From Streptococcus australis ATCC 700641 (GTDB lineage Bacteria > Bacillota > Bacilli > Lactobacillales > Streptococcaceae): 64,000 nt of DNA. The stretch is from positions 600,152 through 664,151 of the forward strand of contig NZ_GL636091.1 of assembly GCF_000186465.1 (NCBI RefSeq), written 5' to 3'. Made by a program: the position numbers and the translations under genes. Within the stretch, counting starts at the first letter, position 1. The number at the start of each line of letters is the position of its first letter. Positions 1-64,000 of the stretch are shown here, piece by piece. Below the pieces are notes generated by a model. The model saw only the letters and a list, made by a program, of their open reading frames with translations. It did no database searches and had not been told where the DNA came from.

Positions 1-2
1 TC

Positions 3-1619
3 GTAACATATGTGAAAGATGCTCAAAAAGCGATCATCAAGTATGTCAACGAAAAAGGTAATGTTGAGGTTGATCGTGATACTGTAAATGGTAAATCAGG
101 TGAAGTGATTGCTTACAGCACTACTAATAAGATCAATGAACTCCATCGTAAGGGTTATGAATTGGTAAGTGACGGCTTCACGAGTGCTTCAAACAAGAAC
201 TTCGACTTTGATGCCAAAGTAGACCAAGAATTCACTGTTGTTGTACGTGAACGTATCGTACCTGTAGGACCAGAAGATCCGGATCCAACTCCAGAAACAC
301 CTTACGATCCAACAGATCCAAATACACCAAATTGGCCGAAGACTGTTGATAAGATTCAAAGTCGTCGAGTTACCGGAACACGTACAGTTACTTACTATGT
401 GCAAGGAAATGACGGCGTAAAAGTACCAAAACCAGTACGTGAACGTGTTGTATTCGAGCGGATTGTTCTTGTTAACTTGGTAACTGGAGAAATGTCTGCG
501 CAACGTTGGCAGTTTGTCAGTGCGACTCCAATTGCAGATAATGAGCCAAATGCACCACGAGCTCGTTCACGTCGCGCCTTAGTAGATGCGCCAGCTCCTT
601 ATGCAGAAGCAACTAGTCTAGCAAGTGCTACACCTCGGACACGTTCACGTCGTGCCTTGGCAGATGAACCTGTGACTAGTTCTGGTGATACTTACGAGTA
701 TGGAGAAGTACCTACAAAAGTTCTCTCTGGGTATTACGCAGATAAAGAAAGTATCCCATCATCAATCGTAGATGGAGATAATATTGCTGACTTAAAATAC
801 GAAGTTCATTATAAGAAACTAGGTAATATTCAATTAGTAGATCAAAATGGAAAAGTTCTGTCAGAGGTTATCTACAGCAATGATCCATCTAATCCAACAA
901 GAGCAGCTGCGACTACCCTTCCAGCTATCCCATCGGGTTATAAGATTAAGGCTGGTCAAAACGTCTATGGTTATGATGTAGCTGCTGGAACGGTAGATCC
1001 AAATAACCCAGCAGATCCAGATGCAATTGGTCGTAACACGACTATCGTATTGGAACTTATGGCTGTACCACGTAAGGAAACAAAAGTTGTCAATGAGACA
1101 ATTCACTATAAAGACGCGATTACAGGAGAAACTTTGGCACCAGATCACACTGACCAAGTTACCTTCCGTCGAGTGGTAATGGTGAATCCTGAGACAAACG
1201 AAGTATTGAGTGCGACATCTTGGGTAGCAGATAATAACGATACTACTTTTGATGCAGTGACTTCACCAGTAATCGAAGGCTACACTGCAAGTCCACTTGT
1301 CGTTGATGCAATCACTGGATTGACTGCTGATAGCAAGGATTTTGTGACAACTGTTCTTTATAGAAAGAACGCTGTTCCAACTCCAGAACCAAAACCAGAA
1401 CCAAAACCAGAACCAAAACCAGAGCCAAAACCAGAGCCAAAACCAGAGCCAAAACCAGAACCAAAACCAGAACCAAAACCAGAAGTTCCTGTGGCACCAC
1501 AAGCTCCAGCGCTTCCTGAAACTGGTGAAGAACAATCAGCTTCTGCTGCATTGTTAGGCGCTGCTCTTGGTTTGGTAGGACTGGCTGGTCTTGCAAGACG
1601 CAAGAAAAACGAAGACTAA
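3..1619 (+). CDS. LPXTG-anchored mucin-binding-type surface protein, C-terminal part
   Basis: Incomplete at the left edge: the frame is open from the first complete codon (position 3), and the GTG at 12 is internal coding sequence, not a start. What remains is the C-terminal 538 residues or so of a cell-wall adhesin. Two modules of the Mub/MucBP type are visible, each with an FRRVV/FERIV-VN-pattern and a GY...Y(R/K)K ending. Between them sits a linker with two copies of RSRRALxD. A (PEPK)8 wall-spanning stretch follows, then LPETGE, a hydrophobic segment and an RRKKNED tail: a textbook sortase A signal. Family knowledge: such proteins bind mucin or host glycans. The ligand here is unknown. 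A strong terminator follows, so it is the last gene of its transcript. Confidence 0.9.
   Translation, partial: VTYVKDAQKAIIKYVNEKGNVEVDRDTVNGKSGEVIAYSTTNKINELHRKGYELVSDGFTSASNKNFDFDAKVDQEFTVVVRERIVPVGPEDPDPTPETPYDPTDPNTPNWPKTVDKIQSRRVTGTRTVTYYVQGNDGVKVPKPVRERVVFERIVLVNLVTGEMSAQRWQFVSATPIADNEPNAPRARSRRALVDAPAPYAEATSLASATPRTRSRRALADEPVTSSGDTYEYGEVPTKVLSGYYADKESIPSSIVDGDNIADLKYEVHYKKLGNIQLVDQNGKVLSEVIYSNDPSNPTRAAATTLPAIPSGYKIKAGQNVYGYDVAAGTVDPNNPADPDAIGRNTTIVLELMAVPRKETKVVNETIHYKDAITGETLAPDHTDQVTFRRVVMVNPETNEVLSATSWVADNNDTTFDAVTSPVIEGYTASPLVVDAITGLTADSKDFVTTVLYRKNAVPTPEPKPEPKPEPKPEPKPEPKPEPKPEPKPEPKPEVPVAPQAPALPETGEEQSASAALLGAALGLVGLAGLARRKKNED
1383..1478 (+). repeat. 12-bp tandem repeat encoding (PEPK)8
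   Basis: Eight in-frame copies of a 12-bp unit (ccagaaccaaaa, with ccagagccaaaa variants) code for Pro-Glu-Pro-Lys. This is the extended wall-spanning segment just before the sortase motif. Copy number is likely to vary between strains, because units are nearly identical and in frame. Confidence 0.9.
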
Positions 1620-1678
1620 ACAAGTGGTAGACACTAACGATTCCCGCTAGGATCGTAAATGGTTCAGTTTTCCACAAG

Positions 1679-1711
1679 GAGGCCTCGCTCTAAGGAGTGG
1701 GGCCTTTTTGT
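1679..1711 (+). terminator. Rho-independent terminator after the LPXTG gene
   Basis: Inverted arms aggcctcgctc and gagtggggcct (with G-U pairs) around a short loop, followed by a run of T. It lies 60 bp downstream of the stop codon. Confidence 0.85.
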
Positions 1712-1726
1712 TATTTCTTGAAAGCA

Positions 1727-1756
1727 TTGAAATCACGTCTTGCAATATGATACAAT
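1727..1756 (+). promoter_or_regulatory. Promoter of the ABC transporter pair
   Basis: TTGAAA (1727-1732), 18-bp spacer, TACAAT (1751-1756) with a TG one base upstream (extended -10). The coding start is 32 bp further on. Confidence 0.75.
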
Positions 1757-1787
1757 AGAGGATATTTACAATAGTTAGGACAAAGAT

Positions 1788-2654
1788 ATGCTTATTTCGA
1801 TTATTTCACAAGGCTTGATCTGGGCTATTTTGGGACTGGGGATTTTTATGACCTTTCGTATCTTGGATTTCCCAGATATGACTACAGAGGGCTCTTTCCC
1901 ATTAGGGGGAGCCGTTGCGGTAACTCTGATCACCAAAGGGGTTCATCCTTTGCTAGCCACCCTAGCCGCCATTGGTGCGGGTTGTTTGGCTGGATTAGCA
2001 ACAGGTCTTCTTTATACCAAAGGGAAGATTCCGACGCTGTTATCAGGGATTTTGGTGATGACTTCCTGTAACTCAGTCATTCTCTTTGTGATGCAACGGG
2101 CCAACCTGGGCTTGCTTGGCTACTCAAAAATCCAAGATATGATTCCTATCGCCAGTGGTGTGAACGAGATTATCATTGGGATCATCTTTGTGACCCTGGT
2201 GATTGCCGCTATGCTCTTCTTTTTAGATACCAAACTGGGGCAGGCCTATATTGCGACAGGGGACAATCCTGAGATGGCTAAAAGCTTTGGGATCCATACC
2301 AGTCGGATGGAGTTGATGGGGCTAGTGGTTTCCAATGGGATTATTGCCTTGTCAGGTGCCTTGATGGCCCAGCAAGAAGGCTATGCAGATGCTTCTCGAG
2401 GGATCGGGGTTATCGTCGTTGGTCTGGCTAGCTTGATTATCGGAGAGGTCCTTTTCTCAAAACTAACCTTAGCAGAACGTTTGCTCAGTATCGTTATTGG
2501 ATCAATCATTTATCAATTCTTGATTTGGGCTGTGATTGCCATCGGTGTCAATACCAGCTACATCCGTATCTTTAGTGCTATCATCTTGGCTATCTGTCTC
2601 ATGATTCCAACCTTTAAAGAGAAACTGCTGAAAGGAGTCAAACTCAGCAAATGA
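1788..2654 (+). CDS. ABC transporter permease (TrpY-like)
   Basis: A 288-residue polytopic membrane protein of the BPD_transp_2 type (branched-chain amino acid / sugar permease-like fold) with about eight hydrophobic segments. It matches streptococcal permeases named TrpY in a putative tryptophan/tyrosine uptake system; substrate assignment is by family only. Translationally coupled to the next gene (4-bp overlap, ATGA), which supplies the ATPase. A substrate-binding lipoprotein gene, usually upstream in the trpXYZ arrangement, is not present here: the upstream neighbour is a surface protein with its own terminator. The binding protein must be elsewhere or absent. Confidence 0.8.
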   Translation: MLISIISQGLIWAILGLGIFMTFRILDFPDMTTEGSFPLGGAVAVTLITKGVHPLLATLAAIGAGCLAGLATGLLYTKGKIPTLLSGILVMTSCNSVILFVMQRANLGLLGYSKIQDMIPIASGVNEIIIGIIFVTLVIAAMLFFLDTKLGQAYIATGDNPEMAKSFGIHTSRMELMGLVVSNGIIALSGALMAQQEGYADASRGIGVIVVGLASLIIGEVLFSKLTLAERLLSIVIGSIIYQFLIWAVIAIGVNTSYIRIFSAIILAICLMIPTFKEKLLKGVKLSK

Positions 2655-3409
2655 CTGCAATTGTAGAATTAAAAAATGCCACCATCGTGGTGAATAATGG
2701 CTTGAATGAAGAAAAAGTCATTTTGGATAATGTCTCTTTGGAGATTCATGAGCATGACTTTATCACCATTCTTGGGGGCAATGGTGCTGGGAAATCAACC
2801 CTCTTCAACACCTTGGCTGGGACCCTTCCTCTGACCAGTGGTCAAGTCTTGATCAAGGGAGAGGATGTGACTCACTATGGTCCGGAAAAACGGGCCAAAT
2901 ACCTATCTCGTGTCTTCCAAGATCCAAAGATGGGGACAGCTCCTCGTATGACAGTGGCTGAGAATCTCCTGATTGCAAAATTCCGAGGAGAAAAGCGGGG
3001 CTTGGTTCCTCGTCGCCTTGCCCAGTACAAAGACGAGTTTAAAGAGGTTTTGAGCCAGATCGGCAATGGTTTAGAGAGGCATGTCGATACGTCGGTAGAA
3101 TTCTTATCTGGTGGACAACGTCAGGCTCTGAGCTTGTTGATGGCTACCCTAAAACGGCCAGAACTCTTACTTTTGGACGAACATACAGCTGCCCTAGATC
3201 CCAAGACAAGTCAAGCCTTAATGGAGCTGACGGATCGTTTTGTCAAAACAGATCGCCTGACTGCCTTGATGATTACCCATCATATGGAGGATGCGCTTAA
3301 GTACGGGAATCGCTTGATTGTCATGAAGGATGGAAAGATTATCCAGGACTTGAATCAAGAGGAAAAGGCTAAGATGGCCTTGTCTGATTACTACCGTTTC
3401 TTTGAGTAA
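2651..3409 (+). CDS. ABC transporter ATP-binding protein (TrpZ-like)
   Basis: A 252-residue nucleotide-binding subunit. Visible motifs are Walker A GGNGAGKST (about residue 42), signature LSGGQRQAL (about 152), Walker B LLLLDE (about 173) and the H-loop THH (about 213). It overlaps the permease gene by 4 bp, so the two form one importer unit energising uptake at the cytoplasmic face. The substrate is inferred from family resemblance only. No clear terminator follows directly; the next promoter starts about 30 bp downstream. Confidence 0.9.
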   Translation: MTAIVELKNATIVVNNGLNEEKVILDNVSLEIHEHDFITILGGNGAGKSTLFNTLAGTLPLTSGQVLIKGEDVTHYGPEKRAKYLSRVFQDPKMGTAPRMTVAENLLIAKFRGEKRGLVPRRLAQYKDEFKEVLSQIGNGLERHVDTSVEFLSGGQRQALSLLMATLKRPELLLLDEHTAALDPKTSQALMELTDRFVKTDRLTALMITHHMEDALKYGNRLIVMKDGKIIQDLNQEEKAKMALSDYYRFFE

Positions 3410-3430
3410 ATTTAGAAACTAGTTTCAGTG

Positions 3431-3468
3431 TGTAATCGCTTGCAATACTGATATTAAAGGAGTATACT
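3431..3468 (+). promoter_or_regulatory. CcpA-type (cre) site overlapping a strong promoter
   Basis: TGTAATCGCTTGCA at 3431-3444 fits the cre consensus TGWAANCGNTNNCA exactly. It overlaps the -35 TTGCAA (3440-3445), which is 17 bp from TATACT (3463-3468). A repressor bound here would block the -35. The promoter points into a region with no ordinary gene. Confidence 0.65.
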
Positions 3469-3474
3469 ATAGAT

Positions 3475-3887
3475 GAAGATAAGGGAGAAGGGGTTGATAC
3501 CAATGCCTTATAGATTCATACATTAGGTTACTTCGTTTTAGGTTTGCCTTCGCTGACACTTGATTGTGCTTTTTATAAAAAAGCCAGAACGTCGGAAATG
3601 TTAAATCAGTTGAGACGTCAAGTAAGTCTGCTTAACTTACTAAATGACATTGAAATACGTGGAAATAGTAGTGGAAGCTTTAGATGGTTTTCGAACTTCG
3701 GTATGCTCAACTGAGTGCTTTGTAACAAAACTGAAAGAGAACTTGCAAAGAAAACCACTGGTATGTGAATCGTACCATGAAAAGAAATGAAAATCATAAC
3801 TGTTGTTTTCGTTAGCCTAAATGGTTAATCGCCTCTTGTCAGTGAAGCAGACCAGACCTCTAGTCCCGTAAGACTGGAGGTCTTTTT
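3475..3887 (+). ncRNA. Candidate non-coding or short-peptide transcript, unidentified
   Basis: About 410 bp bounded by a good promoter and a good terminator, with no reading frame of 60 codons or more. It lacks the hallmarks of tmRNA, RNase P RNA, SRP RNA, T-box leaders or 6S RNA. Two short frames exist. ATG 3503 encodes only seven residues and lies behind the purine-rich stretch agggagaagggg. A 38-residue frame runs from 3598 to 3714 but has no good ribosome binding site. Local inverted repeats occur (agtaag/cttact; ggta/tacc). The transcript is inferred; its function is unknown. It could also be the long leader of the following gene with an internal terminator. Confidence 0.4.
3854..3887 (+). 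terminator. Rho-independent terminator before the hypothetical gene
   Basis: Twelve-base arms agacctctagtc and gactggaggtct enclosing ccgtaa, followed by ttttt. It closes the orphan transcript just upstream of the gene at 3920. Confidence 0.85.
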
Positions 3888-3919
3888 GTCTGTCGTGGTA
3901 GAAAGTTGAGGTGAGGGCT

Positions 3920-4465
3920 GTGGGATTGCCATATGCACATGAATATAGCTGTCGAGATCATTTTAAAGAAAGAGCAATGGAACGATTTGGAGTCGATAAC
4001 GAGCAGTTGAGACGCTGGGTCAATCAACACGTACCCTCGCTTCATCATTTTGACAGCAGTTTTGATCAACGGCCCGATACGGAAGCCTATGTAGCAGAGG
4101 ACGGTGTCGTCTTTGTGTGTGATCTGAAGAATCGGGAGTTTATTACCTGCTTCCAAGCTGTCAATTTGACGGTGGATGAAGAACAGAAGGAAGTCTGTCA
4201 AGACATTCATCGTGAGAATGTGCTAGCCTATAAACATAGTCAAAGCAAGCTTCTAAATCGCTATCGCTTAAAAGAAGCCAAAGAATTGCTGGCCAATATT
4301 GATGAGCATGTCGATCGATTTTATAGCTTGTCCCAAACCCTTAAGAAGGGGGCGCTTAGCGATCGGAATTACCACCACCTTGAAGAACTGCTAAATGAGT
4401 TTCACGTCATCAAGGCGGCGATACGGGTGATTGAGAATAAGAAAAATGACTATCATACGGACTAG
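3920..4465 (+). CDS. Hypothetical protein, soluble and helical
   Basis: Not recognised. A 181-residue protein (184 if the GTG at 3911 is used). GTG 3920 is preferred because GAGG lies 8 bases upstream. The N-terminal half is mixed (CRDHFKERAMERFGV, then short strands such as EDGVVFVCDLKNREFITCF), and the C-terminal half is strongly helical and charged. There is no signal peptide or membrane segment. The layout suggests a small N-terminal domain followed by a coiled-coil-like tail. It sits between a terminator and the repeat preceding rnjB, so it appears to be transcribed alone or by read-through. Confidence 0.7.
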   Translation: MGLPYAHEYSCRDHFKERAMERFGVDNEQLRRWVNQHVPSLHHFDSSFDQRPDTEAYVAEDGVVFVCDLKNREFITCFQAVNLTVDEEQKEVCQDIHRENVLAYKHSQSKLLNRYRLKEAKELLANIDEHVDRFYSLSQTLKKGALSDRNYHHLEELLNEFHVIKAAIRVIENKKNDYHTD

Positions 4466-4521
4466 TGTTTCTTTTTGACAGAGTTGACAATCTAGGCTGT
4501 CGTCTTTGGTCTTAATAAAGT

Positions 4522-4695
4522 GAGAGTGGGACAGAAATCGGTAATTCGTTAGAATTCGATTTCGTCGTCCCACCTCCGCACAGTTGAGTAGGGCTGTAAA
4601 AGTTGATGAAATCAGCGTAGTAGAGCCCACTCAACCACTGCGTCTTGCTCGACAATCCAAAGAAAATTGAGAGGCTAGGACTTTTGTCCCAGCCT
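4522..4695 (+). repeat. 174-bp intergenic repeat, copy A
   Basis: Nearly identical (about four substitutions) and equal in length to 40310-40483, in the same orientation. The 5' end (gagagtgggacagaaat) is an imperfect inverse of the 3' end (ttttgtcccagcct). The last 30 bases form a terminator hairpin (ggctaggac / gtcccagcc) followed by T residues. It has no coding capacity and does not match the BOX or RUP consensus as I know them. Confidence 0.85.
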
Positions 4696-4701
4696 CTTTT
4701 G
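4668..4701 (+). terminator. Terminator carried by repeat copy A
   Basis: Arms agaggctaggac and gtcccagcctct around tttt, then tttt. It ends transcription from the upstream hypothetical gene before the rnjB promoter. Confidence 0.75.
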
Positions 4702-4714
4702 TTTGATCTGACTT

Positions 4715-4743
4715 TTGAAAAAATCGTGAAAAAATAGTATAAT
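4715..4743 (+). promoter_or_regulatory. rnjB promoter
   Basis: TTGAAA (4715-4720), 17-bp spacer, TATAAT (4738-4743). The roughly 85-nt leader contains a small hairpin (cttggtgagccaag) ahead of the aaaggag ribosome binding site. Confidence 0.8.
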
Positions 4744-4832
4744 GTTCTAGATATGCAAGAACTTTGCAAAACTGTAATTCGACTTGGTGAGCCAAGGACC
4801 GTAAGTATGAACCATCACATAAAGGAGAAAAC

Positions 4833-6494
4833 ATGAGTAACATTAAGTTGATTACTTTAGGTGGAGTCCGTGAAAACGGGAAAAACCTCTACATAGCTGA
4901 AGTAAATGACTCTATTTTTGTTTTGGATGCTGGTCTCAAGTATCCAGAAAATGAGCAACTAGGGGTCGATGTCGTGATCCCCAACATGGACTACCTCTTT
5001 GAGAATAGCGACCGTATCGCAGGGGTCTTTTTAACGCACGGGCATGCGGATGCCATCGGAGCACTTCCTTATCTTTTAGCGGAGGCTAAAGTTCCAGTAT
5101 TTGGGTCGGAGTTGACCGTCGAGTTGGCCAAGCTCTTTGTCAAGAGTAACGACAGTGTCAAGAAGTTCAATGACTTCCATGTGATCGATGCCAATTCAGA
5201 AATCGATTTTGGAGGAACCGTTGTTTCCTTCTTCCAGACAACCCACTCTATTCCAGAAAGTTTAGGAATTGTCATCAAGACTCCTGAGGGCAACATCGTC
5301 TATACAGGAGACTTCAAGTTTGACCAGACAGCGAGTGAGTTTTATGCGACAGACTTTGCTCGTTTGGCAGAGATTGGACGCGAAGGCGTGCTAGCTCTCT
5401 TGAGTGACTCTGCGAATGCTGACAGCACTGTTCAAGTGGCTAGCGAGCAAGAAGTTGGAGATGAAATCCTGGATACCATTGGGGACTGGGATGGCCGGGT
5501 CATTGTTGCTGCTGTTGCTAGTAACCTATCACGGATCCAGCAGGTCTTTGACGCAGCTGCAGAGACAGGTCGTCGGGTTGTTTTGACTGGATTTGACGTA
5601 GAAAATATCGTCCGGACAGGGATTCGGTTAAATAAGCTTTCTTTGGCCAACGAAAAATTATTGATCAAGCCAAAAGAAATGTCTCGTTTTGAGGACCATG
5701 AATTGATTATTCTTGAAACTGGACGTATGGGTGAGCCGATCAACGGACTTCGTAAGATGTCCATTGGCCGTCACCGCTATGTCGAAATCAAGGATGGTGA
5801 CTTGGTTTATATCGTAACAACTCCATCTATCGCCAAAGAAGCGGTTATGGCACGTGTAGAAAACATGGTCTACCAAGCAGGAGGAGTCGTCAAACAGATT
5901 ACTCAAAGCTTGCGTGTATCAGGACATGGAAATGCGCGTGATCTGCAGTTGATGATCAACTTACTGCGTCCGAACTATCTGTTCCCAATCCAAGGGGAAT
6001 ACCGTGAATTGGATGCCCATGCAAGGCTTGCTATGGAAGTGGGGATTTTACCTGAAAATATCTTCATTCCGAAAAAAGGCTCCATCATGGAATATGACAA
6101 TGGGGACTTCGTCCCAGCTGGTAGCGTCTCTGCAGGAGATGTTCTCATCGATGGGAATGCCATTGGAGATGTTGGGAATGTCGTTCTCCGTGACCGGAAA
6201 GTCCTTTCAGAAGATGGTATCTTTATTGTGGCTATTACGGTTAACCGTCGTGAGAAACGCATCATCTCGAAGGCAAAAGTTCACACCCGTGGCTTTGTCT
6301 ACGTGAAGAAGAGTCGCGATATCTTGCGCGAAAGTGCAGAAATTGTCAACCAAAGTGTGGAAGAATACTTGGCTCAGGACAGCTTCGATTGGGGTGAGCT
6401 CAAGAGTGCTGTTCGTGATAGTTTGGCTAAATACCTCTTTGACCAGACCAAACGTCGACCAGCTATCTTGCCAGTTGTCATGGAAGTACGCTAA
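4833..6494 (+). CDS. rnjB: Ribonuclease J2
   Basis: A 553-residue metallo-beta-lactamase/beta-CASP ribonuclease, the usual length for RNase J. It begins directly with the catalytic fold (ITLGGVRENGKN). The metal-binding motif reads HGHADA where RNase J1 has HxHxDH, so the final histidine is replaced by alanine. GDFKFD and the later SGHGNARDL element are kept. This degenerate first motif, together with the estA neighbour, identifies the J2 paralogue, which in Firmicutes pairs with J1 for mRNA decay and processing and is less active alone. It has its own promoter; a weak hairpin follows. Confidence 0.9.
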   Translation: MSNIKLITLGGVRENGKNLYIAEVNDSIFVLDAGLKYPENEQLGVDVVIPNMDYLFENSDRIAGVFLTHGHADAIGALPYLLAEAKVPVFGSELTVELAKLFVKSNDSVKKFNDFHVIDANSEIDFGGTVVSFFQTTHSIPESLGIVIKTPEGNIVYTGDFKFDQTASEFYATDFARLAEIGREGVLALLSDSANADSTVQVASEQEVGDEILDTIGDWDGRVIVAAVASNLSRIQQVFDAAAETGRRVVLTGFDVENIVRTGIRLNKLSLANEKLLIKPKEMSRFEDHELIILETGRMGEPINGLRKMSIGRHRYVEIKDGDLVYIVTTPSIAKEAVMARVENMVYQAGGVVKQITQSLRVSGHGNARDLQLMINLLRPNYLFPIQGEYRELDAHARLAMEVGILPENIFIPKKGSIMEYDNGDFVPAGSVSAGDVLIDGNAIGDVGNVVLRDRKVLSEDGIFIVAITVNRREKRIISKAKVHTRGFVYVKKSRDILRESAEIVNQSVEEYLAQDSFDWGELKSAVRDSLAKYLFDQTKRRPAILPVVMEVR

Positions 6495-6509
6495 GATTAA
6501 CATAAGAGG

Positions 6510-6533
6510 AAAAGTCGATCGTCGGCTTTTTCT
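6510..6533 (+). terminator. Weak terminator-like hairpin between rnjB and estA
   Basis: Arms aagtcga / tcggctt with a G-U pair, then tttt. It is short, so read-through into estA is likely. Confidence 0.45.
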
Positions 6534-6567
6534 TGTCAAAGAAGAAAGAAATGGTGAGGAAAGATAG

Positions 6568-7350
6568 ATGGCAGTAATGCAGATTGAATATTATTCAGAA
6601 GCGCTCGCAATGGAATGGGGGATCAACGTCCTCTATCCAGATGCGTCTCGGGTGAAAAATCCGGATGATCAAGATATCCCGGTCCTCTATCTCCTTCATG
6701 GGATGAATGGCAATCAGTACTCCTGGTTGAAACGGACCAATGTAGAACGGATCCTACGTTCGACCAATTTGATTGTCGTTTTGCCTAATACCAATAATGG
6801 TTGGTATACAGATACACAGTATGGTTATCCCTATTACACAGCCATCGCAGAGGAATTGCCTAAGACCTTGGCACGTTTCTTCCCCAATATGACTAAGAAG
6901 CGGGAGAAGACCTTTATTGCTGGTCTATCGATGGGGGGCTATGGCTCTTTCAAACTGGCTCTTCAAACCAATCGCTTCTCGCATGCCGCTAGCTTTTCTG
7001 GTGCTCTTAGCTTTGAGGGGCGTCAACTGGCAGACACCGACCTTGGAAGTGCAGCTTATTGGCAAGGGGTCTTTGGAAAGCTAGAAGATTGGACGACAAG
7101 TCCTTACTCCTTGGAAAGTATTGCGGAGAAGTACTCAGATAAGAAGACGGCCTTATGGGCTTGGTGCGGAGAGCAAGATGTTCTGTATGAGGCCAACAAT
7201 ATAGCTGTGGATCATCTGAAGTATCTCGGCTTTGATATCACATACAGCCATGGACCAGGAAAACATGAATGGTTTTATTGGGAGCGGGAGTTGGAACATT
7301 TCTTAGCAACCCTGCCGATCAATTTTGAACTAGAAGAACGACTCGATTAG
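6568..7350 (+). CDS. estA: Tributyrin esterase-type alpha/beta-hydrolase
   Basis: A 260-residue esterase of the EstA/esterase D family, cytoplasmic (no signal peptide). HGMNGNQ is the oxyanion-hole region, GLSMG (about residue 119) carries the nucleophilic serine, and GKHEW near the end carries the histidine. The same gene follows RNase J2 in pneumococci, which supports the identity. Known homologues cleave short-chain acyl esters and have been reported to de-acetylate sugars. The physiological substrate here is unknown. The start is supported by gaggaaag upstream. Confidence 0.9.
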
Positions 7351-7371
7351 GAAGCTACTCCTTGGGAGATA

Positions 7372-7380
7372 TGCTATAAT
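7372..7380 (+). promoter_or_regulatory. Extended -10 promoter of gltX
   Basis: TGCTATAAT, with no convincing -35. The roughly 60-nt leader contains an inverted repeat (ctgggc / gcccag) before the aggag ribosome binding site. Confidence 0.6.
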
Positions 7381-7448
7381 AGAGTGAAAAGTACCTGGGC
7401 TAGTTAGATGAGAAGCCCAGAATCAATGAACGATTAGGAGAAACATAC

Positions 7449-8909
7449 GTGACTAAAGATATTCGTGTGCGTTATGCACCAAGTCCAACTGGACTACTAC
7501 ACATCGGAAATGCTCGTACAGCATTATTTAACTATTTGTATGCACGCCACCATGGTGGAACTTTTATCATCCGTATCGAAGATACGGACCGCAAACGTCA
7601 TGTCGAAGACGGAGAGCGTTCCCAGCTTGAAAACCTGCGTTGGTTGGGCATGGACTGGGATGAAAGTCCAGAGACGCATGAAAACTACCGCCAGTCTGAA
7701 CGTTTGGAACTCTATCAAACATACATCGATCAACTCTTAGCTGAAGGAAAAGCCTACAAATCTTATGTGACAGAAGAAGAGTTGGCGGCAGAACGTGAAC
7801 GTCAAGAAGCAGCAGGTGAAACACCTCGCTACATCAACGAATACCTTGGGATGAGCGAAGAAGAAAAAGCAGCTTACGTTGCAGAACGTGAAGCAGCGGG
7901 CATCATCCCGACGGTTCGTTTGGCAGTGAATGAGTCTGGTATCTACAAGTGGCATGATATGGTCAAGGGCGATATCGAATTTGAAGGTGGCAATATCGGT
8001 GGTGACTGGGTCATCCAGAAGAAAGATGGCTACCCAACTTACAATTTTGCCGTTGTCATCGATGACCACGATATGCAAATCTCTCACGTTATCCGTGGAG
8101 ATGACCATATTGCTAACACACCAAAACAGCTCATGGTTTATGAAGCGCTTGGATGGGAAGCACCTGAGTTTGGTCACATGACTTTGATCATCAACTCTGA
8201 AACTGGTAAGAAGTTGTCTAAACGGGACACCAACACCCTTCAATTTATCGAAGATTACCGTAAGAAGGGCTACCTTCCAGAAGCAGTCTTTAACTTTATC
8301 GCTCTGCTCGGTTGGAACCCTGGTGGGGAAGATGAGATCTTCTCTCGTGAAGAACTCATCAAGCTTTTTGATGAAAACCGCCTCAGCAAGTCTCCAGCAG
8401 CTTTCGACCAAAAGAAACTAGACTGGATGAGCAATGACTACATCAAGAATGCAGACCTTACGACCATCTTTGAAATGGCTAAACCATTCCTTGAAGAAGC
8501 AGGTCGTTTGACTGACAAGGCTGAGAAATTAGTGGAACTCTACAAACCACAAATGAAGTCGGTGGACGAAATCGTTCCATTGACAGACCTTTTCTTCTCA
8601 GACTTCCCAGAATTGACAGAAGCTGAGCGAGAAGTCATGGCTGGTGAAACGGTTCCGACTGTACTTGAAGCCTTCAAAGCAAAACTTGAAGCCATGTCAG
8701 ACGATGAGTTTGTGGTAGAAAATATCTTCCCACAAATCAAAGCAGTCCAAAAGGAAACTGGTATCAAAGGGAAAAATCTCTTCATGCCAATCCGTATCGC
8801 TGTTTCAGGTGAAATGCATGGTCCAGAATTGCCAGATACCATTTACTTGCTTGGACGTGAAAAATCCATCCAACACATTGAGAAAATGTTGGAAAAAATT
8901 ACAAAATAA
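7449..8909 (+). CDS. gltX: Glutamyl-tRNA synthetase
   Basis: A 486-residue class I synthetase that charges tRNA-Glu (and, in Firmicutes, also tRNA-Gln for transamidation). The HIGH-type motif is LLHIGNART near residue 17 and the KMSKS-type motif is KKLSKRD near residue 256. Full length for the family. GTG start with aggagaaac seven bases upstream. Monocistronic: its own extended -10 promoter and a strong terminator directly after the stop. Confidence 0.97.
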
Positions 8910-8916
8910 AATATGA

Positions 8917-8973
8917 AATAGGGGTGATCGTGGAGAACATTTCAAGATTTGTTCAGATCCCCCCTATTTTTGT
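8917..8973 (+). terminator. Terminator after gltX
   Basis: Outer arms taggggtgatc / gatcccccctA with a nested gaaca/tgttc stem, then ttttt. It insulates gltX from the glycosylation locus. Confidence 0.85.
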
Positions 8974-9049
8974 ATTATTTTGTCTCCAACTTTTCCGTCA
9001 GATACGGATAATGTCAGCTAAAGGTATGGATTGACTATCTGAAATAAGG

Positions 9050-9055
9050 TATAAT
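9050..9055 (+). promoter_or_regulatory. Likely promoter of the SRRP glycosylation operon
   Basis: TATAAT at 9050-9055 within an AT-rich stretch. TTGACT at 9031 is too close (13 bp) unless the overlapping TAATAA at 9055 is used (18 bp). A roughly 100-nt leader with a gttggagg/ttccaac hairpin precedes the first gene. This is the only good candidate upstream of nine tightly packed genes. Confidence 0.5.
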
Positions 9056-9160
9056 AATAACGTGGTAATAAGGCCGGTTGGAGGTTGATTTTCCAACTAT
9101 TTCAGCCTATTTATACTAATTATTGATGTAAAAAATATGGTTAGATAGAAATGAGGAAAA

Positions 9161-10024
9161 ATGGTAGCTGTAGTCGGTCGGTATTGTGTGTTTTCACATA
9201 AGAATAAGCAATATTCGCGTTATTTTCGGTTGTCACCTGATGGGCAGATCCAAGATATTGGTGGAGAAGGTCATGATAACGAGCGATATTGGGATGTTGA
9301 AAATCATCAGATTCGTTTGTTTTCCAAGGATAAGCAATTGACAGCCACCTTAGCCTGTTGTTATGAGGAGGAAGGTTATTCCTATTGGGAAGGGATGCAT
9401 CAGCAGACCATTCCGCTCGAGTTGCGTCTTTATGATTTGCGATCAGATTTATTCGATTTCAAAACGAAATTCACAAGTCGTCATTTAATTGATTATGGAG
9501 CTTTAACTGTGGGACCACATACTTATGGCATTCCTTTGTTGGTTGACTTTGATCATGGTGGAAAGGTTATCATAGGGGATTATTGCTCTATTGGACAGAA
9601 TGTCTACTTTGTAACCGCCAATCATGCTCTTGACCTGGTGACGACGTATCCTTTTAAGAGCTTAGAAAAATTTTATACAGATCAGTCTTTGCCGATTTCG
9701 GATGACCATGTTCTTTCTAAACCTATTCTTGTAGGGAATGATGTCTGGATTGGTAACAACGTCCAAATTATGGCGGGAGTTACAATTGGAGATGGAGCAG
9801 TAATTGCGGCTGGATCTATTGTGACAAAAGATGTAGCGCCGTATGCAATCGTTGGAGGAAATCCAGCAAAACTCATCCGCTATCGTATTGAAGATGAAGA
9901 ACAACGTTTGGCAATGCAAAAGATTTCCTGGTGGGATTGGCCAGAACAAGTCGTTGCAGAACGACTAGAAAGTATGATGAGTAAGGATCTCTCTGCCTTT
10001 ATTGCAGAATACCTTCCCAAATAA
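9161..10024 (+). CDS. Hexapeptide-repeat acetyltransferase (CatB/XAT-like)
   Basis: A 287-residue protein. The first 105 residues or so are a domain I do not recognise. Residues 115-250 are a left-handed beta-helix acetyltransferase of the CatB/xenobiotic type: repeated (I/V)GDxxxI hexapeptides, catalytic-type NH at TANHAL, and the conserved VGGNPAKLIRYR end. It is expected to transfer acetyl from acetyl-CoA to a sugar hydroxyl. As first gene of the SRRP glycosylation cluster, it probably modifies the SRRP glycan or a precursor. Start supported by gaggaaaa. Unlike the second acetyltransferase of the locus, it lacks the C-terminal accessory domain. Confidence 0.85.
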   Translation: MVAVVGRYCVFSHKNKQYSRYFRLSPDGQIQDIGGEGHDNERYWDVENHQIRLFSKDKQLTATLACCYEEEGYSYWEGMHQQTIPLELRLYDLRSDLFDFKTKFTSRHLIDYGALTVGPHTYGIPLLVDFDHGGKVIIGDYCSIGQNVYFVTANHALDLVTTYPFKSLEKFYTDQSLPISDDHVLSKPILVGNDVWIGNNVQIMAGVTIGDGAVIAAGSIVTKDVAPYAIVGGNPAKLIRYRIEDEEQRLAMQKISWWDWPEQVVAERLESMMSKDLSAFIAEYLPK

Positions 10025-10042
10025 TAAAAGTAAAAAGTAAAA

Positions 10043-12136
10043 ATGACAGAAAAAGTTAGTGTAATTGTACCCGTATATAACGTTGAAAAATACCTTAGAC
10101 AGTGTTTGGATAGCATTCTTCAGCAGACCTATCAAAATCTTGAGATCCTAATCATCAATGATGGCTCAACAGATGGAAGTGATACGATTTGTCGAGAGTA
10201 TCTTGAAAAAGATGAGCGAATAACCTATCATGTTAAGGAAAATTTCGGTGTTTTTGATACCAGAGTGATAGGACTGCAAGAAGCATCTGGTGCCTATGTG
10301 ACCTTTGTTGATTCAGATGATTGGATAGAGAAAACCTATATTGAAGAACTGTATGATAAACTAATAACTTATCATGCAGATATAGTGGCCGCTAATTATT
10401 ATCTCTTTAATGATGCAGAGAGCCTTTTTTATTTCTTTATGGGGGAGCAGGATTATTATGAGCGCCTCTACACCCCTGTACAGCTGATTGATGGACTTTA
10501 TGAAACAAAGTTTAATAAGAGTTTTGCGCTCCTCTCTGCTTGGGGGAAACTTTACAAACGTTCCTTGTTTGATGAGTTACGATTTTCAGAGGATCGAATA
10601 GGAGAGGATCGTTTCTTGAGCCTCAAGGCTTTTTTGAGCAGTGAGAGAGTGGTTTATCTGAATAAGGGTTTATATGCTTATCGAGAACGTACTGGTAGTC
10701 TCTCTCATACATGGACTGGGGAGTGGATGCCTGCCTTGGTTTTTGCGATGGAGGAAAAATTGGCACTTTTAGCCAACCGGGGATATCCTCTTGAAAAAAC
10801 GATCAATCTTTATCAAATGATGTTAAAAGTATGTTTGGCAAATAGTCGATTTCATGGTTTAGAGAATAGTGAGGCTTATCGACAAATGACGGAAAAATAC
10901 CAAGCCTTGAGTTTGATACCACAACCGCATCGTGGAGAAAAACGGGCTATTGTTTTGGCTGCCAATTATCCTTATCTAGATCAGGTTTTGGCAACGATGA
11001 AATCAGTCCTTTACCACCATCGGAATATCCGCTTTTACCTCATCAATGGTGATTTTCCACAGGAGTGGTTTACGGGGATGAATCGTCATCTTGTTCGTTT
11101 TGATAGTGACATTGTAAATTGTCGTGTCACGAGTTCGCAGATCCAACAGTACAAGACAGATATATCTTATACCGTTTTCTTGAGGTACTTTATTTCGGAT
11201 TTTGTTAAAGAAGAGCGCGTGATTTACATGGATTGTGATATGGTAGTGACGGGGCCACTTGATGATCTATTTACAATGGATCTAAAGGGATATCCTGTCG
11301 CAGCAGTCCGAGATTATGGGGGACGTGTCTTTTACCACCGAGAAATCTTCAATGCAGGCTTTTTAGTGATTGACAATGCTTATTGGAGAGCCAAACAAAT
11401 GAGTCAATACCTGATTGAAATGACGAATGAATGGCACGATCGAGTGGATCAGGCAGATCAATCTATTTTAAATATGGTATTTGAAAACAATTGGTATGAA
11501 CTGCCATTTGATCTGAATCATGTTGTGCTGCACAATCATTTTACAGATTATCAAATTCCAGAAGGTCAAGAGTTTCCAAAGGTTCTCCATTATTTATCTC
11601 ATAGGAAACCATGGTTTCCGCTAGCGGCACAGACCTATCGAGATGTTTGGTGGTTTTATGCGCAATTGGATTGGTCTGAAGTTTCTAATAATGTTGATTT
11701 ATTTCCGCTGCGTGAAGTAGATCTCTACCCAGAAGGTCGTCTGCTTACTTGCTTGGTTTATACGAGTGTAGCTGAGATTCCTCATTTGGAAGATATGATT
11801 CAACGCTTACCGAATGTTTGCTTTAAGATTGCTGCGCGTGTTCTAGTATCCGACGAGCTTGCACGCCTGCTCGTCTACCCAAATGTAACTGTATACTCAG
11901 GAATTAATAACATGCCTAACCTAGATGCAGAGTTAGTTACCTTGAGTGATGTATTACTGGATATCAATCCTGGCGAAAAGACAATAGAAATCTTAGATCG
12001 TTTTCAGTTGGAAGATAAGCCAATCTTGGCTTTTGAAGAAGTGAAATCGACAGAGCATTATCAACAGGTATTCCCAATGGAAGATTGGCAAGGATTGGTT
12101 GATGCGATTTGTAATATGAGAAAGGTACGAGAATAA
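10043..12136 (+). CDS. Three-domain glycosyltransferase: GT2 + GT8 + accessory domain
   Basis: A 697-residue fusion. Residues 1-290: GT2 fold (NDGSTDGS; acidic motif VDSDDW). Residues 305-555: GT8 fold (RAIVLAANYPY start, DCD metal motif in MDCDMVV, FNAGFLVIDN, HYLSHRKPW). Residues 566-690: the locus-specific accessory domain (FKIAA, NVTVY, LLDIN). The two catalytic domains should add two successive sugars to the SRRP glycan. Donors cannot be read from sequence, but GT8 members of such loci are commonly galactosyl- or glucosyltransferases. The ribosome binding site is poor (AT-rich), unlike its neighbours. The next gene begins immediately after the stop. Confidence 0.88.
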   Translation: MTEKVSVIVPVYNVEKYLRQCLDSILQQTYQNLEILIINDGSTDGSDTICREYLEKDERITYHVKENFGVFDTRVIGLQEASGAYVTFVDSDDWIEKTYIEELYDKLITYHADIVAANYYLFNDAESLFYFFMGEQDYYERLYTPVQLIDGLYETKFNKSFALLSAWGKLYKRSLFDELRFSEDRIGEDRFLSLKAFLSSERVVYLNKGLYAYRERTGSLSHTWTGEWMPALVFAMEEKLALLANRGYPLEKTINLYQMMLKVCLANSRFHGLENSEAYRQMTEKYQALSLIPQPHRGEKRAIVLAANYPYLDQVLATMKSVLYHHRNIRFYLINGDFPQEWFTGMNRHLVRFDSDIVNCRVTSSQIQQYKTDISYTVFLRYFISDFVKEERVIYMDCDMVVTGPLDDLFTMDLKGYPVAAVRDYGGRVFYHREIFNAGFLVIDNAYWRAKQMSQYLIEMTNEWHDRVDQADQSILNMVFENNWYELPFDLNHVVLHNHFTDYQIPEGQEFPKVLHYLSHRKPWFPLAAQTYRDVWWFYAQLDWSEVSNNVDLFPLREVDLYPEGRLLTCLVYTSVAEIPHLEDMIQRLPNVCFKIAARVLVSDELARLLVYPNVTVYSGINNMPNLDAELVTLSDVLLDINPGEKTIEILDRFQLEDKPILAFEEVKSTEHYQQVFPMEDWQGLVDAICNMRKVRE

Positions 12137-13000
12137 ATGAAAGAATTTCAATTGGATGGTAAATTTCAACAGATTTCAATTGATCCTACAGCTCATGTCG
12201 AACTGGGGCAGGATGTTACCTTGCGTTCTTTTGTTTGCCTAGAGGTGGGAAATGGAGCAACCCTGAAACTCGGAAATCGCGTTTTCTTTAATATTAACTG
12301 TTCCATTCATTGTGGATATCATATTGAAATTGGTAAGGATACCATGTTTGGAGATGGCGTTCGTATTTTCGATAGTAATCATCAATATTCCAACTACCAC
12401 GTAGAAAAAATCGCTTTTAATTACGGAAAGATCTCGATCGGAAAAAATTGTTGGATTGGTGCCAATGTTGTGATTCTTAAGGGAGTCACGATCGGTGACA
12501 ATGTTATTATTGGTGCAGGAGCAGTCATTCATAAAGATATTCCAAGTAACTCCATTGTTGTAAGTAAAGAGGAACTCATCATAAAAGAGCGTCCTCAATT
12601 AGAGCATCATGTCTTTACTCTGACAGCTTCAGACACTCTGGAAAATCTGACTTATTTGGTAGAAAATCTTCCAGAAGTTTCGTTTCATATTGCAGCCAAG
12701 ACCAATGTTTCAAATCGCTTAGAAGCCTTTAAAAAGTATGACAATGTAACGTTATACACAAACGTCCACCATGATGATATTATAGAGGATTTATTGGATC
12801 AATCAGAAATCTACCTGGATATTAATCATTGGGATCAGGTGGATTCTATTGTAGATCGGGCATTTGAAAAGGGAAAACCAGTCTTTGCTTTTGATAATGT
12901 AGCTCACAGGGCAGAGTTGGGTGGTAGTATATTTTCTCATCAGTATCCTGAAATGATGGTGGAAGAAATTAAATCTTATCTGGCCACATTGGCTGATTAG
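12137..13000 (+). CDS. Hexapeptide acetyltransferase fused to the accessory domain
   Basis: A 287-residue protein. Residues 1-150 form a left-handed beta-helix acetyltransferase (WbbJ/maltose-acetyltransferase-like: HCGYHIEIG, DSNHQYSN, GKNCWIGANVVILKGVTIG, GAGAVI). Residues 157-285 are the accessory domain (FHIAA, NVTLY, YLDIN). That domain is otherwise found on glycosyltransferases of this locus, so the fusion ties this acetyltransferase to the same glycoprotein substrate. ATG directly abuts the previous stop codon. Its acetyl acceptor is inferred to be an SRRP glycan sugar. Confidence 0.85.
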   Translation: MKEFQLDGKFQQISIDPTAHVELGQDVTLRSFVCLEVGNGATLKLGNRVFFNINCSIHCGYHIEIGKDTMFGDGVRIFDSNHQYSNYHVEKIAFNYGKISIGKNCWIGANVVILKGVTIGDNVIIGAGAVIHKDIPSNSIVVSKEELIIKERPQLEHHVFTLTASDTLENLTYLVENLPEVSFHIAAKTNVSNRLEAFKKYDNVTLYTNVHHDDIIEDLLDQSEIYLDINHWDQVDSIVDRAFEKGKPVFAFDNVAHRAELGGSIFSHQYPEMMVEEIKSYLATLAD

Positions 13001-13058
13001 ACTTGTGGAGAGAGAAAGAACGTTATCAGAGTACAACTGGAACTTGCTTGGAGGAGAG

Positions 13059-14528
13059 ATGATTTACACTTTTAATCTGATGGTGGAATTAGAGCCTAAC
13101 GGTGTCGATGTTGCCCAGGCTTACCGTGGACAAATCTTTAGGAAACTGGGGTGCCCAGCACGCTTTGTCTTTACGCAAGTTCCTCCTAGATATAAATGGG
13201 ATTACTATTTGTCTTTAGGATATGCTGAAGATGAAATCATTTTAGTACATATGCTACTGACAGATCAGCGTGATATGACCTTGACAATGAGTGTGGAGAA
13301 AATGAAGCAAGGTTTGAATCTTCAATCCACTCCAATTGAACGAAATCAAGAGTTAATATTTCCGGAAGAGAATGGGATTTCGCTTGTCTTTCATCGAAAT
13401 ACTCTTAAGTCAAACTATGTTGATTATGTCGATTATTATGTAGCTGGTCATCTTCTTAGGAGGGAACATTACGGGAGTGTAAAGCTTTATACAGAATATT
13501 TTACAGCTGTTCCCACTGATGCGGGCTTAGAAGCAAGAGTCTTTCGCCGCCTTTTTTATAATTTGGATGGTTCCGTAGCTTTGGAGGAAATCAAAAAAAC
13601 ACCAGGTGATCTGATGAAGTCGGTCTATCGGCAGGGAGATCATTGGTTTTATAATGAGTCGGAGCTTTTGAGCCAAGCGATCAGCACCTTACAGTTCTCT
13701 GCAAAAGACCATATTATTGTGGATCGTTTAGAGCGTCTTCCCTTTACACAGACTCTTTTAAAAATGAAGGGAGAAGCAACCTTATCGTGTGTCCTTCATT
13801 CGATACACCATTGGGGCGACTGTATCAATTCAGAATATTTTCTTCTTTTTCAGTATGCTAACTATTTCGATCATATCATTGTATCTACGGAAGCTCAAAA
13901 GGAAGAATTAGAACGGGATCTGTCGACGGATAAGTCTGTATCGGTCTTGCCTGTCGGTGGACTTGAAGGCTTGCAATATGCTGATAATCGCAAACCTTAT
14001 AGCTTGATGATTGCGGCCCGGTTTGTGCGAAGAAAGAGATTGGACCTAGCGATCGATGCGGTAGTAGCCTTGCATAAAAAAATTCCAGAGGTTACATTGG
14101 ACATTTATGGTCAAGGTATGCTTTGGCAAGAAATAGAAGAAAAAATTAAGCAGTTAAATGCTCAAAGTTATATTCATCTCAAGGGGCACCAAGACCTTCA
14201 AACTCGTTTTAAGGAGTATGAACTTTATTTAGCCACTTCCGAGTGGGAAACATTTGGCTTAACCTTGTTAGAGGCGATAGGATCTGGTCTTGTCATGGTG
14301 GGGACAGATGTCCCTTATGGGAATCCCACTTTTATAAAAAATGATCAAAATGGTTTTCTCATTCCGTTTGTAGATCGATCACATGAAGAAGTGGTTGCTG
14401 ACTTGAATGGAGCTATGCAGAAGGCTTTCAAGCACTTGAATAGACTAAGAGAAGGTTCTTATGAATTGGCGAAACACTACATGACAGATCAAATGATGGG
14501 ACAATGGAGAGATTTTTTGGTGAAATAG
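13059..14528 (+). CDS. GtfA-like O-GlcNAc transferase subunit (first copy)
   Basis: A 489-residue GT-B protein of the accessory-Sec GtfA family (GT4). The frame is open to 13005, but ATG 13059 is chosen: it has ggaggaga directly upstream and gives the conserved opening (MIYTFNLMVELEPNGVDVAQAYR, compare the second copy). The EX7E catalytic pattern is kept in ETFGLTLLEAIGSG. GtfA with GtfB forms the complex that puts the first GlcNAc on Ser/Thr of SRRPs. This copy is clearly diverged from the gtfA at 37326. Together with the next gene it is a second, complete initiating pair, reminiscent of GtfE/GtfF in S. salivarius. Confidence 0.85.
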   Translation: MIYTFNLMVELEPNGVDVAQAYRGQIFRKLGCPARFVFTQVPPRYKWDYYLSLGYAEDEIILVHMLLTDQRDMTLTMSVEKMKQGLNLQSTPIERNQELIFPEENGISLVFHRNTLKSNYVDYVDYYVAGHLLRREHYGSVKLYTEYFTAVPTDAGLEARVFRRLFYNLDGSVALEEIKKTPGDLMKSVYRQGDHWFYNESELLSQAISTLQFSAKDHIIVDRLERLPFTQTLLKMKGEATLSCVLHSIHHWGDCINSEYFLLFQYANYFDHIIVSTEAQKEELERDLSTDKSVSVLPVGGLEGLQYADNRKPYSLMIAARFVRRKRLDLAIDAVVALHKKIPEVTLDIYGQGMLWQEIEEKIKQLNAQSYIHLKGHQDLQTRFKEYELYLATSEWETFGLTLLEAIGSGLVMVGTDVPYGNPTFIKNDQNGFLIPFVDRSHEEVVADLNGAMQKAFKHLNRLREGSYELAKHYMTDQMMGQWRDFLVK

Positions 14529-14541
14529 GGGAAGAATAGCG

Positions 14542-15780
14542 ATGTATTATCTAGTCAATGAATGGACCTTAGACGACGAGAGATTGAGGAAGGACTTAGA
14601 ACAAATTGGCCTATCAATCCAATCTCTACAGTTAGAAAATGTTCTGGATTCTATTTTTTCCAATCAGAAAGTGGACTCACCTCTGCATATGACCAGTCTT
14701 CCGCTACCCCCGTTTTGGGAAGTGTATGTGAATGGGGATGTTGTTGCTGATGGAGTGAAGAGGGGAAAGATAGACTGTTTTCAGGATCGCCCTCAAAGGG
14801 TTAAAAAAGTAGATTGGTATGATCCAGATGGTCATTGCTCTGCGAGTGACCACTATGATCGATCTGGTAGCCTCTTTCTGAAAGAAGTTTGGAGTGCAAA
14901 TGAACGCCATTTCTCTATTTATACGAATGATAGAATGGGGAAACTCTATCTATTCCATCAACACGATCGTGCGATCTACCAAGCGATCGATGGGTTAGAA
15001 CAGGGGTTTTCCTCTATAGAAGACGCGAAAAAGGCCCTTCTTCAAGAAGCTCTTTTGCAGGCTGAAACAGTCTTCTTGTCTGATCCAGAATTGTTGAAGG
15101 CCTTACCCAAACTTGAGAAGGAACAGATTATCTTCTATGGTCGGTCAACTCTTTCTGAAGCAGAACTTGCTCCTCTGGTGGACAAGGGTGTAAAAGTGTT
15201 CGTTCGTGAGCCTAACATTGATATGGCGCCTCATTCGCTAGTATTTTTCCCGACCTATTTGGGAGATTTGAGGGAATTTCAGCCACAGGTTCTTATTTTG
15301 ACAAATACACAAGAGATCGAACAGATTGAAGTTCTTGTGACCGCTCTTCCTCATTTTCAGTTTCATATTGCAGCCTTGACAGAAATGGGGGAACGATTAG
15401 TGCGTCTCAATGATTACCCAAATGTTTACCTTTATCCAGGGATTTCAGATGATAATTATGAGTGGTTATTAGATAAATGCCGTATCTACCTAGATATCGC
15501 TTATGCAGATGAAATTTTAGACGGAAATCGAATGGCTCTTGAAAAAGGAATGGTTTTATATGCCTTTGAAGAAACCTGTCACCGACCAAATGTCTATACA
15601 AAAGATCACTTGTTTCAAAAAGATTCCGTTACAGACTTGCTCGATGAACTATCTCAGCTGGAAGATCCTAAAAGATATCAATCAGCCTATGATAAGCAAA
15701 AGATGCATCCGACGCTAGCAACAAAAGAAGAGTTAAAGAGGATGGTTCAAATGACAGAAAATAAAGAAGGGAAACTATGA
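14542..15780 (+). CDS. GtfB-like partner subunit (first copy)
   Basis: A 412-residue protein resembling the GtfB co-activator. The N-terminal part (to about 230) is beta-rich ([17 protein letters not shown] ... [13 protein letters not shown]). The C-terminal part (about 250-375) is the accessory Rossmann-like domain (FHIAA, NVYLYP, YLDIA). It is 39 residues shorter than the gtfB at 38824. GtfB binds the acceptor peptide and stabilises GtfA. It lies 13 bp behind the GtfA-like gene and overlaps gtf3 by 4 bp (ATGA), so all three are co-translated. Confidence 0.8.
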
Positions 15781-16787
15781 CGAAAGTACATATTACAAAT
15801 CTATATGGTATGGCAGGCGATAGCACTGTAATCTTAGCTCAGAATGCTGTGACAGAAATTGCACGTTCAATGGGTTTTCGTGAAATCGGAATCTATTTTT
15901 ACAATATCACGACAGATAGTCCAGGGGAACGAAGCAAGCGTCTGGATGGGATCATGGCTAGTATCTCATTTGGAGATATTGTTATCTTTCAATCACCAAC
16001 TTGGAATGGTTGGGAATTTGATGCGGAATTTGTAGCGAAGATGAAGGATCTGAGGGTCAAATTAGTGGTGTTCATCCATGACGTTGTCCCACTGATGTTC
16101 CGAGATAATGCCTACCTCATGCCAGTTTATATGGATATGTTCAACCAAGCAGATGTTATTATTGCGCCATCACAGCAGATGGTAGATTGTCTGCGTAAAG
16201 AAGGGCTAACGGTGAAAAAAGTCTTGATTCAAGAATTTTGGGATCATCCTCATAACCTCAATTTGAACCAACCAGTATTTAAAAAAGAGATTTTCTTTGC
16301 AGGATCTTTGACACGTTTTCCAGAGTTGCAAAATTGGGTTTATGAAACCCCTTTGCGAGTTTTTGCGAATGAGCCAAAGAGCAATCCAGAAGCCAATTTG
16401 GTGATTGAAGGATGGAAGCGCAATGAAGAACTCCTGATGGAACTCTCAAGGGGAGGTTTTGGCCTTGTCTGGAATACCCAGTACAACGATGGGGAGAATG
16501 TTGACTACTATGAAATGAATATTTCACATAAGCTCAGCACCTATCTTGCAGCAGGAATTCCTGTGATTGTACCCAACACCTTATCAAATAGTCATCTGAT
16601 AGAAGAGCGTGGTTTAGGCTTTGCTGTGAACAGTTTGGCAGAGGCTGATCAATTGGTTCAAAATATGGATCCGAAAATGTATCAAGAGATCAGTAGTAGG
16701 GCTCAAAGCTTTGCTTTCCTCCTTAAAGAGGGCTATATCACTAAGAAGTTGTTAGTCGATTCAATCTTTTGCCTGGCCTGCAAGTGA
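15777..16787 (+). CDS. gtf3: Gtf3/Nss: second-step glucosyltransferase
   Basis: A 336-residue GT-B enzyme closely resembling streptococcal Gtf3 (Nss), which adds glucose from UDP-glucose to the GlcNAc placed by GtfA/GtfB. Visible features are the opening [27 protein letters not shown], the mid-protein [10 protein letters not shown], and the donor-site stretch [17 protein letters not shown]. Family length is about 330. The ATG overlaps the GtfB-like stop. It is a cytoplasmic protein and the second enzyme of the glycan pathway. A 44-bp AT-rich gap separates it from the next gene. Confidence 0.87.
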
Positions 16788-16831
16788 TGAATTTCTTTCA
16801 CATCGCACTCTCTGCTAAAATATAAAAGAAA

Positions 16832-17725
16832 ATGAAAAAAATGGAAAAAATTAGTGTCATCGTCCCTGTGTATAATTCAGAGGCTTATCTTGAAAATTGC
16901 TTAAATAGTATCATCCAACAGACCTATCAAAATTTAGAAATTATCTTAGTCAACGATGGTTCAACGGATGGTTCTGCCGCTATTTGCCAACGCTACAAGA
17001 TTCAGGACCCTCGAGTGAAGGTCTATCATAAGCCTAATGGAGGAGTTGGATCAAGCCGGAATCGTGCTTTAGAAGCGGTGACGGGTGACTATATTCTCTT
17101 TGTGGATAACGATGATTGGTTGGAACTGGATCATATCGAGAGTTTATATCATTTGCTGAAAAAAGCAGATGCAGATATTGCAATTGGAAATTTCACTCAA
17201 TTTATGGAAGAAGAGGGGAACTTTTTAATCCATGTTGGGGGAAATGATTATTTCGAGCGTGTCTATTCTCCTTTTGAGTGGTTCCAACATCAATATGAAG
17301 GACAATATAATCTGAGCCAATGTTTCACGGTCCCTTGGGCAAAGCTTTATAAGGTGGAATTGTTTAAGGAGATTGTTTATCCAACAGATAAAACGGTAGA
17401 GGATGATTATACGACCTACAAGGTCTATCTACAAGCCGATAAAATTGTCTATATGAACCGTGCCATCTATCTGCATCGTAAACGTGAGACAAGTGTGACT
17501 AAAACGGTCAATCTTGCAGATGTTTATCCGTTACAAAGTATCGAAGAACGCATGATGATTCTTCAATTGATCGGAGCTCCAAAGGGCTTAATAGATGCAG
17601 AAATTGCTGCTTACAAGTGGCGATTGGCCATTCATGAAGAAGAGACCTTAAAACATGGAGACATGGAAGCTTACCAGCAAGTACTGGTAAAAAGACGGAT
17701 CAAGGAGAAGAGTGTTCATGCATGA
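16832..17725 (+). CDS. Family 2 glycosyltransferase
   Basis: A 297-residue single-domain GT2 enzyme. The nucleotide-sugar motif is NDGSTDGSAA and the acidic metal motif VDNDDW. It is very similar to the GT2 domain of the 697-residue protein at 10043 (identical PVYN, LNSIIQQTYQNLEI-type opening), so the two probably arose by duplication. It has no C-terminal accessory domain, unlike several neighbours. The start may be ATG 16832 or 16841; the ribosome binding site is weak. It overlaps the next gene. Expected to add one sugar to the growing SRRP glycan; donor unknown. Confidence 0.87.
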   Translation: MKKMEKISVIVPVYNSEAYLENCLNSIIQQTYQNLEIILVNDGSTDGSAAICQRYKIQDPRVKVYHKPNGGVGSSRNRALEAVTGDYILFVDNDDWLELDHIESLYHLLKKADADIAIGNFTQFMEEEGNFLIHVGGNDYFERVYSPFEWFQHQYEGQYNLSQCFTVPWAKLYKVELFKEIVYPTDKTVEDDYTTYKVYLQADKIVYMNRAIYLHRKRETSVTKTVNLADVYPLQSIEERMMILQLIGAPKGLIDAEIAAYKWRLAIHEEETLKHGDMEAYQQVLVKRRIKEKSVHA

Positions 17726-20177
17726 TACAAAAAGTCGAGCGATTGTTCTAGCAGGAAATCAGAACTATACCGCTCAGTTATCGACGACTATAAAATCCAT
17801 CTTTTATCACAATAAAGATGTGAAAATTTATGTTTTGAATCGAGATATCCTTCCAGACTGGTTTCGAAAACCACGGAGGATGGCTCAGCTCTTAGGGGGT
17901 GACCTCATTGATGTCAAACTGGATCCAGACGATCTGAAGGATACCTGGTGGACTCAGGAACATATTAGTATGGATACGTATTCTCGCTATTTTATTTCCA
18001 AGTATATCTCAGAGGAAAAGGTGCTGTATCTCGATGCGGATTTGCTGGTTCTAAAGAACTTAGAGGATGTCTTTGAAATAGATATGAAGGACTACCCGAT
18101 TGCAGCCGTGATGGACACAGATAACCAAAGCTTTAATGCGGGTGTCTTATTAATTGACAATGGTTTGTGGAAACGAGAAAATATGACAGATCAGTTGGTG
18201 AATGAGACGAATGGTTCACTCCGGCAAGCTCTGGAAGGAAATATTCCTAAATTTAATGGGGACCAGACAATCTTTAATAAGGTCTTTCGTGATAGATGGT
18301 TGGCCTTGGATAAAAGGATGAACCTCCAAGTTGGTCATGACGTGACGGCTTTTATGAGTCATTGGCCAAATCACTTTATAGATAGTGAAGATCCCTATAT
18401 TGTGCATTTTGTCTCTCACCGAAAACCATGGACGACGCTAAGTGCCAATCGTTTCCGCCAATTATGGTGGGCCTTTCATGATATGGATTACAGTCAGGTC
18501 TTGTCTCACCATATGGGGGACTTCCAGATAGAGGTGGATCCAGATTATGAGCTCCATCTGTTCAATTTGACCAATTCTCAATCCTTTAAAAACCTTGAGG
18601 AATTGATTCAGGGACATCCGAAGGCCTTGTTCCATATTGCTGCCTATACGGAAATGGGAGAGGAATTGGTGCATCTTGCAAAATATGAAAATGTTAGATT
18701 GTATCCAGAAATCGTCCCTCCAGTATTGGAAGAACTTATCCATCGTTCTGCTGCCTATTTAGATATTAATTATGGTACTGCTGATCAAGCAACCTTGGCG
18801 ACTTATGCGAAAACAGGAAAACCAATCTTGTCCTTCCCGGAAACCAGACATAGTGAGCAAGCGCAGTTAGAGGTTAACACAGTTGAACAAATGCATTCAC
18901 TCATTAAAGAGCGTATAAAGACAGGGAAATGGGGAGAAGTTCACGAGCTTCCACGATTGAACTCCTTTACCATGACCCAAACGCAAGATCTCGAGTCAAT
19001 TGAAGAACTGGTTTGTGCTCTTCCTTTTGTAGAGTTTCATATCGGCGCTTGGACAGCAATGGGGCCTAAGTTAATCGAATTAAAGAAACATCCCAATGTT
19101 AGTTTGTATCCTGCGATCAATCAGGAGCAGTTGACCCAGTTGATTCATAGTGCGGATCTTTATTTGGATATTAATCATGGCGATGAAGCTGGTGAGATTC
19201 TATCACAGGTAGAATTGGCGGGGATTCCTAGTTTTGGTTTTTATAAAACCCAACACGGGAACCATGGGCAGTTTCTTTTTTCAAGTGAGCGACCACAGGA
19301 ACTGATCACGGCAATTGAACAGTTGGATAGGGAAGGAAGCTTGCCTCAAATTCTCCCTCTACCTACGGTTAAGTCCATTGATGAGAGTCTGGACTTCATT
19401 AGGGAAAATCATTCATCTGTCATTCGTTTTGGAGATGGTGAAATCAATCTAATAGCTGGCCATTCTATCGCCTACCAAGATTATCATCCTGAACTAGCAC
19501 GGTCTCTACGTGAGTTGGTTGGAATGAACAGTTCAGAAAAACTCTTAGTCTGTTTGCCAGATGCTTTCGAAAATCGCTTCCAATTTACATGGTGGGCAGA
19601 AGATTTTTGGAAAAAGCATTTGGATCATTATGATCAGTTTTATCGTGAAATTGCTCCAGCCTCTTGCTATGGTTCTACCTTTATTTCACGTCCTTATATT
19701 GACTTTAAAGATAAAAGTCGAGCGGCCTCCCAGTTTGACAAACTTAAAAAACTGTGGAAAAATCGAGATATTCTGATTGTTGAAGGAGCAACTTCTCGTA
19801 CAGGGGTGGGAAATGATCTGTTTGATCGTGCAAACTCCATCCTACGAATTGTTTGTTCTTCACACAATGCTTATAAGGATGTGGACACAATTGAGGCCAC
19901 GATTCGCCAATATGCGGAGGATCGTTTAATTCTAATTATGTTAGGCCCAACGGCAAAAGTGTTGGCTGCTCATTTGGCGAATGATGGTTACCAAGCACTG
20001 GATATTGGGCATATTGATTCAGAATACGAGTGGCTACAGATGGGAGCACAGACGAAAGTTAAGTTGAAACACAAACACACGGCAGAATATAATTTTGACC
20101 AAGATATTGAATTCATCGAAGATGAAACCTACACCAAACAAATCGTGGCAGACTTATCTCGTTTGCCAATAGAATAA
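17718..20177 (+). CDS. GT8 + two accessory domains + GT-D (DUF1792) fusion
   Basis: An 819-residue protein. Residues 1-265: GT8 domain (DAD in [26 protein letters not shown]). Residues 276-400 and 414-540: two tandem accessory domains (FHIAA/NVRLYP/YLDIN and FHIGA/NVSLYP/YLDIN). Residues 555-800: a GT-D fold domain (DUF1792) with the diagnostic acidic motif in RFGDGEINLI, the domain first described in S. parasanguinis Fap1 glycosylation (dGT1). Two catalytic centres in one chain imply two successive transfers. ATG 17718 is chosen (aaggagaag seven bases upstream; GTG 17712 is the longer option). The start overlaps the preceding GT2 gene. Confidence 0.88.
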   Translation: MHDTKSRAIVLAGNQNYTAQLSTTIKSIFYHNKDVKIYVLNRDILPDWFRKPRRMAQLLGGDLIDVKLDPDDLKDTWWTQEHISMDTYSRYFISKYISEEKVLYLDADLLVLKNLEDVFEIDMKDYPIAAVMDTDNQSFNAGVLLIDNGLWKRENMTDQLVNETNGSLRQALEGNIPKFNGDQTIFNKVFRDRWLALDKRMNLQVGHDVTAFMSHWPNHFIDSEDPYIVHFVSHRKPWTTLSANRFRQLWWAFHDMDYSQVLSHHMGDFQIEVDPDYELHLFNLTNSQSFKNLEELIQGHPKALFHIAAYTEMGEELVHLAKYENVRLYPEIVPPVLEELIHRSAAYLDINYGTADQATLATYAKTGKPILSFPETRHSEQAQLEVNTVEQMHSLIKERIKTGKWGEVHELPRLNSFTMTQTQDLESIEELVCALPFVEFHIGAWTAMGPKLIELKKHPNVSLYPAINQEQLTQLIHSADLYLDINHGDEAGEILSQVELAGIPSFGFYKTQHGNHGQFLFSSERPQELITAIEQLDREGSLPQILPLPTVKSIDESLDFIRENHSSVIRFGDGEINLIAGHSIAYQDYHPELARSLRELVGMNSSEKLLVCLPDAFENRFQFTWWAEDFWKKHLDHYDQFYREIAPASCYGSTFISRPYIDFKDKSRAASQFDKLKKLWKNRDILIVEGATSRTGVGNDLFDRANSILRIVCSSHNAYKDVDTIEATIRQYAEDRLILIMLGPTAKVLAAHLANDGYQALDIGHIDSEYEWLQMGAQTKVKLKHKHTAEYNFDQDIEFIEDETYTKQIVADLSRLPIE

Positions 20178-20186
20178 GAAAGATAT

Positions 20187-21431
20187 ATGAATAATAAAAA
20201 TGCAGTAGTATTGGCAGGAGATTATGCTTATATTCGTCAGATAGAGACCGCTTTAAAATCTCTTTGCTATCACAATCGCCAGCTTAAAATATACCTTTTC
20301 AATCAAGATATCCCAGTCGAGTGGTTCCGTGCCACGAGAGAGCATGTGGAGAGACTCGGAGGAGAGCTTCTTGATATTAAGTTGATTGGACCACAGTTCC
20401 AGATGAATTGGACGAACAAACTGGGTCATATCAACCATATGACCTTTGCACGGTATTTTATTCCAGATTTTGTTCAGGAGGATCAGGTTCTTTATTTGGA
20501 TAGTGATCTTGTTGTGACTGGGAATCTTGATTCTCTTTTCAATCAGGAGTTGGGAGAGAATTATGTTGCTGCCGTTCGTTCTTGTTTTGATGCGGGAATC
20601 GGTTTTAATGCGGGCGTATTATTGATCAATAACCGTCTTTGGAAGGATCAGCAAATCCGTCAGGTTCTAGTCGAAACGACAGAGCGCGAACATGCAAATG
20701 TGGGAGAAGGGGATCAATCGATTCTCAATATGGTATTTGAAGATCGCTATTTAAAATTGGATGATATTTACAATTTTCAAATTGGTTTTGATGCGGGAGC
20801 GGGGGAAGCTGGTCATCGTTTTGTGTTTGAAATCCCTTTGGACCCGCTTCCTCTGATTCTTCATTATATCTCTCCTGATAAACCGTGGAACCAATTTTCA
20901 GTAGTGAGATTACGTGACCAGTGGTGGCGGTATCATCTAATGGAATGGTCTGAGGTGATGAGTCATTGGAAAGAACGTGGCTTTGAGTTGGGACCAAAAA
21001 ATTCCAAGCCCCTTCTAACCTGTTATACACTAACGAATTCTTATCTCTTAGAACAGATAGAATATTTGGTCCAACACCTTCCGGAAGTTCATTTTGAAAT
21101 CGCTGCTTATACTTATATGGCAGTAGATTTGTTACGTTTATCACAATATCCGAATGTGAGTCTTTATCCGAATACGTATCCGCTTTTGATCGAGCAACAG
21201 TTACCACAGGTAGATCTTTATTTAGATATCAATCATTTTGATAAAATTCCATTGATATATGAGTTGGTTGGTCAGGCCGGAATCGCGATGTTTGCATTTA
21301 AAAATACCCAGGGACAGGGACAAACTTATCAGGGTGTTTTTTCTCATGAACATCCAGAAGAAATGGTGGTAGCTATTCGTCATTATATTGAAGAGCGTAG
21401 AAGTAATAGAAAGGGGCCAGAATTATTGTGA
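20187..21431 (+). CDS. GT8 glycosyltransferase with accessory domain
   Basis: A 414-residue protein. Residues 1-260: GT8 domain (VVLAGDYAY opening, DSD in [26 protein letters not shown]). Residues 274-405: accessory domain (FEIAA, NVSLYP, YLDIN). Its layout equals the N-terminal half of the preceding fusion protein, pointing to duplication within the locus. Likely a galactosyl- or glucosyltransferase acting late on the SRRP glycan; the donor is not readable from sequence. It overlaps secY2 by 4 bp (GTGA), coupling glycan building to the export genes. Confidence 0.87.
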
Positions 21432-22648
21432 GCAGATTTCGACATACCGTTGTTTTAAAACGGATTTCTTGGACCTTGTTTTTCCTCTTTATATATATGC
21501 TAGGAAGCCAATTGCTATTACCTTTTGTCAATCTAGATGATCCTAACTTTTTAGGTGGAGCTACTTACTCGTTAACTTTTACAAGTGCCATGATGGGGGG
21601 GAATCTAAAGTCGCTTTCTGTCTTCTCTGTCGGCTTATCTCCCTGGATGTCTGCCATGATTCTCTGGCAAATGTTCACACTTTCGAAAAAGTCAAACTTA
21701 GGGAAATTACCATTAGAAATTCAAGATCGGAGACGAATGTATTTGACATTAGGGATTGCATTGATTCAGTCATTGGCTGTTTCACTCAACTTACCGATTG
21801 AGGCGGGTATCCCCAAGGGGCTAGCAATTGTCACAAATACTTTGCTTTTAATAGCGGGGGCCTTCTTTCTGGTTTGGCTGTCAGACCTGAATTCTTTCAT
21901 GGGAATTGGTGGTTCTATTGTGATTTTGATGGCCAGTATGGTAGCGAATATTCCACAGCAGATTGTGACGAGTATTCAACGCTTGCATGTTGGTTTGGAT
22001 TTTATTCTCTTACTGGTTGTCATGGGTGTGATCTTTCTCTACGTTTCTGTTACTTTCCAGGAGGCACGCTATCGGATTCCAGTAAATAAAATCGATATTC
22101 ATAATCGGTTTAAACAATACTCTTATTTGGATATTATGTTGACACCAGCAGGTGGGATGCCTTTTATGTATGCCATTTCGATGGTTTCTATTCCTCAGTA
22201 TGTGCTGCTCTTGTTGCGGATGGTATTTCCTAAAGATGACTGGATTCCTAAATGGATATCGGCTCTCACAATTGGGCAACCTCTTTGGCTGGTGCTTTAC
22301 CAACTGATTCTGTTTGTTTTGTCCATTGCTTTTGCCTTTGTAAATGTCAGCGGTGAACAAATCTCGGAACGGATGCGAAAGTCCGGCGAATATATCTATG
22401 GTATTTATCCTGGTCCCGATACTAGTCGATTCCTGAATCGTTTAGTCATGAGATTTGCAGTTATTGGAGCGGTATATACTGTTTTGATGGCGGGAGGTCC
22501 CATGTTGGTCGTTTTAATGGATCCACAATATCTACAATTAAGTATGATCCCAGGTATGTTTCTGATTTTTAGTGGGATGGTTTATAATATTCGAGAAGAA
22601 GTAAAAGCCTTGACGCTAAATGAATCCTACAAGGGATTGTTTGAGTAG
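21428..22648 (+). CDS. secY2: Accessory Sec translocase channel SecY2
   Basis: A 406-residue polytopic membrane protein with about ten hydrophobic segments, slightly shorter than housekeeping SecY (about 430), as usual for SecY2. It carries a SecY-like core ([23 protein letters not shown] cytoplasmic loop near the C-terminus). It forms the dedicated export channel for the glycosylated SRRP with Asp4/Asp5. GTG start overlapping the GT8 stop. In most loci asp1 follows at once; here a 253-bp gap with hairpins intervenes. Confidence 0.93.
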
Positions 22649-22679
22649 AATGATAGTGAGAAATGCTGGTGCAAATACG

Positions 22680-22746
22680 ATCACTCTCAAGAAAACTTTG
22701 AGAGTGATAGGTAGCTAGATGAATCAATTGTCTGGCTACCTATCAC
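22680..22746 (+). promoter_or_regulatory. Two mutually exclusive RNA hairpins between secY2 and asp1
   Basis: Hairpin 1 pairs 22680-22690 (atcactctcaa) with 22698-22708 (ttgagagtgat). Hairpin 2 pairs 22704-22719 (gtgataggtagctaga) with 22731-22746 (tctggctacctatcac). They share 22704-22708, so only one can form fully. No T-run follows either, so they are not simple terminators. The rest of the 253-bp gap holds no recognisable gene; a start-less open stretch of about 40 codons ends near 22858. Confidence 0.5.
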
Positions 22747-22901
22747 TATGATGTTCGTAGTCCAGTAGAAAAAGTTTTGGCCTTTGCTTATGGAAGATTG
22801 GTTTTCTATAGAAAAGGCATCTTTAATGCTATCTCCCCCACTTTGTTGTTGGGATAAACGCATGAATTTTAATCAAAATAAAGTCATTGAAAAGGAGCAC
22901 T

Positions 22902-24457
22902 ATGTACTATTTTATTCCTGCTTGGTACGGGCAAGGGGTTGAGTTTTGGCAACCAGATATGACCCCATGGTACAATAGAAGAAAAAAATTGATTTTGATG
23001 ATACACTCCATCAAGTGAGAATCTTTCAAGAACAGGATCTGGACCCGACCCTATTGTTGTTGACCTACCAACCTCATTTACGGTATTTTTTGCATCGATA
23101 CGATCTTTTAGAAGTCAATTGTTTCTCAGTTTTTGATGCGATTCAAGGAATTTCCGATCACTCCATGCGTTGCCTTCAAGTGAAGGACTTAAGCTGGGGA
23201 GATGATTGTGATTTTATCTATACGCCCTTTGCAATTGTAGTAGAGAAGAGTGGCCAACGTTACGCCGAAATTGAACTAGGACCCGAAGGATATCTGAGCA
23301 TGATCCGCTATTTTCGAAATGGTCAAATCTTGAGAGAAGTGATTTATGATGATCGTGGCTTTGTTTCCAGTGTTCTTCAATTTCAAGATGGGCAGGCAAG
23401 TTATCGTGCCTATATGGATTCAGAAGGGATATGGCAGTTGTGCCATTTTCTTGATGGTCGTGGAATTGTCTGCAATCCGGATATGAAGCATCGCTTTAAA
23501 AAAGACTACTATCTTAATTTGGAAGAGGTTATTTGGGAGTTCTTTGATCGCTATCTTGAAGAACAGGCCAAAAGCTCGGATTGTTTTGTGGTGGCTTCTG
23601 AACGAAGGATGAACCGAGATGTTTTTGAGCATCTTCCTCAGGAGAGCCAAAAGGTTTTAACCTGGTTTAAAGAGAGGAATCAATCAGATTCAATAGAAGA
23701 TTACGAACCCTATTTAAAAGCAACCAAATTAGTGGTTAGTGATCATCAGAAGTTTGTGGATCAGGTTTGTGAATGTTTCCCAGATCAGGCGTCAAAAGTT
23801 CGACATATGGCGCCCTATGATACACGGCTTTCTCTAGGGATGAGTCAACGTGTAAAAGAATCAAAAATCTTTTATCAGATCGATTTAGACCAGTTGGATA
23901 TGGATGCCATTTATCAAGTATTGGCATTTGTAGCTAAATACCCTAGAACGAAGGTGTTATTTGGTTGTTTCAATGCCCAGCATTCTGACTTTGAAAGTTT
24001 GAAAAAAGGAGTAGAAGACCTCATTTCAAGGTCCTTTCGACTAGATGATTTTGTATCTATTAAAGAAAGTCAAGGGGCTGAAAACAAGCTAGTAGAAAAT
24101 CAAGAAATGGAGTATCGTTTTGACTTTGTAAATCTTCTTGATGAAACAACTTTGATGAGGGAATTGAAGTACACGCGTCTGATTGTCGATCTGAGTCCAG
24201 AGCCTCATCGGTACACTCAGCTTGCTGGCATCAGCGCAGGGATTCCTCAGATAAATATTGTAGCTTCTGATTATGTTAGTCACTTAGAGAATGGTTATAT
24301 TTTAGAACAATTAGCAGACTTTGAGGAAGCTGCATACTATTATCTAGGTCAATTAAAACATTGGAATCAAGCTTTAATTGCTGCAATTGATAAGATCAGA
24401 GAAAATACAGGGGATCGCTTTGTCGCAAAATGGGAAAATGACTTGAAGGAGAAATAA
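22902..24457 (+). CDS. asp1: Accessory Sec protein Asp1 (Gap1), frameshifted at an A7 tract
   Basis: The true start is ATG 22902 (aaaaggagcac upstream), giving the family opening MYYFIPAWYGQGVEFWQPDM. After 29 codons the frame meets seven A residues (22982-22988) and then stops. The rest of Asp1 (480 residues from 23015) lies in the -1 frame. Restoring one A gives about 518 residues, normal for Asp1. Asp1 is an essential GT-B-like chaperone subunit that with Asp2 and Asp3 brings the SRRP to SecA2. The 0-frame reads A AAA AAA, a classic slippery heptamer, so slippage could partly rescue it. Otherwise it is a mutation or consensus error. The C-terminal RLIVDLSPEP stretch resembles the accessory domain's LDIN region. 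Confidence 0.85.
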
Positions 24458-24458
24458 A

Positions 24459-25988
24459 ATGTCTAAAGTGACTATTTTGCAAATTGGACGTAAAAATTGG
24501 ATGAACCAGTTAGAGCTTCCCAAAAATATAACATGGATCTACCTGCGTGCCGGGCTAGCAAGTGATATTAAGGCACGAATGAAGCAGGGGAAAATAAAAA
24601 GTTTTGATGCAGTTTTAGTAGATGATCCGCTCGCCTTATGGTTGTTATCGGATTTACGTGATTATTTGGCCCCCTATACTGTTTTTTATGATGAAACTAT
24701 CAAAATCGTTGATCCGCGTGTAAAACAATTTACAAAAGAGGTGTGTGCAGTACCAACTGACTTCTCTCAACCTCAGGAACTCCTTCGGATCTTACCAAAG
24801 GCGCTATTTTCAGGTCAGTATGGTGATAAACTGTTTCCTTTCCAAATTCAGGTACAACCACGATTTAAAGGGAAGGTAACCTATAATGGTCATGAGAATA
24901 TGTGCCTTGAAGGAGAGTACGGTTCTTCTTTTAAACCCCTATTAAATTGGTCTTATAATATACGAGTTGATAAAGATAGGCCTGTCGAATTGTGGTTGGA
25001 ATTTGAAAAAGAAGAGACTTGTCAATGTCAGCTGGTTTTAAGAGTGATCCCAGAAGGTGCTGTTACCGATATTGCAAAGACGGTCATTGTCAGTGAAGAA
25101 GAGATGCGTGAAGGCGCGATTGTCCTAGACCAAGAGATGACCTATATGATATCTGCAACTCTTGAAGCCAAGGGGCAAGGGCGTCTCATAGTTGGGAATC
25201 TTCATCAACGTTGGACACGATTCCAATTTGGGAAGTACCTATTAGGAGGAGGCATTTTACATGATCGTCATCGTCAAGAATTGAATTACTTCTTTCATCC
25301 AGGAGATTTCAAGCCACCCTTATCCGTGTATTTTGCAGGTTTTCGCCCGGCAGAAGGTTTCGAGGGGTATTGGATGATGCGTTCGATGGGGACACCCTTT
25401 CTTCTGTTTTCAGATCCCCGATTACTAGGTGGGGCATTTTATATGGGGAGTGATGAGTTAGAACAAGGGGTACGAGATACCATCCAGCACTATTTAGATT
25501 ATTTGGGATTTGATCAGGACCAACTGATTTTTTCTGGAATGTCAATGGGGACATATCCCTCTTTGTATTATGGTGCTGATTTTGAGCCACATGCCATTAT
25601 TGTTGCAAAGCCTCTTGCAAATATAGGAACGATTGGAAATAGAGCACGGTTGTTAGCGCCGGAAGTCTTTCCAACAGGAATTGATGTCCTTCATATGCAG
25701 ACAGGTGGTTTAGAGAATGCCGAGGTTCAGGAACTGGATAACCGTTTTTGGGACAAGTTTAAGCAGGCAGATTTTAGCAATACAACCTTTGGCCTTTCTT
25801 ATATGAAGGATGAAGATATGGATCCAACTGCCTATGACGATTTGACCACTGCACTTTATTATTCAGGTGCTAAAATCCTCAGCAAGGGAACCACAGGACG
25901 ACACAATGATGATTCGACCACTGCGACAACCTGGTTTATCAATTTTTATCGAATGATACTGGAAAATGATTTTGGAAGAAAAGGATAG
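24459..25988 (+). CDS. asp2: Accessory Sec protein Asp2 (Gap2), export factor and glycan O-acetyltransferase
   Basis: A 509-residue cytoplasmic protein. The C-terminal half is an alpha/beta-hydrolase-like domain with the nucleophile motif GMSMG (about residue 361) and a late histidine in GRHNDDS (about 482), matching the catalytic Ser and His of Asp2. Homologues both support SRRP transport, through the Asp1-2-3 complex, and O-acetylate GlcNAc residues on the SRRP. It begins one base after the asp1 stop, with aaggagaaat as ribosome binding site. Intact, in contrast to asp1. Confidence 0.93.
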   Translation: MSKVTILQIGRKNWMNQLELPKNITWIYLRAGLASDIKARMKQGKIKSFDAVLVDDPLALWLLSDLRDYLAPYTVFYDETIKIVDPRVKQFTKEVCAVPTDFSQPQELLRILPKALFSGQYGDKLFPFQIQVQPRFKGKVTYNGHENMCLEGEYGSSFKPLLNWSYNIRVDKDRPVELWLEFEKEETCQCQLVLRVIPEGAVTDIAKTVIVSEEEMREGAIVLDQEMTYMISATLEAKGQGRLIVGNLHQRWTRFQFGKYLLGGGILHDRHRQELNYFFHPGDFKPPLSVYFAGFRPAEGFEGYWMMRSMGTPFLLFSDPRLLGGAFYMGSDELEQGVRDTIQHYLDYLGFDQDQLIFSGMSMGTYPSLYYGADFEPHAIIVAKPLANIGTIGNRARLLAPEVFPTGIDVLHMQTGGLENAEVQELDNRFWDKFKQADFSNTTFGLSYMKDEDMDPTAYDDLTTALYYSGAKILSKGTTGRHNDDSTTATTWFINFYRMILENDFGRKG

Positions 25989-25990
25989 AG

Positions 25991-26437
25991 ATGACATATA
26001 TGAAAACACCTCAAATTTTATGGGGAGCGAATATGAGAACCTATATGCATGGTTCACAAGTTGAACAATTTCAAGATGGTTCGGTTCGTTTTTATAATCC
26101 TTTAGTGGCTTCAGGAACGGAGATACATTCTTGGACTGCCATACAAAATTATCAAGGAAGTCGGACCCAGCCAGTCTTGCCTTTATTGAAAAAAGGTCAG
26201 ACCTACCGACTAGATGCCTTTTATACGACGGTTCCACAAGACTCAGTTTATCTCAAAGTAAGTTTTTGGGATCGTTATGATAAGGAAGTGAAACAAATTA
26301 TCGAAAAGAGTCATTCGGTGACATTTGTCTACCCTAAGGAAGCCTATTATTATAGTATTGCTTTGTTGAGTGCAGGCGTGCTGGAGTTGAACTTTAAAGG
26401 GATGGTCATTGAAGAAATAGGTGATGGACATGTTTAA
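25991..26437 (+). CDS. asp3: Accessory Sec protein Asp3 (Gap3)
   Basis: A 148-residue, beta-rich protein (carbohydrate-binding-module-like). In known systems Asp3 binds Asp1 and Asp2 and unglycosylated SRRP segments, and helps pass the substrate to SecA2. Conserved flow: short N-terminus, [31 protein letters not shown], and a hydrophobic C-terminus. It is 2 bp behind asp2 and its 3' end overlaps the secA2 start by 14 bp, so it is translationally coupled to it. Confidence 0.92.
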
Positions 26438-28805
26438 ACGTTTAAGACCGATGAAATCTGTCAAAGAATTACTTCATCAAGTCAATAGTTGGGCTGAGCA
26501 GATCGAACTATTAACAGATCAACAATTAAGGGACAAGACGACTACCTTTAAAAAGCGGCTGGAACAAGGTGAAACGTTAGATGATCTATTGCCAGAAGCT
26601 TATGCAGTGGTCCGTGAAGCCGATCGGCGTGTTTTAGGGATGTTTCCTTACGATGTACAGGTCATGGGAGCTATTGTGATGCATCAGGGCCATATCGCTG
26701 AGATGAGTACTGGAGAAGGAAAAACGTTGACAGCTACCATGCCTATTTATCTAAATGCTTTGACGGGTGAAGGGGTTATTCTTGTCACAACCAATGAATA
26801 TCTAGCCAAACGTGACGCGGAAGAGATGGGACAGGTCTATGAGTTTCTAGGCTTATCTATCGGCGTTCCATTTGCAGCAGATGGAGAAGATCTGGAAGCA
26901 TCAGATAAACGTGTGATTTATGCATCTGACATTATCTATACGACGAATAGTGGTCTCGGATTTGATTACTTAATCGATAATCTGGCATCGAATGAAGAAG
27001 GGAAATTTTTACGTCCATTTAACTACGCGATTATCGATGAGGTTGACTCAGTTTTATTGGATAGTGCTCAAACGCCATTAATCATTTCGGGGTCTCCTCG
27101 TGTACAATCAAATTATTATGGCATGATCAATACCCTTATGACCACAATGGTTGAAGGGGAAGACTATATCTTTAAAGAAGAAAAAGGTGAGGTTTGGCTG
27201 ACAGAAATAGGAGCTCATTCAGCAGAAGCTTATCTGGGAATCGATAATCTTTATGCCAAAAATAATGGAGAATTTGCCCGACATCTCATCTATGCTTTAA
27301 GAGCTCATAAACTTTTTAAAAGAGATAAAGACTACATCGTTCGCCAAGGAGATATGGGAGCTGAGGTTGTCCTCCTTGATCGAGCAACAGGTCGCCTAAT
27401 GGAGTTGACCAAATTACAAGGTGGGCTCCATCAAGCGATTGAGGCAAAAGAGTTAGTCAAACTCTCTCCCGAGACGCGTGCGATGGCTTCCGTTACTTAT
27501 CAGAGCCTCTTTCGAAAATTCAAGAAGATTTCAGGCATGACTGGGACCGGGAAGACAGCTGAGAAAGAATTTCTAGATACATTTGGAATGCAAGTCATTC
27601 AGATTCCGACCAATCGTCCCAAACAAAGGGTAGATTACCCAGATAATCTCTATGTGACCTTGCCAGAAAAAGTTTATGCTTCTTTAGAGTGTATTAGGAC
27701 CTACCATGCACTTGGCAATCCTCTTCTCATTTTTGTTGGATCCGTTGAAATGTCTGAACTTTATTCGAATTTGCTCCTCAGAGAAGGAATCGCTCATAAC
27801 CTCTTAAATGCCAATAATGTTGCCAGAGAAGCTGAGATGATTGCGGAGTCAGGTCAGATGGGTGCTGTTACGGTTGCGACTTCTATGGCTGGAAGAGGGA
27901 CCGATATTAAATTGGGCCCTGGTGTAGCAGAGTTGGGCGGTCTTGTGGTCGTAGGGACAGAAAGAATGGAAAGTCAACGGATAGATTTACAGATTCGCGG
28001 TCGTTCTGGACGTCAGGGAGATCCAGGAATATCGAAATTCTTTGTGTCCTTAGAAGACGATGTCATCAAAAAATTCGGGCCTGAGTGGGTACATAATTTT
28101 TACAAAGATTACAATGTGGAGGATCGTGTTCATTATCAGGAACTAACAGGGCGTCGTTACCGTAAGTTGGTTGAAAAAGCTCAAAGAGCAAGTGATAGTG
28201 CAAGTCGTTTTTCACGGCGTCAGACATTAGAATATGCTGAGTGTATGAATATCCAGCGGGAGTTAATCTATGGACAACGTGACCACTTGATTTATCAAGA
28301 CCAAGACTTGAATGAGACCATAGATTCTGTCCTTCATGATTATATAGAAAATGTCGTAAAAGAGGGAAGTCTAACAAAAAAGGAAGATTTGTATCACTTT
28401 ATTCTCAACAATATCAGTTTTCAGATTGATCAAATACCAGAAAATCTTGATTTACTAGATGAAAGAGCGGTTGCTTCTTTGATCTATCATTTCGCGTATG
28501 AAGAATTGAATCGAAAAAAAGAAATCTTAGAAGCTTTTGACCTTGTTCGCTATTTCCAATGTTTAGCGATGTTAAAAGCAATCGATGATAACTGGGTTGA
28601 ACAGGTAGACTATTTGCAACAGTTGCAACAGGCTATTGGTGGGCAACAAGCAAGCCGTAAGAACCCTATCGTTGAATATTATCAAGAAGCCTTTGCTGGT
28701 TTTGAGGCAATGAAATCACAAATTAAAAAAGATATGGTACGTAATCTTCTGCTAAGCCAAATCTTAGTCTCACCAGATGGTGAGATTGTGGCCCATTTCC
28801 CATAA
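26424..28805 (+). CDS. secA2: Accessory Sec translocase ATPase SecA2
   Basis: A 793-residue motor ATPase, close to SecA but shorter at the C-terminus: no zinc-binding tail, ending IVAHFP. Walker A is in [11 protein letters not shown] (about residue 97), the DEAD-like box is DEVDSVL (about 205), and motif VI is RGRSGRQGD (about 530). It drives SRRP export through SecY2. Possible starts are GTG 26421, ATG 26424 and ATG 26430. All overlap asp3, and the ribosome binding site is weak, so translation may depend on coupling. Confidence 0.95.
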
Positions 28806-28819
28806 AAAGAAAGGAAACT

Positions 28820-28999
28820 ATGTCAAATAAAGATCTATTTCACGAAGAAGTTGAAGGGCGCATGGAAAAATTAAAGCAAAAGCCAATCAAAAAAGAAAAA
28901 GCGACAACAGGCGAAAGGATTAATAAAATCTTCACCACTTTATTTGGTTTGGTGATTATCGTCGGTCTTCTCTTTACCCTGCTTGGTTTGTTGAGGTGA
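28820..28999 (+). CDS. asp4: Accessory Sec protein Asp4 (SecE-like)
   Basis: A 59-residue protein with one membrane segment. A charged N-terminus (EEVEGRMEKLKQKPIKKEK) precedes a single C-terminal helix (LFGLVIIVGLLFTLLGLL). Size, topology and position after secA2 fit Asp4, a SecE-like companion of SecY2. Ribosome binding site aaggaaac. It overlaps the region of the asp5 start. Easily overlooked because of its length. Confidence 0.88.
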   Translation: MSNKDLFHEEVEGRMEKLKQKPIKKEKATTGERINKIFTTLFGLVIIVGLLFTLLGLLR

Positions 29000-29001
29000 T
29001 T

Positions 29002-29226
29002 ATGGAAGTTTTATGTTTAATCCTATTGATTGTTTTAAGTGTTCTACTAATTGTATTGATTACACTACAGCCCCGGCAAACACAGATTTTTTCTAATGAT
29101 GCTATGAGCAATATCGGAAAAGGTAGTTACTGGTCAAGCCAGCCTTTGCTAAAGATCGGGACCTTGGTGACGAGTTTAGCTCTTTTAGTGTTACTACTTT
29201 TCCTGATGATTTTCGTTTACGATTAG
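29002..29226 (+). CDS. asp5: Accessory Sec protein Asp5 (SecG-like)
   Basis: A 74-residue protein with two membrane helices flanking a short polar loop (QPRQTQIFSNDAMSNIGKGS), the SecG layout. It follows Asp4 by 2 bp. ATG 29002 is preferred over the upstream GTG 28996 because gaggtg lies just before it. Asp5 is thought to complete the SecY2/Asp4/Asp5 channel. Last gene of the export operon; a hairpin terminator begins 54 bp after the stop. Confidence 0.88.
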   Translation: MEVLCLILLIVLSVLLIVLITLQPRQTQIFSNDAMSNIGKGSYWSSQPLLKIGTLVTSLALLVLLLFLMIFVYD

Positions 29227-29280
29227 TGGTCAAATGAAGATTGAGTCGGGAGTGGGGAAGAACTCTGACTAATAAAAAAG

Positions 29281-29311
29281 TTGAAAAGGTTTCCCAAACC
29301 TTTTCAATTTT
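29281..29311 (+). terminator. Terminator of the accessory Sec operon
   Basis: Perfect 12-bp arms ttgaaaaggttt / aaaccttttcaa with loop ccc, then a T-rich tail. A second nested inverted repeat (gtttcaac ... gttgaaac enclosing aacagtct/agactgtt) follows at 29325-29361. Confidence 0.75.
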
Positions 29312-29429
29312 CCCATCCCCATACAGTTTCAACAGTCTGTGAGACTGTTGGAGGTTGAAACATCGTTTCCGTCACATTAGGTCATTTTTGGAGTTTAAAA
29401 AGCGAACGAAGATTTAGGAAACTTACTTT

Positions 29430-29480
29430 GCAAGTCCTATTCGCCACCTCAAAGCAGTGCTTTGAGCAATCAACCACTGC
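29430..29480 (-). repeat. BOX-like element upstream of the SRRP gene
   Basis: The stretch around the perfect palindrome ctcaaagcagtgctttgag (29448-29466) matches, in reverse orientation, the pneumococcal BOX core ttgctcaaaacactgttttgagg with only two or three changes, and the flank resembles the gttctatc side. It is degenerate and lacks a full boxA-B-C order. The remaining intergenic sequence between 29227 and 29713 shows only the terminator hairpins and the promoter. Confidence 0.5.
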
Positions 29481-29661
29481 GTCATACAGTTATGCCTATT
29501 TAACATCAAAGGCTGGACAATTTTTGCGCAGCTTTTTTAGAACAAAAATGAGTGTGTAGTACCAGTAATTTATTTGGATAGGGATAGTATCTAGAAGGAG
29601 AGCTTGGATATTTAAAAAGTTGAAAAAACATAACAAGATACTAGTCATAGCATAGATGCTT

Positions 29662-29670
29662 TGATATAAT
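29662..29670 (+). promoter_or_regulatory. Promoter of the SRRP gene
   Basis: Extended -10 TGATATAAT, 43 bp upstream of the start codon. No good -35 is visible. Confidence 0.65.
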
Positions 29671-29713
29671 AAAATTTGTTGAAAAAAATATTAAATAGTA
29701 GGAAAAAGAACGA

Positions 29714-32700
29714 ATGCATTTTAAACGAACCAAAGGTCAATATCGCGAAACAGATTGCGTGACACGTTTCAAATTAATAAAATCAGGAAAACATTGGCTC
29801 CGTGCTGCGACTTCTTATTTTGGATTGTTCCGGATCCTCAAGGGCGGAGTTGACAAGGTAAGCGTCCAAGTACCACAGCTCGAAGAAAACGCACCTTCTT
29901 CAGTAAAAGAGCACTTATTAAAGGGATTGTTAACAACGGGAGCCTTGTTAACTGGAGCAACTACGACCTATCGTGTACAAGCGGATGAATCGAATGATCC
30001 ATCTGCTCTTGAGCGTGCGGTAAGTCCAGCGACAGATGTTTTGGCGGCATCAGATTCAGCTGTTTTAGGTCACTCATCAGAGTCTTCACAATCACAAACA
30101 GAAGCGACGTCAGCTTCTATTTCAGATTCAGCCTCTGTAGAAGCTTCTGTGTCTCATTCATTGAGTGTGTCAACGAGTGCGAGTGAATCTGCTAGCACGT
30201 CCGCATCTGAGTCAGCATCAACCTCGGCTTCAGAGTCTGCCAGCACTTCAGCGTCCCAAAGCGCCTCAACAAGTGCCTCAGAATCGATGAGTTCATCACT
30301 TTCTATGTCATCAGAGCCTATTGACTCTCAAGTTGTTTCTGGTGAAAAATTTAATTCTACAGTAGATTCTGAAGTTCAAGTTGTTGATTCTCACATGTTT
30401 TCTAGCTTGGTAGATTTAAATAGTCGAACCACGATTATTACTTCTACTGCTACAGCAACTATTGCGATGACATCAACATCTGAAGTAACATCTAAGAAAA
30501 TGGATGAAGATCGCAAGAAACTTGAAAAATTGTCTGCCGAAATGGGCGAATATCTTGCTAAGGCGGTAGATTTACCGGATACAGATTCAGCTATTCTCAA
30601 AGTTAAGACGGCTACTGCTGAGATTGAGTTAGCGCTTAAGGATCCAAATGCAGATCTAGGTGCAGTTGTTAAGTCTGCTACTTCAGCTCGTAACTCTATC
30701 GCCAATGCTGTTTTACGTGCAAATTCAGGTCAACGTGATAGTCGGAATGGTCAAGCTATGCCAACAGGAGAAAGCCTCAGAGGTTTTGCCCCTGTAACGC
30801 TAAATCAGCATACGACAGCTGAACTTGTTGAGGGAACGTTTGCAAGCAGTAATCGTGAGGTCCTTTGGCGTATCAATATGCATTCACAGAGCCCGCTTAA
30901 CTACGCAGGTCTGATCGCACAAGTGGATAAAAATACAACCATCACTCGAGTTCTTTTCAATGGGGAAGAAATGGAGAAACGTGGTAGTTCTGGAAATGAG
31001 TATGTTTTTAATAAGCGGCATGATTTGAATAGAAACTTAGATGCGACTATTTTAATCTACGCAGAGGTCAATAATAATTCTAGTGAAGCTACTTTGAATG
31101 CCCAGGTGGCTACAAGTAGTAGACCGTTCGATAGCGCTGCAACTGCTGGAAACTATACCCGAGTTATGAATGGTAGGGTTCCAACTGGAACAGGTCAGCG
31201 ATTAGGCAGTAAACCACCATCTATTAAATTACCAAAAGAGATTACCTACTACAATGACGATAATATCGAAACTGTAAATATGCCGCTGAGTGATGATGTA
31301 GGGATGAAGCGCCTAGATGCTGCAAATAGTAATCCAATCATTACTGGCTTGAGTGCACCTAACTATCCAGCAACTAGCAGAAATGGTTATGGAGATCTTG
31401 GGACATATGATAGACGTGGTCGTTTTACAGGATACCAGAAATCGTATAATGTACAAATTGTAGGGATGATTGGTCGAAACAACGGAATAGGACAAGCTGG
31501 TCGTGCAGATGGAGCTTGGGAACCGTATAAACCTGGTGCATATGTTCTCGAATATACAGTTACGGATACTGACAATCAAACCTCTACAGCTCGGATGACT
31601 GTTCGTATCAAAGGCTTCAACGAACGTAACGAACCTGTGAGTGGTGACACTGTTACAGTTAACAATCCATCATCTTTGAGCGAGACTGAGAGAGCTCAAA
31701 TTCTTGCAAACTTCAAGAGCAGAAATGCTGCTATCCTTTCAGGCACTGACTACGTGAAGGGTTCTGAAGGTGGTAAAGAAATTACAGTGTCTAACACTGG
31801 TGAAATCACCATTACTTATCGTGATAACACTGTGGATGTCGTCCAAGGTGGCGTAAGAGCTGAAACAGAAGTACCTGTACCTGCTGTTACAGTGATGCGT
31901 GATGGTCAGACTATCCCAGCTACTCCAAGTCCAGTAAGTAGTCGTGGAGATGAGCACATCGTCTATGCTGGTGATGATTTTACGATTAAGTTTACTGCAA
32001 CTGATAATAGTGGTAAGTTAAAAGAGTTCAAGATTGTTCCGAAAGCAGATGGAACCCAACCAGGGTTGAGAGATAACTACTTTGAAGACCCTAAATACGG
32101 TACAGGAACTGTAGGACTCTTGACAGGAGATATCACAGCTACGCCAGAAAATCCAGCAACAATTACAGTCAACGCTCATATGAAAGATGATCTGGAGTGG
32201 AAGTCAGGAAATACTTGGCAACGAAATGCAGTTGCAACTGACCAAGTAGGAAACGTTAACGCCACAACTGGAACTGGAAATGTTCGTATTACCCAAGGGG
32301 AACTTAGGAACCGTCTTGCAGTGACAAATCCTGTTATTACACCAGTTGCAGATAAGAGTAACTTGACTGAAACTGAAAAGACAGCTGTCAAGAATGCTAT
32401 CTACGCTAAGAATAATCAGACAACTCACCGTATCAAAGACATTGAAGTTGCAAACGATGGTACTGCGAAGATTATTTATAAGGATTTAACAAGTAATAGT
32501 CTTCCTCAGTTAGTAACTGTTAATGAACGGCCAAAATTGGTAATTCCATATGATAGACCAGATGTCAAAGAAATCGATATCTATCGTGGTGAGCCTACTA
32601 ACCTAACCTTTAGTGCGACAGATGATTCTGGGGAAATTTCCTCTTTGAAGTTTGAAACACAAGGTACAGCTGACAATGCTAATGGTACAAACTACGCAGG

Positions 32701-35700
32701 ATATACTGGAATTAATCGTTCAAATCCAATTACTAGCTTAACAAACGAGTCAAATGCAACTATTACCATCACTGGCACGCTTGATAAAAGTATCCCGGCG
32801 GGCAAATCATTTGAACGCTATTTGATAGCGACGGATGATCGTGGCGTCACAGATAGTGTTCATACGAAGAATGGTGTTGCTGACAATGGTTATGTCAAGT
32901 TTGTGATCAAAAATCAGACGGATAAATATAACGCTGTAGCTAAAGTGCCGACAGTTTATACTTATGTAGGCGAAACTGCTAGCGATTTATCAAATGCGGC
33001 TAACTTTGTTCAGCTTGATGGTGGGAAACAATTACCGCAAGGTGCTACTGTTGTTTGGAAGACACCAATTGACACAACTAACTCTGGGGATAATAAAACA
33101 GCTGTAGCGACAGTCACATACGCAGATGGATCTACAGATGATGTTACTGTTACTTACAGCACCATGACTACAATCAAGTCTAAAGATCCGATCAATGATA
33201 TCCAAGGAACAACTCCTCACAATGGTAATGGTTCAAACTGGCTTGACTATGTGTATAAGTCGGGAGATGCTTGGTTCCCAAGTGGTTCACGACAAACATG
33301 GACAAATGAAGATGGAACTCGCTTGTCAGATGCTCCTATCACTACGACAGAAGCTGGGCAACAACGCTTCAAATTGACTTTTACATATCCTAAAGGTCGT
33401 CTTGGTGAGACAGATAGTTCGAAATTGCTCAGCAAGACAGTAGATGTTATTCATAATGTTTATAAGTTTGAGACTAATCGTTCTTATATCTTTACTCAGG
33501 GTCAAATAAATGATGATACATATAAACAAGTAGTTGCCAATCCAAAAGATTCTATTACGAAAGTGACAGGTGCGCCTGATTATAATGTAAATAAGACGAA
33601 CTTCAGATGGGCTGATGGTGCTCCAGATCTTTCACAAGTGGGACGATTTACAAAAGATGTGGAAGTTGAACTACCTGTCGATGGTACGGGAGTACGTGTC
33701 AAACAACGAGTTCCAATCACTTACACAGTTAATCCGCAAACTCCAGAGATTTCTATTGATTCAACTAATGAGACAGGTGGCTTGCCAAATCGCTCGATTG
33801 TGGTAACAAATGTTACACCGGGATCAACTGTAACCCTGACATTAGCTGGACATACTTTTACTAAAGATGTAAAAGCTACTGATACTAGCGTCACTTTTGA
33901 TCCCCAAGATCTGAAGAAAGCTTATGATGGTAATAATGGTCTTCTTCCGACAGGTAATGTGACAGCTAAGTCAACAGTTGATGGATTGAACTCAGAAGTC
34001 GCCTCAGGAACAATCACTCCAGAGCGTGTAAAACCAACAATCACTTACACAGTCAAAGTAAATGGTCAAGAACCTAAGAAAGATAGTAATGGTCGATATC
34101 TGTTCTATGCTGGGGATAATATCCAGATTACTTATACAGGTAAAGATAATAGTGGTAAATTAGTCACACTGAAGGTCTCTGGTAATAGAAAAGACCTAAC
34201 AGACTTCTTCGAAAATAGACCTGAGTGGGGAACTGGTCCTATCACGAACATAATCAGTACCTTAACAAATGATGACCAAACTACCTTTACTATAAATGTT
34301 AATACTAATGAAGATCTTGCGTGGAGATCAGGAAACACTTGGGGACGATGGCTCACTGCTACAGATCCTAGTGGAAACAGTGTTGATGTAGGAGAAATTC
34401 GAATTCAACAAGATCAGTTGCAAAATTTGTTTAACAAGCCTGTTATTGATGTGACAGAAGTTAAGGATAAAAATCACTTAACAGAAACTGATAAGGAAAA
34501 AGTTCGCGAAGAGATTAAAAAAGCTCACGACAAGATTGTTCCAAACGGTCGCAATCGTATTTCTAGCATTGATGTAAGTGAGGATGGAATTGCAACTGTC
34601 TACTATAAAGATAATGCTAAAGTAGCATCGGGTAGCCAGCCATATTCACCGATAGTCTATAGCCAAGATGAAACTGTTTCAGAGAAGAAATATCGTTCTG
34701 AGTCAGCTTCAGCATCAGAATCAGCGTCAACATCGGCATCAGAATCTGCATTAACGTCAGCGTCCCAAAGTGCTTCGACAAGTGCGAGTGAATCCGCAAG
34801 TACGTCCGCATCACAAAGTGCATCTACAAGTGCGAGCGAATCCGCAAGTACTAGCGCATCGCAAAGCGCTTCAACAAGTGCGAGCGAATCAGCAAGCACC
34901 TCAGCATCGCAAAGTGCATCTACAAGTGCGAGCGAATCAGCAAGTACATCCGCATCACAAAGTGCATCTACAAGTGCGAGTGAATCCGCAAGTACGTCCG
35001 CATCACAAAGTGCATCTACAAGTGCGAGCGAATCAGCAAGTACATCAGCCTCACAAAGTGCGTCTACAAGTGCGAGCGAATCAGCAAGTACTAGCGCATC
35101 GCAAAGCGCATCGACAAGTGCGAGCGAATCAGCAAGTACATCAGCATCGCAAAGTGCATCTACAAGTGCGAGCGAATCAGCAAGTACATCAGCGTCACAA
35201 AGCGCTTCAACGAGTGCCTCAGAGTCAGCAAGTACATCAGCCTCACAAAGTGCATCGACAAGTGCGAGCGAATCAGCAAGTACGTCAGCGTCCCAAAGTG
35301 CTTCAATGAGTGCCTCAGAGTCAGCAAGCACCTCAGCATCGCAAAGTGCATCTACAAGTGCGAGCGAATCCGCAAGTACATCCGCATCACAAAGTGCATC
35401 TACAAGTGCTTCTGAATCAGCAAGTACTAGCGCATCGCAAAGTGCATCAACTAGCGCGAGCGAATCAGCAAGTACTAGCGCATCGCAAAGTGCATCTACA
35501 AGTGCTTCTGAATCCGCAAGTACATCCGCATCACAAAGTGCATCTATAAGTGCTTCTGAATCAGCAAGTACTAGCGCATCGCAAAGTGCATCAACTAGCG
35601 CGAGCGAATCAGCAAGCACCTCAGCATCACAAAGTGCATCAACAAGTGCCTCAGAGTCAGCAAGTACAAGTGCATCGCAAAGCCGCATCAACAAGTGCTT

Positions 35701-36839
35701 CTGAATCCGCAAGTACGTCAGCGTCGCAAAGCGCTTCAACAAGTTCGAGCGAATCCGCAAGTACTAGCGCATCGCAAAGTGAATCTACAAGTGCGAGCGA
35801 ATCAGCAAGCACCTCAGCATCACAAAGTGCATCAACAAGTGCAAGCGAATCCGCAAGTACGTCCGCATCGCAAAGTGCTTCAACAAGTGCAAGTGAATCC
35901 GCAAGTACGTCCGCATCGCAAAGTGCGTCTACAAGTGCGAGCGAATCAGCAAGTACGTCAGCGTCACAAAGTGCTTCGACAAGTGCGAGCGAGTCCGCAA
36001 GTACGTCCGCATCACAAAGTGCTTCAACGAGTGCGAGCGAATCAGCAAGTACATCAGCCTCACAAAGCGCTTCAACCAGTGCCAGCGAATCAGCAAGTAC
36101 TAGCGCATCGCAAAGCGCTTCAACAAGTGCTTCTGAATCAGCAAGCACCTCAGCATCGCAAAGTGCGTCTACAAGTGCAAGTGAATCCGCAAGTACGTCC
36201 GCTTCACAAAGTGCATCGACAAGTGCTTCTGAATCAGCAAGCACCTCTGCTTCAATGAGTGCTTCAACGAGTGCGAGCGAATCTGCAAGTACAAGTGCTT
36301 CATTGAGCGCCTCAACCAGTGCATCAAACTCTGTTATTACAAGTAAGGGAGAGCCTGAGATCCACTCTCTTGATAGCATTGATATTAATAGTGTTATTAT
36401 CTCGGATTCTATGAGTGTGTCTGTATCTGAGAGCATCTCAGCATCGCAAAGTGTCTCAACGAGTGCCTCAGCATCCGCAAGCACCTCTGCTTCAATGAGT
36501 GCGTCAACTAGTGCTTCAGAGTCCGCAAGTACATCCGCATCACAAAGTGCCTCAACAAGCACTTCAGAATCAGCAAGCACCTCAGCATCGCAAAGCGCTT
36601 CAACGAGTGCATCAGAATCCGCAAGTACCAGCGCTTCTCTAAGTACAAGTATTTCAGCTTCAACCTCAGCACAGTCGTCAGAGACACATGCGAAATTGCC
36701 ACAAACAGGTGATCAGTCAGCTAATACAGCTACCCTTGGACTTGGTTTACTAACAGGTTTAGTCGGCTTGGGAGTTGTTGCTAAAAGAAGAAAAGACGAG
36801 GATGAAGATGGAGATGGAGATGGAGTAATTGGACAGTAG
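29714..36839 (+). CDS. Serine-rich repeat glycoprotein adhesin, frameshifted in the second repeat region
   Basis: About 2,374 residues if repaired. The 90-residue accessory-Sec signal peptide has the KxGKxW-type motif ([10 protein letters not shown]) and cleavage after YRVQA. A short SRR1 spans about 115-205. An alpha-helical segment at about 258-338 ([18 protein letters not shown]...) is reminiscent of the Fap1 NR-alpha domain. A long beta-rich binding region to about 1655 holds recurring modules ([10 protein letters not shown] / [11 protein letters not shown] / [11 protein letters not shown] and LTETEK). A long SRR2, LPQTG, a membrane helix and an acid-rich tail ([13 protein letters not shown]) complete it. 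One extra C at 35683/35684 shifts SRR2 to [12 protein letters not shown] at 35704; the wall anchor lies in the other frame (to 36839). As written the product is 1,996 residues, would still be exported, but could not be anchored. Confidence 0.9.
34698..36670 (+). repeat. SRR2: 48-bp tandem repeat ([16 protein letters not shown])
   Basis: About 2 kb of a 16-residue unit alternating SASESAST and SASQSAST, degenerate mostly at codon third positions (agt/tca/agc/tct). This is the glycosylated stalk of the adhesin. One non-repeat island (about 36328-36430: [19 protein letters not shown]) interrupts it near the end, and a second short block follows. It contains the frameshift at 35683. Copy number should vary between strains and is hard to assemble. 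Confidence 0.92.
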
Positions 36840-36917
36840 TGAAGTTTGTTCACCTTTATTCTTCAGTACAAGAGAGGTTGGAAACAAAGTGCCCGACCTT
36901 CGATGACTAATAGTTAT

Positions 36918-36964
36918 AAGTGCTTGAAACACTGCTTCGAGGTAGTGGTGAGAACTTACAAAGA
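36918..36964 (+). repeat. BOX-like element downstream of the SRRP gene
   Basis: tgcttgaaacactgcttcgaggtagtggtgagaact-type sequence resembles the BOX core (ttgctcaaaacactgttttgagg then gatagaactgac) in forward orientation. It is degenerate. With the reverse-oriented element at 29430, similar repeats flank the adhesin gene on both sides. Confidence 0.45.
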
Positions 36965-37003
36965 AAGTTTCTTTTAGCCATAATCTTATGCTATATAACT
37001 TTT

Positions 37004-37061
37004 AAAGGGGTGGGACTACGAATGAATTTAGTTTAAATTCGTTCAGTCTCACTCCCTTTTT
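37004..37061 (+). terminator. Terminator of the SRRP transcript
   Basis: Long stem: ggggtgggact pairs with agtctcactccc, extended by gaatgaattta / taaattcgttc, followed by ttttt. It lies 165 bp after the stop of the repaired SRRP frame. Confidence 0.8.
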
Positions 37062-37178
37062 ATATTTAATGGATATGTTAAAAGGAAACTTTTAAAATAA
37101 TAATTGCAGAACAAGTATTTCGAGGTAGTAGGATGTTGTTTTTTGAAGTATTTATCTAGTGTTGAATAGTAAATTGTG

Positions 37179-37187
37179 TGTTATAAT
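37179..37187 (+). promoter_or_regulatory. gtfA-gtfB promoter
   Basis: Extended -10 TGTTATAAT; TTGAAT at 37162 is only 14 bp away, so the -35 is uncertain. The leader to the gtfA start is about 130 nt. Confidence 0.6.
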
Positions 37188-37325
37188 GTTAGTCGTACTA
37201 ATTGGAAATGATTAGTTTTTTTAATCGGTTAAAATGTGGTTGGGACAATGTCTCTCCCTCCTCATTCTGTAATGTAGAAATTAAAAAAGGAAAAGCGCCT
37301 TGCATTTTCCACAAAAGAGGACATT

Positions 37326-38840
37326 ATGACAGTATATAATATCAACCTGGGAATCGGTTGGGCCAGCAGTGGTGTCGAGTATGCCCAGGCCTACCGTGCC
37401 CAGTTGTTACGCAATATCCATGAACCAGCCAAATTTGTATTTATGGATATGATCTTAGCCGATAATATCCAGCATCTAACAGAAAATATCGGTTTTAAAA
37501 ATAATGAAATCATCTGGCTCTACAGCCATTTCACGGATATAAAGATAGCACCTACGACCTATACGATTGATCAGGTTTTAGCAGGATTTGCAGGGAAACC
37601 GACGCGAGAAGAAGTCGAGGGCAAGATCAAGCGCTTCTTTTATGAGGACCAAGACAACTTTTTGACCTGCTACCTGCGGGAAGAAAACAGTCCCTATGTA
37701 GAACGCTGCGAGTATGTGTCCAGAGGGATCTTGGTGAGAAAGGATTATTTCTCCTACACTCGTTACTGTACTGAGTACTTTATTCCTAAGAATAATCAAG
37801 CTACTTTGATTGAGCGTCGTTTTTACAATGAAGATGGAAGTGTTGCTTACAGCATGCAGATGGCGGATGGTCGTGAAGTCTACCGTTTTCCAGACCGTTT
37901 CCTAGTTGGTCGGCAAGAATTGATCCGTTACTTCATGCAGACCCTTAAATTGACCAAGCAAGATCTGGTTATTTTAGATCGGGAAACCAATATCGGGCAG
38001 CCTATCTTTGAAGAAGCACAAAAAGCTCGCCTGGGTGTAGTTGTTCATGCAGAGCATTTCAGTGCCAATAATGTTGATGATCAGTACATCTTGTGGAATA
38101 ACTATTACGACTACCAATTTACAAATGCGGACAAGGTGGATTTCTTTATTGTCGCTACCGACCGTCAAAAAGAAGTCTTGGCAGAGCAGTTTGTCAAATA
38201 CACAAACCATCGACCTGTTATCTATACCATTCCGGTTGGTAGTCTTGCAAGCTTGCCACAAAACGAAAATCGCACGCCATTTTCTATGATCACCGCCTCT
38301 CGCTTAGCAACTGAGAAACATATTGATTGGTTGGTCCGAGCAGTGGTCTGTGCCAAAAAAGAGTTACCAGAGCTATCCTTTGATATCTATGGCAATGGTG
38401 GAGAAGAGGGAAAGTTGCGCTCTCTTATCAATGAATTAGGGGCGACAGATTATATCCGTCTCAAAGGACATGCCAATCTTGAAGAGATTTATAAGAACTA
38501 TGAAGTTTACCTATCTGCATCGACTAGCGAAGGCTTTGGTTTGACTTTAATGGAGGCTATTGGTTCTGGTCTTCCGATTATTGGTTTTGATGTTCCTTAT
38601 GGCAATCAGACCTTTGTAGTAGAAGGAAGAAATGGCTATTTGATTCCATCTTCTTCTGATCAAGTGGTGGATCATATTGCTTCTTCCTATGCTGAAAAGA
38701 TTGTTTTGCTCTACCAAAATGAAGAGCTAGCGAATATGCGCCAAGCATCTTATGAGCGTGCGGAAGACTTTTTGACCAGCCGAGTAGAAGAAGCTTGGTC
38801 TCAATTGATTGAAGAGGTGACACATGCTGAATGTATTTGA
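37326..38840 (+). CDS. gtfA: GtfA: SRRP O-GlcNAc transferase, catalytic subunit (second pair)
   Basis: A 504-residue GT-B (GT4) enzyme that starts SRRP glycosylation by adding GlcNAc to Ser/Thr, with GtfB as partner. The N-terminal family signature is VYNINLGIGWASSGVEYAQAYR, followed by the beta-sheet add-on domain (to about 180) and the donor-site EX7E motif in TSEGFGLTLMEAIGSG (about residue 401). It lies just downstream of the SRRP gene, the classic position. It overlaps gtfB by 17 bp. It differs clearly from the GtfA-like protein at 13059. Confidence 0.95.
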   Translation: MTVYNINLGIGWASSGVEYAQAYRAQLLRNIHEPAKFVFMDMILADNIQHLTENIGFKNNEIIWLYSHFTDIKIAPTTYTIDQVLAGFAGKPTREEVEGKIKRFFYEDQDNFLTCYLREENSPYVERCEYVSRGILVRKDYFSYTRYCTEYFIPKNNQATLIERRFYNEDGSVAYSMQMADGREVYRFPDRFLVGRQELIRYFMQTLKLTKQDLVILDRETNIGQPIFEEAQKARLGVVVHAEHFSANNVDDQYILWNNYYDYQFTNADKVDFFIVATDRQKEVLAEQFVKYTNHRPVIYTIPVGSLASLPQNENRTPFSMITASRLATEKHIDWLVRAVVCAKKELPELSFDIYGNGGEEGKLRSLINELGATDYIRLKGHANLEEIYKNYEVYLSASTSEGFGLTLMEAIGSGLPIIGFDVPYGNQTFVVEGRNGYLIPSSSDQVVDHIASSYAEKIVLLYQNEELANMRQASYERAEDFLTSRVEEAWSQLIEEVTHAECI

Positions 38841-40179
38841 TAGTTATTCTCGTGAAAGCCAAGATTTGCTTCATTCTATGCAGGAGTCTGGTTTTCATCA
38901 TCCGACAGTCGTTCTAGAGCCAGATGCTTTCTTGCCAGACGGTGTAGAGTCTCCTTTCCTTTATTTCTTAGGACAGCCAAAAGGTGAAAAACGAGGACGT
39001 TATTTTAATGAAGTCCTAGTTCCAGATTTTTGGGAAATTTCTGGTGATAACAATATGGGGAAAGTGACTTATTATGGTCAGGAGAAGGCTCGTATTTATT
39101 ATCATATAGCTTCTTATAAACGTATTGTTGAACGTGTAGAGTGGTTGGATGACAAAAATCAAGTTGTGATGATCGAGCGCTATGATCAATACGGTCGCAA
39201 GATTGCTGTTACGACTTGTGATGGTCAAGGACAACCCTTAGTGACCACTTATTTGGAGGGAACGATTGAGCGCCTGACAGAAAATCATCAAACAGGTGAT
39301 TTGATCTTAACCTTGCCTAATTCCCCTATGCAAATTTTTAAGAGTCGCTTAGATTATTTCATGTTCTATCTAGAATATAGAGGTTTTAATCTAGATAAAG
39401 TGATCTATAATACACTGGCCCTCTCCTTCAATGTTAGTCTACACTTGGGAAATAAAGGTGTTGAGGGGAATGATCTCTTAATTTGGCAGGAACCTCTTTA
39501 TGATGAATTGCCTGGGAATATGCAGTTTATTTTATCTACTCCAAATTTGCGTACAAATAAAATTGTGATCCCTCAGATTAGCACCTACCAACGTGCTTTA
39601 GAATTAACTTCAACAGAACAACACAGATTCTTTAAGCCATTGGGCTACATTTATGATTTTCAGGTTAAAGAAGACATTCGTAAGGATACCTTTATCTTGA
39701 CAAATTCTGATCAAATTGAGGCTCTAACTGAGCTAGTAGAGAAGTTACCGGATGTTACTTTTAGAATTGCAGCGTTAACGGAAATGTCTCCAGTACTTTC
39801 TTCAATGGTCCGCTATCCTAACGTTGTCTTATACCAAAATATTAGTCAAGATTGCATCAAAGAATTATTGATTCAGTCAAGTATTTATTTGGATATTAAC
39901 CACTATGGTGAGGTACAAGGTATTGTTCGTAAAGCATTTGAACACCAACAAATTATTCTAGGCTTTTCACACACCTTACATGATCGACGTTATATTGCGC
40001 AAGAAAATATCTTTGAACAAGGAAAGGAAGCTGACTTCGTAGCGCGTATCCGGGAAATCTACCAAACTGTAGAGACATACAAGGAAGCTGTGGTTCAACA
40101 AATTACCCAATCAAGTAGCATTGAACCAGCTGTTTTCCGAGCTCGTTTGCAAGAAGAAATAGGCATACAAGCTAAATGA
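38824..40179 (+). CDS. gtfB: GtfB: SRRP glycosylation co-activator (second pair)
   Basis: A 451-residue partner of GtfA that binds and presents the polypeptide acceptor. The N-terminal half is beta-rich (DFWEISGDNNMGKVTYYGQEKARIYY-type strands; each such module is also in the first GtfB-like protein). The C-terminal domain (about 289-420) has the accessory-domain signatures FRIAA, NVVLYQ and YLDIN. The start overlaps gtfA, so translation is coupled. After the stop comes a short remnant with a good ribosome binding site but only 11 codons (40201), then repeat copy B and the IS. Confidence 0.93.
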   Translation: MLNVFDSYSRESQDLLHSMQESGFHHPTVVLEPDAFLPDGVESPFLYFLGQPKGEKRGRYFNEVLVPDFWEISGDNNMGKVTYYGQEKARIYYHIASYKRIVERVEWLDDKNQVVMIERYDQYGRKIAVTTCDGQGQPLVTTYLEGTIERLTENHQTGDLILTLPNSPMQIFKSRLDYFMFYLEYRGFNLDKVIYNTLALSFNVSLHLGNKGVEGNDLLIWQEPLYDELPGNMQFILSTPNLRTNKIVIPQISTYQRALELTSTEQHRFFKPLGYIYDFQVKEDIRKDTFILTNSDQIEALTELVEKLPDVTFRIAALTEMSPVLSSMVRYPNVVLYQNISQDCIKELLIQSSIYLDINHYGEVQGIVRKAFEHQQIILGFSHTLHDRRYIAQENIFEQGKEADFVARIREIYQTVETYKEAVVQQITQSSSIEPAVFRARLQEEIGIQAK

Positions 40180-40309
40180 TTAAAAGGGAGGAGGAATTTA
40201 TGCTGTTTCTACAGGCTGATTCCTTATTCTATTAACATCGAATGTAATCAATGATGTAGAAGAATCACCAATACTAAAAAAGAAGTCGGATATTGTACGC
40301 CCCTCGAAA

Positions 40310-40483
40310 GAGAGTGGCACAGAAATCGGTAATTTGTTAGAATTCGATTTCGTCGTCCCACCTCCGCACAGTTGAGTAGGGCTGTAAAAGCTGATGAAAT
40401 CAGCGTAGTAGAGCCCACTCAACCACTGCGTCTTGCTCGATAATCCAAAGAAAATTGAGAGGCTAGGACTTTTGTCCCAGCCT
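40310..40483 (+). repeat. 174-bp intergenic repeat, copy B
   Basis: Same length and orientation as 4522-4695, with about four substitutions. It carries the same 3' terminator hairpin (ggctaggac / gtcccagcc then ttttt), which probably ends the gtfA-gtfB transcript. It sits 40 bp from the left end of the IS30-family element. Confidence 0.85.
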
Positions 40484-40522
40484 TTTTATGGGAAGCACAT
40501 ATTTGTATGACTTCTTTTTATT

Positions 40523-41580
40523 TGATAAATTGTAAAATTTAGTGCAACAAAAAAGCTCATAGCATTTCATTGGTGTAAATTGTAAGTAACCACACAAACA
40601 GAACCCGAGGAAAAACTATGAGCTACTCCCATCCTACCATAACCGACCGAATAAAGATAGAAACTTACTTGGAATTAGGTTTGAAATCTTGCCAAATTGC
40701 AAGTAAACTTGGCGTTCATAAGTCTACCATTTCAAGAGAGTTAAGTCGATGCAAAAATGGTTACTCCGCAGCCTTAGTACAGGAACAGTACGACCACAGG
40801 GCCAAGCAAAAGGGTCGGAGGTCTTGTTTGACACCAAAGTTGAAAAAGGAAATTGAGAACTGTTTAAGATATTCCTGGTCTCCTGAACAGATTTGTGGTC
40901 GCTATCAGCTTGAACAAAAGCCAATGGTAGCTTTTAAAACCATCTATAACTGGCTCTATACTGGTTTGATTGATCTGGATTTAAGCGTCCTTCGTCGTAA
41001 AGGAAAGACTCGACAACCAAAAGAAACACGTGGGACATTTAGGATTGGCACGTCTATTGCCAAACGTCCTAAAGAGGTCAGGAATCGTGAGACCTTTGGT
41101 CACTGGGAACTCGATACTGTGGTGTCTTTCAGAGGCAAAAGTAAGAGCTATTTAGCGACTTTTCTAGAGCGAAAAACTCGTTTTTACTTAGCTTTCAAGA
41201 TAGCAGACAGTACAGCCAAATCCATGTTTTCGGCCATCGAACAACTTTGTAAGCTATTTCCAAAAGAGGCTCTTAAAACCTTTACTTCAGACAGGGGAAA
41301 GAGTTTGCCTGCTATCCTCTGGTGGAGAACTTAGGAGTTCCCTTTTTCTTTGCGGACGACTATTCTTCCTGGCAGAGAGGAAGCAATGAAAACGCAAATG
41401 GCTTACTAAGAGAATATTTCCCAAAGAAAACAGATTTAGCCGCTATCTCTGATGAGGCTTTGAACAAGGCTTTATATGATATTAATCACCGACCATGTAA
41501 ATGTTTAGCTTACAGAACTGTTTGTGAAGCTCTAGAGGATGAGTTATAGTAAATGTTGCACTTATTCTTGCAATTTATCA
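40523..41580 (+). mobile_element. IS30-family insertion sequence
   Basis: A 1,058-bp element with 27-bp terminal inverted repeats (left tgataaattgtaaaattt..., right ...cttgcaatttatca) matching at 23 of 27 positions. One transposase gene is in the usual IS30/IS1239 layout. Target-site duplications are not clear. It is inserted between gtfB and the TDT transporter gene. Confidence 0.85.
40618..41549 (+). pseudogene. IS30-family transposase, frameshifted
   Basis: The N-terminal helix-turn-helix (SQIASKLGVHKSTISREL-type) and the first DDE aspartate (HWELDTV) are in the frame from 40618. The second aspartate (TSDRGK) comes just before the break near 41298-41300, where GGA AAA GAG has lost one A. 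The remainder (LGVPFFFADDYSSWQRGSNE, with the catalytic glutamate) continues in the other frame to 41549. As written the first product stops at 41334 without the third catalytic residue, so the element should be unable to transpose on its own. Confidence 0.88.
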
Positions 41581-41621
41581 TATACTAAAGAAATTAAAGA
41601 AATTAAAGAATTTTAAAAAAG

Positions 41622-41650
41622 AAGTAGTTTTAGTGTCTACTTTTTTTTGA
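41622..41650 (+). terminator. Short terminator right of the IS
   Basis: Arms aagtag / ctactt with a 9-nt loop and a long T-run (at least eight T). A small tandem repeat (aaagaaatt, three copies) precedes it. Confidence 0.65.
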
Positions 41651-41670
41651 TGATCCCTCCTGGTATTTTA

Positions 41671-41679
41671 TGGTATACT
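41671..41679 (+). promoter_or_regulatory. Promoter of the TDT-family gene
   Basis: Extended -10 TGGTATACT, 29 bp upstream of the chosen start. Confidence 0.6.
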
Positions 41680-41707
41680 GAAAGCGATAAAATAATTGGA
41701 GATCAAG

Positions 41708-42601
41708 ATGAAAAAGATTCCTTTAGCATTTTCAGGTTGTCTATTAGGTTTAGCAGGAGCGGGAAACCTCCTGTCTGATACTTTCCCAGTTCTGGCTCAT
41801 TTCTTCAGTTTGACGGGTTTGATCCTATGGGCTTTCTTTTTGTGTCACCATTTGATCTACTGGCAAGAAACCAAGATCGAACTTCAAGAACCAGCCCTTC
41901 TATCTGGAATGGCGACCTTTCCCATGGCTGGGATGATACTGTCGACTTATCTTTTACGACTCTTTCCGACATTTGGAGGACTCGCCCAGGCAGTTTGGTG
42001 GTCTGCTTTCCTCTTAGATTGTAGCTTGATTTTCTACTTTACCAAGAGCCATATGTTGGCAAAACCAAGAGCCAATGCAACCCCTAGTTGGACCGTTCTT
42101 TATGTGGGGATTGCTGTGGCAGCCTTGACCTATCCAGTGGTAGGAGTGGTTGAGTTGGCCTATCTGACTCTCGGGTTTGGCTTTGTCTTAACCTTGATTC
42201 TTTACCCGCTGATCTATCAGGGATTGAAAACCACCCCTTTACCGAGCCACTTATTGGGGCAAGAAGGCATCTATTGTGCGCCCTTTTCTCTTCTGTTAGC
42301 GGCCCTGGTTCGTGTGGGTGGAGCCAGTCTACCGGTTTGGCTGTTATCTATTATGATTGGTATCTCTCAAGCTTTTTATTTCTTCGTTTTAACGCGTCTG
42401 CCCAGAATGATAAAAGAGGGGTTTCAACCAGCCTTTTCAGCCTTAACCTTCCCAACGGTCATCACAGCTACTTCCTTGAAAATGGCCCAAGGTCTATTGC
42501 AAAGTTCTCTGTTAAGGCCCCTTGTCTGGTTTGAGACCATTCTTTGCCTAGCTATTCTTGTGTCGGTGCTAGTGGGTTTTATGACATACAGAAAAGAGTA
42601 G
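41708..42601 (+). CDS. TDT-family (TehA-like) membrane transporter
   Basis: A 297-residue protein with about ten membrane segments, resembling the tellurite-resistance/dicarboxylate transporter (TehA/Mae1, SLAC-like) family. ATG 41708 is chosen because ggag lies six bases upstream; the in-frame TTG at 41696 is the longer option. Family members move dicarboxylates, chloride or nitrite-like anions, and the substrate here is unknown. It has its own promoter and terminator, so it is a single-gene unit. Confidence 0.78.
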   Translation: MKKIPLAFSGCLLGLAGAGNLLSDTFPVLAHFFSLTGLILWAFFLCHHLIYWQETKIELQEPALLSGMATFPMAGMILSTYLLRLFPTFGGLAQAVWWSAFLLDCSLIFYFTKSHMLAKPRANATPSWTVLYVGIAVAALTYPVVGVVELAYLTLGFGFVLTLILYPLIYQGLKTTPLPSHLLGQEGIYCAPFSLLLAALVRVGGASLPVWLLSIMIGISQAFYFFVLTRLPRMIKEGFQPAFSALTFPTVITATSLKMAQGLLQSSLLRPLVWFETILCLAILVSVLVGFMTYRKE

Positions 42602-42648
42602 AGGGAAGCTGATAGGCGACTACAATAAGCTTGTGCTCCAATAAAAAC

Positions 42649-42686
42649 TAGAGGTGAGAGACGGCTGACTCGACCTCTTTTTTGTC
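42649..42686 (+). terminator. Terminator after the TDT-family gene
   Basis: Arms agaggtgag / ctcgacctct around agacggctga, then tttttt. Confidence 0.8.
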
Positions 42687-42760
42687 TACTTTCTAATTGA
42701 ATCCTAGGAATGATTATGGTAAGATGCAATAAATCATTTTTAATCCCTTGAAAGGAATGT

Positions 42761-43456
42761 ATGAAATTTTTAAAGACAAAGGCCAAGCTCTTTTATCCAC
42801 TTTTACTACTGGTCTTTTATATCTTAGTTCGGCCACAATTTCGCGAGTTAGCCCAGCTGGTCAGCAACCAAGTCGGCCAAGCCCTTAGCTATTTTTGGAC
42901 CCTTCTCTTTTTAGAGGCGGGATATCTGATGCTTGTTTTTTCCTTGGTGAAGAAATACAGTCCACGTACCGTTTTTCAGTGGGCAAAGAAGAAACAATTC
43001 CTTCCCGCTATCTACGCTACTATATTCACTAGTTGTGCCATCTATTGGTTAGACTACTTTCTCAGTGGGTTCACCAAAGGACGTCTAGCTATTTATCACT
43101 CCTTTCCAGTGAATTTAGAAGCAATAGGCTCTCTCATCCTATTCATATTAGTGGTCGTCATTCGACCGATGACAGTGGAGTTGATCTTCCGTGGGGCCCT
43201 TGTTCAAACTTATTTCAAAAACTGGCCCCTCTATGCTAGTGTATGGGGACCGGCACTTGTCTATGGGGGAATCCAACTCTTTTACCATCCGTTTACCATC
43301 ATGAGTTTTTTGATCTATACCATCCCTTCCCTGTTTTTTGGATTACTGAATGAAAAGACGGGCTCCTTGTATTATCCTATCCTTGCTCATATCGGCTTGA
43401 ACTTCATTTATAGCTTACCCATCATCTTGTCAAGCATCCAGCATCTCTTCTCCTAG
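42761..43456 (+). CDS. CPBP-family intramembrane protease-like protein
   Basis: A 231-residue polytopic membrane protein. CPBP (CAAX protease/bacteriocin-processing, Abi) elements are recognisable but the first motif is weakened: VELIFRG instead of EExxxRG. The second is IQLFYH (FxxxH-like) and the third AHIGLNF (HxxxN). The loss of one glutamate makes full protease activity doubtful. Many streptococcal CPBP proteins have no assigned substrate. It sits alone between the TDT gene and rnpA. Confidence 0.75.
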   Translation: MKFLKTKAKLFYPLLLLVFYILVRPQFRELAQLVSNQVGQALSYFWTLLFLEAGYLMLVFSLVKKYSPRTVFQWAKKKQFLPAIYATIFTSCAIYWLDYFLSGFTKGRLAIYHSFPVNLEAIGSLILFILVVVIRPMTVELIFRGALVQTYFKNWPLYASVWGPALVYGGIQLFYHPFTIMSFLIYTIPSLFFGLLNEKTGSLYYPILAHIGLNFIYSLPIILSSIQHLFS

Positions 43457-43486
43457 TCGTTTTGACGGTACTGGAGAAGGCTTCAA

Positions 43487-43517
43487 ACCAAGGGCCAGAA
43501 GGTCGTTGGTTTTTTTT
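43487..43517 (+). terminator. Terminator before rnpA
   Basis: Arms aaccaagggcc / ggtcgttggtt followed by eight T. It overlaps the region where the rnpA -35 would lie. Confidence 0.75.
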
Positions 43518-43524
43518 GAAATTA

Positions 43525-43533
43525 TGGTATAAT
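43525..43533 (+). promoter_or_regulatory. rnpA-yidC-khpB promoter
   Basis: Extended -10 TGGTATAAT, 29 bp before the TTG start of rnpA. The -35 candidate TTGGTT (43506) is part of the preceding terminator stem. Confidence 0.6.
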
Positions 43534-43562
43534 AGAATAAATTTAAAAGAGGGAGTGGGAGT

Positions 43563-43904
43563 TTGAGAAAAAGCTATCGTGTCAAGCGAGAAAAAGATTT
43601 CAATGCCATTTTTAAAAGTGGTATGAATTGTGCGAATAGAAAATTTGTGATCTACCGTTTGCCGCAAGAGCAGCCCCATTTCCGTGTCGGCTTATCCGTG
43701 AGTAAAAAATTAGGAAATGCTGTGACACGCAACCGAATCAAGCGCTTGATTCGTCATGTTTTAATGAAGCACCAGGATCATCTTGTAGCAGATGATTTTG
43801 TTGTGATTGCTCGAAAGGGAGTTGAGGAACTGGATTTTGACCAGGTCGAAAAAAATCTAGTCCATGTATTAAAATTAGCGCAAGTCTATCATCAAGAAAG
43901 GTAA
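43563..43904 (+). CDS. rnpA: Ribonuclease P protein component
   Basis: A 113-residue basic protein subunit of RNase P (tRNA 5' maturation). It carries the diagnostic RNR-type motif in [23 protein letters not shown] start, common for streptococcal rnpA, with gggagtgggag just upstream. First gene of the conserved rnpA-yidC-khpB cluster. Unlike in Bacillus, rpmH is not adjacent upstream; it lies 2.7 kb downstream. Confidence 0.97.
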
Positions 43905-43908
43905 TTAC

Positions 43909-44724
43909 GTGAAAAAGAAACTAAAAATAGCTAGCTTACTCGGAGGAGCCCTCCTTTTATTAACTGCCTGTGGAACGTCTGAAGTGACTTCTCAATCATC
44001 AGGAGTGTGGGAAAAATTCGTTTACTTCTTTGCAGAAGTCATCCGTTTTCTTTCTATCGGAGGAAACATCGGAGTTGGGATTATCCTCTTCACTCTCTTG
44101 ATTCGGACGATTCTTTTACCAGTTTTCCAATACCAAATGACCTCCTCGCGCAAAATGCAGGAGATTCAGCCTCTAGTGAAAGAAATCCAGGCCAAGTACC
44201 CTGGGAAAGATTTGGAAAGCCGCACTCGTATGTCAGAGGAAATGCGGGCCCTCTATAAAGAAAAAGGAGTCAAGACTTCTTCTGCCTTCTTGCCATTGTT
44301 CATTCAAATGCCAGTCTTGATGGCCTTATTCCAAGCCTTGAGTCGGGTAGAATTTCTAAAAGTCGGTCATTTCCTTTGGTTGGATATGAGCGCGACAGAC
44401 CCAACCTTTATATTGCCAGTTTTGGCAGCCGTATTCACCTTCTTTAGCACCTGGTTGAGCAACAAAGCCATGCCAGAAAAAAATGGTGGAATGACAGCCA
44501 TGATGTATGCGATGCCAGTGATGATTTTCTTCTTCGCTATGTACTCAGCTAGCGGGGTTGCTCTCTACTGGGTAGTTTCCAATGCTTACCAAGTTGGGCA
44601 AACTTACCTATTGAACAATCCATTTAAGATTATTGCGGCGCGTGAAGCAGAGCAACAGGCAATCAAAGATATAGAAAAACAAAAACGACGTGCATTTAAT
44701 AAAGCACAGAAAAAGAAAAACTAA
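43909..44724 (+). CDS. yidC: YidC/Oxa1 membrane protein insertase (lipoprotein)
   Basis: A 271-residue insertase of the YidC1 (SpoIIIJ) type. Lipoprotein signal peptide with lipobox LLTAC, followed by five hydrophobic segments with the usual charged loop between the first two ([20 protein letters not shown]), and a basic C-terminal tail ([15 protein letters not shown]) that binds ribosomes. It inserts membrane proteins with or without SecYEG. GTG start, four bp after rnpA. Confidence 0.96.
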
Positions 44725-44739
44725 GAAGGAGTTTGACAG

Positions 44740-45684
44740 ATGGTCCAATATACAGGAGTCAATGTTGAAGAAGCCATTCAAAATGGTTTGAAAGAATTAG
44801 ATATCCCGCGCATGAAAGCACATATTACGATCGTTTCTCGTGAAAAGAAAGGGTTCCTCGGTCTCTTTGGTAAGAAGCCAGCTGTGGTAGACATCGAACC
44901 AATTGCAGAAACTACAGTGACAAAAGCCAATCAACAAGCTGTTAAGGGAGTTCCTGAGGCAATTAATGCTCAAAACGAACCTGTCAAGAGTGTCAGTGAA
45001 GAAACTGTTGATTTGGGTCGCGTGGTAGTAGCGATTAAAAAAGTTGAAGAAGAAGGCCAAGAAGTTTCTGAAGAAGTGAAGGCTGAGATTCTCAAACATG
45101 AAAAGGCTCCTGAAACCATTCTTGAAGAACAAGGCCATGGGGAGATTCTCGATTCAAGTCTTAAAGAAACTGAGTCACGCAAAACTTCTGATTTTGCTGA
45201 TTTGGGCATTGAAGTTGAAGAAAGCTATGACATTGAAAAGGTTGTCTCTGATGTTACTTCTTATGTTCAAACTGTTATTGATGAAATGGATGTAGAAGCT
45301 AGCATTTCAAGTAGCTACAACCGTCGAACCATCAATATGCAGATTGATACCAATGAGCCAGGTCGTGTGATTGGTTACCACGGGAAAGTTCTCAAGGCCC
45401 TTCAATTGTTGGCACAGAACTACCTTTACAATCAGTATTCTAAGAATTTCTACATTGCTATCAACGTCAATGATTATGTTGAACACCGTGCAGAAGTCCT
45501 TCAAAGCTATGCGCAAAAATTGGCAAGTCGTGCTCTAGAAGAAGGTCAAGCACAACATACAGATCCAATGTCTAATAGCGAACGCAAGATTATCCACCGT
45601 ATCGTATCGAAAATGGATGGAGTAACGAGCTATTCAGAAGGGGAAGAACCAAATCGTTACGTTGTCGTCGATATTGAAGGTTAA
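44740..45684 (+). CDS. khpB: KhpB/EloR (Jag) RNA-binding protein
   Basis: A 314-residue protein. Jag N-terminal domain (1-52, with the KKGFLGLFGKK motif), a long acidic linker, a KH domain at about 185-255 (GxxG in IGYHGK) and an R3H domain at the C-terminus (NSERKIIHRIV). In pneumococcus KhpB partners with KhpA to bind RNA and regulate cell elongation. Located 15 bp after yidC, as in other streptococci. A stem-loop (gggagaga / tctctcc) follows the stop. Confidence 0.94.
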   Translation: MVQYTGVNVEEAIQNGLKELDIPRMKAHITIVSREKKGFLGLFGKKPAVVDIEPIAETTVTKANQQAVKGVPEAINAQNEPVKSVSEETVDLGRVVVAIKKVEEEGQEVSEEVKAEILKHEKAPETILEEQGHGEILDSSLKETESRKTSDFADLGIEVEESYDIEKVVSDVTSYVQTVIDEMDVEASISSSYNRRTINMQIDTNEPGRVIGYHGKVLKALQLLAQNYLYNQYSKNFYIAINVNDYVEHRAEVLQSYAQKLASRALEEGQAQHTDPMSNSERKIIHRIVSKMDGVTSYSEGEEPNRYVVVDIEG

Positions 45685-45770
45685 TCTGCCGTCTAAAAAG
45701 GAAGATTTCAAAAGGGAGAGAGGAGTGTAAGCTTGGTCTCTCCTTCTCTATTTGAGAAAGGAAAATCGGA

Positions 45771-46415
45771 ATGTATAGTAAGATGAGAGACTTTTTGAAT
45801 TGTCAGGGAATCAAGTACCTAGCCCCTGCTAAAGCAGGTGAGGATGGGGAGCAAATGTTGGCCTATCGAGAGATGGGGCAAGAAGCTCGCAAGGAGTTCA
45901 CTCATTTGGTTAGTGATTTTCAGAAGATCTTTCCGCGTTTAAAACAAGACAGGACCAGTCAGTGGATGAATCAAGCCCAAATCCTTCGCCCTCATTTTTG
46001 GGCTTATCTCCAAGGAGAGGGAGAAATAGCGGATCCGATGTTTGCCTTGCGACTTTATGGGGATGCGAAGGACTTTGGTGTATCCTTGGAAGTAAGTTTT
46101 ATCGAACGCAAGAAGGATGAGGAGAGTCTACAAAAGCAGAACCGAGTTTTAACTCTTCCGGTTTCTTCGCCAGTCTATTATCTAGCCCAAGTCGAAGGTG
46201 TCAGTCAACGATTCCAAGGGACAGAGGCCAATCGCCTGAGTCTTCTCAAAGGTGTGGAAGCTGGCCAGGTCCGAAAGGTCTTGGTAAAGGTCGATGTGAA
46301 TCTATCGCAAGCGACTAGCCGAGATGCCATTCTTGAGGAATTAAAGAAAGGAATGGTCTACTTGCTTCCCTACTATGAAGCAACTCGTCAAAGGATAGAA
46401 GGAGATGCCCAATAA
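45771..46415 (+). CDS. Conserved hypothetical protein (HI_0552-like)
   Basis: A 214-residue cytoplasmic protein without membrane segments. It resembles a conserved family of about 210 residues (HI_0552-like, sometimes misleadingly labelled glucose-6-phosphate dehydrogenase). I see no NAD-binding motif that would support that label. Ribosome binding site gaaaggaaaa. It lies between khpB and rpmH in the same direction. Function not assigned. Confidence 0.7.
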   Translation: MYSKMRDFLNCQGIKYLAPAKAGEDGEQMLAYREMGQEARKEFTHLVSDFQKIFPRLKQDRTSQWMNQAQILRPHFWAYLQGEGEIADPMFALRLYGDAKDFGVSLEVSFIERKKDEESLQKQNRVLTLPVSSPVYYLAQVEGVSQRFQGTEANRLSLLKGVEAGQVRKVLVKVDVNLSQATSRDAILEELKKGMVYLLPYYEATRQRIEGDAQ

Positions 46416-46458
46416 AAGCGGTATCATTGAACCTGCCCCAACAAATTTTTCATAGCTA

Positions 46459-46487
46459 TTGACAAACAGGCGTGAATCAGATAGAAT
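46459..46487 (+). promoter_or_regulatory. rpmH promoter
   Basis: TTGACA (46459-46464), 17-bp spacer, TAGAAT (46482-46487). Confidence 0.8.
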
Positions 46488-46561
46488 AGTAAAGTATGTT
46501 TAGTAACTGATCACATTATAGCCGGCTAAACGAATACAAAATCTATGAGGAGGTATTCATC

Positions 46562-46696
46562 GTGAAACGTACTTATCAACCAAGTAAACTTCGTCGTGCG
46601 CGCAAACATGGTTTCCGTCACCGTATGGCAACTAAAAACGGTCGTCGCGTATTGGCAGCTCGTCGTCGTAAAGGACGCAAAGTTTTGGCTGCGTAA
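46562..46696 (+). CDS. rpmH: Ribosomal protein L34
   Basis: A 44-residue, extremely basic protein with the invariant L34 sequence ([18 protein letters not shown] ... RRRKGRK). GTG start with tgaggaggt nine bases upstream. It has its own consensus promoter and a perfect terminator. A component of the large ribosomal subunit. Confidence 0.97.
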
Positions 46697-46708
46697 TTCA
46701 GATAAAAA

Positions 46709-46746
46709 CCTAAAAACCAGTAGAAACTCGAGACTACTGGTTTTTG
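46709..46746 (+). terminator. rpmH terminator
   Basis: Arms aaaaaccagtag / ctactggttttt, 10-nt loop, T-rich tail. Confidence 0.9.
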
Positions 46747-46777
46747 TTTTGCCGAAAGTGAATTTAGAGGCTCTTTC

Positions 46778-46786
46778 TGCTATAAT
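46778..46786 (+). promoter_or_regulatory. tatD-rnmV promoter
   Basis: Extended -10 TGCTATAAT, 35 bp before the tatD start. Confidence 0.65.
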
Positions 46787-46820
46787 AGAAAGAAGAAAAA
46801 CTCAGAAGAAAAGGAAAATC

Positions 46821-47591
46821 ATGCAGATTTTTGATACCCATACTCACCTCAACGTTGAAGAGTTTGCAGGGAGGGAAGAAGAGGAATTAGAACTAGCAAA
46901 AGAGATGGGAGTCATTGCCCATAATATTGTTGGCTTTGACAAACCGACCATTGAGCGAGCATTAGAATTGGCAGACCAGCACCCAGAAGTTTATCTTACC
47001 CTTGGTTGGCATCCTACTGAAGCGGGCGATTATAGTCCTGAGGTAGAGGCCTATCTACTGGAACAGCTGAAACATCCCAAAGTCGTTGCCCTAGGAGAAA
47101 TCGGTCTGGACTACCACTGGATGACAGCACCTAAGGAAGTTCAAGAGAAGGTCTTTCGCCGTCAGATCCAATTGTCTAAGGACTTGGACTTGCCTTTTGT
47201 AGTGCATACGCGTGATGCGCTAGAAGATACCTATGCCATTATCAAGAGTGAAGGAGTGGGTCCACGCGGTGGGATCATGCATTCCTTCTCAGGAACCTTG
47301 GAGGAAGCGAAGCGCTTCATGGATCTGGGAATGATGATCTCTTTTTCTGGCGTGGTGACGTTTAAGAAGGCGACAGACATTCAGGAAGCAGCCAAAGAGT
47401 TACCTTTGGACAAAATCTTGGTCGAAACAGATGCACCCTATCTGGCACCAGTTCCTAAGCGGGGCCGTGAAAATAAAACAGCCTATACCCGTTATGTCGT
47501 AGACTTTATTGCAGAGCTTCGTGGAATGACTAGTGAAGAAGTAGCTCAAGCCACCTATGATAATGCGAGAAAGGTATTTACCCTTGACTGA
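46821..47591 (+). CDS. tatD: TatD-family metal-dependent deoxyribonuclease
   Basis: A 256-residue TIM-barrel hydrolase. Motifs are FDTHTHL at the start (metal ligands), GEIGLDY, VHTRDA, MHSFSG and ETDAPYL near the end. The open frame extends upstream, but ATG 46821 gives the family start and has aaaggaaa before it. TatD enzymes are 3'-5' DNA/RNA exonucleases with roles in repair and RNA quality control. It overlaps rnmV by 8 bp. Confidence 0.95.
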   Translation: MQIFDTHTHLNVEEFAGREEEELELAKEMGVIAHNIVGFDKPTIERALELADQHPEVYLTLGWHPTEAGDYSPEVEAYLLEQLKHPKVVALGEIGLDYHWMTAPKEVQEKVFRRQIQLSKDLDLPFVVHTRDALEDTYAIIKSEGVGPRGGIMHSFSGTLEEAKRFMDLGMMISFSGVVTFKKATDIQEAAKELPLDKILVETDAPYLAPVPKRGRENKTAYTRYVVDFIAELRGMTSEEVAQATYDNARKVFTLD

Positions 47592-48147
47592 GAAAAGAAA
47601 AATACCAGAAGTGATTGTTGTTGAAGGCAAGGACGATACGGCTAATCTGAAACGCTATTATGAGGTGGATACCTATGAGACACGTGGATCCGCTATTAAT
47701 CAAGATGATCTCGAACGAATTGCTACCTTGCAAGAGTTGCGTGGAGTCATTGTCTTTACGGATCCGGATTACAATGGGGAACGGATTCGTAAGATCATCA
47801 TGCAAGAAATTCCGCAGGCCAAGCATGCCTTTTTAAATCGTGGCGAAGCAGTACCAAAATCCAAAACCAAGGGCCGTTCCTTGGGAGTAGAGCATGCCAG
47901 CTTTGAAGACTTAGAAAAGGCCCTAGCTGGACTGGTTGGCTCCTATGAAGATGAGCATTTCTTTGATATTACCAAGACTGATCTGATGCGACTCGGCCTG
48001 CTAATGGGCAGTGACAGTCGCAAACGACGGGAATATCTAGGCGAAGCCTTGCGCATCGGCTATTGCAATGGCAAACAACTGCTCAAACGTTTGGAGTTGT
48101 TTGGGATTTGTTTGGCCCAAGTAGAAGAAGTCATGGCCCGTTATTAA
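47584..48147 (+). CDS. rnmV: Ribonuclease M5 (5S rRNA maturase)
   Basis: A 187-residue TOPRIM nuclease that trims precursor 5S rRNA. The TOPRIM glutamate is in VIVVEGKDD and the DxD in VFTDPDYNG. TTG 47584 is chosen because it gives the usual family length and overlaps the tatD stop; an ATG at 47563 would add seven residues. Partners tatD and rsmA nearby match the conserved rRNA-maturation neighbourhood. Confidence 0.93.
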   Translation: MTEKRKIPEVIVVEGKDDTANLKRYYEVDTYETRGSAINQDDLERIATLQELRGVIVFTDPDYNGERIRKIIMQEIPQAKHAFLNRGEAVPKSKTKGRSLGVEHASFEDLEKALAGLVGSYEDEHFFDITKTDLMRLGLLMGSDSRKRREYLGEALRIGYCNGKQLLKRLELFGICLAQVEEVMARY

Positions 48148-48168
48148 AAATAGGAACAGAGGTAGAAG

Positions 48169-48795
48169 ATGGGATTGTTCGACCGATTTACAGATAAGAA
48201 AAAAGAGATAGGATTTTCGTTAGAGAATGTTTTCGCAGAACACCAAAAGAACCCGCGACATTTTTTGATTCCGAGTCAAGAAGAAATCAACCAATTGAAG
48301 CTTGGGGACCAGGTTCGCCTTATCTTTGTGCTGGATACAGTCTTGGAGAATGGGTGTCGAGCAGAGCGTATGTGGGTCGAACTCACTGAAATCCGCGATG
48401 GGAAGTTCAAAGGACGTTTAACCAATCAACCCGCTTTTATTACCTCCATCCAGCTTGGTGATGAGCTGGATTTTACGCAGGAACATATCGCAAGCCTGAT
48501 GGTCCCCCCGCTGAATCTTGATACACAAAAAGGGGCCATGATTACCAAGGATTGCTTCCTACGACGTGAGATTAATTGGGCCATTCACGATGAACCTCAT
48601 CACCCACAAGATAGTGGTTGGCAGTTCTTTACAGGTTATGAGTCCCAGGAAGACTTGGATGATCCATCTAAGGTCACCATTATTAGTCTTGAAGACGCCT
48701 TGGAAATGGAGCCCTTGTTAGAAACCGTCTTAGATAAGAATGGGGAAGCTTATGTCTACCAAGCGGAGCAGAATGCCTTTGTGGAAGACTGTTAG
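48169..48795 (+). CDS. DUF2314 + DUF2185 (Imm33-like) domain protein
   Basis: A 208-residue soluble protein. The N-terminal half (about 40-115: KLGDQVRLIFVL ... AERMWVELTEI) resembles DUF2314. The C-terminal half (about 120-205: ITKDCFLRREINWAIHDEP, DSGWQFFTGYES) resembles DUF2185, a family also classed as Imm33-type immunity proteins. No toxin gene is adjacent, so an immunity role is not supported by context. It may be a stand-alone housekeeping member. Located between rnmV and rsmA. Confidence 0.7.
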   Translation: MGLFDRFTDKKKEIGFSLENVFAEHQKNPRHFLIPSQEEINQLKLGDQVRLIFVLDTVLENGCRAERMWVELTEIRDGKFKGRLTNQPAFITSIQLGDELDFTQEHIASLMVPPLNLDTQKGAMITKDCFLRREINWAIHDEPHHPQDSGWQFFTGYESQEDLDDPSKVTIISLEDALEMEPLLETVLDKNGEAYVYQAEQNAFVEDC

Positions 48796-48868
48796 ACTAG
48801 ATTGTAGAGAAACACAAGAGAGATAGAGTGATTATTTCTTACACTAAACGGATTAGAAAAGAGAAAAA

Positions 48869-49744
48869 ATGAGAATTGCAGATTATAGCGTGACCAAGGC
48901 AGTGCTGGAGCGTCACGGCTTCACCTTTAAAAAATCCTTCGGTCAAAACTTCTTGACCGATACCAATATCCTTCAAAAAATTGTGGATACTGCTGAGATC
49001 GATAAGCAAGTCAATGTCATCGAAATCGGTCCCGGGATTGGTGCTTTGACAGAGTTTTTGGCAGAAAATGCTGCAGAAGTCATGGCCTTTGAGATTGATG
49101 ACCGCTTGGTGCCTATCTTAGCGGATACCTTGCGTGATTTTGACAATGTAACGGTGGTCAACCAAGATATCCTCAAGGTGGATCTCAACCAGTACATCGC
49201 AGAGTTTAAAAATCCAGAGCTTCCGATCAAAGTAGTGGCCAACCTTCCATACTACATCACGACTCCGATCCTCATGCACTTGATTGAGTCTAAAATTCCT
49301 TTCCAAGAATTTGTGGTCATGATGCAAAAAGAGGTGGCAGACCGCATCTCAGCCGAACCTAATACCAAGGCTTATGGGGCTTTGTCCATTGCTGTCCAAT
49401 ACTATATGACGGCTAAGGTGGCCTTTATCGTACCACGTACCGTCTTTGTGCCAGCGCCAAATGTCGACTCTGCTATTCTCAAGATGGTGCGTCGTGAAGA
49501 ACCAGCAGTAACCGTCAAGGATGAAGATTTCTTCTTCACTGTCAGCAAGGCTAGCTTTGTCCACCGCCGCAAAACGCTTTGGAACAACTTGACCAGTCGC
49601 TTTGGCAAGACCGAAGAAATCAAAGCCAAACTGGAAGCCGGGATCCAAGCAGCCGGTTTGCAACCTTCTGTACGAGGAGAAGCACTTAGCTTAGAAGACT
49701 TCGCCCGCTTGGCAGATGGCCTTCTTGATGCAGGGATAAAATAA
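48869..49744 (+). CDS. rsmA: 16S rRNA dimethyladenosine transferase
   Basis: A 291-residue methyltransferase (KsgA) that dimethylates two adjacent adenines near the 3' end of 16S rRNA. The SAM-binding motif is [13 protein letters not shown], the catalytic motif NLPYYITTP, and the N-terminal KKSFGQNFL is typical. Full length. Ribosome binding site agaaaag, moderate. A bidirectional terminator follows, shared with the convergent tRNA cluster. Confidence 0.96.
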
Positions 49745-49748
49745 TAGA

Positions 49749-49781
49749 AAAGACATGGACTACAAAGCCCATGTCTTTTTG
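49749..49781 (+). terminator. Bidirectional terminator between rsmA and the tRNA cluster
   Basis: Arms aaaagacatgg / ccatgtcttttt. T-runs occur on both strands, so it can end rsmA on the plus strand and the tRNA transcript on the minus strand. Confidence 0.85.
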
Positions 49782-49790
49782 AGTGATAGA

Positions 49791-49879
49791 AGGAAAGGAC
49801 GGGATTTGAACCCGCGCGTGAAGAAAATCCACTTGCCGGATTTCGAGTCCGGTGCTGTACCGAGCTGAGCCACCTTTCC
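49791..49879 (-). tRNA. tRNA-Ser (CGA)
   Basis: 89 nt, minus strand. Acceptor GGAAAGG pairs with CCTTTCC; anticodon arm CCGGA-CTCGAAA-TCCGG gives CGA. There is a class II long variable arm (GTGGA ... TTCAC), a GGTTCAAAT-type T arm, and a D loop with GG. CCA is not encoded. The base at position 73 reads T, unusual for serine tRNAs (normally G), so the copy may not be fully standard. Confidence 0.82.
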
Positions 49880-49883
49880 AAGA

Positions 49884-49972
49884 TGCGGAGAAAGGGATTT
49901 GAACCCGCGCGTGAAGAAAATCCACTTGCCGGATTTCGAGTCCGGTGCTGTACCGAGCTGAGCCACCTTTCC
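49884..49972 (-). tRNA. Chimeric tRNA: Ser(CGA) body with tRNA-Leu 3' acceptor strand (probably non-functional)
   Basis: From the 5' end through the T loop it is identical to the tRNA-Ser(CGA) at 49791-49879. After the shared GGGTTCAAATCCC it continues with the 3' end of the neighbouring tRNA-Leu (TTTCTCCGCA). The acceptor stem would pair GGAAAGG with TCTCCGC: positions 2, 3 and 4 mismatch, and the T stem loses a pair. Best explained as a tandem duplication by recombination at the 13-bp T-arm identity. Confidence 0.75.
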
Positions 49973-49976
49973 AAGA

Positions 49977-50059
49977 TGCGGAGAAAGGGATTTGAACCCT
50001 CACGCCCGAAGGGGCACATGCGCCTGAAGCATGCGTGTCTGCCGTTCCACCACCTCCGC
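49977..50059 (-). tRNA. tRNA-Leu (CAG)
   Basis: 83 nt, minus strand. Acceptor GCGGAGG pairs with TCTCCGC, position 73 is A; anticodon arm CATGC-TTCAGGC-GCATG gives CAG. Long variable arm (TGCCCCTTCGGGCG), T arm GGGTTCAAATCCC. All stems pair. First gene of the minus-strand tRNA transcript. Confidence 0.92.
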
Positions 50060-50067
50060 ATAGTTCT

Positions 50068-50095
50068 ATTATACTCTTTTTAAAAGAAATGCCAA
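50068..50095 (-). promoter_or_regulatory. Promoter of the tRNA cluster
   Basis: On the minus strand: TTGGCA (50095-50090), 16-bp spacer, TATAAT (50073-50068), 9 bp ahead of tRNA-Leu. Confidence 0.75.
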
Positions 50096-50142
50096 GAAAA
50101 AATAGCATGTTTCTTTTTATCGAACCTATAGAGGAAACAGAA

Positions 50143-50173
50143 AAAGGCTGGGAAAATCCAGCCTTTTCTTTCT
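50143..50173 (-). terminator. Terminator after the minus-strand CPBP gene
   Basis: Arms aaaaggctgg / ccagcctttt, with A/T runs on both sides so it works in both directions. Confidence 0.75.
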
Positions 50174-50178
50174 TTTAC

Positions 50179-51099
50179 TTATTCATAACTCAGTTGAGGA
50201 TAGAGTTCTTCTTGTTCTGCAGAGGTATCTTTGAGAATAAAGATGGCCCATAAGAGAGCAAGGAGAAAGACGACTAAGCCAGGGATCCCGCCTTCAGGTC
50301 CAAACTCACCACCTGTGATAAAGGTCCGGTTTGAAGTCGTGAAGTACATCAGAGAGGATTCACTATCAAAGCCACTGACATGGAAGCCGTAGACATTGCC
50401 CATAATGAAGTTCCAGGCGAAGTGGAAGCCACAAGGTCCCCAGATATTTCCTCTCTTTAAGGCATAGACAGCTGTGAAGAGACCGAAAACAAAGAGGTGA
50501 ACCGTTGAGAGCCAAGAAGCTCCGTTGTTGTTCAAGTGGAAGTAGGAGAACATGGTAGAAGAAATGAGGATAGCTAAGTAAGCATTCTTATGATAAGAAA
50601 TAATCGGAATCAACCAACCACGGATATAAATTTCTTCTGCTGCCGTTTGAAAAATATAGCCAATCAGAACCAAGATCCAAGATACGAGGAAAGGAAGACT
50701 AAATTGAATGCGATCGAAACGAACATCACCAGTAATAAAGAAGATGATTAATACCGTGGTAATCATAATGGCGCCGACCAAGACCCCCTTAGCGAATTCG
50801 GACAGACCATTTCCTTTGGAAAAGCCCATGGTCCGAACCGGTCGTTTTTCAATGAGTTTCACCCAGAGGAAGAAGGCAATGATGGTGTAGAGGAAGGACA
50901 AAAGATCCAGAATATTCCACCAGTCGGGAATCCAACTTTGTTTGTTCAAAAAGAAGTTTGTGGAAGCAGTACTAATCGGAGACATGTACTGGGTGATGTA
51001 ATAGAGAATAAAGGGAGCTAAAAACCAAGGGGTTAAGAACTTCCCTTTCTTTACATTAGAAACGAGAGGGTTACTCTTAGAAAGAAATGAAAAACTCAT
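50179..51099 (-). CDS. CPBP-family intramembrane metalloprotease
   Basis: A 306-residue protein with about eight membrane segments and intact CPBP motifs: AAEEIYIRGW (EExxxR), FSYFHLN (FxxxH) and HFAWN (HxxxN), the residues that form the glutamyl/metal site. The family includes CAAX prenyl proteases and bacteriocin self-immunity proteins; no bacteriocin genes are nearby. It is the only protein gene on the minus strand in the window. Its promoter carries a cre site, so carbon-catabolite control is likely. Confidence 0.88.
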   Translation of the reverse strand: MSFSFLSKSNPLVSNVKKGKFLTPWFLAPFILYYITQYMSPISTASTNFFLNKQSWIPDWWNILDLLSFLYTIIAFFLWVKLIEKRPVRTMGFSKGNGLSEFAKGVLVGAIMITTVLIIFFITGDVRFDRIQFSLPFLVSWILVLIGYIFQTAAEEIYIRGWLIPIISYHKNAYLAILISSTMFSYFHLNNNGASWLSTVHLFVFGLFTAVYALKRGNIWGPCGFHFAWNFIMGNVYGFHVSGFDSESSLMYFTTSNRTFITGGEFGPEGGIPGLVVFLLALLWAIFILKDTSAEQEELYPQLSYE

Positions 51100-51282
51100 A
51101 AAGGACCTCCTTATACATGGCAGGGATTAGTAAGAAAGTCAGAAATCAGGCACCAAAAAGAGGGCTTCTTTCATTACTAATCAGGTAGCTTCGTCAAGAA
51201 ATGTATCAGTCTCCGTCACTTCCTTTCTATAAAATAGTTTGTACTTCCCACAAGAGGCATATATATTATGTCCTTCTCCTCT

Positions 51283-51311
51283 ATTATAAACTTATCTGAA
51301 AACGTTTACAA
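51283..51311 (-). promoter_or_regulatory. Minus-strand promoter of the CPBP gene with overlapping cre site
   Basis: Minus strand: TTGTAA (51311-51306), 17-bp spacer, TATAAT (51288-51283). TGAAAACGTTTACA (51297-51310, plus strand) fits TGWAANCGNTNNCA exactly and covers the -35 and part of the spacer. About 330 bp (51100-51430) between the divergent genes otherwise hold only promoter elements and a roughly 180-nt leader for the CPBP gene. Confidence 0.65.
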
Positions 51312-51393
51312 CCCCTTGTCTGCATCTTGCTCAAAAAAACTGGATGGACTTCTTTTTTCATCCCCAAGTAAGCAAGCGCTATCGTATATTTTT

Positions 51394-51402
51394 TGATATA
51401 AT
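51394..51402 (+). promoter_or_regulatory. rsgA promoter
   Basis: Extended -10 TGATATAAT, 28 bp before the TTG start of rsgA. Confidence 0.65.
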
Positions 51403-51430
51403 GGTAGTATTAACTTTAAAGGAGTGCTAG

Positions 51431-52309
51431 TTGCAAGGAACGATTGTTAAAGCCTTGGCCGGTTTTTATTATGTGGAGTGCGAGGGGGAAATATACCAAA
51501 CACGCGCCCGAGGAAATTTCCGGAAAAAGGGACAAACTCCCTATGTTGGAGACAAAGTAGAATTTTCAGCAGAAGAAAATTCGGAAGGCTATATTTTAAA
51601 AATATTCCCAAGAAAGAATAGCTTAGTCCGTCCGCCGATTGTGAATATAGATCAAGCTGTCGTCATCATGTCTGCCAAAGAGCCAGATTTTAATGTTAAT
51701 TTATTGGACCGATTTTTAGTTCTTTTGGAACAAAAAGTGATTCATCCGATTGTCTATATTTCAAAGATGGACTTACTAGAAGATCCAGCTGAGATGCTTC
51801 CTTTCCAGGAAGTCTATCGCCAAATGGGCTATGACTTTGTCACTGACAAGGAAGAGCTCTGGCCTCTCTTGAAGGATCAGGTGACGGTCTTTATGGGGCA
51901 AACAGGAGTGGGAAAATCCACCCTCTTGAATACCTTGGCTCCAGAGTTGGAACTAGAGACAGGAGAGATTTCGGACAGTCTTGGACGAGGCCGCCATACG
52001 ACGCGAGCCGTCAGCTTCTATGATCTCAATGGGGGCAAAATTGCGGATACCCCTGGCTTTTCCTCTTTAGATTATGAAGTCGATAATGCGGAAGATCTGA
52101 ATCATGCTTTTCCAGATATCGCCAAGGTAAGTCAGGATTGCAAGTTCCGTACTTGTACCCACACACATGAACCATCCTGTGCCGTCAAGCCTGCTGTTGA
52201 GGAAGGAATCATAGCTTCCTTCCGCTTTGAGAATTATTTACAGTTTTTGAGTGAGATCGAAAATAGACGAGAAACCTATAAAAAAGTATCGAAAAAATTG
52301 CCCAAATAA
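51431..52309 (+). CDS. rsgA: Ribosome small subunit biogenesis GTPase RsgA
   Basis: A 292-residue circularly permuted GTPase that assists 30S maturation. N-terminal OB fold (1-65), the permuted G4-G1-G3 order with YISKMDL before [12 protein letters not shown] and DTPGF, and a C-terminal zinc knuckle ([14 protein letters not shown]). TTG start with aaaggag seven bases upstream. First gene of a run rsgA-rpe-thiN-rmuC-cbf1 with short gaps or overlaps, an arrangement typical of streptococci. Confidence 0.96.
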
Positions 52310-52324
52310 GGAGATCTGAATAAT

Positions 52325-52984
52325 ATGAAAATAAACAAATTAGCCCCATCTATTTTGAGTGCAGATTATGCAAATTTTGAAAGTGAATTGAAAAAATTAG
52401 AAGCATCTGGTGCGGAGTACGCTCACATCGATGTGATGGACGGCCACTTTGTGCCTAATATCAGCTTTGGAGCTGGTGTAGTTGCTAGTATGCGTCCTCA
52501 CAGCAAGCTAGTGTTTGACTGCCACTTGATGGTTACCAATCCTGAGCAACATATTGAAGAGTTTGCGCGTGCCGGGGCAGATATCATTAGCATTCATGTA
52601 GAAGCGACTCCACACATCCATGGTGCCCTTCAAAAAATTCGTTTGGCAGGTGTGAAACCAAGTGTGGTCATCAATCCAGGAACCCCTGTTGAAAGTATCC
52701 AACACATCTTGAACTTGGTAGACCAAGTACTTGTTATGACTGTCAACCCAGGATTTGGTGGGCAAGCCTTCCTGCCAGAAACCATGGATAAGATTCGTCA
52801 ATTGGTTCAATTGCGTGAAGAAAAAGGCTTGGATTTCGATATTGAAGTCGATGGGGGAATTGACGACAAGACGATTCACGCTGCGAAAGAAGCAGGAGCA
52901 AACGTCTTTGTAGCAGGTTCCTATGTGTTTAATGGAGATGTGAATGAACGAGTTCAAACCCTTCGAGCAGCCATCCAAGACTAA
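52325..52984 (+). CDS. rpe: Ribulose-phosphate 3-epimerase
   Basis: A 219-residue TIM-barrel enzyme interconverting ribulose-5-phosphate and xylulose-5-phosphate in the pentose phosphate pathway. Metal and catalytic motifs: SILSADYANF at the start, HIDVMDGHFVPN, MTVNPGFGGQ, VDGGI. Ribosome binding site aaggagatc. Its 3' end overlaps thiN by 41 bp. Confidence 0.97.
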   Translation: MKINKLAPSILSADYANFESELKKLEASGAEYAHIDVMDGHFVPNISFGAGVVASMRPHSKLVFDCHLMVTNPEQHIEEFARAGADIISIHVEATPHIHGALQKIRLAGVKPSVVINPGTPVESIQHILNLVDQVLVMTVNPGFGGQAFLPETMDKIRQLVQLREEKGLDFDIEVDGGIDDKTIHAAKEAGANVFVAGSYVFNGDVNERVQTLRAAIQD

Positions 52985-53609
52985 GGTTGCGATTGTAGCT
53001 GGAGGCCGAGTGGAAACCATTCCGCTAGACTTGGATGTTTATGTCGGGGTGGATGCAGGCTGCCTTTTCCTTTTAGAGCAAGGACTGGAACTATCTTTAG
53101 CAGTTGGAGATTTTGACTCTGTCGAGCCAGAAGAATTCCAGAGTATTCAATCTGCGGCTCATGAATTACGGACTTCGGTAGCAGAAAAAAATGATACGGA
53201 TCTGGAATTGGCGATTAAGGAAGTATTAGCAGGTTGGCCTCAGGCGGATATTCTAATCTTTGGAGCCTTTGGTGGTCGCCTGGATCACCACTTGGCCAGC
53301 GTTTTTTTGCCCAGCAATCCAGAGATTGCACCCTTTATGTCGCAACTTTACTTGATGGACCAACAGAATTATCTCTGCTATCGTCCAGCAGGTCGCCATA
53401 CCATTCTGCCTATAGCAGGCTATACCTATGTAGCTTTTATGCCAGTTGAGGGAGCTTCCATCCAGATTGAAGGAGCCAAGTATCCCTTAAATCCGACCAA
53501 TTATTTTAAAAAGGCTATTTATGGTTCCAACGAGTTTATCAATCAGCCGATTACCTTAACCCTTGATCGAGGCTATGCCCTTATCATTTATAGCAAGGAT
53601 GGGAAATAA
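52944..53609 (+). CDS. thiN: Thiamine pyrophosphokinase
   Basis: A 221-residue enzyme converting thiamine to thiamine pyrophosphate. Motifs are GVDAG, VGDFDSV and GAFGGRLDHHLA, with the C-terminal beta domain. ATG 52944 gives a 41-bp overlap with rpe and an N-terminal extension of about 12 residues before the usual family start (KVAIVAGG). No better start is visible, so the overlap seems real and implies translational coupling. TPP made here serves transketolase in the same pathway as rpe. Confidence 0.92.
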   Translation: MNEFKPFEQPSKTKVAIVAGGRVETIPLDLDVYVGVDAGCLFLLEQGLELSLAVGDFDSVEPEEFQSIQSAAHELRTSVAEKNDTDLELAIKEVLAGWPQADILIFGAFGGRLDHHLASVFLPSNPEIAPFMSQLYLMDQQNYLCYRPAGRHTILPIAGYTYVAFMPVEGASIQIEGAKYPLNPTNYFKKAIYGSNEFINQPITLTLDRGYALIIYSKDGK

Positions 53610-53610
53610 G

Positions 53611-54867
53611 ATGGAATTAATCCTTTTTGTATTAGGAGTGGGAAATCTTGTCTTGCTCTTCTTGCTCTACCAGCAACGGACAGCTGATAACAAACAGGTC
53701 CGTGACTTACTGGAGGACCAAGAAGATCATCTTTCGGATCAGCTGGATTACCGATTCGAGAGAGAGCGACAAGCTCAGCAAATCACTGGCCAGCAGATAG
53801 AGATGGCGATCAGTGACCGACTAATGGAATTACGGACAGAAATGCATCAGCAAACGACTGCTTTACGAACAGAAATTGCTGAAAACTTCACTAAAAACCG
53901 TGACAAAACGGACGAGCGGATGCAACAGATTCAGGCTTCCAATGATTTGCGGTTGGAGCAGATGCGTCAAACGGTCGAAGAAAAGCTAGAAAAAACCTTG
54001 CATAGTCGTCTCCAAACCTCCTTTGAGACGGTCTCCAAACAATTGGAATCGGTCAATAAAGGCCTTGGGGAAATGCAGACGGTCGCAAGAGATGTGGGGA
54101 GCCTCAATAAGGTCCTCTCCAATACCAAAACTCGTGGGATTATGGGAGAGTTACAGCTCGGTCAAATTATTGAAGATATCCTAACTCCTGCCCAATACGA
54201 GAGAGAGTTTGTAACAGTTCCCAACTCCAGCGAACGCGTCGAGTATGCCATCAAGATGCCTGGTCAGGTCAGAGGGGAATATGTCTATCTACCAATCGAC
54301 TCTAAATTTCCTCTGGAGGGTTATTACCGACTGGAAGAAGCCTATGAAGGTGGAGAGAAAGAGGAGATTGAGCGGTGTCGCAAGCTCCTATTGGCTAGTA
54401 TCAAACAATTTGCCAAGGACATTCATCAAAAATACCTCTATCCGCCTGCCACTACTAATTTTGGGATTCTCTTTTTACCGACGGAAGGCCTCTATTCAGA
54501 AGTGGTCCGCGACCCAGCCTTCTTTGATCGCCTCCGAAGAGAGGAACAGATCGTCGTCGCTGGTCCAAGCACGCTTTCGGCCTTGTTAAATTCCCTATCG
54601 GTTGGATTTAAGACTCTTAATATTCAACGAAGCGCAGATGATATTAGTAAGGTCCTTGCTTCCGTCAAGACAGAGTTCCAAAAATTTGGAGGCGTTTTAG
54701 AAAAGACCCAACGGCAGTTGAAGCATGCTTCTGGCAACATCGATGAACTCTTAAACCGGAGAACAAATGCTATCGAGCGTACACTCCGAAACATTGAAAC
54801 GTCAGAGAATCTAGATATAGCAAGCCTATTGAATTTAGAAGATGGAGAAGATGATGGTCAAAATTAA
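53611..54867 (+). CDS. rmuC: RmuC-family protein
   Basis: A 418-residue protein. One N-terminal membrane helix (LILFVLGVGNLVLLFLLY), a long coiled coil (about 30-190), then the conserved RmuC nuclease-like core (about 195-385: IMGELQLGQIIEDIL, YLPIDSKFP, LFLPTEGLY, GPSTLSALLNSL). RmuC limits DNA inversion rearrangements in E. coli. ATG 53611 is the natural start, one base after the thiN stop codon. Confidence 0.92.
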   Translation: MELILFVLGVGNLVLLFLLYQQRTADNKQVRDLLEDQEDHLSDQLDYRFERERQAQQITGQQIEMAISDRLMELRTEMHQQTTALRTEIAENFTKNRDKTDERMQQIQASNDLRLEQMRQTVEEKLEKTLHSRLQTSFETVSKQLESVNKGLGEMQTVARDVGSLNKVLSNTKTRGIMGELQLGQIIEDILTPAQYEREFVTVPNSSERVEYAIKMPGQVRGEYVYLPIDSKFPLEGYYRLEEAYEGGEKEEIERCRKLLLASIKQFAKDIHQKYLYPPATTNFGILFLPTEGLYSEVVRDPAFFDRLRREEQIVVAGPSTLSALLNSLSVGFKTLNIQRSADDISKVLASVKTEFQKFGGVLEKTQRQLKHASGNIDELLNRRTNAIERTLRNIETSENLDIASLLNLEDGEDDGQN

Positions 54868-55804
54868 TCAAATGAAAAAAGACGAATTATTTGAAGGCTT
54901 CTACCTCATTAAGTCAGCAGATGTTCGTCAGACACGGGCTGGAAAGAACTATCTTGCCTTTGTCTTCCAAGATGAGACAGGCACGATTGAAGGAAAATTG
55001 TGGGATGCTCAGCCACATAATGTGGAGCAGTTCCAAGCTGGTCGCGTCGTTCATATGAGCGGCCGCCGGGAGGTTTATAATAATACGCCCCAGGTCAATC
55101 AATTAACCTTGCGGTTGCCTCAAAACGGGGAACCGTCTAACCCAGCAGACTTTAAAGAAAAACCTCCAGTGAATCCAGTCGATTTGAAAGATTACCTGTC
55201 GGGGATGATTTTCAAAATAGAAAATCCGGTTTGGCAACGTGTGGTGAGGGCGCTCTACAGCAAGTACGACAAAGAGTTCTACTCTTATCCTGCGGCCAAA
55301 ACCAACCACCATGCCTTTGAGACAGGCTTAGCTTATCACACAGCCACTATGGTCCGTTTGGCTGAGAGCATCTCTCAGGTTTATCCTCAATTAAACCAAA
55401 GTCTTCTCTATGCCGGGATCATGCTCCATGATCTTGCCAAGGTACTGGAACTCTCAGGCCCTGAAAATACGGAATATACGGTTCGAGGAAACCTCATCGG
55501 GCACATTGCTCTGATCGATGAAGAAATTACCAAGGTCTTACAAGAGTTGAAGATTGATGATCAAAAAGAAGATGTGATCGTGTTGCGACATGTGATTTTG
55601 AGTCACCATGGTCTACTAGAATATGGTAGCCCGGTTCGTCCAAAAATCATGGAAGCGGAGATCATCCATATGATTGATAACCTAGATGCAGAAATGATGA
55701 TGATGACTTCTGCCTTGGCTTTAGTGGGACCTGGTGAAATGACCAATAAGATTTTTGCCTTGGATAACCGCTCCTTCTATAAGCCGAATTTAAAAGATTC
55801 CTAA
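54842..55804 (+). CDS. 3'-5' exoribonuclease YhaM/Cbf1
   Basis: A 320-residue protein. N-terminal OB-fold domain (KNYLAFVFQDETGTIEGKLWD) and HD-superfamily phosphohydrolase domain (HHAFETGLAYH, HDLAKV, SHHGLLEYGSP). Cbf1/YhaM trims RNA 3' ends in pneumococcus and Bacillus. Possible starts are 54842, 54851 and 54854; the homologue-like start MVKINQMKKDE is at 54854. It overlaps rmuC by 14-26 bp. Confidence 0.93.
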   Translation: MEKMMVKINQMKKDELFEGFYLIKSADVRQTRAGKNYLAFVFQDETGTIEGKLWDAQPHNVEQFQAGRVVHMSGRREVYNNTPQVNQLTLRLPQNGEPSNPADFKEKPPVNPVDLKDYLSGMIFKIENPVWQRVVRALYSKYDKEFYSYPAAKTNHHAFETGLAYHTATMVRLAESISQVYPQLNQSLLYAGIMLHDLAKVLELSGPENTEYTVRGNLIGHIALIDEEITKVLQELKIDDQKEDVIVLRHVILSHHGLLEYGSPVRPKIMEAEIIHMIDNLDAEMMMMTSALALVGPGEMTNKIFALDNRSFYKPNLKDS

Positions 55805-55875
55805 TAAACAGGAGCCAAAAAGGTCACTCTAATTTTGTTAGTAAAAAAACGAGAAACGAATGTTGTGAGACTAAC

Positions 55876-55907
55876 AATGTTCGTTTTTTGGTATAATATG
55901 GTATAAT
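55876..55907 (+). promoter_or_regulatory. purR control region: PurBox-like site and twin extended -10 promoters
   Basis: Read on the minus strand, 55888-55876 is aaaaacgaacatt, one mismatch from the lactococcal/streptococcal PurBox AWWWCCGAACWWT. TGGTATAAT occurs twice (55889-55897 and 55899-55907). The PurBox-like site also forms one arm of an imperfect hairpin (55855-55889) that may end the cbf1 transcript. This suggests purR autoregulation. Confidence 0.5.
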
Positions 55908-55933
55908 ACAATAAAAAACTATGTGGAGAGAAA

Positions 55934-56758
55934 ATGAAGCTAAGAAGAAGTGAGCGGATGGTTGTGATCTCGAATTACTTGATTAATCATCCCTACGAAT
56001 TGACGAGTTTAAATACATTTGCCGAAAAATACGAATCTGCCAAATCCTCTATTTCTGAAGACATTGTCATTATTAAACGGGCCTTTGAAGAGATGGAAAT
56101 TGGAAACATTGAAACTCTTACCGGTGCAGGTGGAGGAGTCATCTTTACTCCTTCCATTTCTGATGCAGAATCAAAAGAAATTGTTCAAAATTTGTGCAAT
56201 CAATTGTCAGAAAGTAATCGGATTTTACCAGGTGGATATATCTACCTTTCGGATTTGCTAAGTAATCCAAAAATCTTAAATAATATTGGGCGCATTATTG
56301 CCAAGGCCTTCCGAGATCAAAAAATCGATGCTGTTATGACGGTGGCAACCAAGGGAGTCCCATTAGCAAACGCGGTAGCCAATGTCTTAAATGTTCCTTT
56401 TGTCATTGTGCGTCGCGATTTAAAAATTACAGAAGGCTCAACGGTCAGCGTCAACTACGTATCTGGTTCTAGTGGCGATCGGATTGAGAAAATGTTCCTA
56501 TCCAAACGTAGTTTGAAGGCTGGAAGCCGTGTTCTGATTGTTGATGACTTCCTTAAAGGAGGGGGAACCATCAGTGGGATGGTTAGCCTCTTGGCTGAGT
56601 TCGATTCAGAGTTAGCGGGAGTCGCTATTTTTGCGGACAATGCTTCGGCTAGAAGTAAAGATTTATTTGATCACAAGTCACTTCTACGTGTGACCAACAT
56701 TGATGTAGCAGAAAATAAAATTGATGTAGAAATCGGAAATATTTTCGATAAGAGCTAA
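55934..56758 (+). CDS. purR: Pur operon regulator PurR
   Basis: A 274-residue regulator. N-terminal winged helix (about 1-75: RRSERMVVISNYLINHPYEL) and C-terminal phosphoribosyltransferase-like domain with the PRPP loop VLIVDDFLKGGGTISGM. It senses PRPP and controls purine synthesis genes; in streptococci it acts at PurBoxes as activator or repressor. Ribosome binding site ggagagaaa. The next gene follows after 22 bp. Confidence 0.95.
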   Translation: MKLRRSERMVVISNYLINHPYELTSLNTFAEKYESAKSSISEDIVIIKRAFEEMEIGNIETLTGAGGGVIFTPSISDAESKEIVQNLCNQLSESNRILPGGYIYLSDLLSNPKILNNIGRIIAKAFRDQKIDAVMTVATKGVPLANAVANVLNVPFVIVRRDLKITEGSTVSVNYVSGSSGDRIEKMFLSKRSLKAGSRVLIVDDFLKGGGTISGMVSLLAEFDSELAGVAIFADNASARSKDLFDHKSLLRVTNIDVAENKIDVEIGNIFDKS

Positions 56759-56780
56759 GGCTGGAGAGGGAGAAAGGAAA

Positions 56781-57317
56781 ATGAAAACAATTTTAGACCG
56801 TTTTGATCGTAGTCCCCTATGGCTTCGATTGGCAACGATATTCATCTTGACAGGAGTTCTTGTCGGTGGGCTTTATACAGTTCGTAAAAATTCTGCAGAC
56901 CAAGTTACAGTGGTGAAACAAGAAACCAAAAAAACAGGTTCTCTTCCTATTAAGAAGAAAGATCCTAAAAAAGTCAAAGAAGAAGAGGAAGCCAAAATCG
57001 CTGAAGCGGCTGAAAAAGCAGTTGCTCATTTTGAAACGACTGCAACTCAAGAAACCTTAACCGCTGCCCAAGAGGCCGTAGAAAAAGTGAAGGACGAAAC
57101 CAAGAAACAGGCCTTCCAAGCTCGTATTCAATATATTGTAGACTACTATGGCATGCAAACCAACCAGAATACTCAATCAACTGATCTGAATCAAGCTAAC
57201 CAAATAGGGCAACCTCAACAAGTGGTTCCAGCAGAAGTCCCTCAGTATCAGTCCAATGAGGTTCCTCAGGTTTCGAATGCAACAATTCCAGCTGTAACGC
57301 AACAATCTGAACAATAA
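56781..57317 (+). CDS. Membrane-anchored hypothetical protein, Lys/Glu- and Gln-rich
   Basis: A 178-residue protein. One N-terminal membrane helix (about 17-33: LRLATIFILTGVLVGGLY), a lysine-rich region (PIKKKDPKKVKEEEEAK), a predicted helix/coiled coil (about 70-125), then a low-complexity Q/N/P/V tail. The bulk is predicted to be outside the membrane. A protein of this kind occupies the purR-rpsL interval in other streptococci. Function not recognised. A stem overlapping the rpsL promoter may end its transcript. Confidence 0.75.
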   Translation: MKTILDRFDRSPLWLRLATIFILTGVLVGGLYTVRKNSADQVTVVKQETKKTGSLPIKKKDPKKVKEEEEAKIAEAAEKAVAHFETTATQETLTAAQEAVEKVKDETKKQAFQARIQYIVDYYGMQTNQNTQSTDLNQANQIGQPQQVVPAEVPQYQSNEVPQVSNATIPAVTQQSEQ

Positions 57318-57367
57318 TGTGGCGCGGTTTTAGGAAGAAGCAATCGTGCAAAAAAGAGAAAAAAATC

Positions 57368-57412
57368 TTGACAGTGAAAGTACCGCTATGTTACAATAAT
57401 AGACGGTACTTT
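57368..57412 (+). promoter_or_regulatory. rpsL-rpsG promoter nested within a terminator-like hairpin
   Basis: TTGACA (57368-57373), 18 bp, TACAAT (57392-57397) with TG upstream. The -10 lies in the loop of a perfect inverted repeat, aaagtaccg (57377-57385) and cggtacttt (57404-57412), followed by a T-rich stretch. The same bases can act as promoter DNA and as a terminator of upstream RNA. A leader of about 130 nt precedes rpsL. Confidence 0.65.
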
Positions 57413-57533
57413 TTACTTTTGGTCTCTCAAGAGTGTACAGGGACGTGCTGACAAATGTTGCAAAAGTACACACAGATGGTAGCTGTCACCAAGTGTATCA
57501 TCACCAAAAATAAAAAAATACAGGAGAATGTAG

Positions 57534-57947
57534 ATGCCTACAATTAACCAATTGGTTCGCAAACCGCGTAAATCAAAAGTAGAAAAATCTAAATCACCAG
57601 CTTTGAACGTTGGTTACAACAGTCATAAAAAAGTTCAAACAAACGTTTCTTCACCACAAAAACGTGGTGTTGCAACTCGTGTTGGAACAATGACACCTAA
57701 AAAACCTAACTCTGCCCTTCGTAAATTCGCTCGTGTACGTTTGAGCAACTTGATCGAAGTTACTGCCTACATCCCAGGTATCGGACACAACTTGCAAGAG
57801 CACAGCGTGGTGCTTCTTCGTGGTGGACGTGTAAAAGACCTTCCAGGGGTACGTTACCATATCGTCCGTGGTGCACTTGATACTGCAGGTGTTAACGATC
57901 GTAAACAAGGCCGTTCTAAATACGGTACTAAACGTCCAAAAGCATAA
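57534..57947 (+). CDS. rpsL: Ribosomal protein S12
   Basis: A 137-residue decoding-centre protein. The signature [17 protein letters not shown] (about 56-72) and the [10 protein letters not shown] segment hold the lysines whose substitution gives streptomycin resistance. Both read as wild type ([22 protein letters not shown]). Strong ribosome binding site caggaga. First gene of the str cluster; rpsG follows after 19 bp. Confidence 0.98.
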
Positions 57948-57966
57948 GGAAAGGGGATAAAGAGAA

Positions 57967-58437
57967 ATGAGTCGTAAAAATAGAGCTCCAAAGCGCGATG
58001 TATTGCCAGATCCGCTTTACAATTCACAACTAGTTACTCGTCTTATCAACCGCGTTATGCTTGATGGTAAACGTGGTACAGCAGCTTCAATCGTTTACGG
58101 TGCTTTTGAGCAAATCAAAGAAGCTACTGGAAATGACGCGCTTGAAGTATTTGAAACAGCAATGGAAAACATCATGCCTGTACTTGAAGTACGTGCACGT
58201 CGTGTTGGTGGATCTAACTACCAAGTCCCAGTTGAAGTTCGTCCAGAACGTCGTACAACACTTGGACTTCGTTGGTTGGTAACCATCGCTCGTCAACGTG
58301 GTGAGCACACAATGGTTGACCGCCTTGCTAAAGAAATCTTGGATGCTGCAAACAACACTGGTGCAGCTGTTAAGAAACGTGAAGACACTCACCGTATGGC
58401 TGAAGCTAACCGTGCCTTCGCACACTTCCGCTGGTAA
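57967..58437 (+). CDS. rpsG: Ribosomal protein S7
   Basis: A 156-residue primary 16S rRNA-binding protein of the 30S head. The opening [19 protein letters not shown] and the end [15 protein letters not shown] are typical. Same transcript as rpsL; ends in a stem-loop plus T-run about 45 bp downstream. Its codon use (CGT, GGT, AAC-rich) is that of a highly expressed gene. Confidence 0.98.
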
Positions 58438-58479
58438 GAAAATGATACCAAGAGCGCTAAAGGTCCAAGGCAAAAATAG

Positions 58480-58525
58480 GAAACTGATGCAGTGTTCCGT
58501 GAACACAAAGCAGTTTATCTTTTTT
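58480..58525 (+). terminator. Terminator after rpsG
   Basis: Arms aaactg ... cagttt with an inner gtgttc/gaacac stem, followed by tttttt. Two further hairpins follow (58558-58578, acttgagct/agctcgagt; 58585-58606, caactt/aagttg). Confidence 0.65.
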
Positions 58526-58634
58526 GCGTCGGGCCTCGCTCGGGTTCAAATCAGTTAACTTGAGCTTTTAGCTCGAGTAAAATTCAACTTATCATCTTGC
58601 AAGTTGAAACCAACCAAACAGGATAAACAATGAG

Positions 58635-58663
58635 AACGGGTAGGTCCTGCCTATCCGTTTTTG
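58635..58663 (+). terminator. Second terminator immediately before the fusA promoter
   Basis: Arms aacgggtagg / cctatccgtt with loop tcctg, then ttttt: near-ideal. It lies 9 bp upstream of the fusA extended -10. Confidence 0.8.
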
Positions 58664-58671
58664 TTAAATCA

Positions 58672-58680
58672 TGTTATAAT
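58672..58680 (+). promoter_or_regulatory. fusA promoter
   Basis: Extended -10 TGTTATAAT, 36 bp before the fusA start. Confidence 0.65.
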
Positions 58681-58716
58681 AGTATAGAAATAAAAAATAT
58701 AGGAGAACAAAACCTC

Positions 58717-60798
58717 ATGGCACGCGAATTTTCACTTGAAAAAACTCGTAATATCGGTATCATGGCCCACGTCGATGCTGGTAAAACAACTACAACTGAG
58801 CGTATCCTTTACTACACTGGTAAGATTCACAAAATCGGTGAAACTCACGAAGGTGCGTCACAAATGGACTGGATGGAGCAAGAGCAAGAACGTGGTATCA
58901 CCATCACATCTGCTGCGACAACAGCTCAATGGAAAGACACTCGTGTTAACATCATCGACACACCAGGACACGTGGACTTCACGATCGAAGTACAACGTTC
59001 ACTCCGCGTTTTGGACGGTGCTGTAACGGTTCTTGACTCACAATCAGGTGTTGAGCCTCAAACAGAAACAGTTTGGCGTCAAGCTACTGAATACCGTGTT
59101 CCTCGTATCGTATTTGCGAACAAGATGGATAAAATCGGTGCTGACTTCCTTTACTCAGTAAGCACACTTCATGATCGTCTTCAAGCAAATGCACATCCAA
59201 TTCAATTGCCAATCGGTTCTGAAGATGACTTCCGTGGAATCATCGACTTGATCAAAATGAAAGCTGAAATCTACACCAATGACCTTGGTACAGATATTCT
59301 TGAAGAAGATATCCCAGCTGAATACCTTGAACAAGCTCAAGAATACCGTGAAAAATTGGTTGAAGCAGTTGCTGAAACTGATGAAGACTTGATGATGAAA
59401 TACCTTGAAGGTGAAGAAATCACTAACGAAGAATTGAAAGCTGGTATCCGTAAAGCGACTATCAACGTTGAATTCTTCCCAGTATTGTGTGGTTCTGCCT
59501 TCAAGAACAAAGGGGTTCAATTGATGTTGGATGCAGTCCTTGACTACCTTCCAAGCCCACTTGATATCCCTGCAATCAAGGGTGTGAACCCAGATACAGA
59601 CGAAGAAGTAGAACGTCCAGCATCTGACGAAGAGCCATTTGCAGCGCTTGCCTTCAAGATCATGACTGACCCATTCGTAGGTCGTTTGACATTCTTCCGT
59701 GTATATTCAGGTGTCTTGAACTCAGGTTCTTACGTATTGAACACTACTAAAGGTAAACGTGAACGTATCGGACGTATCCTTCAAATGCACGCCAACACTC
59801 GTATGGAAATCGAAACAGTTTACTCTGGTGATATTGCTGCTGCTGTTGGTTTGAAAGATACAACAACTGGTGACTCATTGACAGATGAAAAAGCGAAAGT
59901 TATTCTTGAGTCAATCGAAGTTCCAGAACCAGTTATCCAATTGATGGTTGAACCAAAATCTAAAGCAGACCAAGACAAGATGGGTATCGCTCTTCAAAAA
60001 TTAGCTGAAGAAGATCCAACCTTCCGCGTTGAAACAAACCCTGAAACAGGTGAAACAGTTATCTCTGGTATGGGTGAGTTGCACTTGGATGTCCTTGTTG
60101 ACCGTATGAAACGTGAATTCAAGGTTGAAGCCAACGTTGGTGCTCCTCAAGTATCTTACCGTGAAACATTCCGTGCTTCTACACAAGCACGTGGATTCTT
60201 CAAACGTCAATCTGGTGGTAAAGGTCAGTTTGGTGATGTTTGGATCGAATTTACTCCAAACGAAGAAGGAAAAGGATTCGAGTTCGAAAATGCGATCGTC
60301 GGTGGTGTGGTTCCACGTGAATTCATCCCTGCAGTAGAAAAAGGACTTCAAGAATCTATGGCGAACGGTGTCCTTGCTGGCTACCCAATGGTTGACGTGA
60401 AAGCGAAGCTTTACGATGGATCATACCACGATGTCGACTCATCTGAAACTGCCTTCAAGATTGCTGCATCTCTTGCTCTTAAAGAAGCAGCTAAGTCAGC
60501 TCAACCAGCAATCCTTGAGCCAATGATGCTTGTAACTATCACAGTTCCTGAAGAAAACCTTGGGGATGTTATGGGCCACGTAACTGCTCGTCGTGGACGT
60601 GTAGACGGTATGGAAGCACACGGTGCAAGCCAAATCGTTCGTGCTTATGTACCACTTGCTGAAATGTTCGGTTACGCTACTGTCCTTCGTTCTGCAACTC
60701 AAGGACGTGGTACCTTCATGATGGTATTTGACCACTACGAAGATGTACCGAAATCAGTACAAGAAGAAATCATTAAAAAAGCTAAAGGTGAAGCATAA
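58717..60798 (+). CDS. fusA: Elongation factor G
   Basis: A 693-residue translocase GTPase. G1 [10 protein letters not shown]3 DTPGHVDF, G4 NKMDK, switch I with RGITI, and the full five-domain length. The open frame starts upstream, but ATG 58717 gives the conserved [12 protein letters not shown] and has aggagaac before it. It is separated from rpsL-rpsG by two terminators and its own promoter, so it is not simply the third gene of a str operon. Confidence 0.98.
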
Positions 60799-60813
60799 TT
60801 TTACCATCTAGCT

Positions 60814-60846
60814 AAAAGCTTTCCTCTTAGGAGGAGAGCTTTTTTG
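60814..60846 (+). terminator. fusA terminator
   Basis: Arms aagctttcctc / gaggagagctt (one G-U), then six T. Confidence 0.88.
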
Positions 60847-60937
60847 ATTCGAAAAGAGTTTAACACCTCTTCCTCATAAGAGATAGTGAAAATGAATATG
60901 AAAGTTTGTGTAATATTTCTAATCCTAATGAAATCAG

Positions 60938-60966
60938 TTGCATTTTAGGGGAAGAAAGTATATAAT
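60938..60966 (+). promoter_or_regulatory. gap promoter
   Basis: TTGCAT (60938-60943), 17-bp spacer, TATAAT (60961-60966). The leader of about 80 nt ends in an ideal ribosome binding site (aaggaggaa). Confidence 0.8.
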
Positions 60967-61052
60967 AATATTGTTGAAAGATGATTTGCAACCTATCAAG
61001 TTACTCTTTTCACATAAAAAATTTTTTGATTTTCATAAGGAGGAAATCACGA

Positions 61053-62063
61053 ATGGTAGTTAAAGTTGGTATTAACGGTTTCGGTCGTATCGGTCGTCTT
61101 GCTTTCCGTCGTATCCAAAACGTAGAAGGTGTTGAAGTTACTCGCATCAACGACCTTACAGATCCAGTTATGCTTGCACACTTGTTGAAATATGACACAA
61201 CTCAAGGTCGTTTCGACGGTACTGTGGAAGTTAAAGAAGGTGGATTCGAAGTTAACGGTAAATTCGTTAAAGTTTCTGCTGAACGTGATCCAGAACAAAT
61301 CGACTGGGCTAACGACGGTGTAGAAATCGTTCTTGAAGCAACTGGTTTCTTTGCTAAGAAAGAAGCTGCTGAAAAACACTTGCACCCAGGTGGAGCTAAG
61401 AAAGTTGTTATCACTGCTCCTGGTGGAAATGACGTTAAAACAGTTGTATTTAACACTAACCACGACATTCTTGATGGTACTGAAACAGTTATCTCAGGTG
61501 CTTCATGTACTACAAACTGCTTGGCTCCAATGGCTAAAGCTCTTCAAGATAACTTCGGTGTTGTAGAAGGATTGATGACTACTATCCACGCTTACACTGG
61601 TGACCAAATGATCCTTGACGGACCACACCGTGGTGGTGACCTTCGTCGTGCTCGCGCTGGTGCTGCAAACATCGTTCCTAACTCAACTGGTGCTGCTAAA
61701 GCTATCGGTCTTGTAATCCCAGAATTGAACGGTAAATTGGACGGATCTGCACAACGCGTTCCAACTCCAACTGGATCAGTTACTGAATTGGTTGCAGTTC
61801 TTGAAAAGAACGTTACTGTTGATGAAGTGAACGCAGCTATGAAAGCAGCAGCTAACGAATCATACGGTTACACAGAAGATCCAATCGTATCTTCAGATAT
61901 CGTAGGTATGGCTTACGGTTCATTGTTTGACGCAACTCAAACTAAAGTTCTTGACGTTGACGGTAAACAATTGGTTAAAGTTGTTTCATGGTATGACAAC
62001 GAAATGTCTTACACTGCACAACTTGTTCGTACTCTTGAATACTTCGCAAAAATTGCTAAATAA
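61053..62063 (+). CDS. gap: Glyceraldehyde-3-phosphate dehydrogenase
   Basis: A 336-residue glycolytic enzyme. NAD-binding [10 protein letters not shown] at the N-terminus, the catalytic cysteine in [12 protein letters not shown], and [11 protein letters not shown]. Start at ATG 61053 ([11 protein letters not shown]), eight bases after a perfect Shine-Dalgarno sequence; the upstream open frame is leader. Strong promoter, strong terminator and optimal codons mark it as highly expressed. In streptococci it is also found on the surface. Confidence 0.98.
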
Positions 62064-62078
62064 TTCATCTGTATGATG

Positions 62079-62106
62079 AGAGGAGGGTGACCTCCTCTTT
62101 TTTTGT
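62079..62106 (+). terminator. gap terminator
   Basis: Perfect arms agaggagg / cctcctct with loop gtga, followed by at least seven T. Confidence 0.92.
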
Positions 62107-62154
62107 ACTTTTTTTAGTTCCTCCTCACCTTATTATAGGATTTGCTAAAATGAA

Positions 62155-62231
62155 TTGACAGACTCCTCTTTAAAGCGGTAAACTAAATCTGAGTGAAGAT
62201 TTCCAATTAAACAAAAATGTAAGCGATTGCA
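62155..62231 (+). promoter_or_regulatory. Promoter and cre operator of the endoglycosidase gene
   Basis: TTGACA (62155-62160), 18 bp, TAAACT (62179-62184). TGTAAGCGATTGCA at 62218-62231 fits TGWAANCGNTNNCA exactly. It lies about 30 bp past the expected transcription start, a road-block position. This predicts CcpA repression when glucose is present. Confidence 0.65.
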
Positions 62232-62292
62232 CGCAAGCAAATAAGGAGTGTTTTAGGAGATTGGAAATTAGTAAAATAAGATGGAGGTCAAG

Positions 62293-64000
62293 ATGAAAGG
62301 TCATCAATTTGAAAAACAACAACGTTTTAGTATCCGGAAATTCAGTGTGGGAGTTTGTTCTGCACTGATTGGATTGGCATTTTTAGGAACGGGGGCTGTC
62401 TCAGCGGATGATACGCATGCTACTAATGAACAACCCTTAGAAGTTTCCACAGCAAATACGGAAGATGTCAATCATTTGATCAGAGAAGCGGGTGTCTACA
62501 CTGCGAATGCTGTCTTGCCAACTACAGAATCAGCAAAACCAGTTGAGGAGGCAACTCCAGCTACGACAGAGGCTAGTCCTGCAACTCCAGAAGCTAGCAC
62601 GACGACGGATACTCCAGCCGTTTCAGCGACGGAACAACCAAAAGTAGCTGCAGAAAAAGTGGAAGATTTACCAACCAATGAAGAAAAACAATTACGACCA
62701 AAAGAGGTCAAATTTGATACTTGGGATGATTTGTTGAAATGGGAACCTGGTAAACGAGTGGATGATGATTTGAACCGAGCAAGTGTTCCCCTTGCTAGTC
62801 GTTTTCAAGGGAAGCAAATTAACGAGCAAGCCAACCCGGATGCAAAAATTCAATCCCTATCTAACATGAACTCAAAAGCTAAGGATCATGCTTCCGTCGG
62901 TGGGGAAGAATTTAAAGCTTATGCTTTTGACTACGGGCAATATTTGGATTCCATGGTCTTTTGGGAAGGGCTTGTCCCTTCAGCAGATGTGATTGATGCT
63001 GCTCACCGAAATGGGGTTCCCATCTATGGAACACTCTTTTACAACTGGTCAAGTAGCATCAAGGATCAAGAGCGCTTCGCAGAAACCTTGAAAGAAGATA
63101 GTGAAGGATCTAAAACCTTCCCGATTGCTCGGAAATTGGTTGATCTGGCGAAATACTATGGTTTCGATGGTTACTTTATCAACCAAGAAACAACAGGGAA
63201 CCTAGTAGAGCCTTTGGGGCCAAAATTAAGAGATTTCCTTCTTTATACTAAGGAGTATGCGAAGAGCATCAACTATCCGATCAAGTACTCTTGGTATGAC
63301 GCCATGACTTATGAATATGGTCGCTACCACGAAAATGCACTGGGTGAGTACAACTACAATTTCATGCAGCCTGAAAATGGAGAAAATCCAGTTGATACCT
63401 TCTTTGCCAACTTTAACTGGGGCAAATCAGAAGTTGATTATTCCATCAGTACAGCAAAATGGATTCAGCGCAATCCTTATGATGTTTTAGCGGGACTGGA
63501 ACTCCAAAAAGGGGGCTCTTATAAGACCAATGTAGACTGGAATGCGATTTTAGATGAACATGGCAAGTTGCGCCTTTCTCTTGGTCTTTATGCACCAGAC
63601 ACCATTACAGGTCTAGGAAAGACGGGAGAAGGTTACCACATCCATGAAGATCTATTCTGGACAGGTTTCCAAGGAGATCCAACCAAAGGAAAACCAGCAG
63701 ATCAATCTTGGTACGGGATGTCCAATTTAGTAGTGGATAAAACGCCAATCACAAACGCTGATTTTAATACTTCATTTAATACTGGTCACGGGAAATATTG
63801 GTTTGTAGATGGAAAAATTTCAAAAGATGGTGAATGGAACTATCGCTCTGTCTCTGGCTACCTACCAACATGGCGCTGGTGGGTAGAGCATAGTGAAGAT
63901 AGTACGCCATTGAAAGGACGCTATGACTTTGATCAAGCTTATAATGGAGGAAATTCTCTAGCCTTTGAAGGCGATCTGAAAGCCAATAGCAGCCAAAATG
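62293..64000 (+). CDS. Endo-beta-N-acetylglucosaminidase (GH85, EndoD-like), 5' part
   Basis: Open to the right edge: 569 residues are visible. YSIRK-type signal peptide (RFSIRKFSVGVCSALIGLAF, cleavage near VSADD). A Thr/Pro/Ala-rich linker (about 75-130) is followed by the GH85 catalytic barrel from about 135 (KAYAFDYGQYLDSMVFWEG, with catalytic Asn/Glu in GYFINQETTG and TFFANFNW). Surface GH85 enzymes such as pneumococcal EndoD cut the chitobiose core of host N-glycans after trimming by exoglycosidases. A wall anchor is expected beyond the window. Strong ggagg upstream of ATG 62293. Confidence 0.9.
   Translation, partial: MKGHQFEKQQRFSIRKFSVGVCSALIGLAFLGTGAVSADDTHATNEQPLEVSTANTEDVNHLIREAGVYTANAVLPTTESAKPVEEATPATTEASPATPEASTTTDTPAVSATEQPKVAAEKVEDLPTNEEKQLRPKEVKFDTWDDLLKWEPGKRVDDDLNRASVPLASRFQGKQINEQANPDAKIQSLSNMNSKAKDHASVGGEEFKAYAFDYGQYLDSMVFWEGLVPSADVIDAAHRNGVPIYGTLFYNWSSSIKDQERFAETLKEDSEGSKTFPIARKLVDLAKYYGFDGYFINQETTGNLVEPLGPKLRDFLLYTKEYAKSINYPIKYSWYDAMTYEYGRYHENALGEYNYNFMQPENGENPVDTFFANFNWGKSEVDYSISTAKWIQRNPYDVLAGLELQKGGSYKTNVDWNAILDEHGKLRLSLGLYAPDTITGLGKTGEGYHIHEDLFWTGFQGDPTKGKPADQSWYGMSNLVVDKTPITNADFNTSFNTGHGKYWFVDGKISKDGEWNYRSVSGYLPTWRWWVEHSEDSTPLKGRYDFDQAYNGGNSLAFEGDLKANSSQN

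Follow-up and report, generated by a model that had tools for sequence, protein, structure and literature searches.

The module of about 125 residues that recurs in the streptococcal serine-rich repeat protein (SRRP) locus studied here is the Rossmann domain found at the C-terminus of GtfB (TIGR02919; PDB ID 5e9t/5e9u) and of GlyE (PDB ID 5gvv/5gvw). Taking its origin and its use together, the explanation that we consider best, and probable, is that the module represents, in degenerate form, the C-terminal (donor-side) lobe of a GT-B/GT4 glycosyltransferase, which is also the last domain of GtfB, and that this dead half of a glycosyltransferase has been reused as a tag bringing enzymes to the adhesin.

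The window, i.e., the whole stretch of 64 kb that was analysed, contains an SRRP and accessory Sec locus. In left-to-right order, the locus encodes a hexapeptide acetyltransferase, a GT2-GT8 protein, a second acetyltransferase, the GtfA1-GtfB1 pair, Gtf3, GT2, a GT8/GT-D fusion, a GlyE-like GT8, SecY2, Asp1-3, SecA2, the adhesin and a second GtfA-GtfB pair. SecY2, Asp2, Asp3, SecA2 and the adhesin were named by eye; the naming of Asp1 did not depend on the eye alone. The module copies and the genes referred to below are as follows.

11738..12115, plus strand: module copy 1, C-terminus of GT2-GT8 (gene 10043-12136, residues 566-691)
12137..13000, plus strand: acetyltransferase-module fusion, 287 aa
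12602..12991, plus strand: module copy 2, C-terminus of the hexapeptide acetyltransferase (gene 12137-13000, residues 156-285)
13005..14528, plus strand: GtfA-like protein 1, GT4, without module
15289..15666, plus strand: module copy 3, C-terminus of GtfB-like protein 1 (gene 14542-15780, residues 250-375)
17712..20177, plus strand: GT8-module-module-GT-D fusion, 821 aa
18543..18920, plus strand: module copy 4, first of the tandem in the GT8/GT-D fusion (gene 17712-20177, residues 278-403)
18960..19337, plus strand: module copy 5, second of the tandem in the GT8/GT-D fusion (gene 17712-20177, residues 417-542)
21006..21401, plus strand: module copy 6, C-terminus of the GlyE-like GT8 (gene 20187-21431, residues 274-405)
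23015..24457, plus strand: Asp1, marker of the accessory Sec system, by sequence no kin of the module
37326..38840, plus strand: GtfA protein 2, without module
39688..40086, plus strand: module copy 7, C-terminus of GtfB protein 2 (gene 38824-40179, residues 289-421)

The original prediction had placed seven copies in six enzymes. All seven were found where expected, in open frames, with boundaries differing by 0-2 nt, and they do lie in six proteins; these are, however, four enzymes and two GtfB, because GtfB is described as a catalytically inactive chaperone (PMC12809243). The alignment of the seven copies has 141 columns and 13 invariant positions, with 27-33% identity to the first row. The signature motifs proposed for the module are present approximately, with variants such as YLDIA in GtfB1 and LLDIN in GT2-GT8. 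A leave-one-out search was performed over all 607 stop-to-stop six-frame segments of at least 40 aa in the window, and every copy was recovered by the profile of the other six, with domain i-E values from 1.7e-23 (GT2-GT8) to 2.2e-40 (acetyltransferase). No eighth copy was detected among these segments; the sole extra match was weak and antisense (30394..30729, minus strand, E 2.9e-4 to 2.5e-3 in five of the seven runs). The stand-alone GT2, Gtf3, the first acetyltransferase and both GtfA gave no match to these profiles, in agreement with the absence that had been proposed for them. Pfam showed no significant module match in any of the seven copies; PF27244 is listed for two GtfB homologues.

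The NCBIfam model of GtfB, TIGR02919, matches all six module proteins (E 1.1e-13 to 1.5e-138). It aligns over its whole length in GtfB2 and best over its positions 276-436 in GtfB1 and the four enzymes, counting two stretches in the GT8/GT-D fusion. The model's cut-off of 338.3 bits was passed only by GtfB2 (gene at 38824; 462.2 bits), with GtfB1 (gene at 14542) at 173.9 and the four enzymes at 50.8-167.5. Residues about 285-410 of GtfB constitute the module. GtfB (Gtf2), the glycosylation chaperone of the accessory Sec system, shares its C-terminal domain with the window enzymes, whereas its N-terminal part is unmatched in those four, where TIGR02919 aligns best over the module alone. The GlyE-like GT8 matches GlyE (5gvv) over residues 2-401 with an E value of 4.9e-165, and the module has the same fold as the C-terminal add-on domain of GlyE (5gvv, 5gvw), together with sequence kinship detectable against 5gvv that places both in one family. 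A predicted structure of the acetyltransferase copy, the one copy that was modelled well, folds like the GlyE and GtfB domains, so that on this copy the proposed refutation by differing folds did not come about; the model of the whole GT8/GT-D fusion, which had a mean pLDDT of 48.5, was not used. The TIGR02919 matches and the fold comparison support the identification of the module with the Rossmann-like C-terminal domain of GtfB.

The module has the Rossmann fold of GT4 donor-binding lobes, such as those of SenB, TarM, PimA, SdgB and GtfA. In contrast to these lobes, it lacks the GT4 motif ExFGx4E, a form of E-x7-E, which was found in 54 of 55 GtfA sequences versus 0 of 221 modules. Two glutamates seven residues apart are present in the relevant stretch of 28 of the 221 modules, outside the GT4 motif, and the position of the GT4 arginine, as aligned by eye, is occupied by Asp or Gln in 149. 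No GT-B domain was found by Pfam in the four window enzymes. Over the 221 copies, T163, N203 and D228 (96-99%) and N230 (87%) are conserved, and the polar ones among the conserved positions are concentrated on the side of the cleft.

It had also been proposed that the LIVDLSPEP stretch of Asp1 matches the module. Sequence comparison gave no support (hhalign E 0.2, probability 0.3%, 21 columns), the leave-one-out profiles did not find Asp1 among the window segments, and Asp1 as a sequence relative of the module was dropped because the profile comparison was empty. The Asp1 chains 5vae, 6lnw and 6oyc are not named among the 50 fold matches listed (Foldseek, VIA), which excludes nothing. Because Asp1 has itself been described as GT-B-like, a remote common fold is possible.

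Partner domains were surveyed in 80 loci of 13-20 kb from 61 genomes, holding 214 modules; the counts lean upward because most of these loci were picked for holding a module. The most frequent architectures were GT8-module (68 ORFs) and GtfB-module (53, in one of which the N-terminal part was matched as two pieces), followed by acetyltransferase-module (20), GT2-GT8-module (17), GT8-module-module-GT-D (11), GT8-module-GT8-module-GT-D (8), module-acetyltransferase (6), GT8-module-GT-D (5) and Gtf3-module-GT-D (2), plus five single cases including GT-D-module. The hexapeptide acetyltransferase thus bears the module in either domain order. At the score thresholds used, the module was absent in these loci from stand-alone GT2 (0/30), Gtf3 without GT-D (0/28), GtfA (0/53), the first acetyltransferase type (0/6), SecY2, SecA2 and Asp1-3. 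One acetyltransferase-module order occurred in 6 of the 61 genomes, the other in 20 and both in none; a mutual exclusion of the two orders was nevertheless rejected, as S. mitis SK564 (L122) has both.

We also abandoned the idea that every GT8 of an SRRP locus carries the module. The initial counts (62 of 63 for GT8, 17 of 17 for GT2 plus GT8) were overstated because the score thresholds missed six weak module-free GT8-GT2 ORFs (one in L030, one in L083 and four in L056), one of which had been counted under GT-D. A Pfam search of 18 whole genomes yielded 57 GT8 match rows, gene fragments included, of which 38 were followed by a module and 19 were not. Within 35 kb of asp1 the module followed in 25 rows and was missing in 5; farther away the numbers were 11 and 12, and the remaining four rows lie on contigs without a listed asp1. 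Genome G111 has four module-free GT8-bearing proteins within 11 kb of asp1.

Some copies lie apart from the locus. Six stretches of 20 kb (L021, L022, L028, L029, L047 and L048) hold a module enzyme with no other SRRP-type gene, except for a weak acetyltransferase match in L047 and L048, and in four of the six the neighbours are, by eye, ordinary-looking chromosomal genes. Several genomes have module-bearing genes at least 150 kb from asp1. A pattern scan of a genome collection with the acetyltransferase fusion returned 50 loci, 20 of which, all in Streptococcus, match across the module; no module was found in the other 30, which come from several phyla and include four further streptococci. 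Eight of the scan records are S. sanguinis, in which the fusion is the only query-set gene within about 6 kb on either side; in S. sanguinis 2908 the acetyltransferase-module gene lies about 125 kb from asp1.

Counts of co-occurrence took Asp1 as a marker for the accessory Sec system; no probability is attached to them because the samples overlap and the genomes are related. Among 197 Streptococcus genomes, the module is present in 132 and Asp1 in 122; all 122 genomes with Asp1 have the module, versus 10 of the 75 without. Eight of these ten carry the module on a GtfB adjoining GtfA, two of them (G171 and G144) also on an enzyme, which in G144 lies beside a SecY2 fragment. The ninth (G079) has it on a short GtfB-like protein adjoining GtfA, and G121 has only a GT8-module gene, with neither Asp1 nor another module. 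In a class sample of 398 genomes, the module was found in 36 of 37 genomes with Asp1 (the exception being G491) versus 5 of 361 without, and in 6 of 145 genera; in the phylum sample it was found in 2 of 398 genomes, both of the window's genus. Up to 11 copies occur per genome, and at least two in 93 of the 122 Streptococcus genomes with Asp1. On the question originally posed, whether the module is widespread outside SRRP loci, the outcome is mixed: some copies lie outside the loci, but at the level of genomes Asp1 accompanies the module in 122 of 132 (genus) and 36 of 41 (class) module-bearing genomes, and the phylum sample adds only the two mentioned.

The locus survey and the tree agree with the proposed spread by duplication, the copies being paralogues on many catalytic domains. 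In a tree of 221 modules, partner classes cluster, with 18 label changes where shuffling gives a mean of 135.4; near-copies cluster too. A second tree kept 88 of the 221 rows, with 12 long-branched rows and rows shorter than 110 residues dropped and the rest limited per class. The GtfB, C-terminal acetyltransferase and N-terminal acetyltransferase modules each form one starred clade in it, and the GT8 modules are scattered in both trees (10 label changes in the first, 5 in the second). Independent capture of the module by the N-terminal acetyltransferase form was not retained, because this form is placed apart in the 88-row tree but a single clade of both forms is not rejected (p-AU 0.119). 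The catalytic domains of the two acetyltransferase orders look like one family: across 16 genomes, the N-terminal form matches the C-terminal forms with E values of 1e-37 to 1e-39 and 41-51% identity, and its best module-free kin with 1e-23 and 35%. A tree of these catalytic domains has poor resolution owing to several short, long-branched module-free rows, some of which fall among the fusions. In the GT8/GT-D fusions, the two tandem modules group only weakly (support 36), and the modules of Gtf3-GT-D and of two GT8-GT-D proteins fall in the set of the second tandem module (support 95), as though module and GT-D had been handed on together as a unit.

How might such a domain serve so many enzymes? 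The module would recognise a common feature of the target glycoprotein, be it the backbone rich in Ser and Thr or the first sugars on it, and would do so in the former donor-sugar cleft. It would thereby hold each follow-up enzyme (GT8, GT-D, GT2-GT8 or acetyltransferase) on the SRR acceptor, much as lectin domains tether mucin-type transferases. Such a tag would be modular: the acetyltransferase bears it at one terminus or the other, and genes distant from the locus could through it act on the same glycoprotein. We infer that the module holds enzymes on the adhesin because its parent GtfB is described as an inactive acceptor-binding subunit (PMC12809243) and as a chaperone and substrate-binding domain (PMC8498110). 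That an acetyltransferase carries this tag as well would fit, since O-acetylation of GlcNAc on GspB by Asp2 has been reported (PMC7948813). On the other side, GtfA and GtfB are described as contacting the acceptor and each other through DUF1975 (PMC6973325), a domain distinct from the module. The module-free GT8s near asp1 in G111, the module-free Gtf3, stand-alone GT2 and first acetyltransferase type, the genome with Asp1 and no module (G491) and the one with a module and no Asp1 (G121) likewise speak against an acceptor tag, as do the 28 of 221 modules with a glutamate pair seven apart; the conserved cleft residues would equally suit a shared protein partner.

The strongest alternative, which we rate at about one chance in a few, is that the module may dock enzymes to each other or oligomerise, building a metabolon around GtfA/GtfB and leaving the acceptor untouched. 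This would give the same co-occurrence and the same pattern of partners, and Jiang and colleagues reportedly speculated in 2017 that the add-on passes the acceptor between enzymes. The pathway also offers a precedent, because S. parasanguinis dGT1 is described as two catalytic domains with a helical domain that oligomerises and is required for activity (PMC5063993), so accessory domains can serve assembly. A fixed complex would tolerate less well the genes at least 150 kb from asp1, the unlike scaffolds and the attachment at either terminus, and the clustering of conserved polar positions on the cleft side also disfavours docking. That the module has no specific ligand and persists only as a structural or solubility remnant of duplication is improbable. 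Persistence by inertia could account for the single clades of the GtfB and the two acetyltransferase modules, but the fusions at both ends of one acetyltransferase family, the single, tandem and interleaved copies, the scattered GT8 copies and the retention of T163, N203, D228 and N230 all suggest selection. Least credible by far is a module that still binds a nucleotide sugar as a hidden catalytic or allosteric donor site, as the fold of a GT4 donor-binding lobe might suggest, considering that the GT4 form of E-x7-E is missing in 221 of 221 copies, that the arginine is mostly replaced in the alignment by eye and that Pfam sees no GT-B domain in the four window enzymes.

A shared add-on is not a new idea, because Jiang and colleagues reportedly described and named in 2017 a Rossmann add-on of pneumococcal GlyE, proposed as common to GlyA, GlyD and GlyE, with the speculation that it forwards the acceptor. 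Compared with the GlyE add-on as then known, the module is found here also on the acetyltransferase in both orders, on Gtf3-GT-D, in GT8-module-GT8-module-GT-D proteins and on genes far from the locus, and is tied to GtfB by sequence and fold. The link to GtfB, the acetyltransferase fusions, the dispersed copies and the genome-wide co-occurrence were not found in the portions of the literature searched, a scope that excludes the subscription papers Jiang 2017, Chen 2016 and Chen 2018; these four points appear to be additions to the known add-on, with earlier print possible. The helical binding domain of S. parasanguinis dGT1/CgT is likewise an accessory part of an SRRP glycosyltransferase, whose activity is reported to require it, but it differs in consisting of three helices and is described as having no known homologues (PMC5063993). 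A module-free GT-D protein of L056, with a GT-A part after it, is arranged roughly like dGT1/CgT.

If the acceptor-tag explanation is true, a short profile would pick out SRR-adhesin enzymes, including those beyond the known locus, the solitary acetyltransferase-module gene in S. sanguinis being one example, and the module could serve as a portable tag for glycoprotein building in laboratory strains. More tentatively, and with less confidence than we place in the tag itself, the module may be a reader domain that acts in the cytosol on a mucin-like glycoprotein of bacteria, with the old donor pocket reading the core sugar or the Ser/Thr backbone, so that any enzyme, encoded near or far, would join in adhesin decoration once it had gained one copy. 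Because one copy would then suffice, the module would be a sequence tag that lists many of the adhesin-modifying enzymes of a genome. The tag would, if real, help to account for the persistence of cytosolic enzymes on a single long mucin-like substrate through many steps.

The single SRRP locus of the window carries two GtfA-GtfB pairs. Both members of the first pair score well below their NCBIfam cut-offs (GtfA1, 353.7 against 574.6; GtfB1, 173.9 against 338.3), and the GtfB of the second pair passes the NCBIfam GtfB cut-off. The two pairs lie in the window as follows, together with two further features that were named by eye.

3-1619: LPxTG surface protein, cut off at the left edge (named by eye)
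13005-15780: first GtfA-GtfB pair
37326-40179: second GtfA-GtfB pair
40618-41334: IS30-like transposase, 3' of the second GtfB (named by eye)

The reading frame of the adhesin gene (window 29714-36839) is split over two overlapping frames, which join within the serine-rich repeats at about 35550-35704. This split is either an assembly error or a true break. A weak antisense match to the module profile was found opposite the adhesin gene, on the minus strand at window 30394-30729 (E 2.9e-4 to 2.5e-3, in five of seven runs), which is probably due to chance.

GtfA-GtfB pairs resembling those of the window were also observed at a distance from the Sec genes in three of the fetched loci (L012, L020 and L040). 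Locus L049, which belongs to a genome lacking Asp1, likewise has such a pair. Pairs were also present in four genomes, all of another family (loci L044, L051, L052 and L053 of genomes G484, G206, G287 and G549), in none of which Asp1 had a match; one of these pairs adjoins a Ser-rich ORF with an LPxTG motif, located at the end of a contig. In locus L026 of genome G168, a GtfB gene (9319-10674) adjoins a Ser/Thr-rich ORF (11275-19902), at least 2875 aa long and running to the end of the stretch, and neither GtfA nor any Sec gene was detected within the fetched stretch.

Four large GT8/GT2/GT-D proteins adjoining secY2 in locus L056 of genome G111 (8927-17916) lack the module and are an exception to the pattern. 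Locus L054 of genome G491 contains Asp1-3, SecY2, one GtfA-like gene and one Gtf3-like gene, and the module had no match anywhere in this genome.

A lone acetyltransferase-module gene was observed in all eight S. sanguinis records returned by the scan (L119, L125, L128, L130, L131, L132, L134 and L136). In S. mitis SK564 (L122), module-acetyltransferase and acetyltransferase-module genes occur in the same locus, so that the two domain orders are found together (2539-3435 and 5974-6849, the genes of the two orders). Gtf3-module-GT-D fusions were found in two other loci.

L032, 12019-14280: Gtf3-module-GT-D fusion, 754 aa
L078, 4703-7021: Gtf3-module-GT-D fusion, 773 aa

Furthermore, a single ORF in locus L023 (14296-16716) encodes GT8, two modules, a partial GT-D and a third module in succession, and perhaps represents two genes joined through a deletion.
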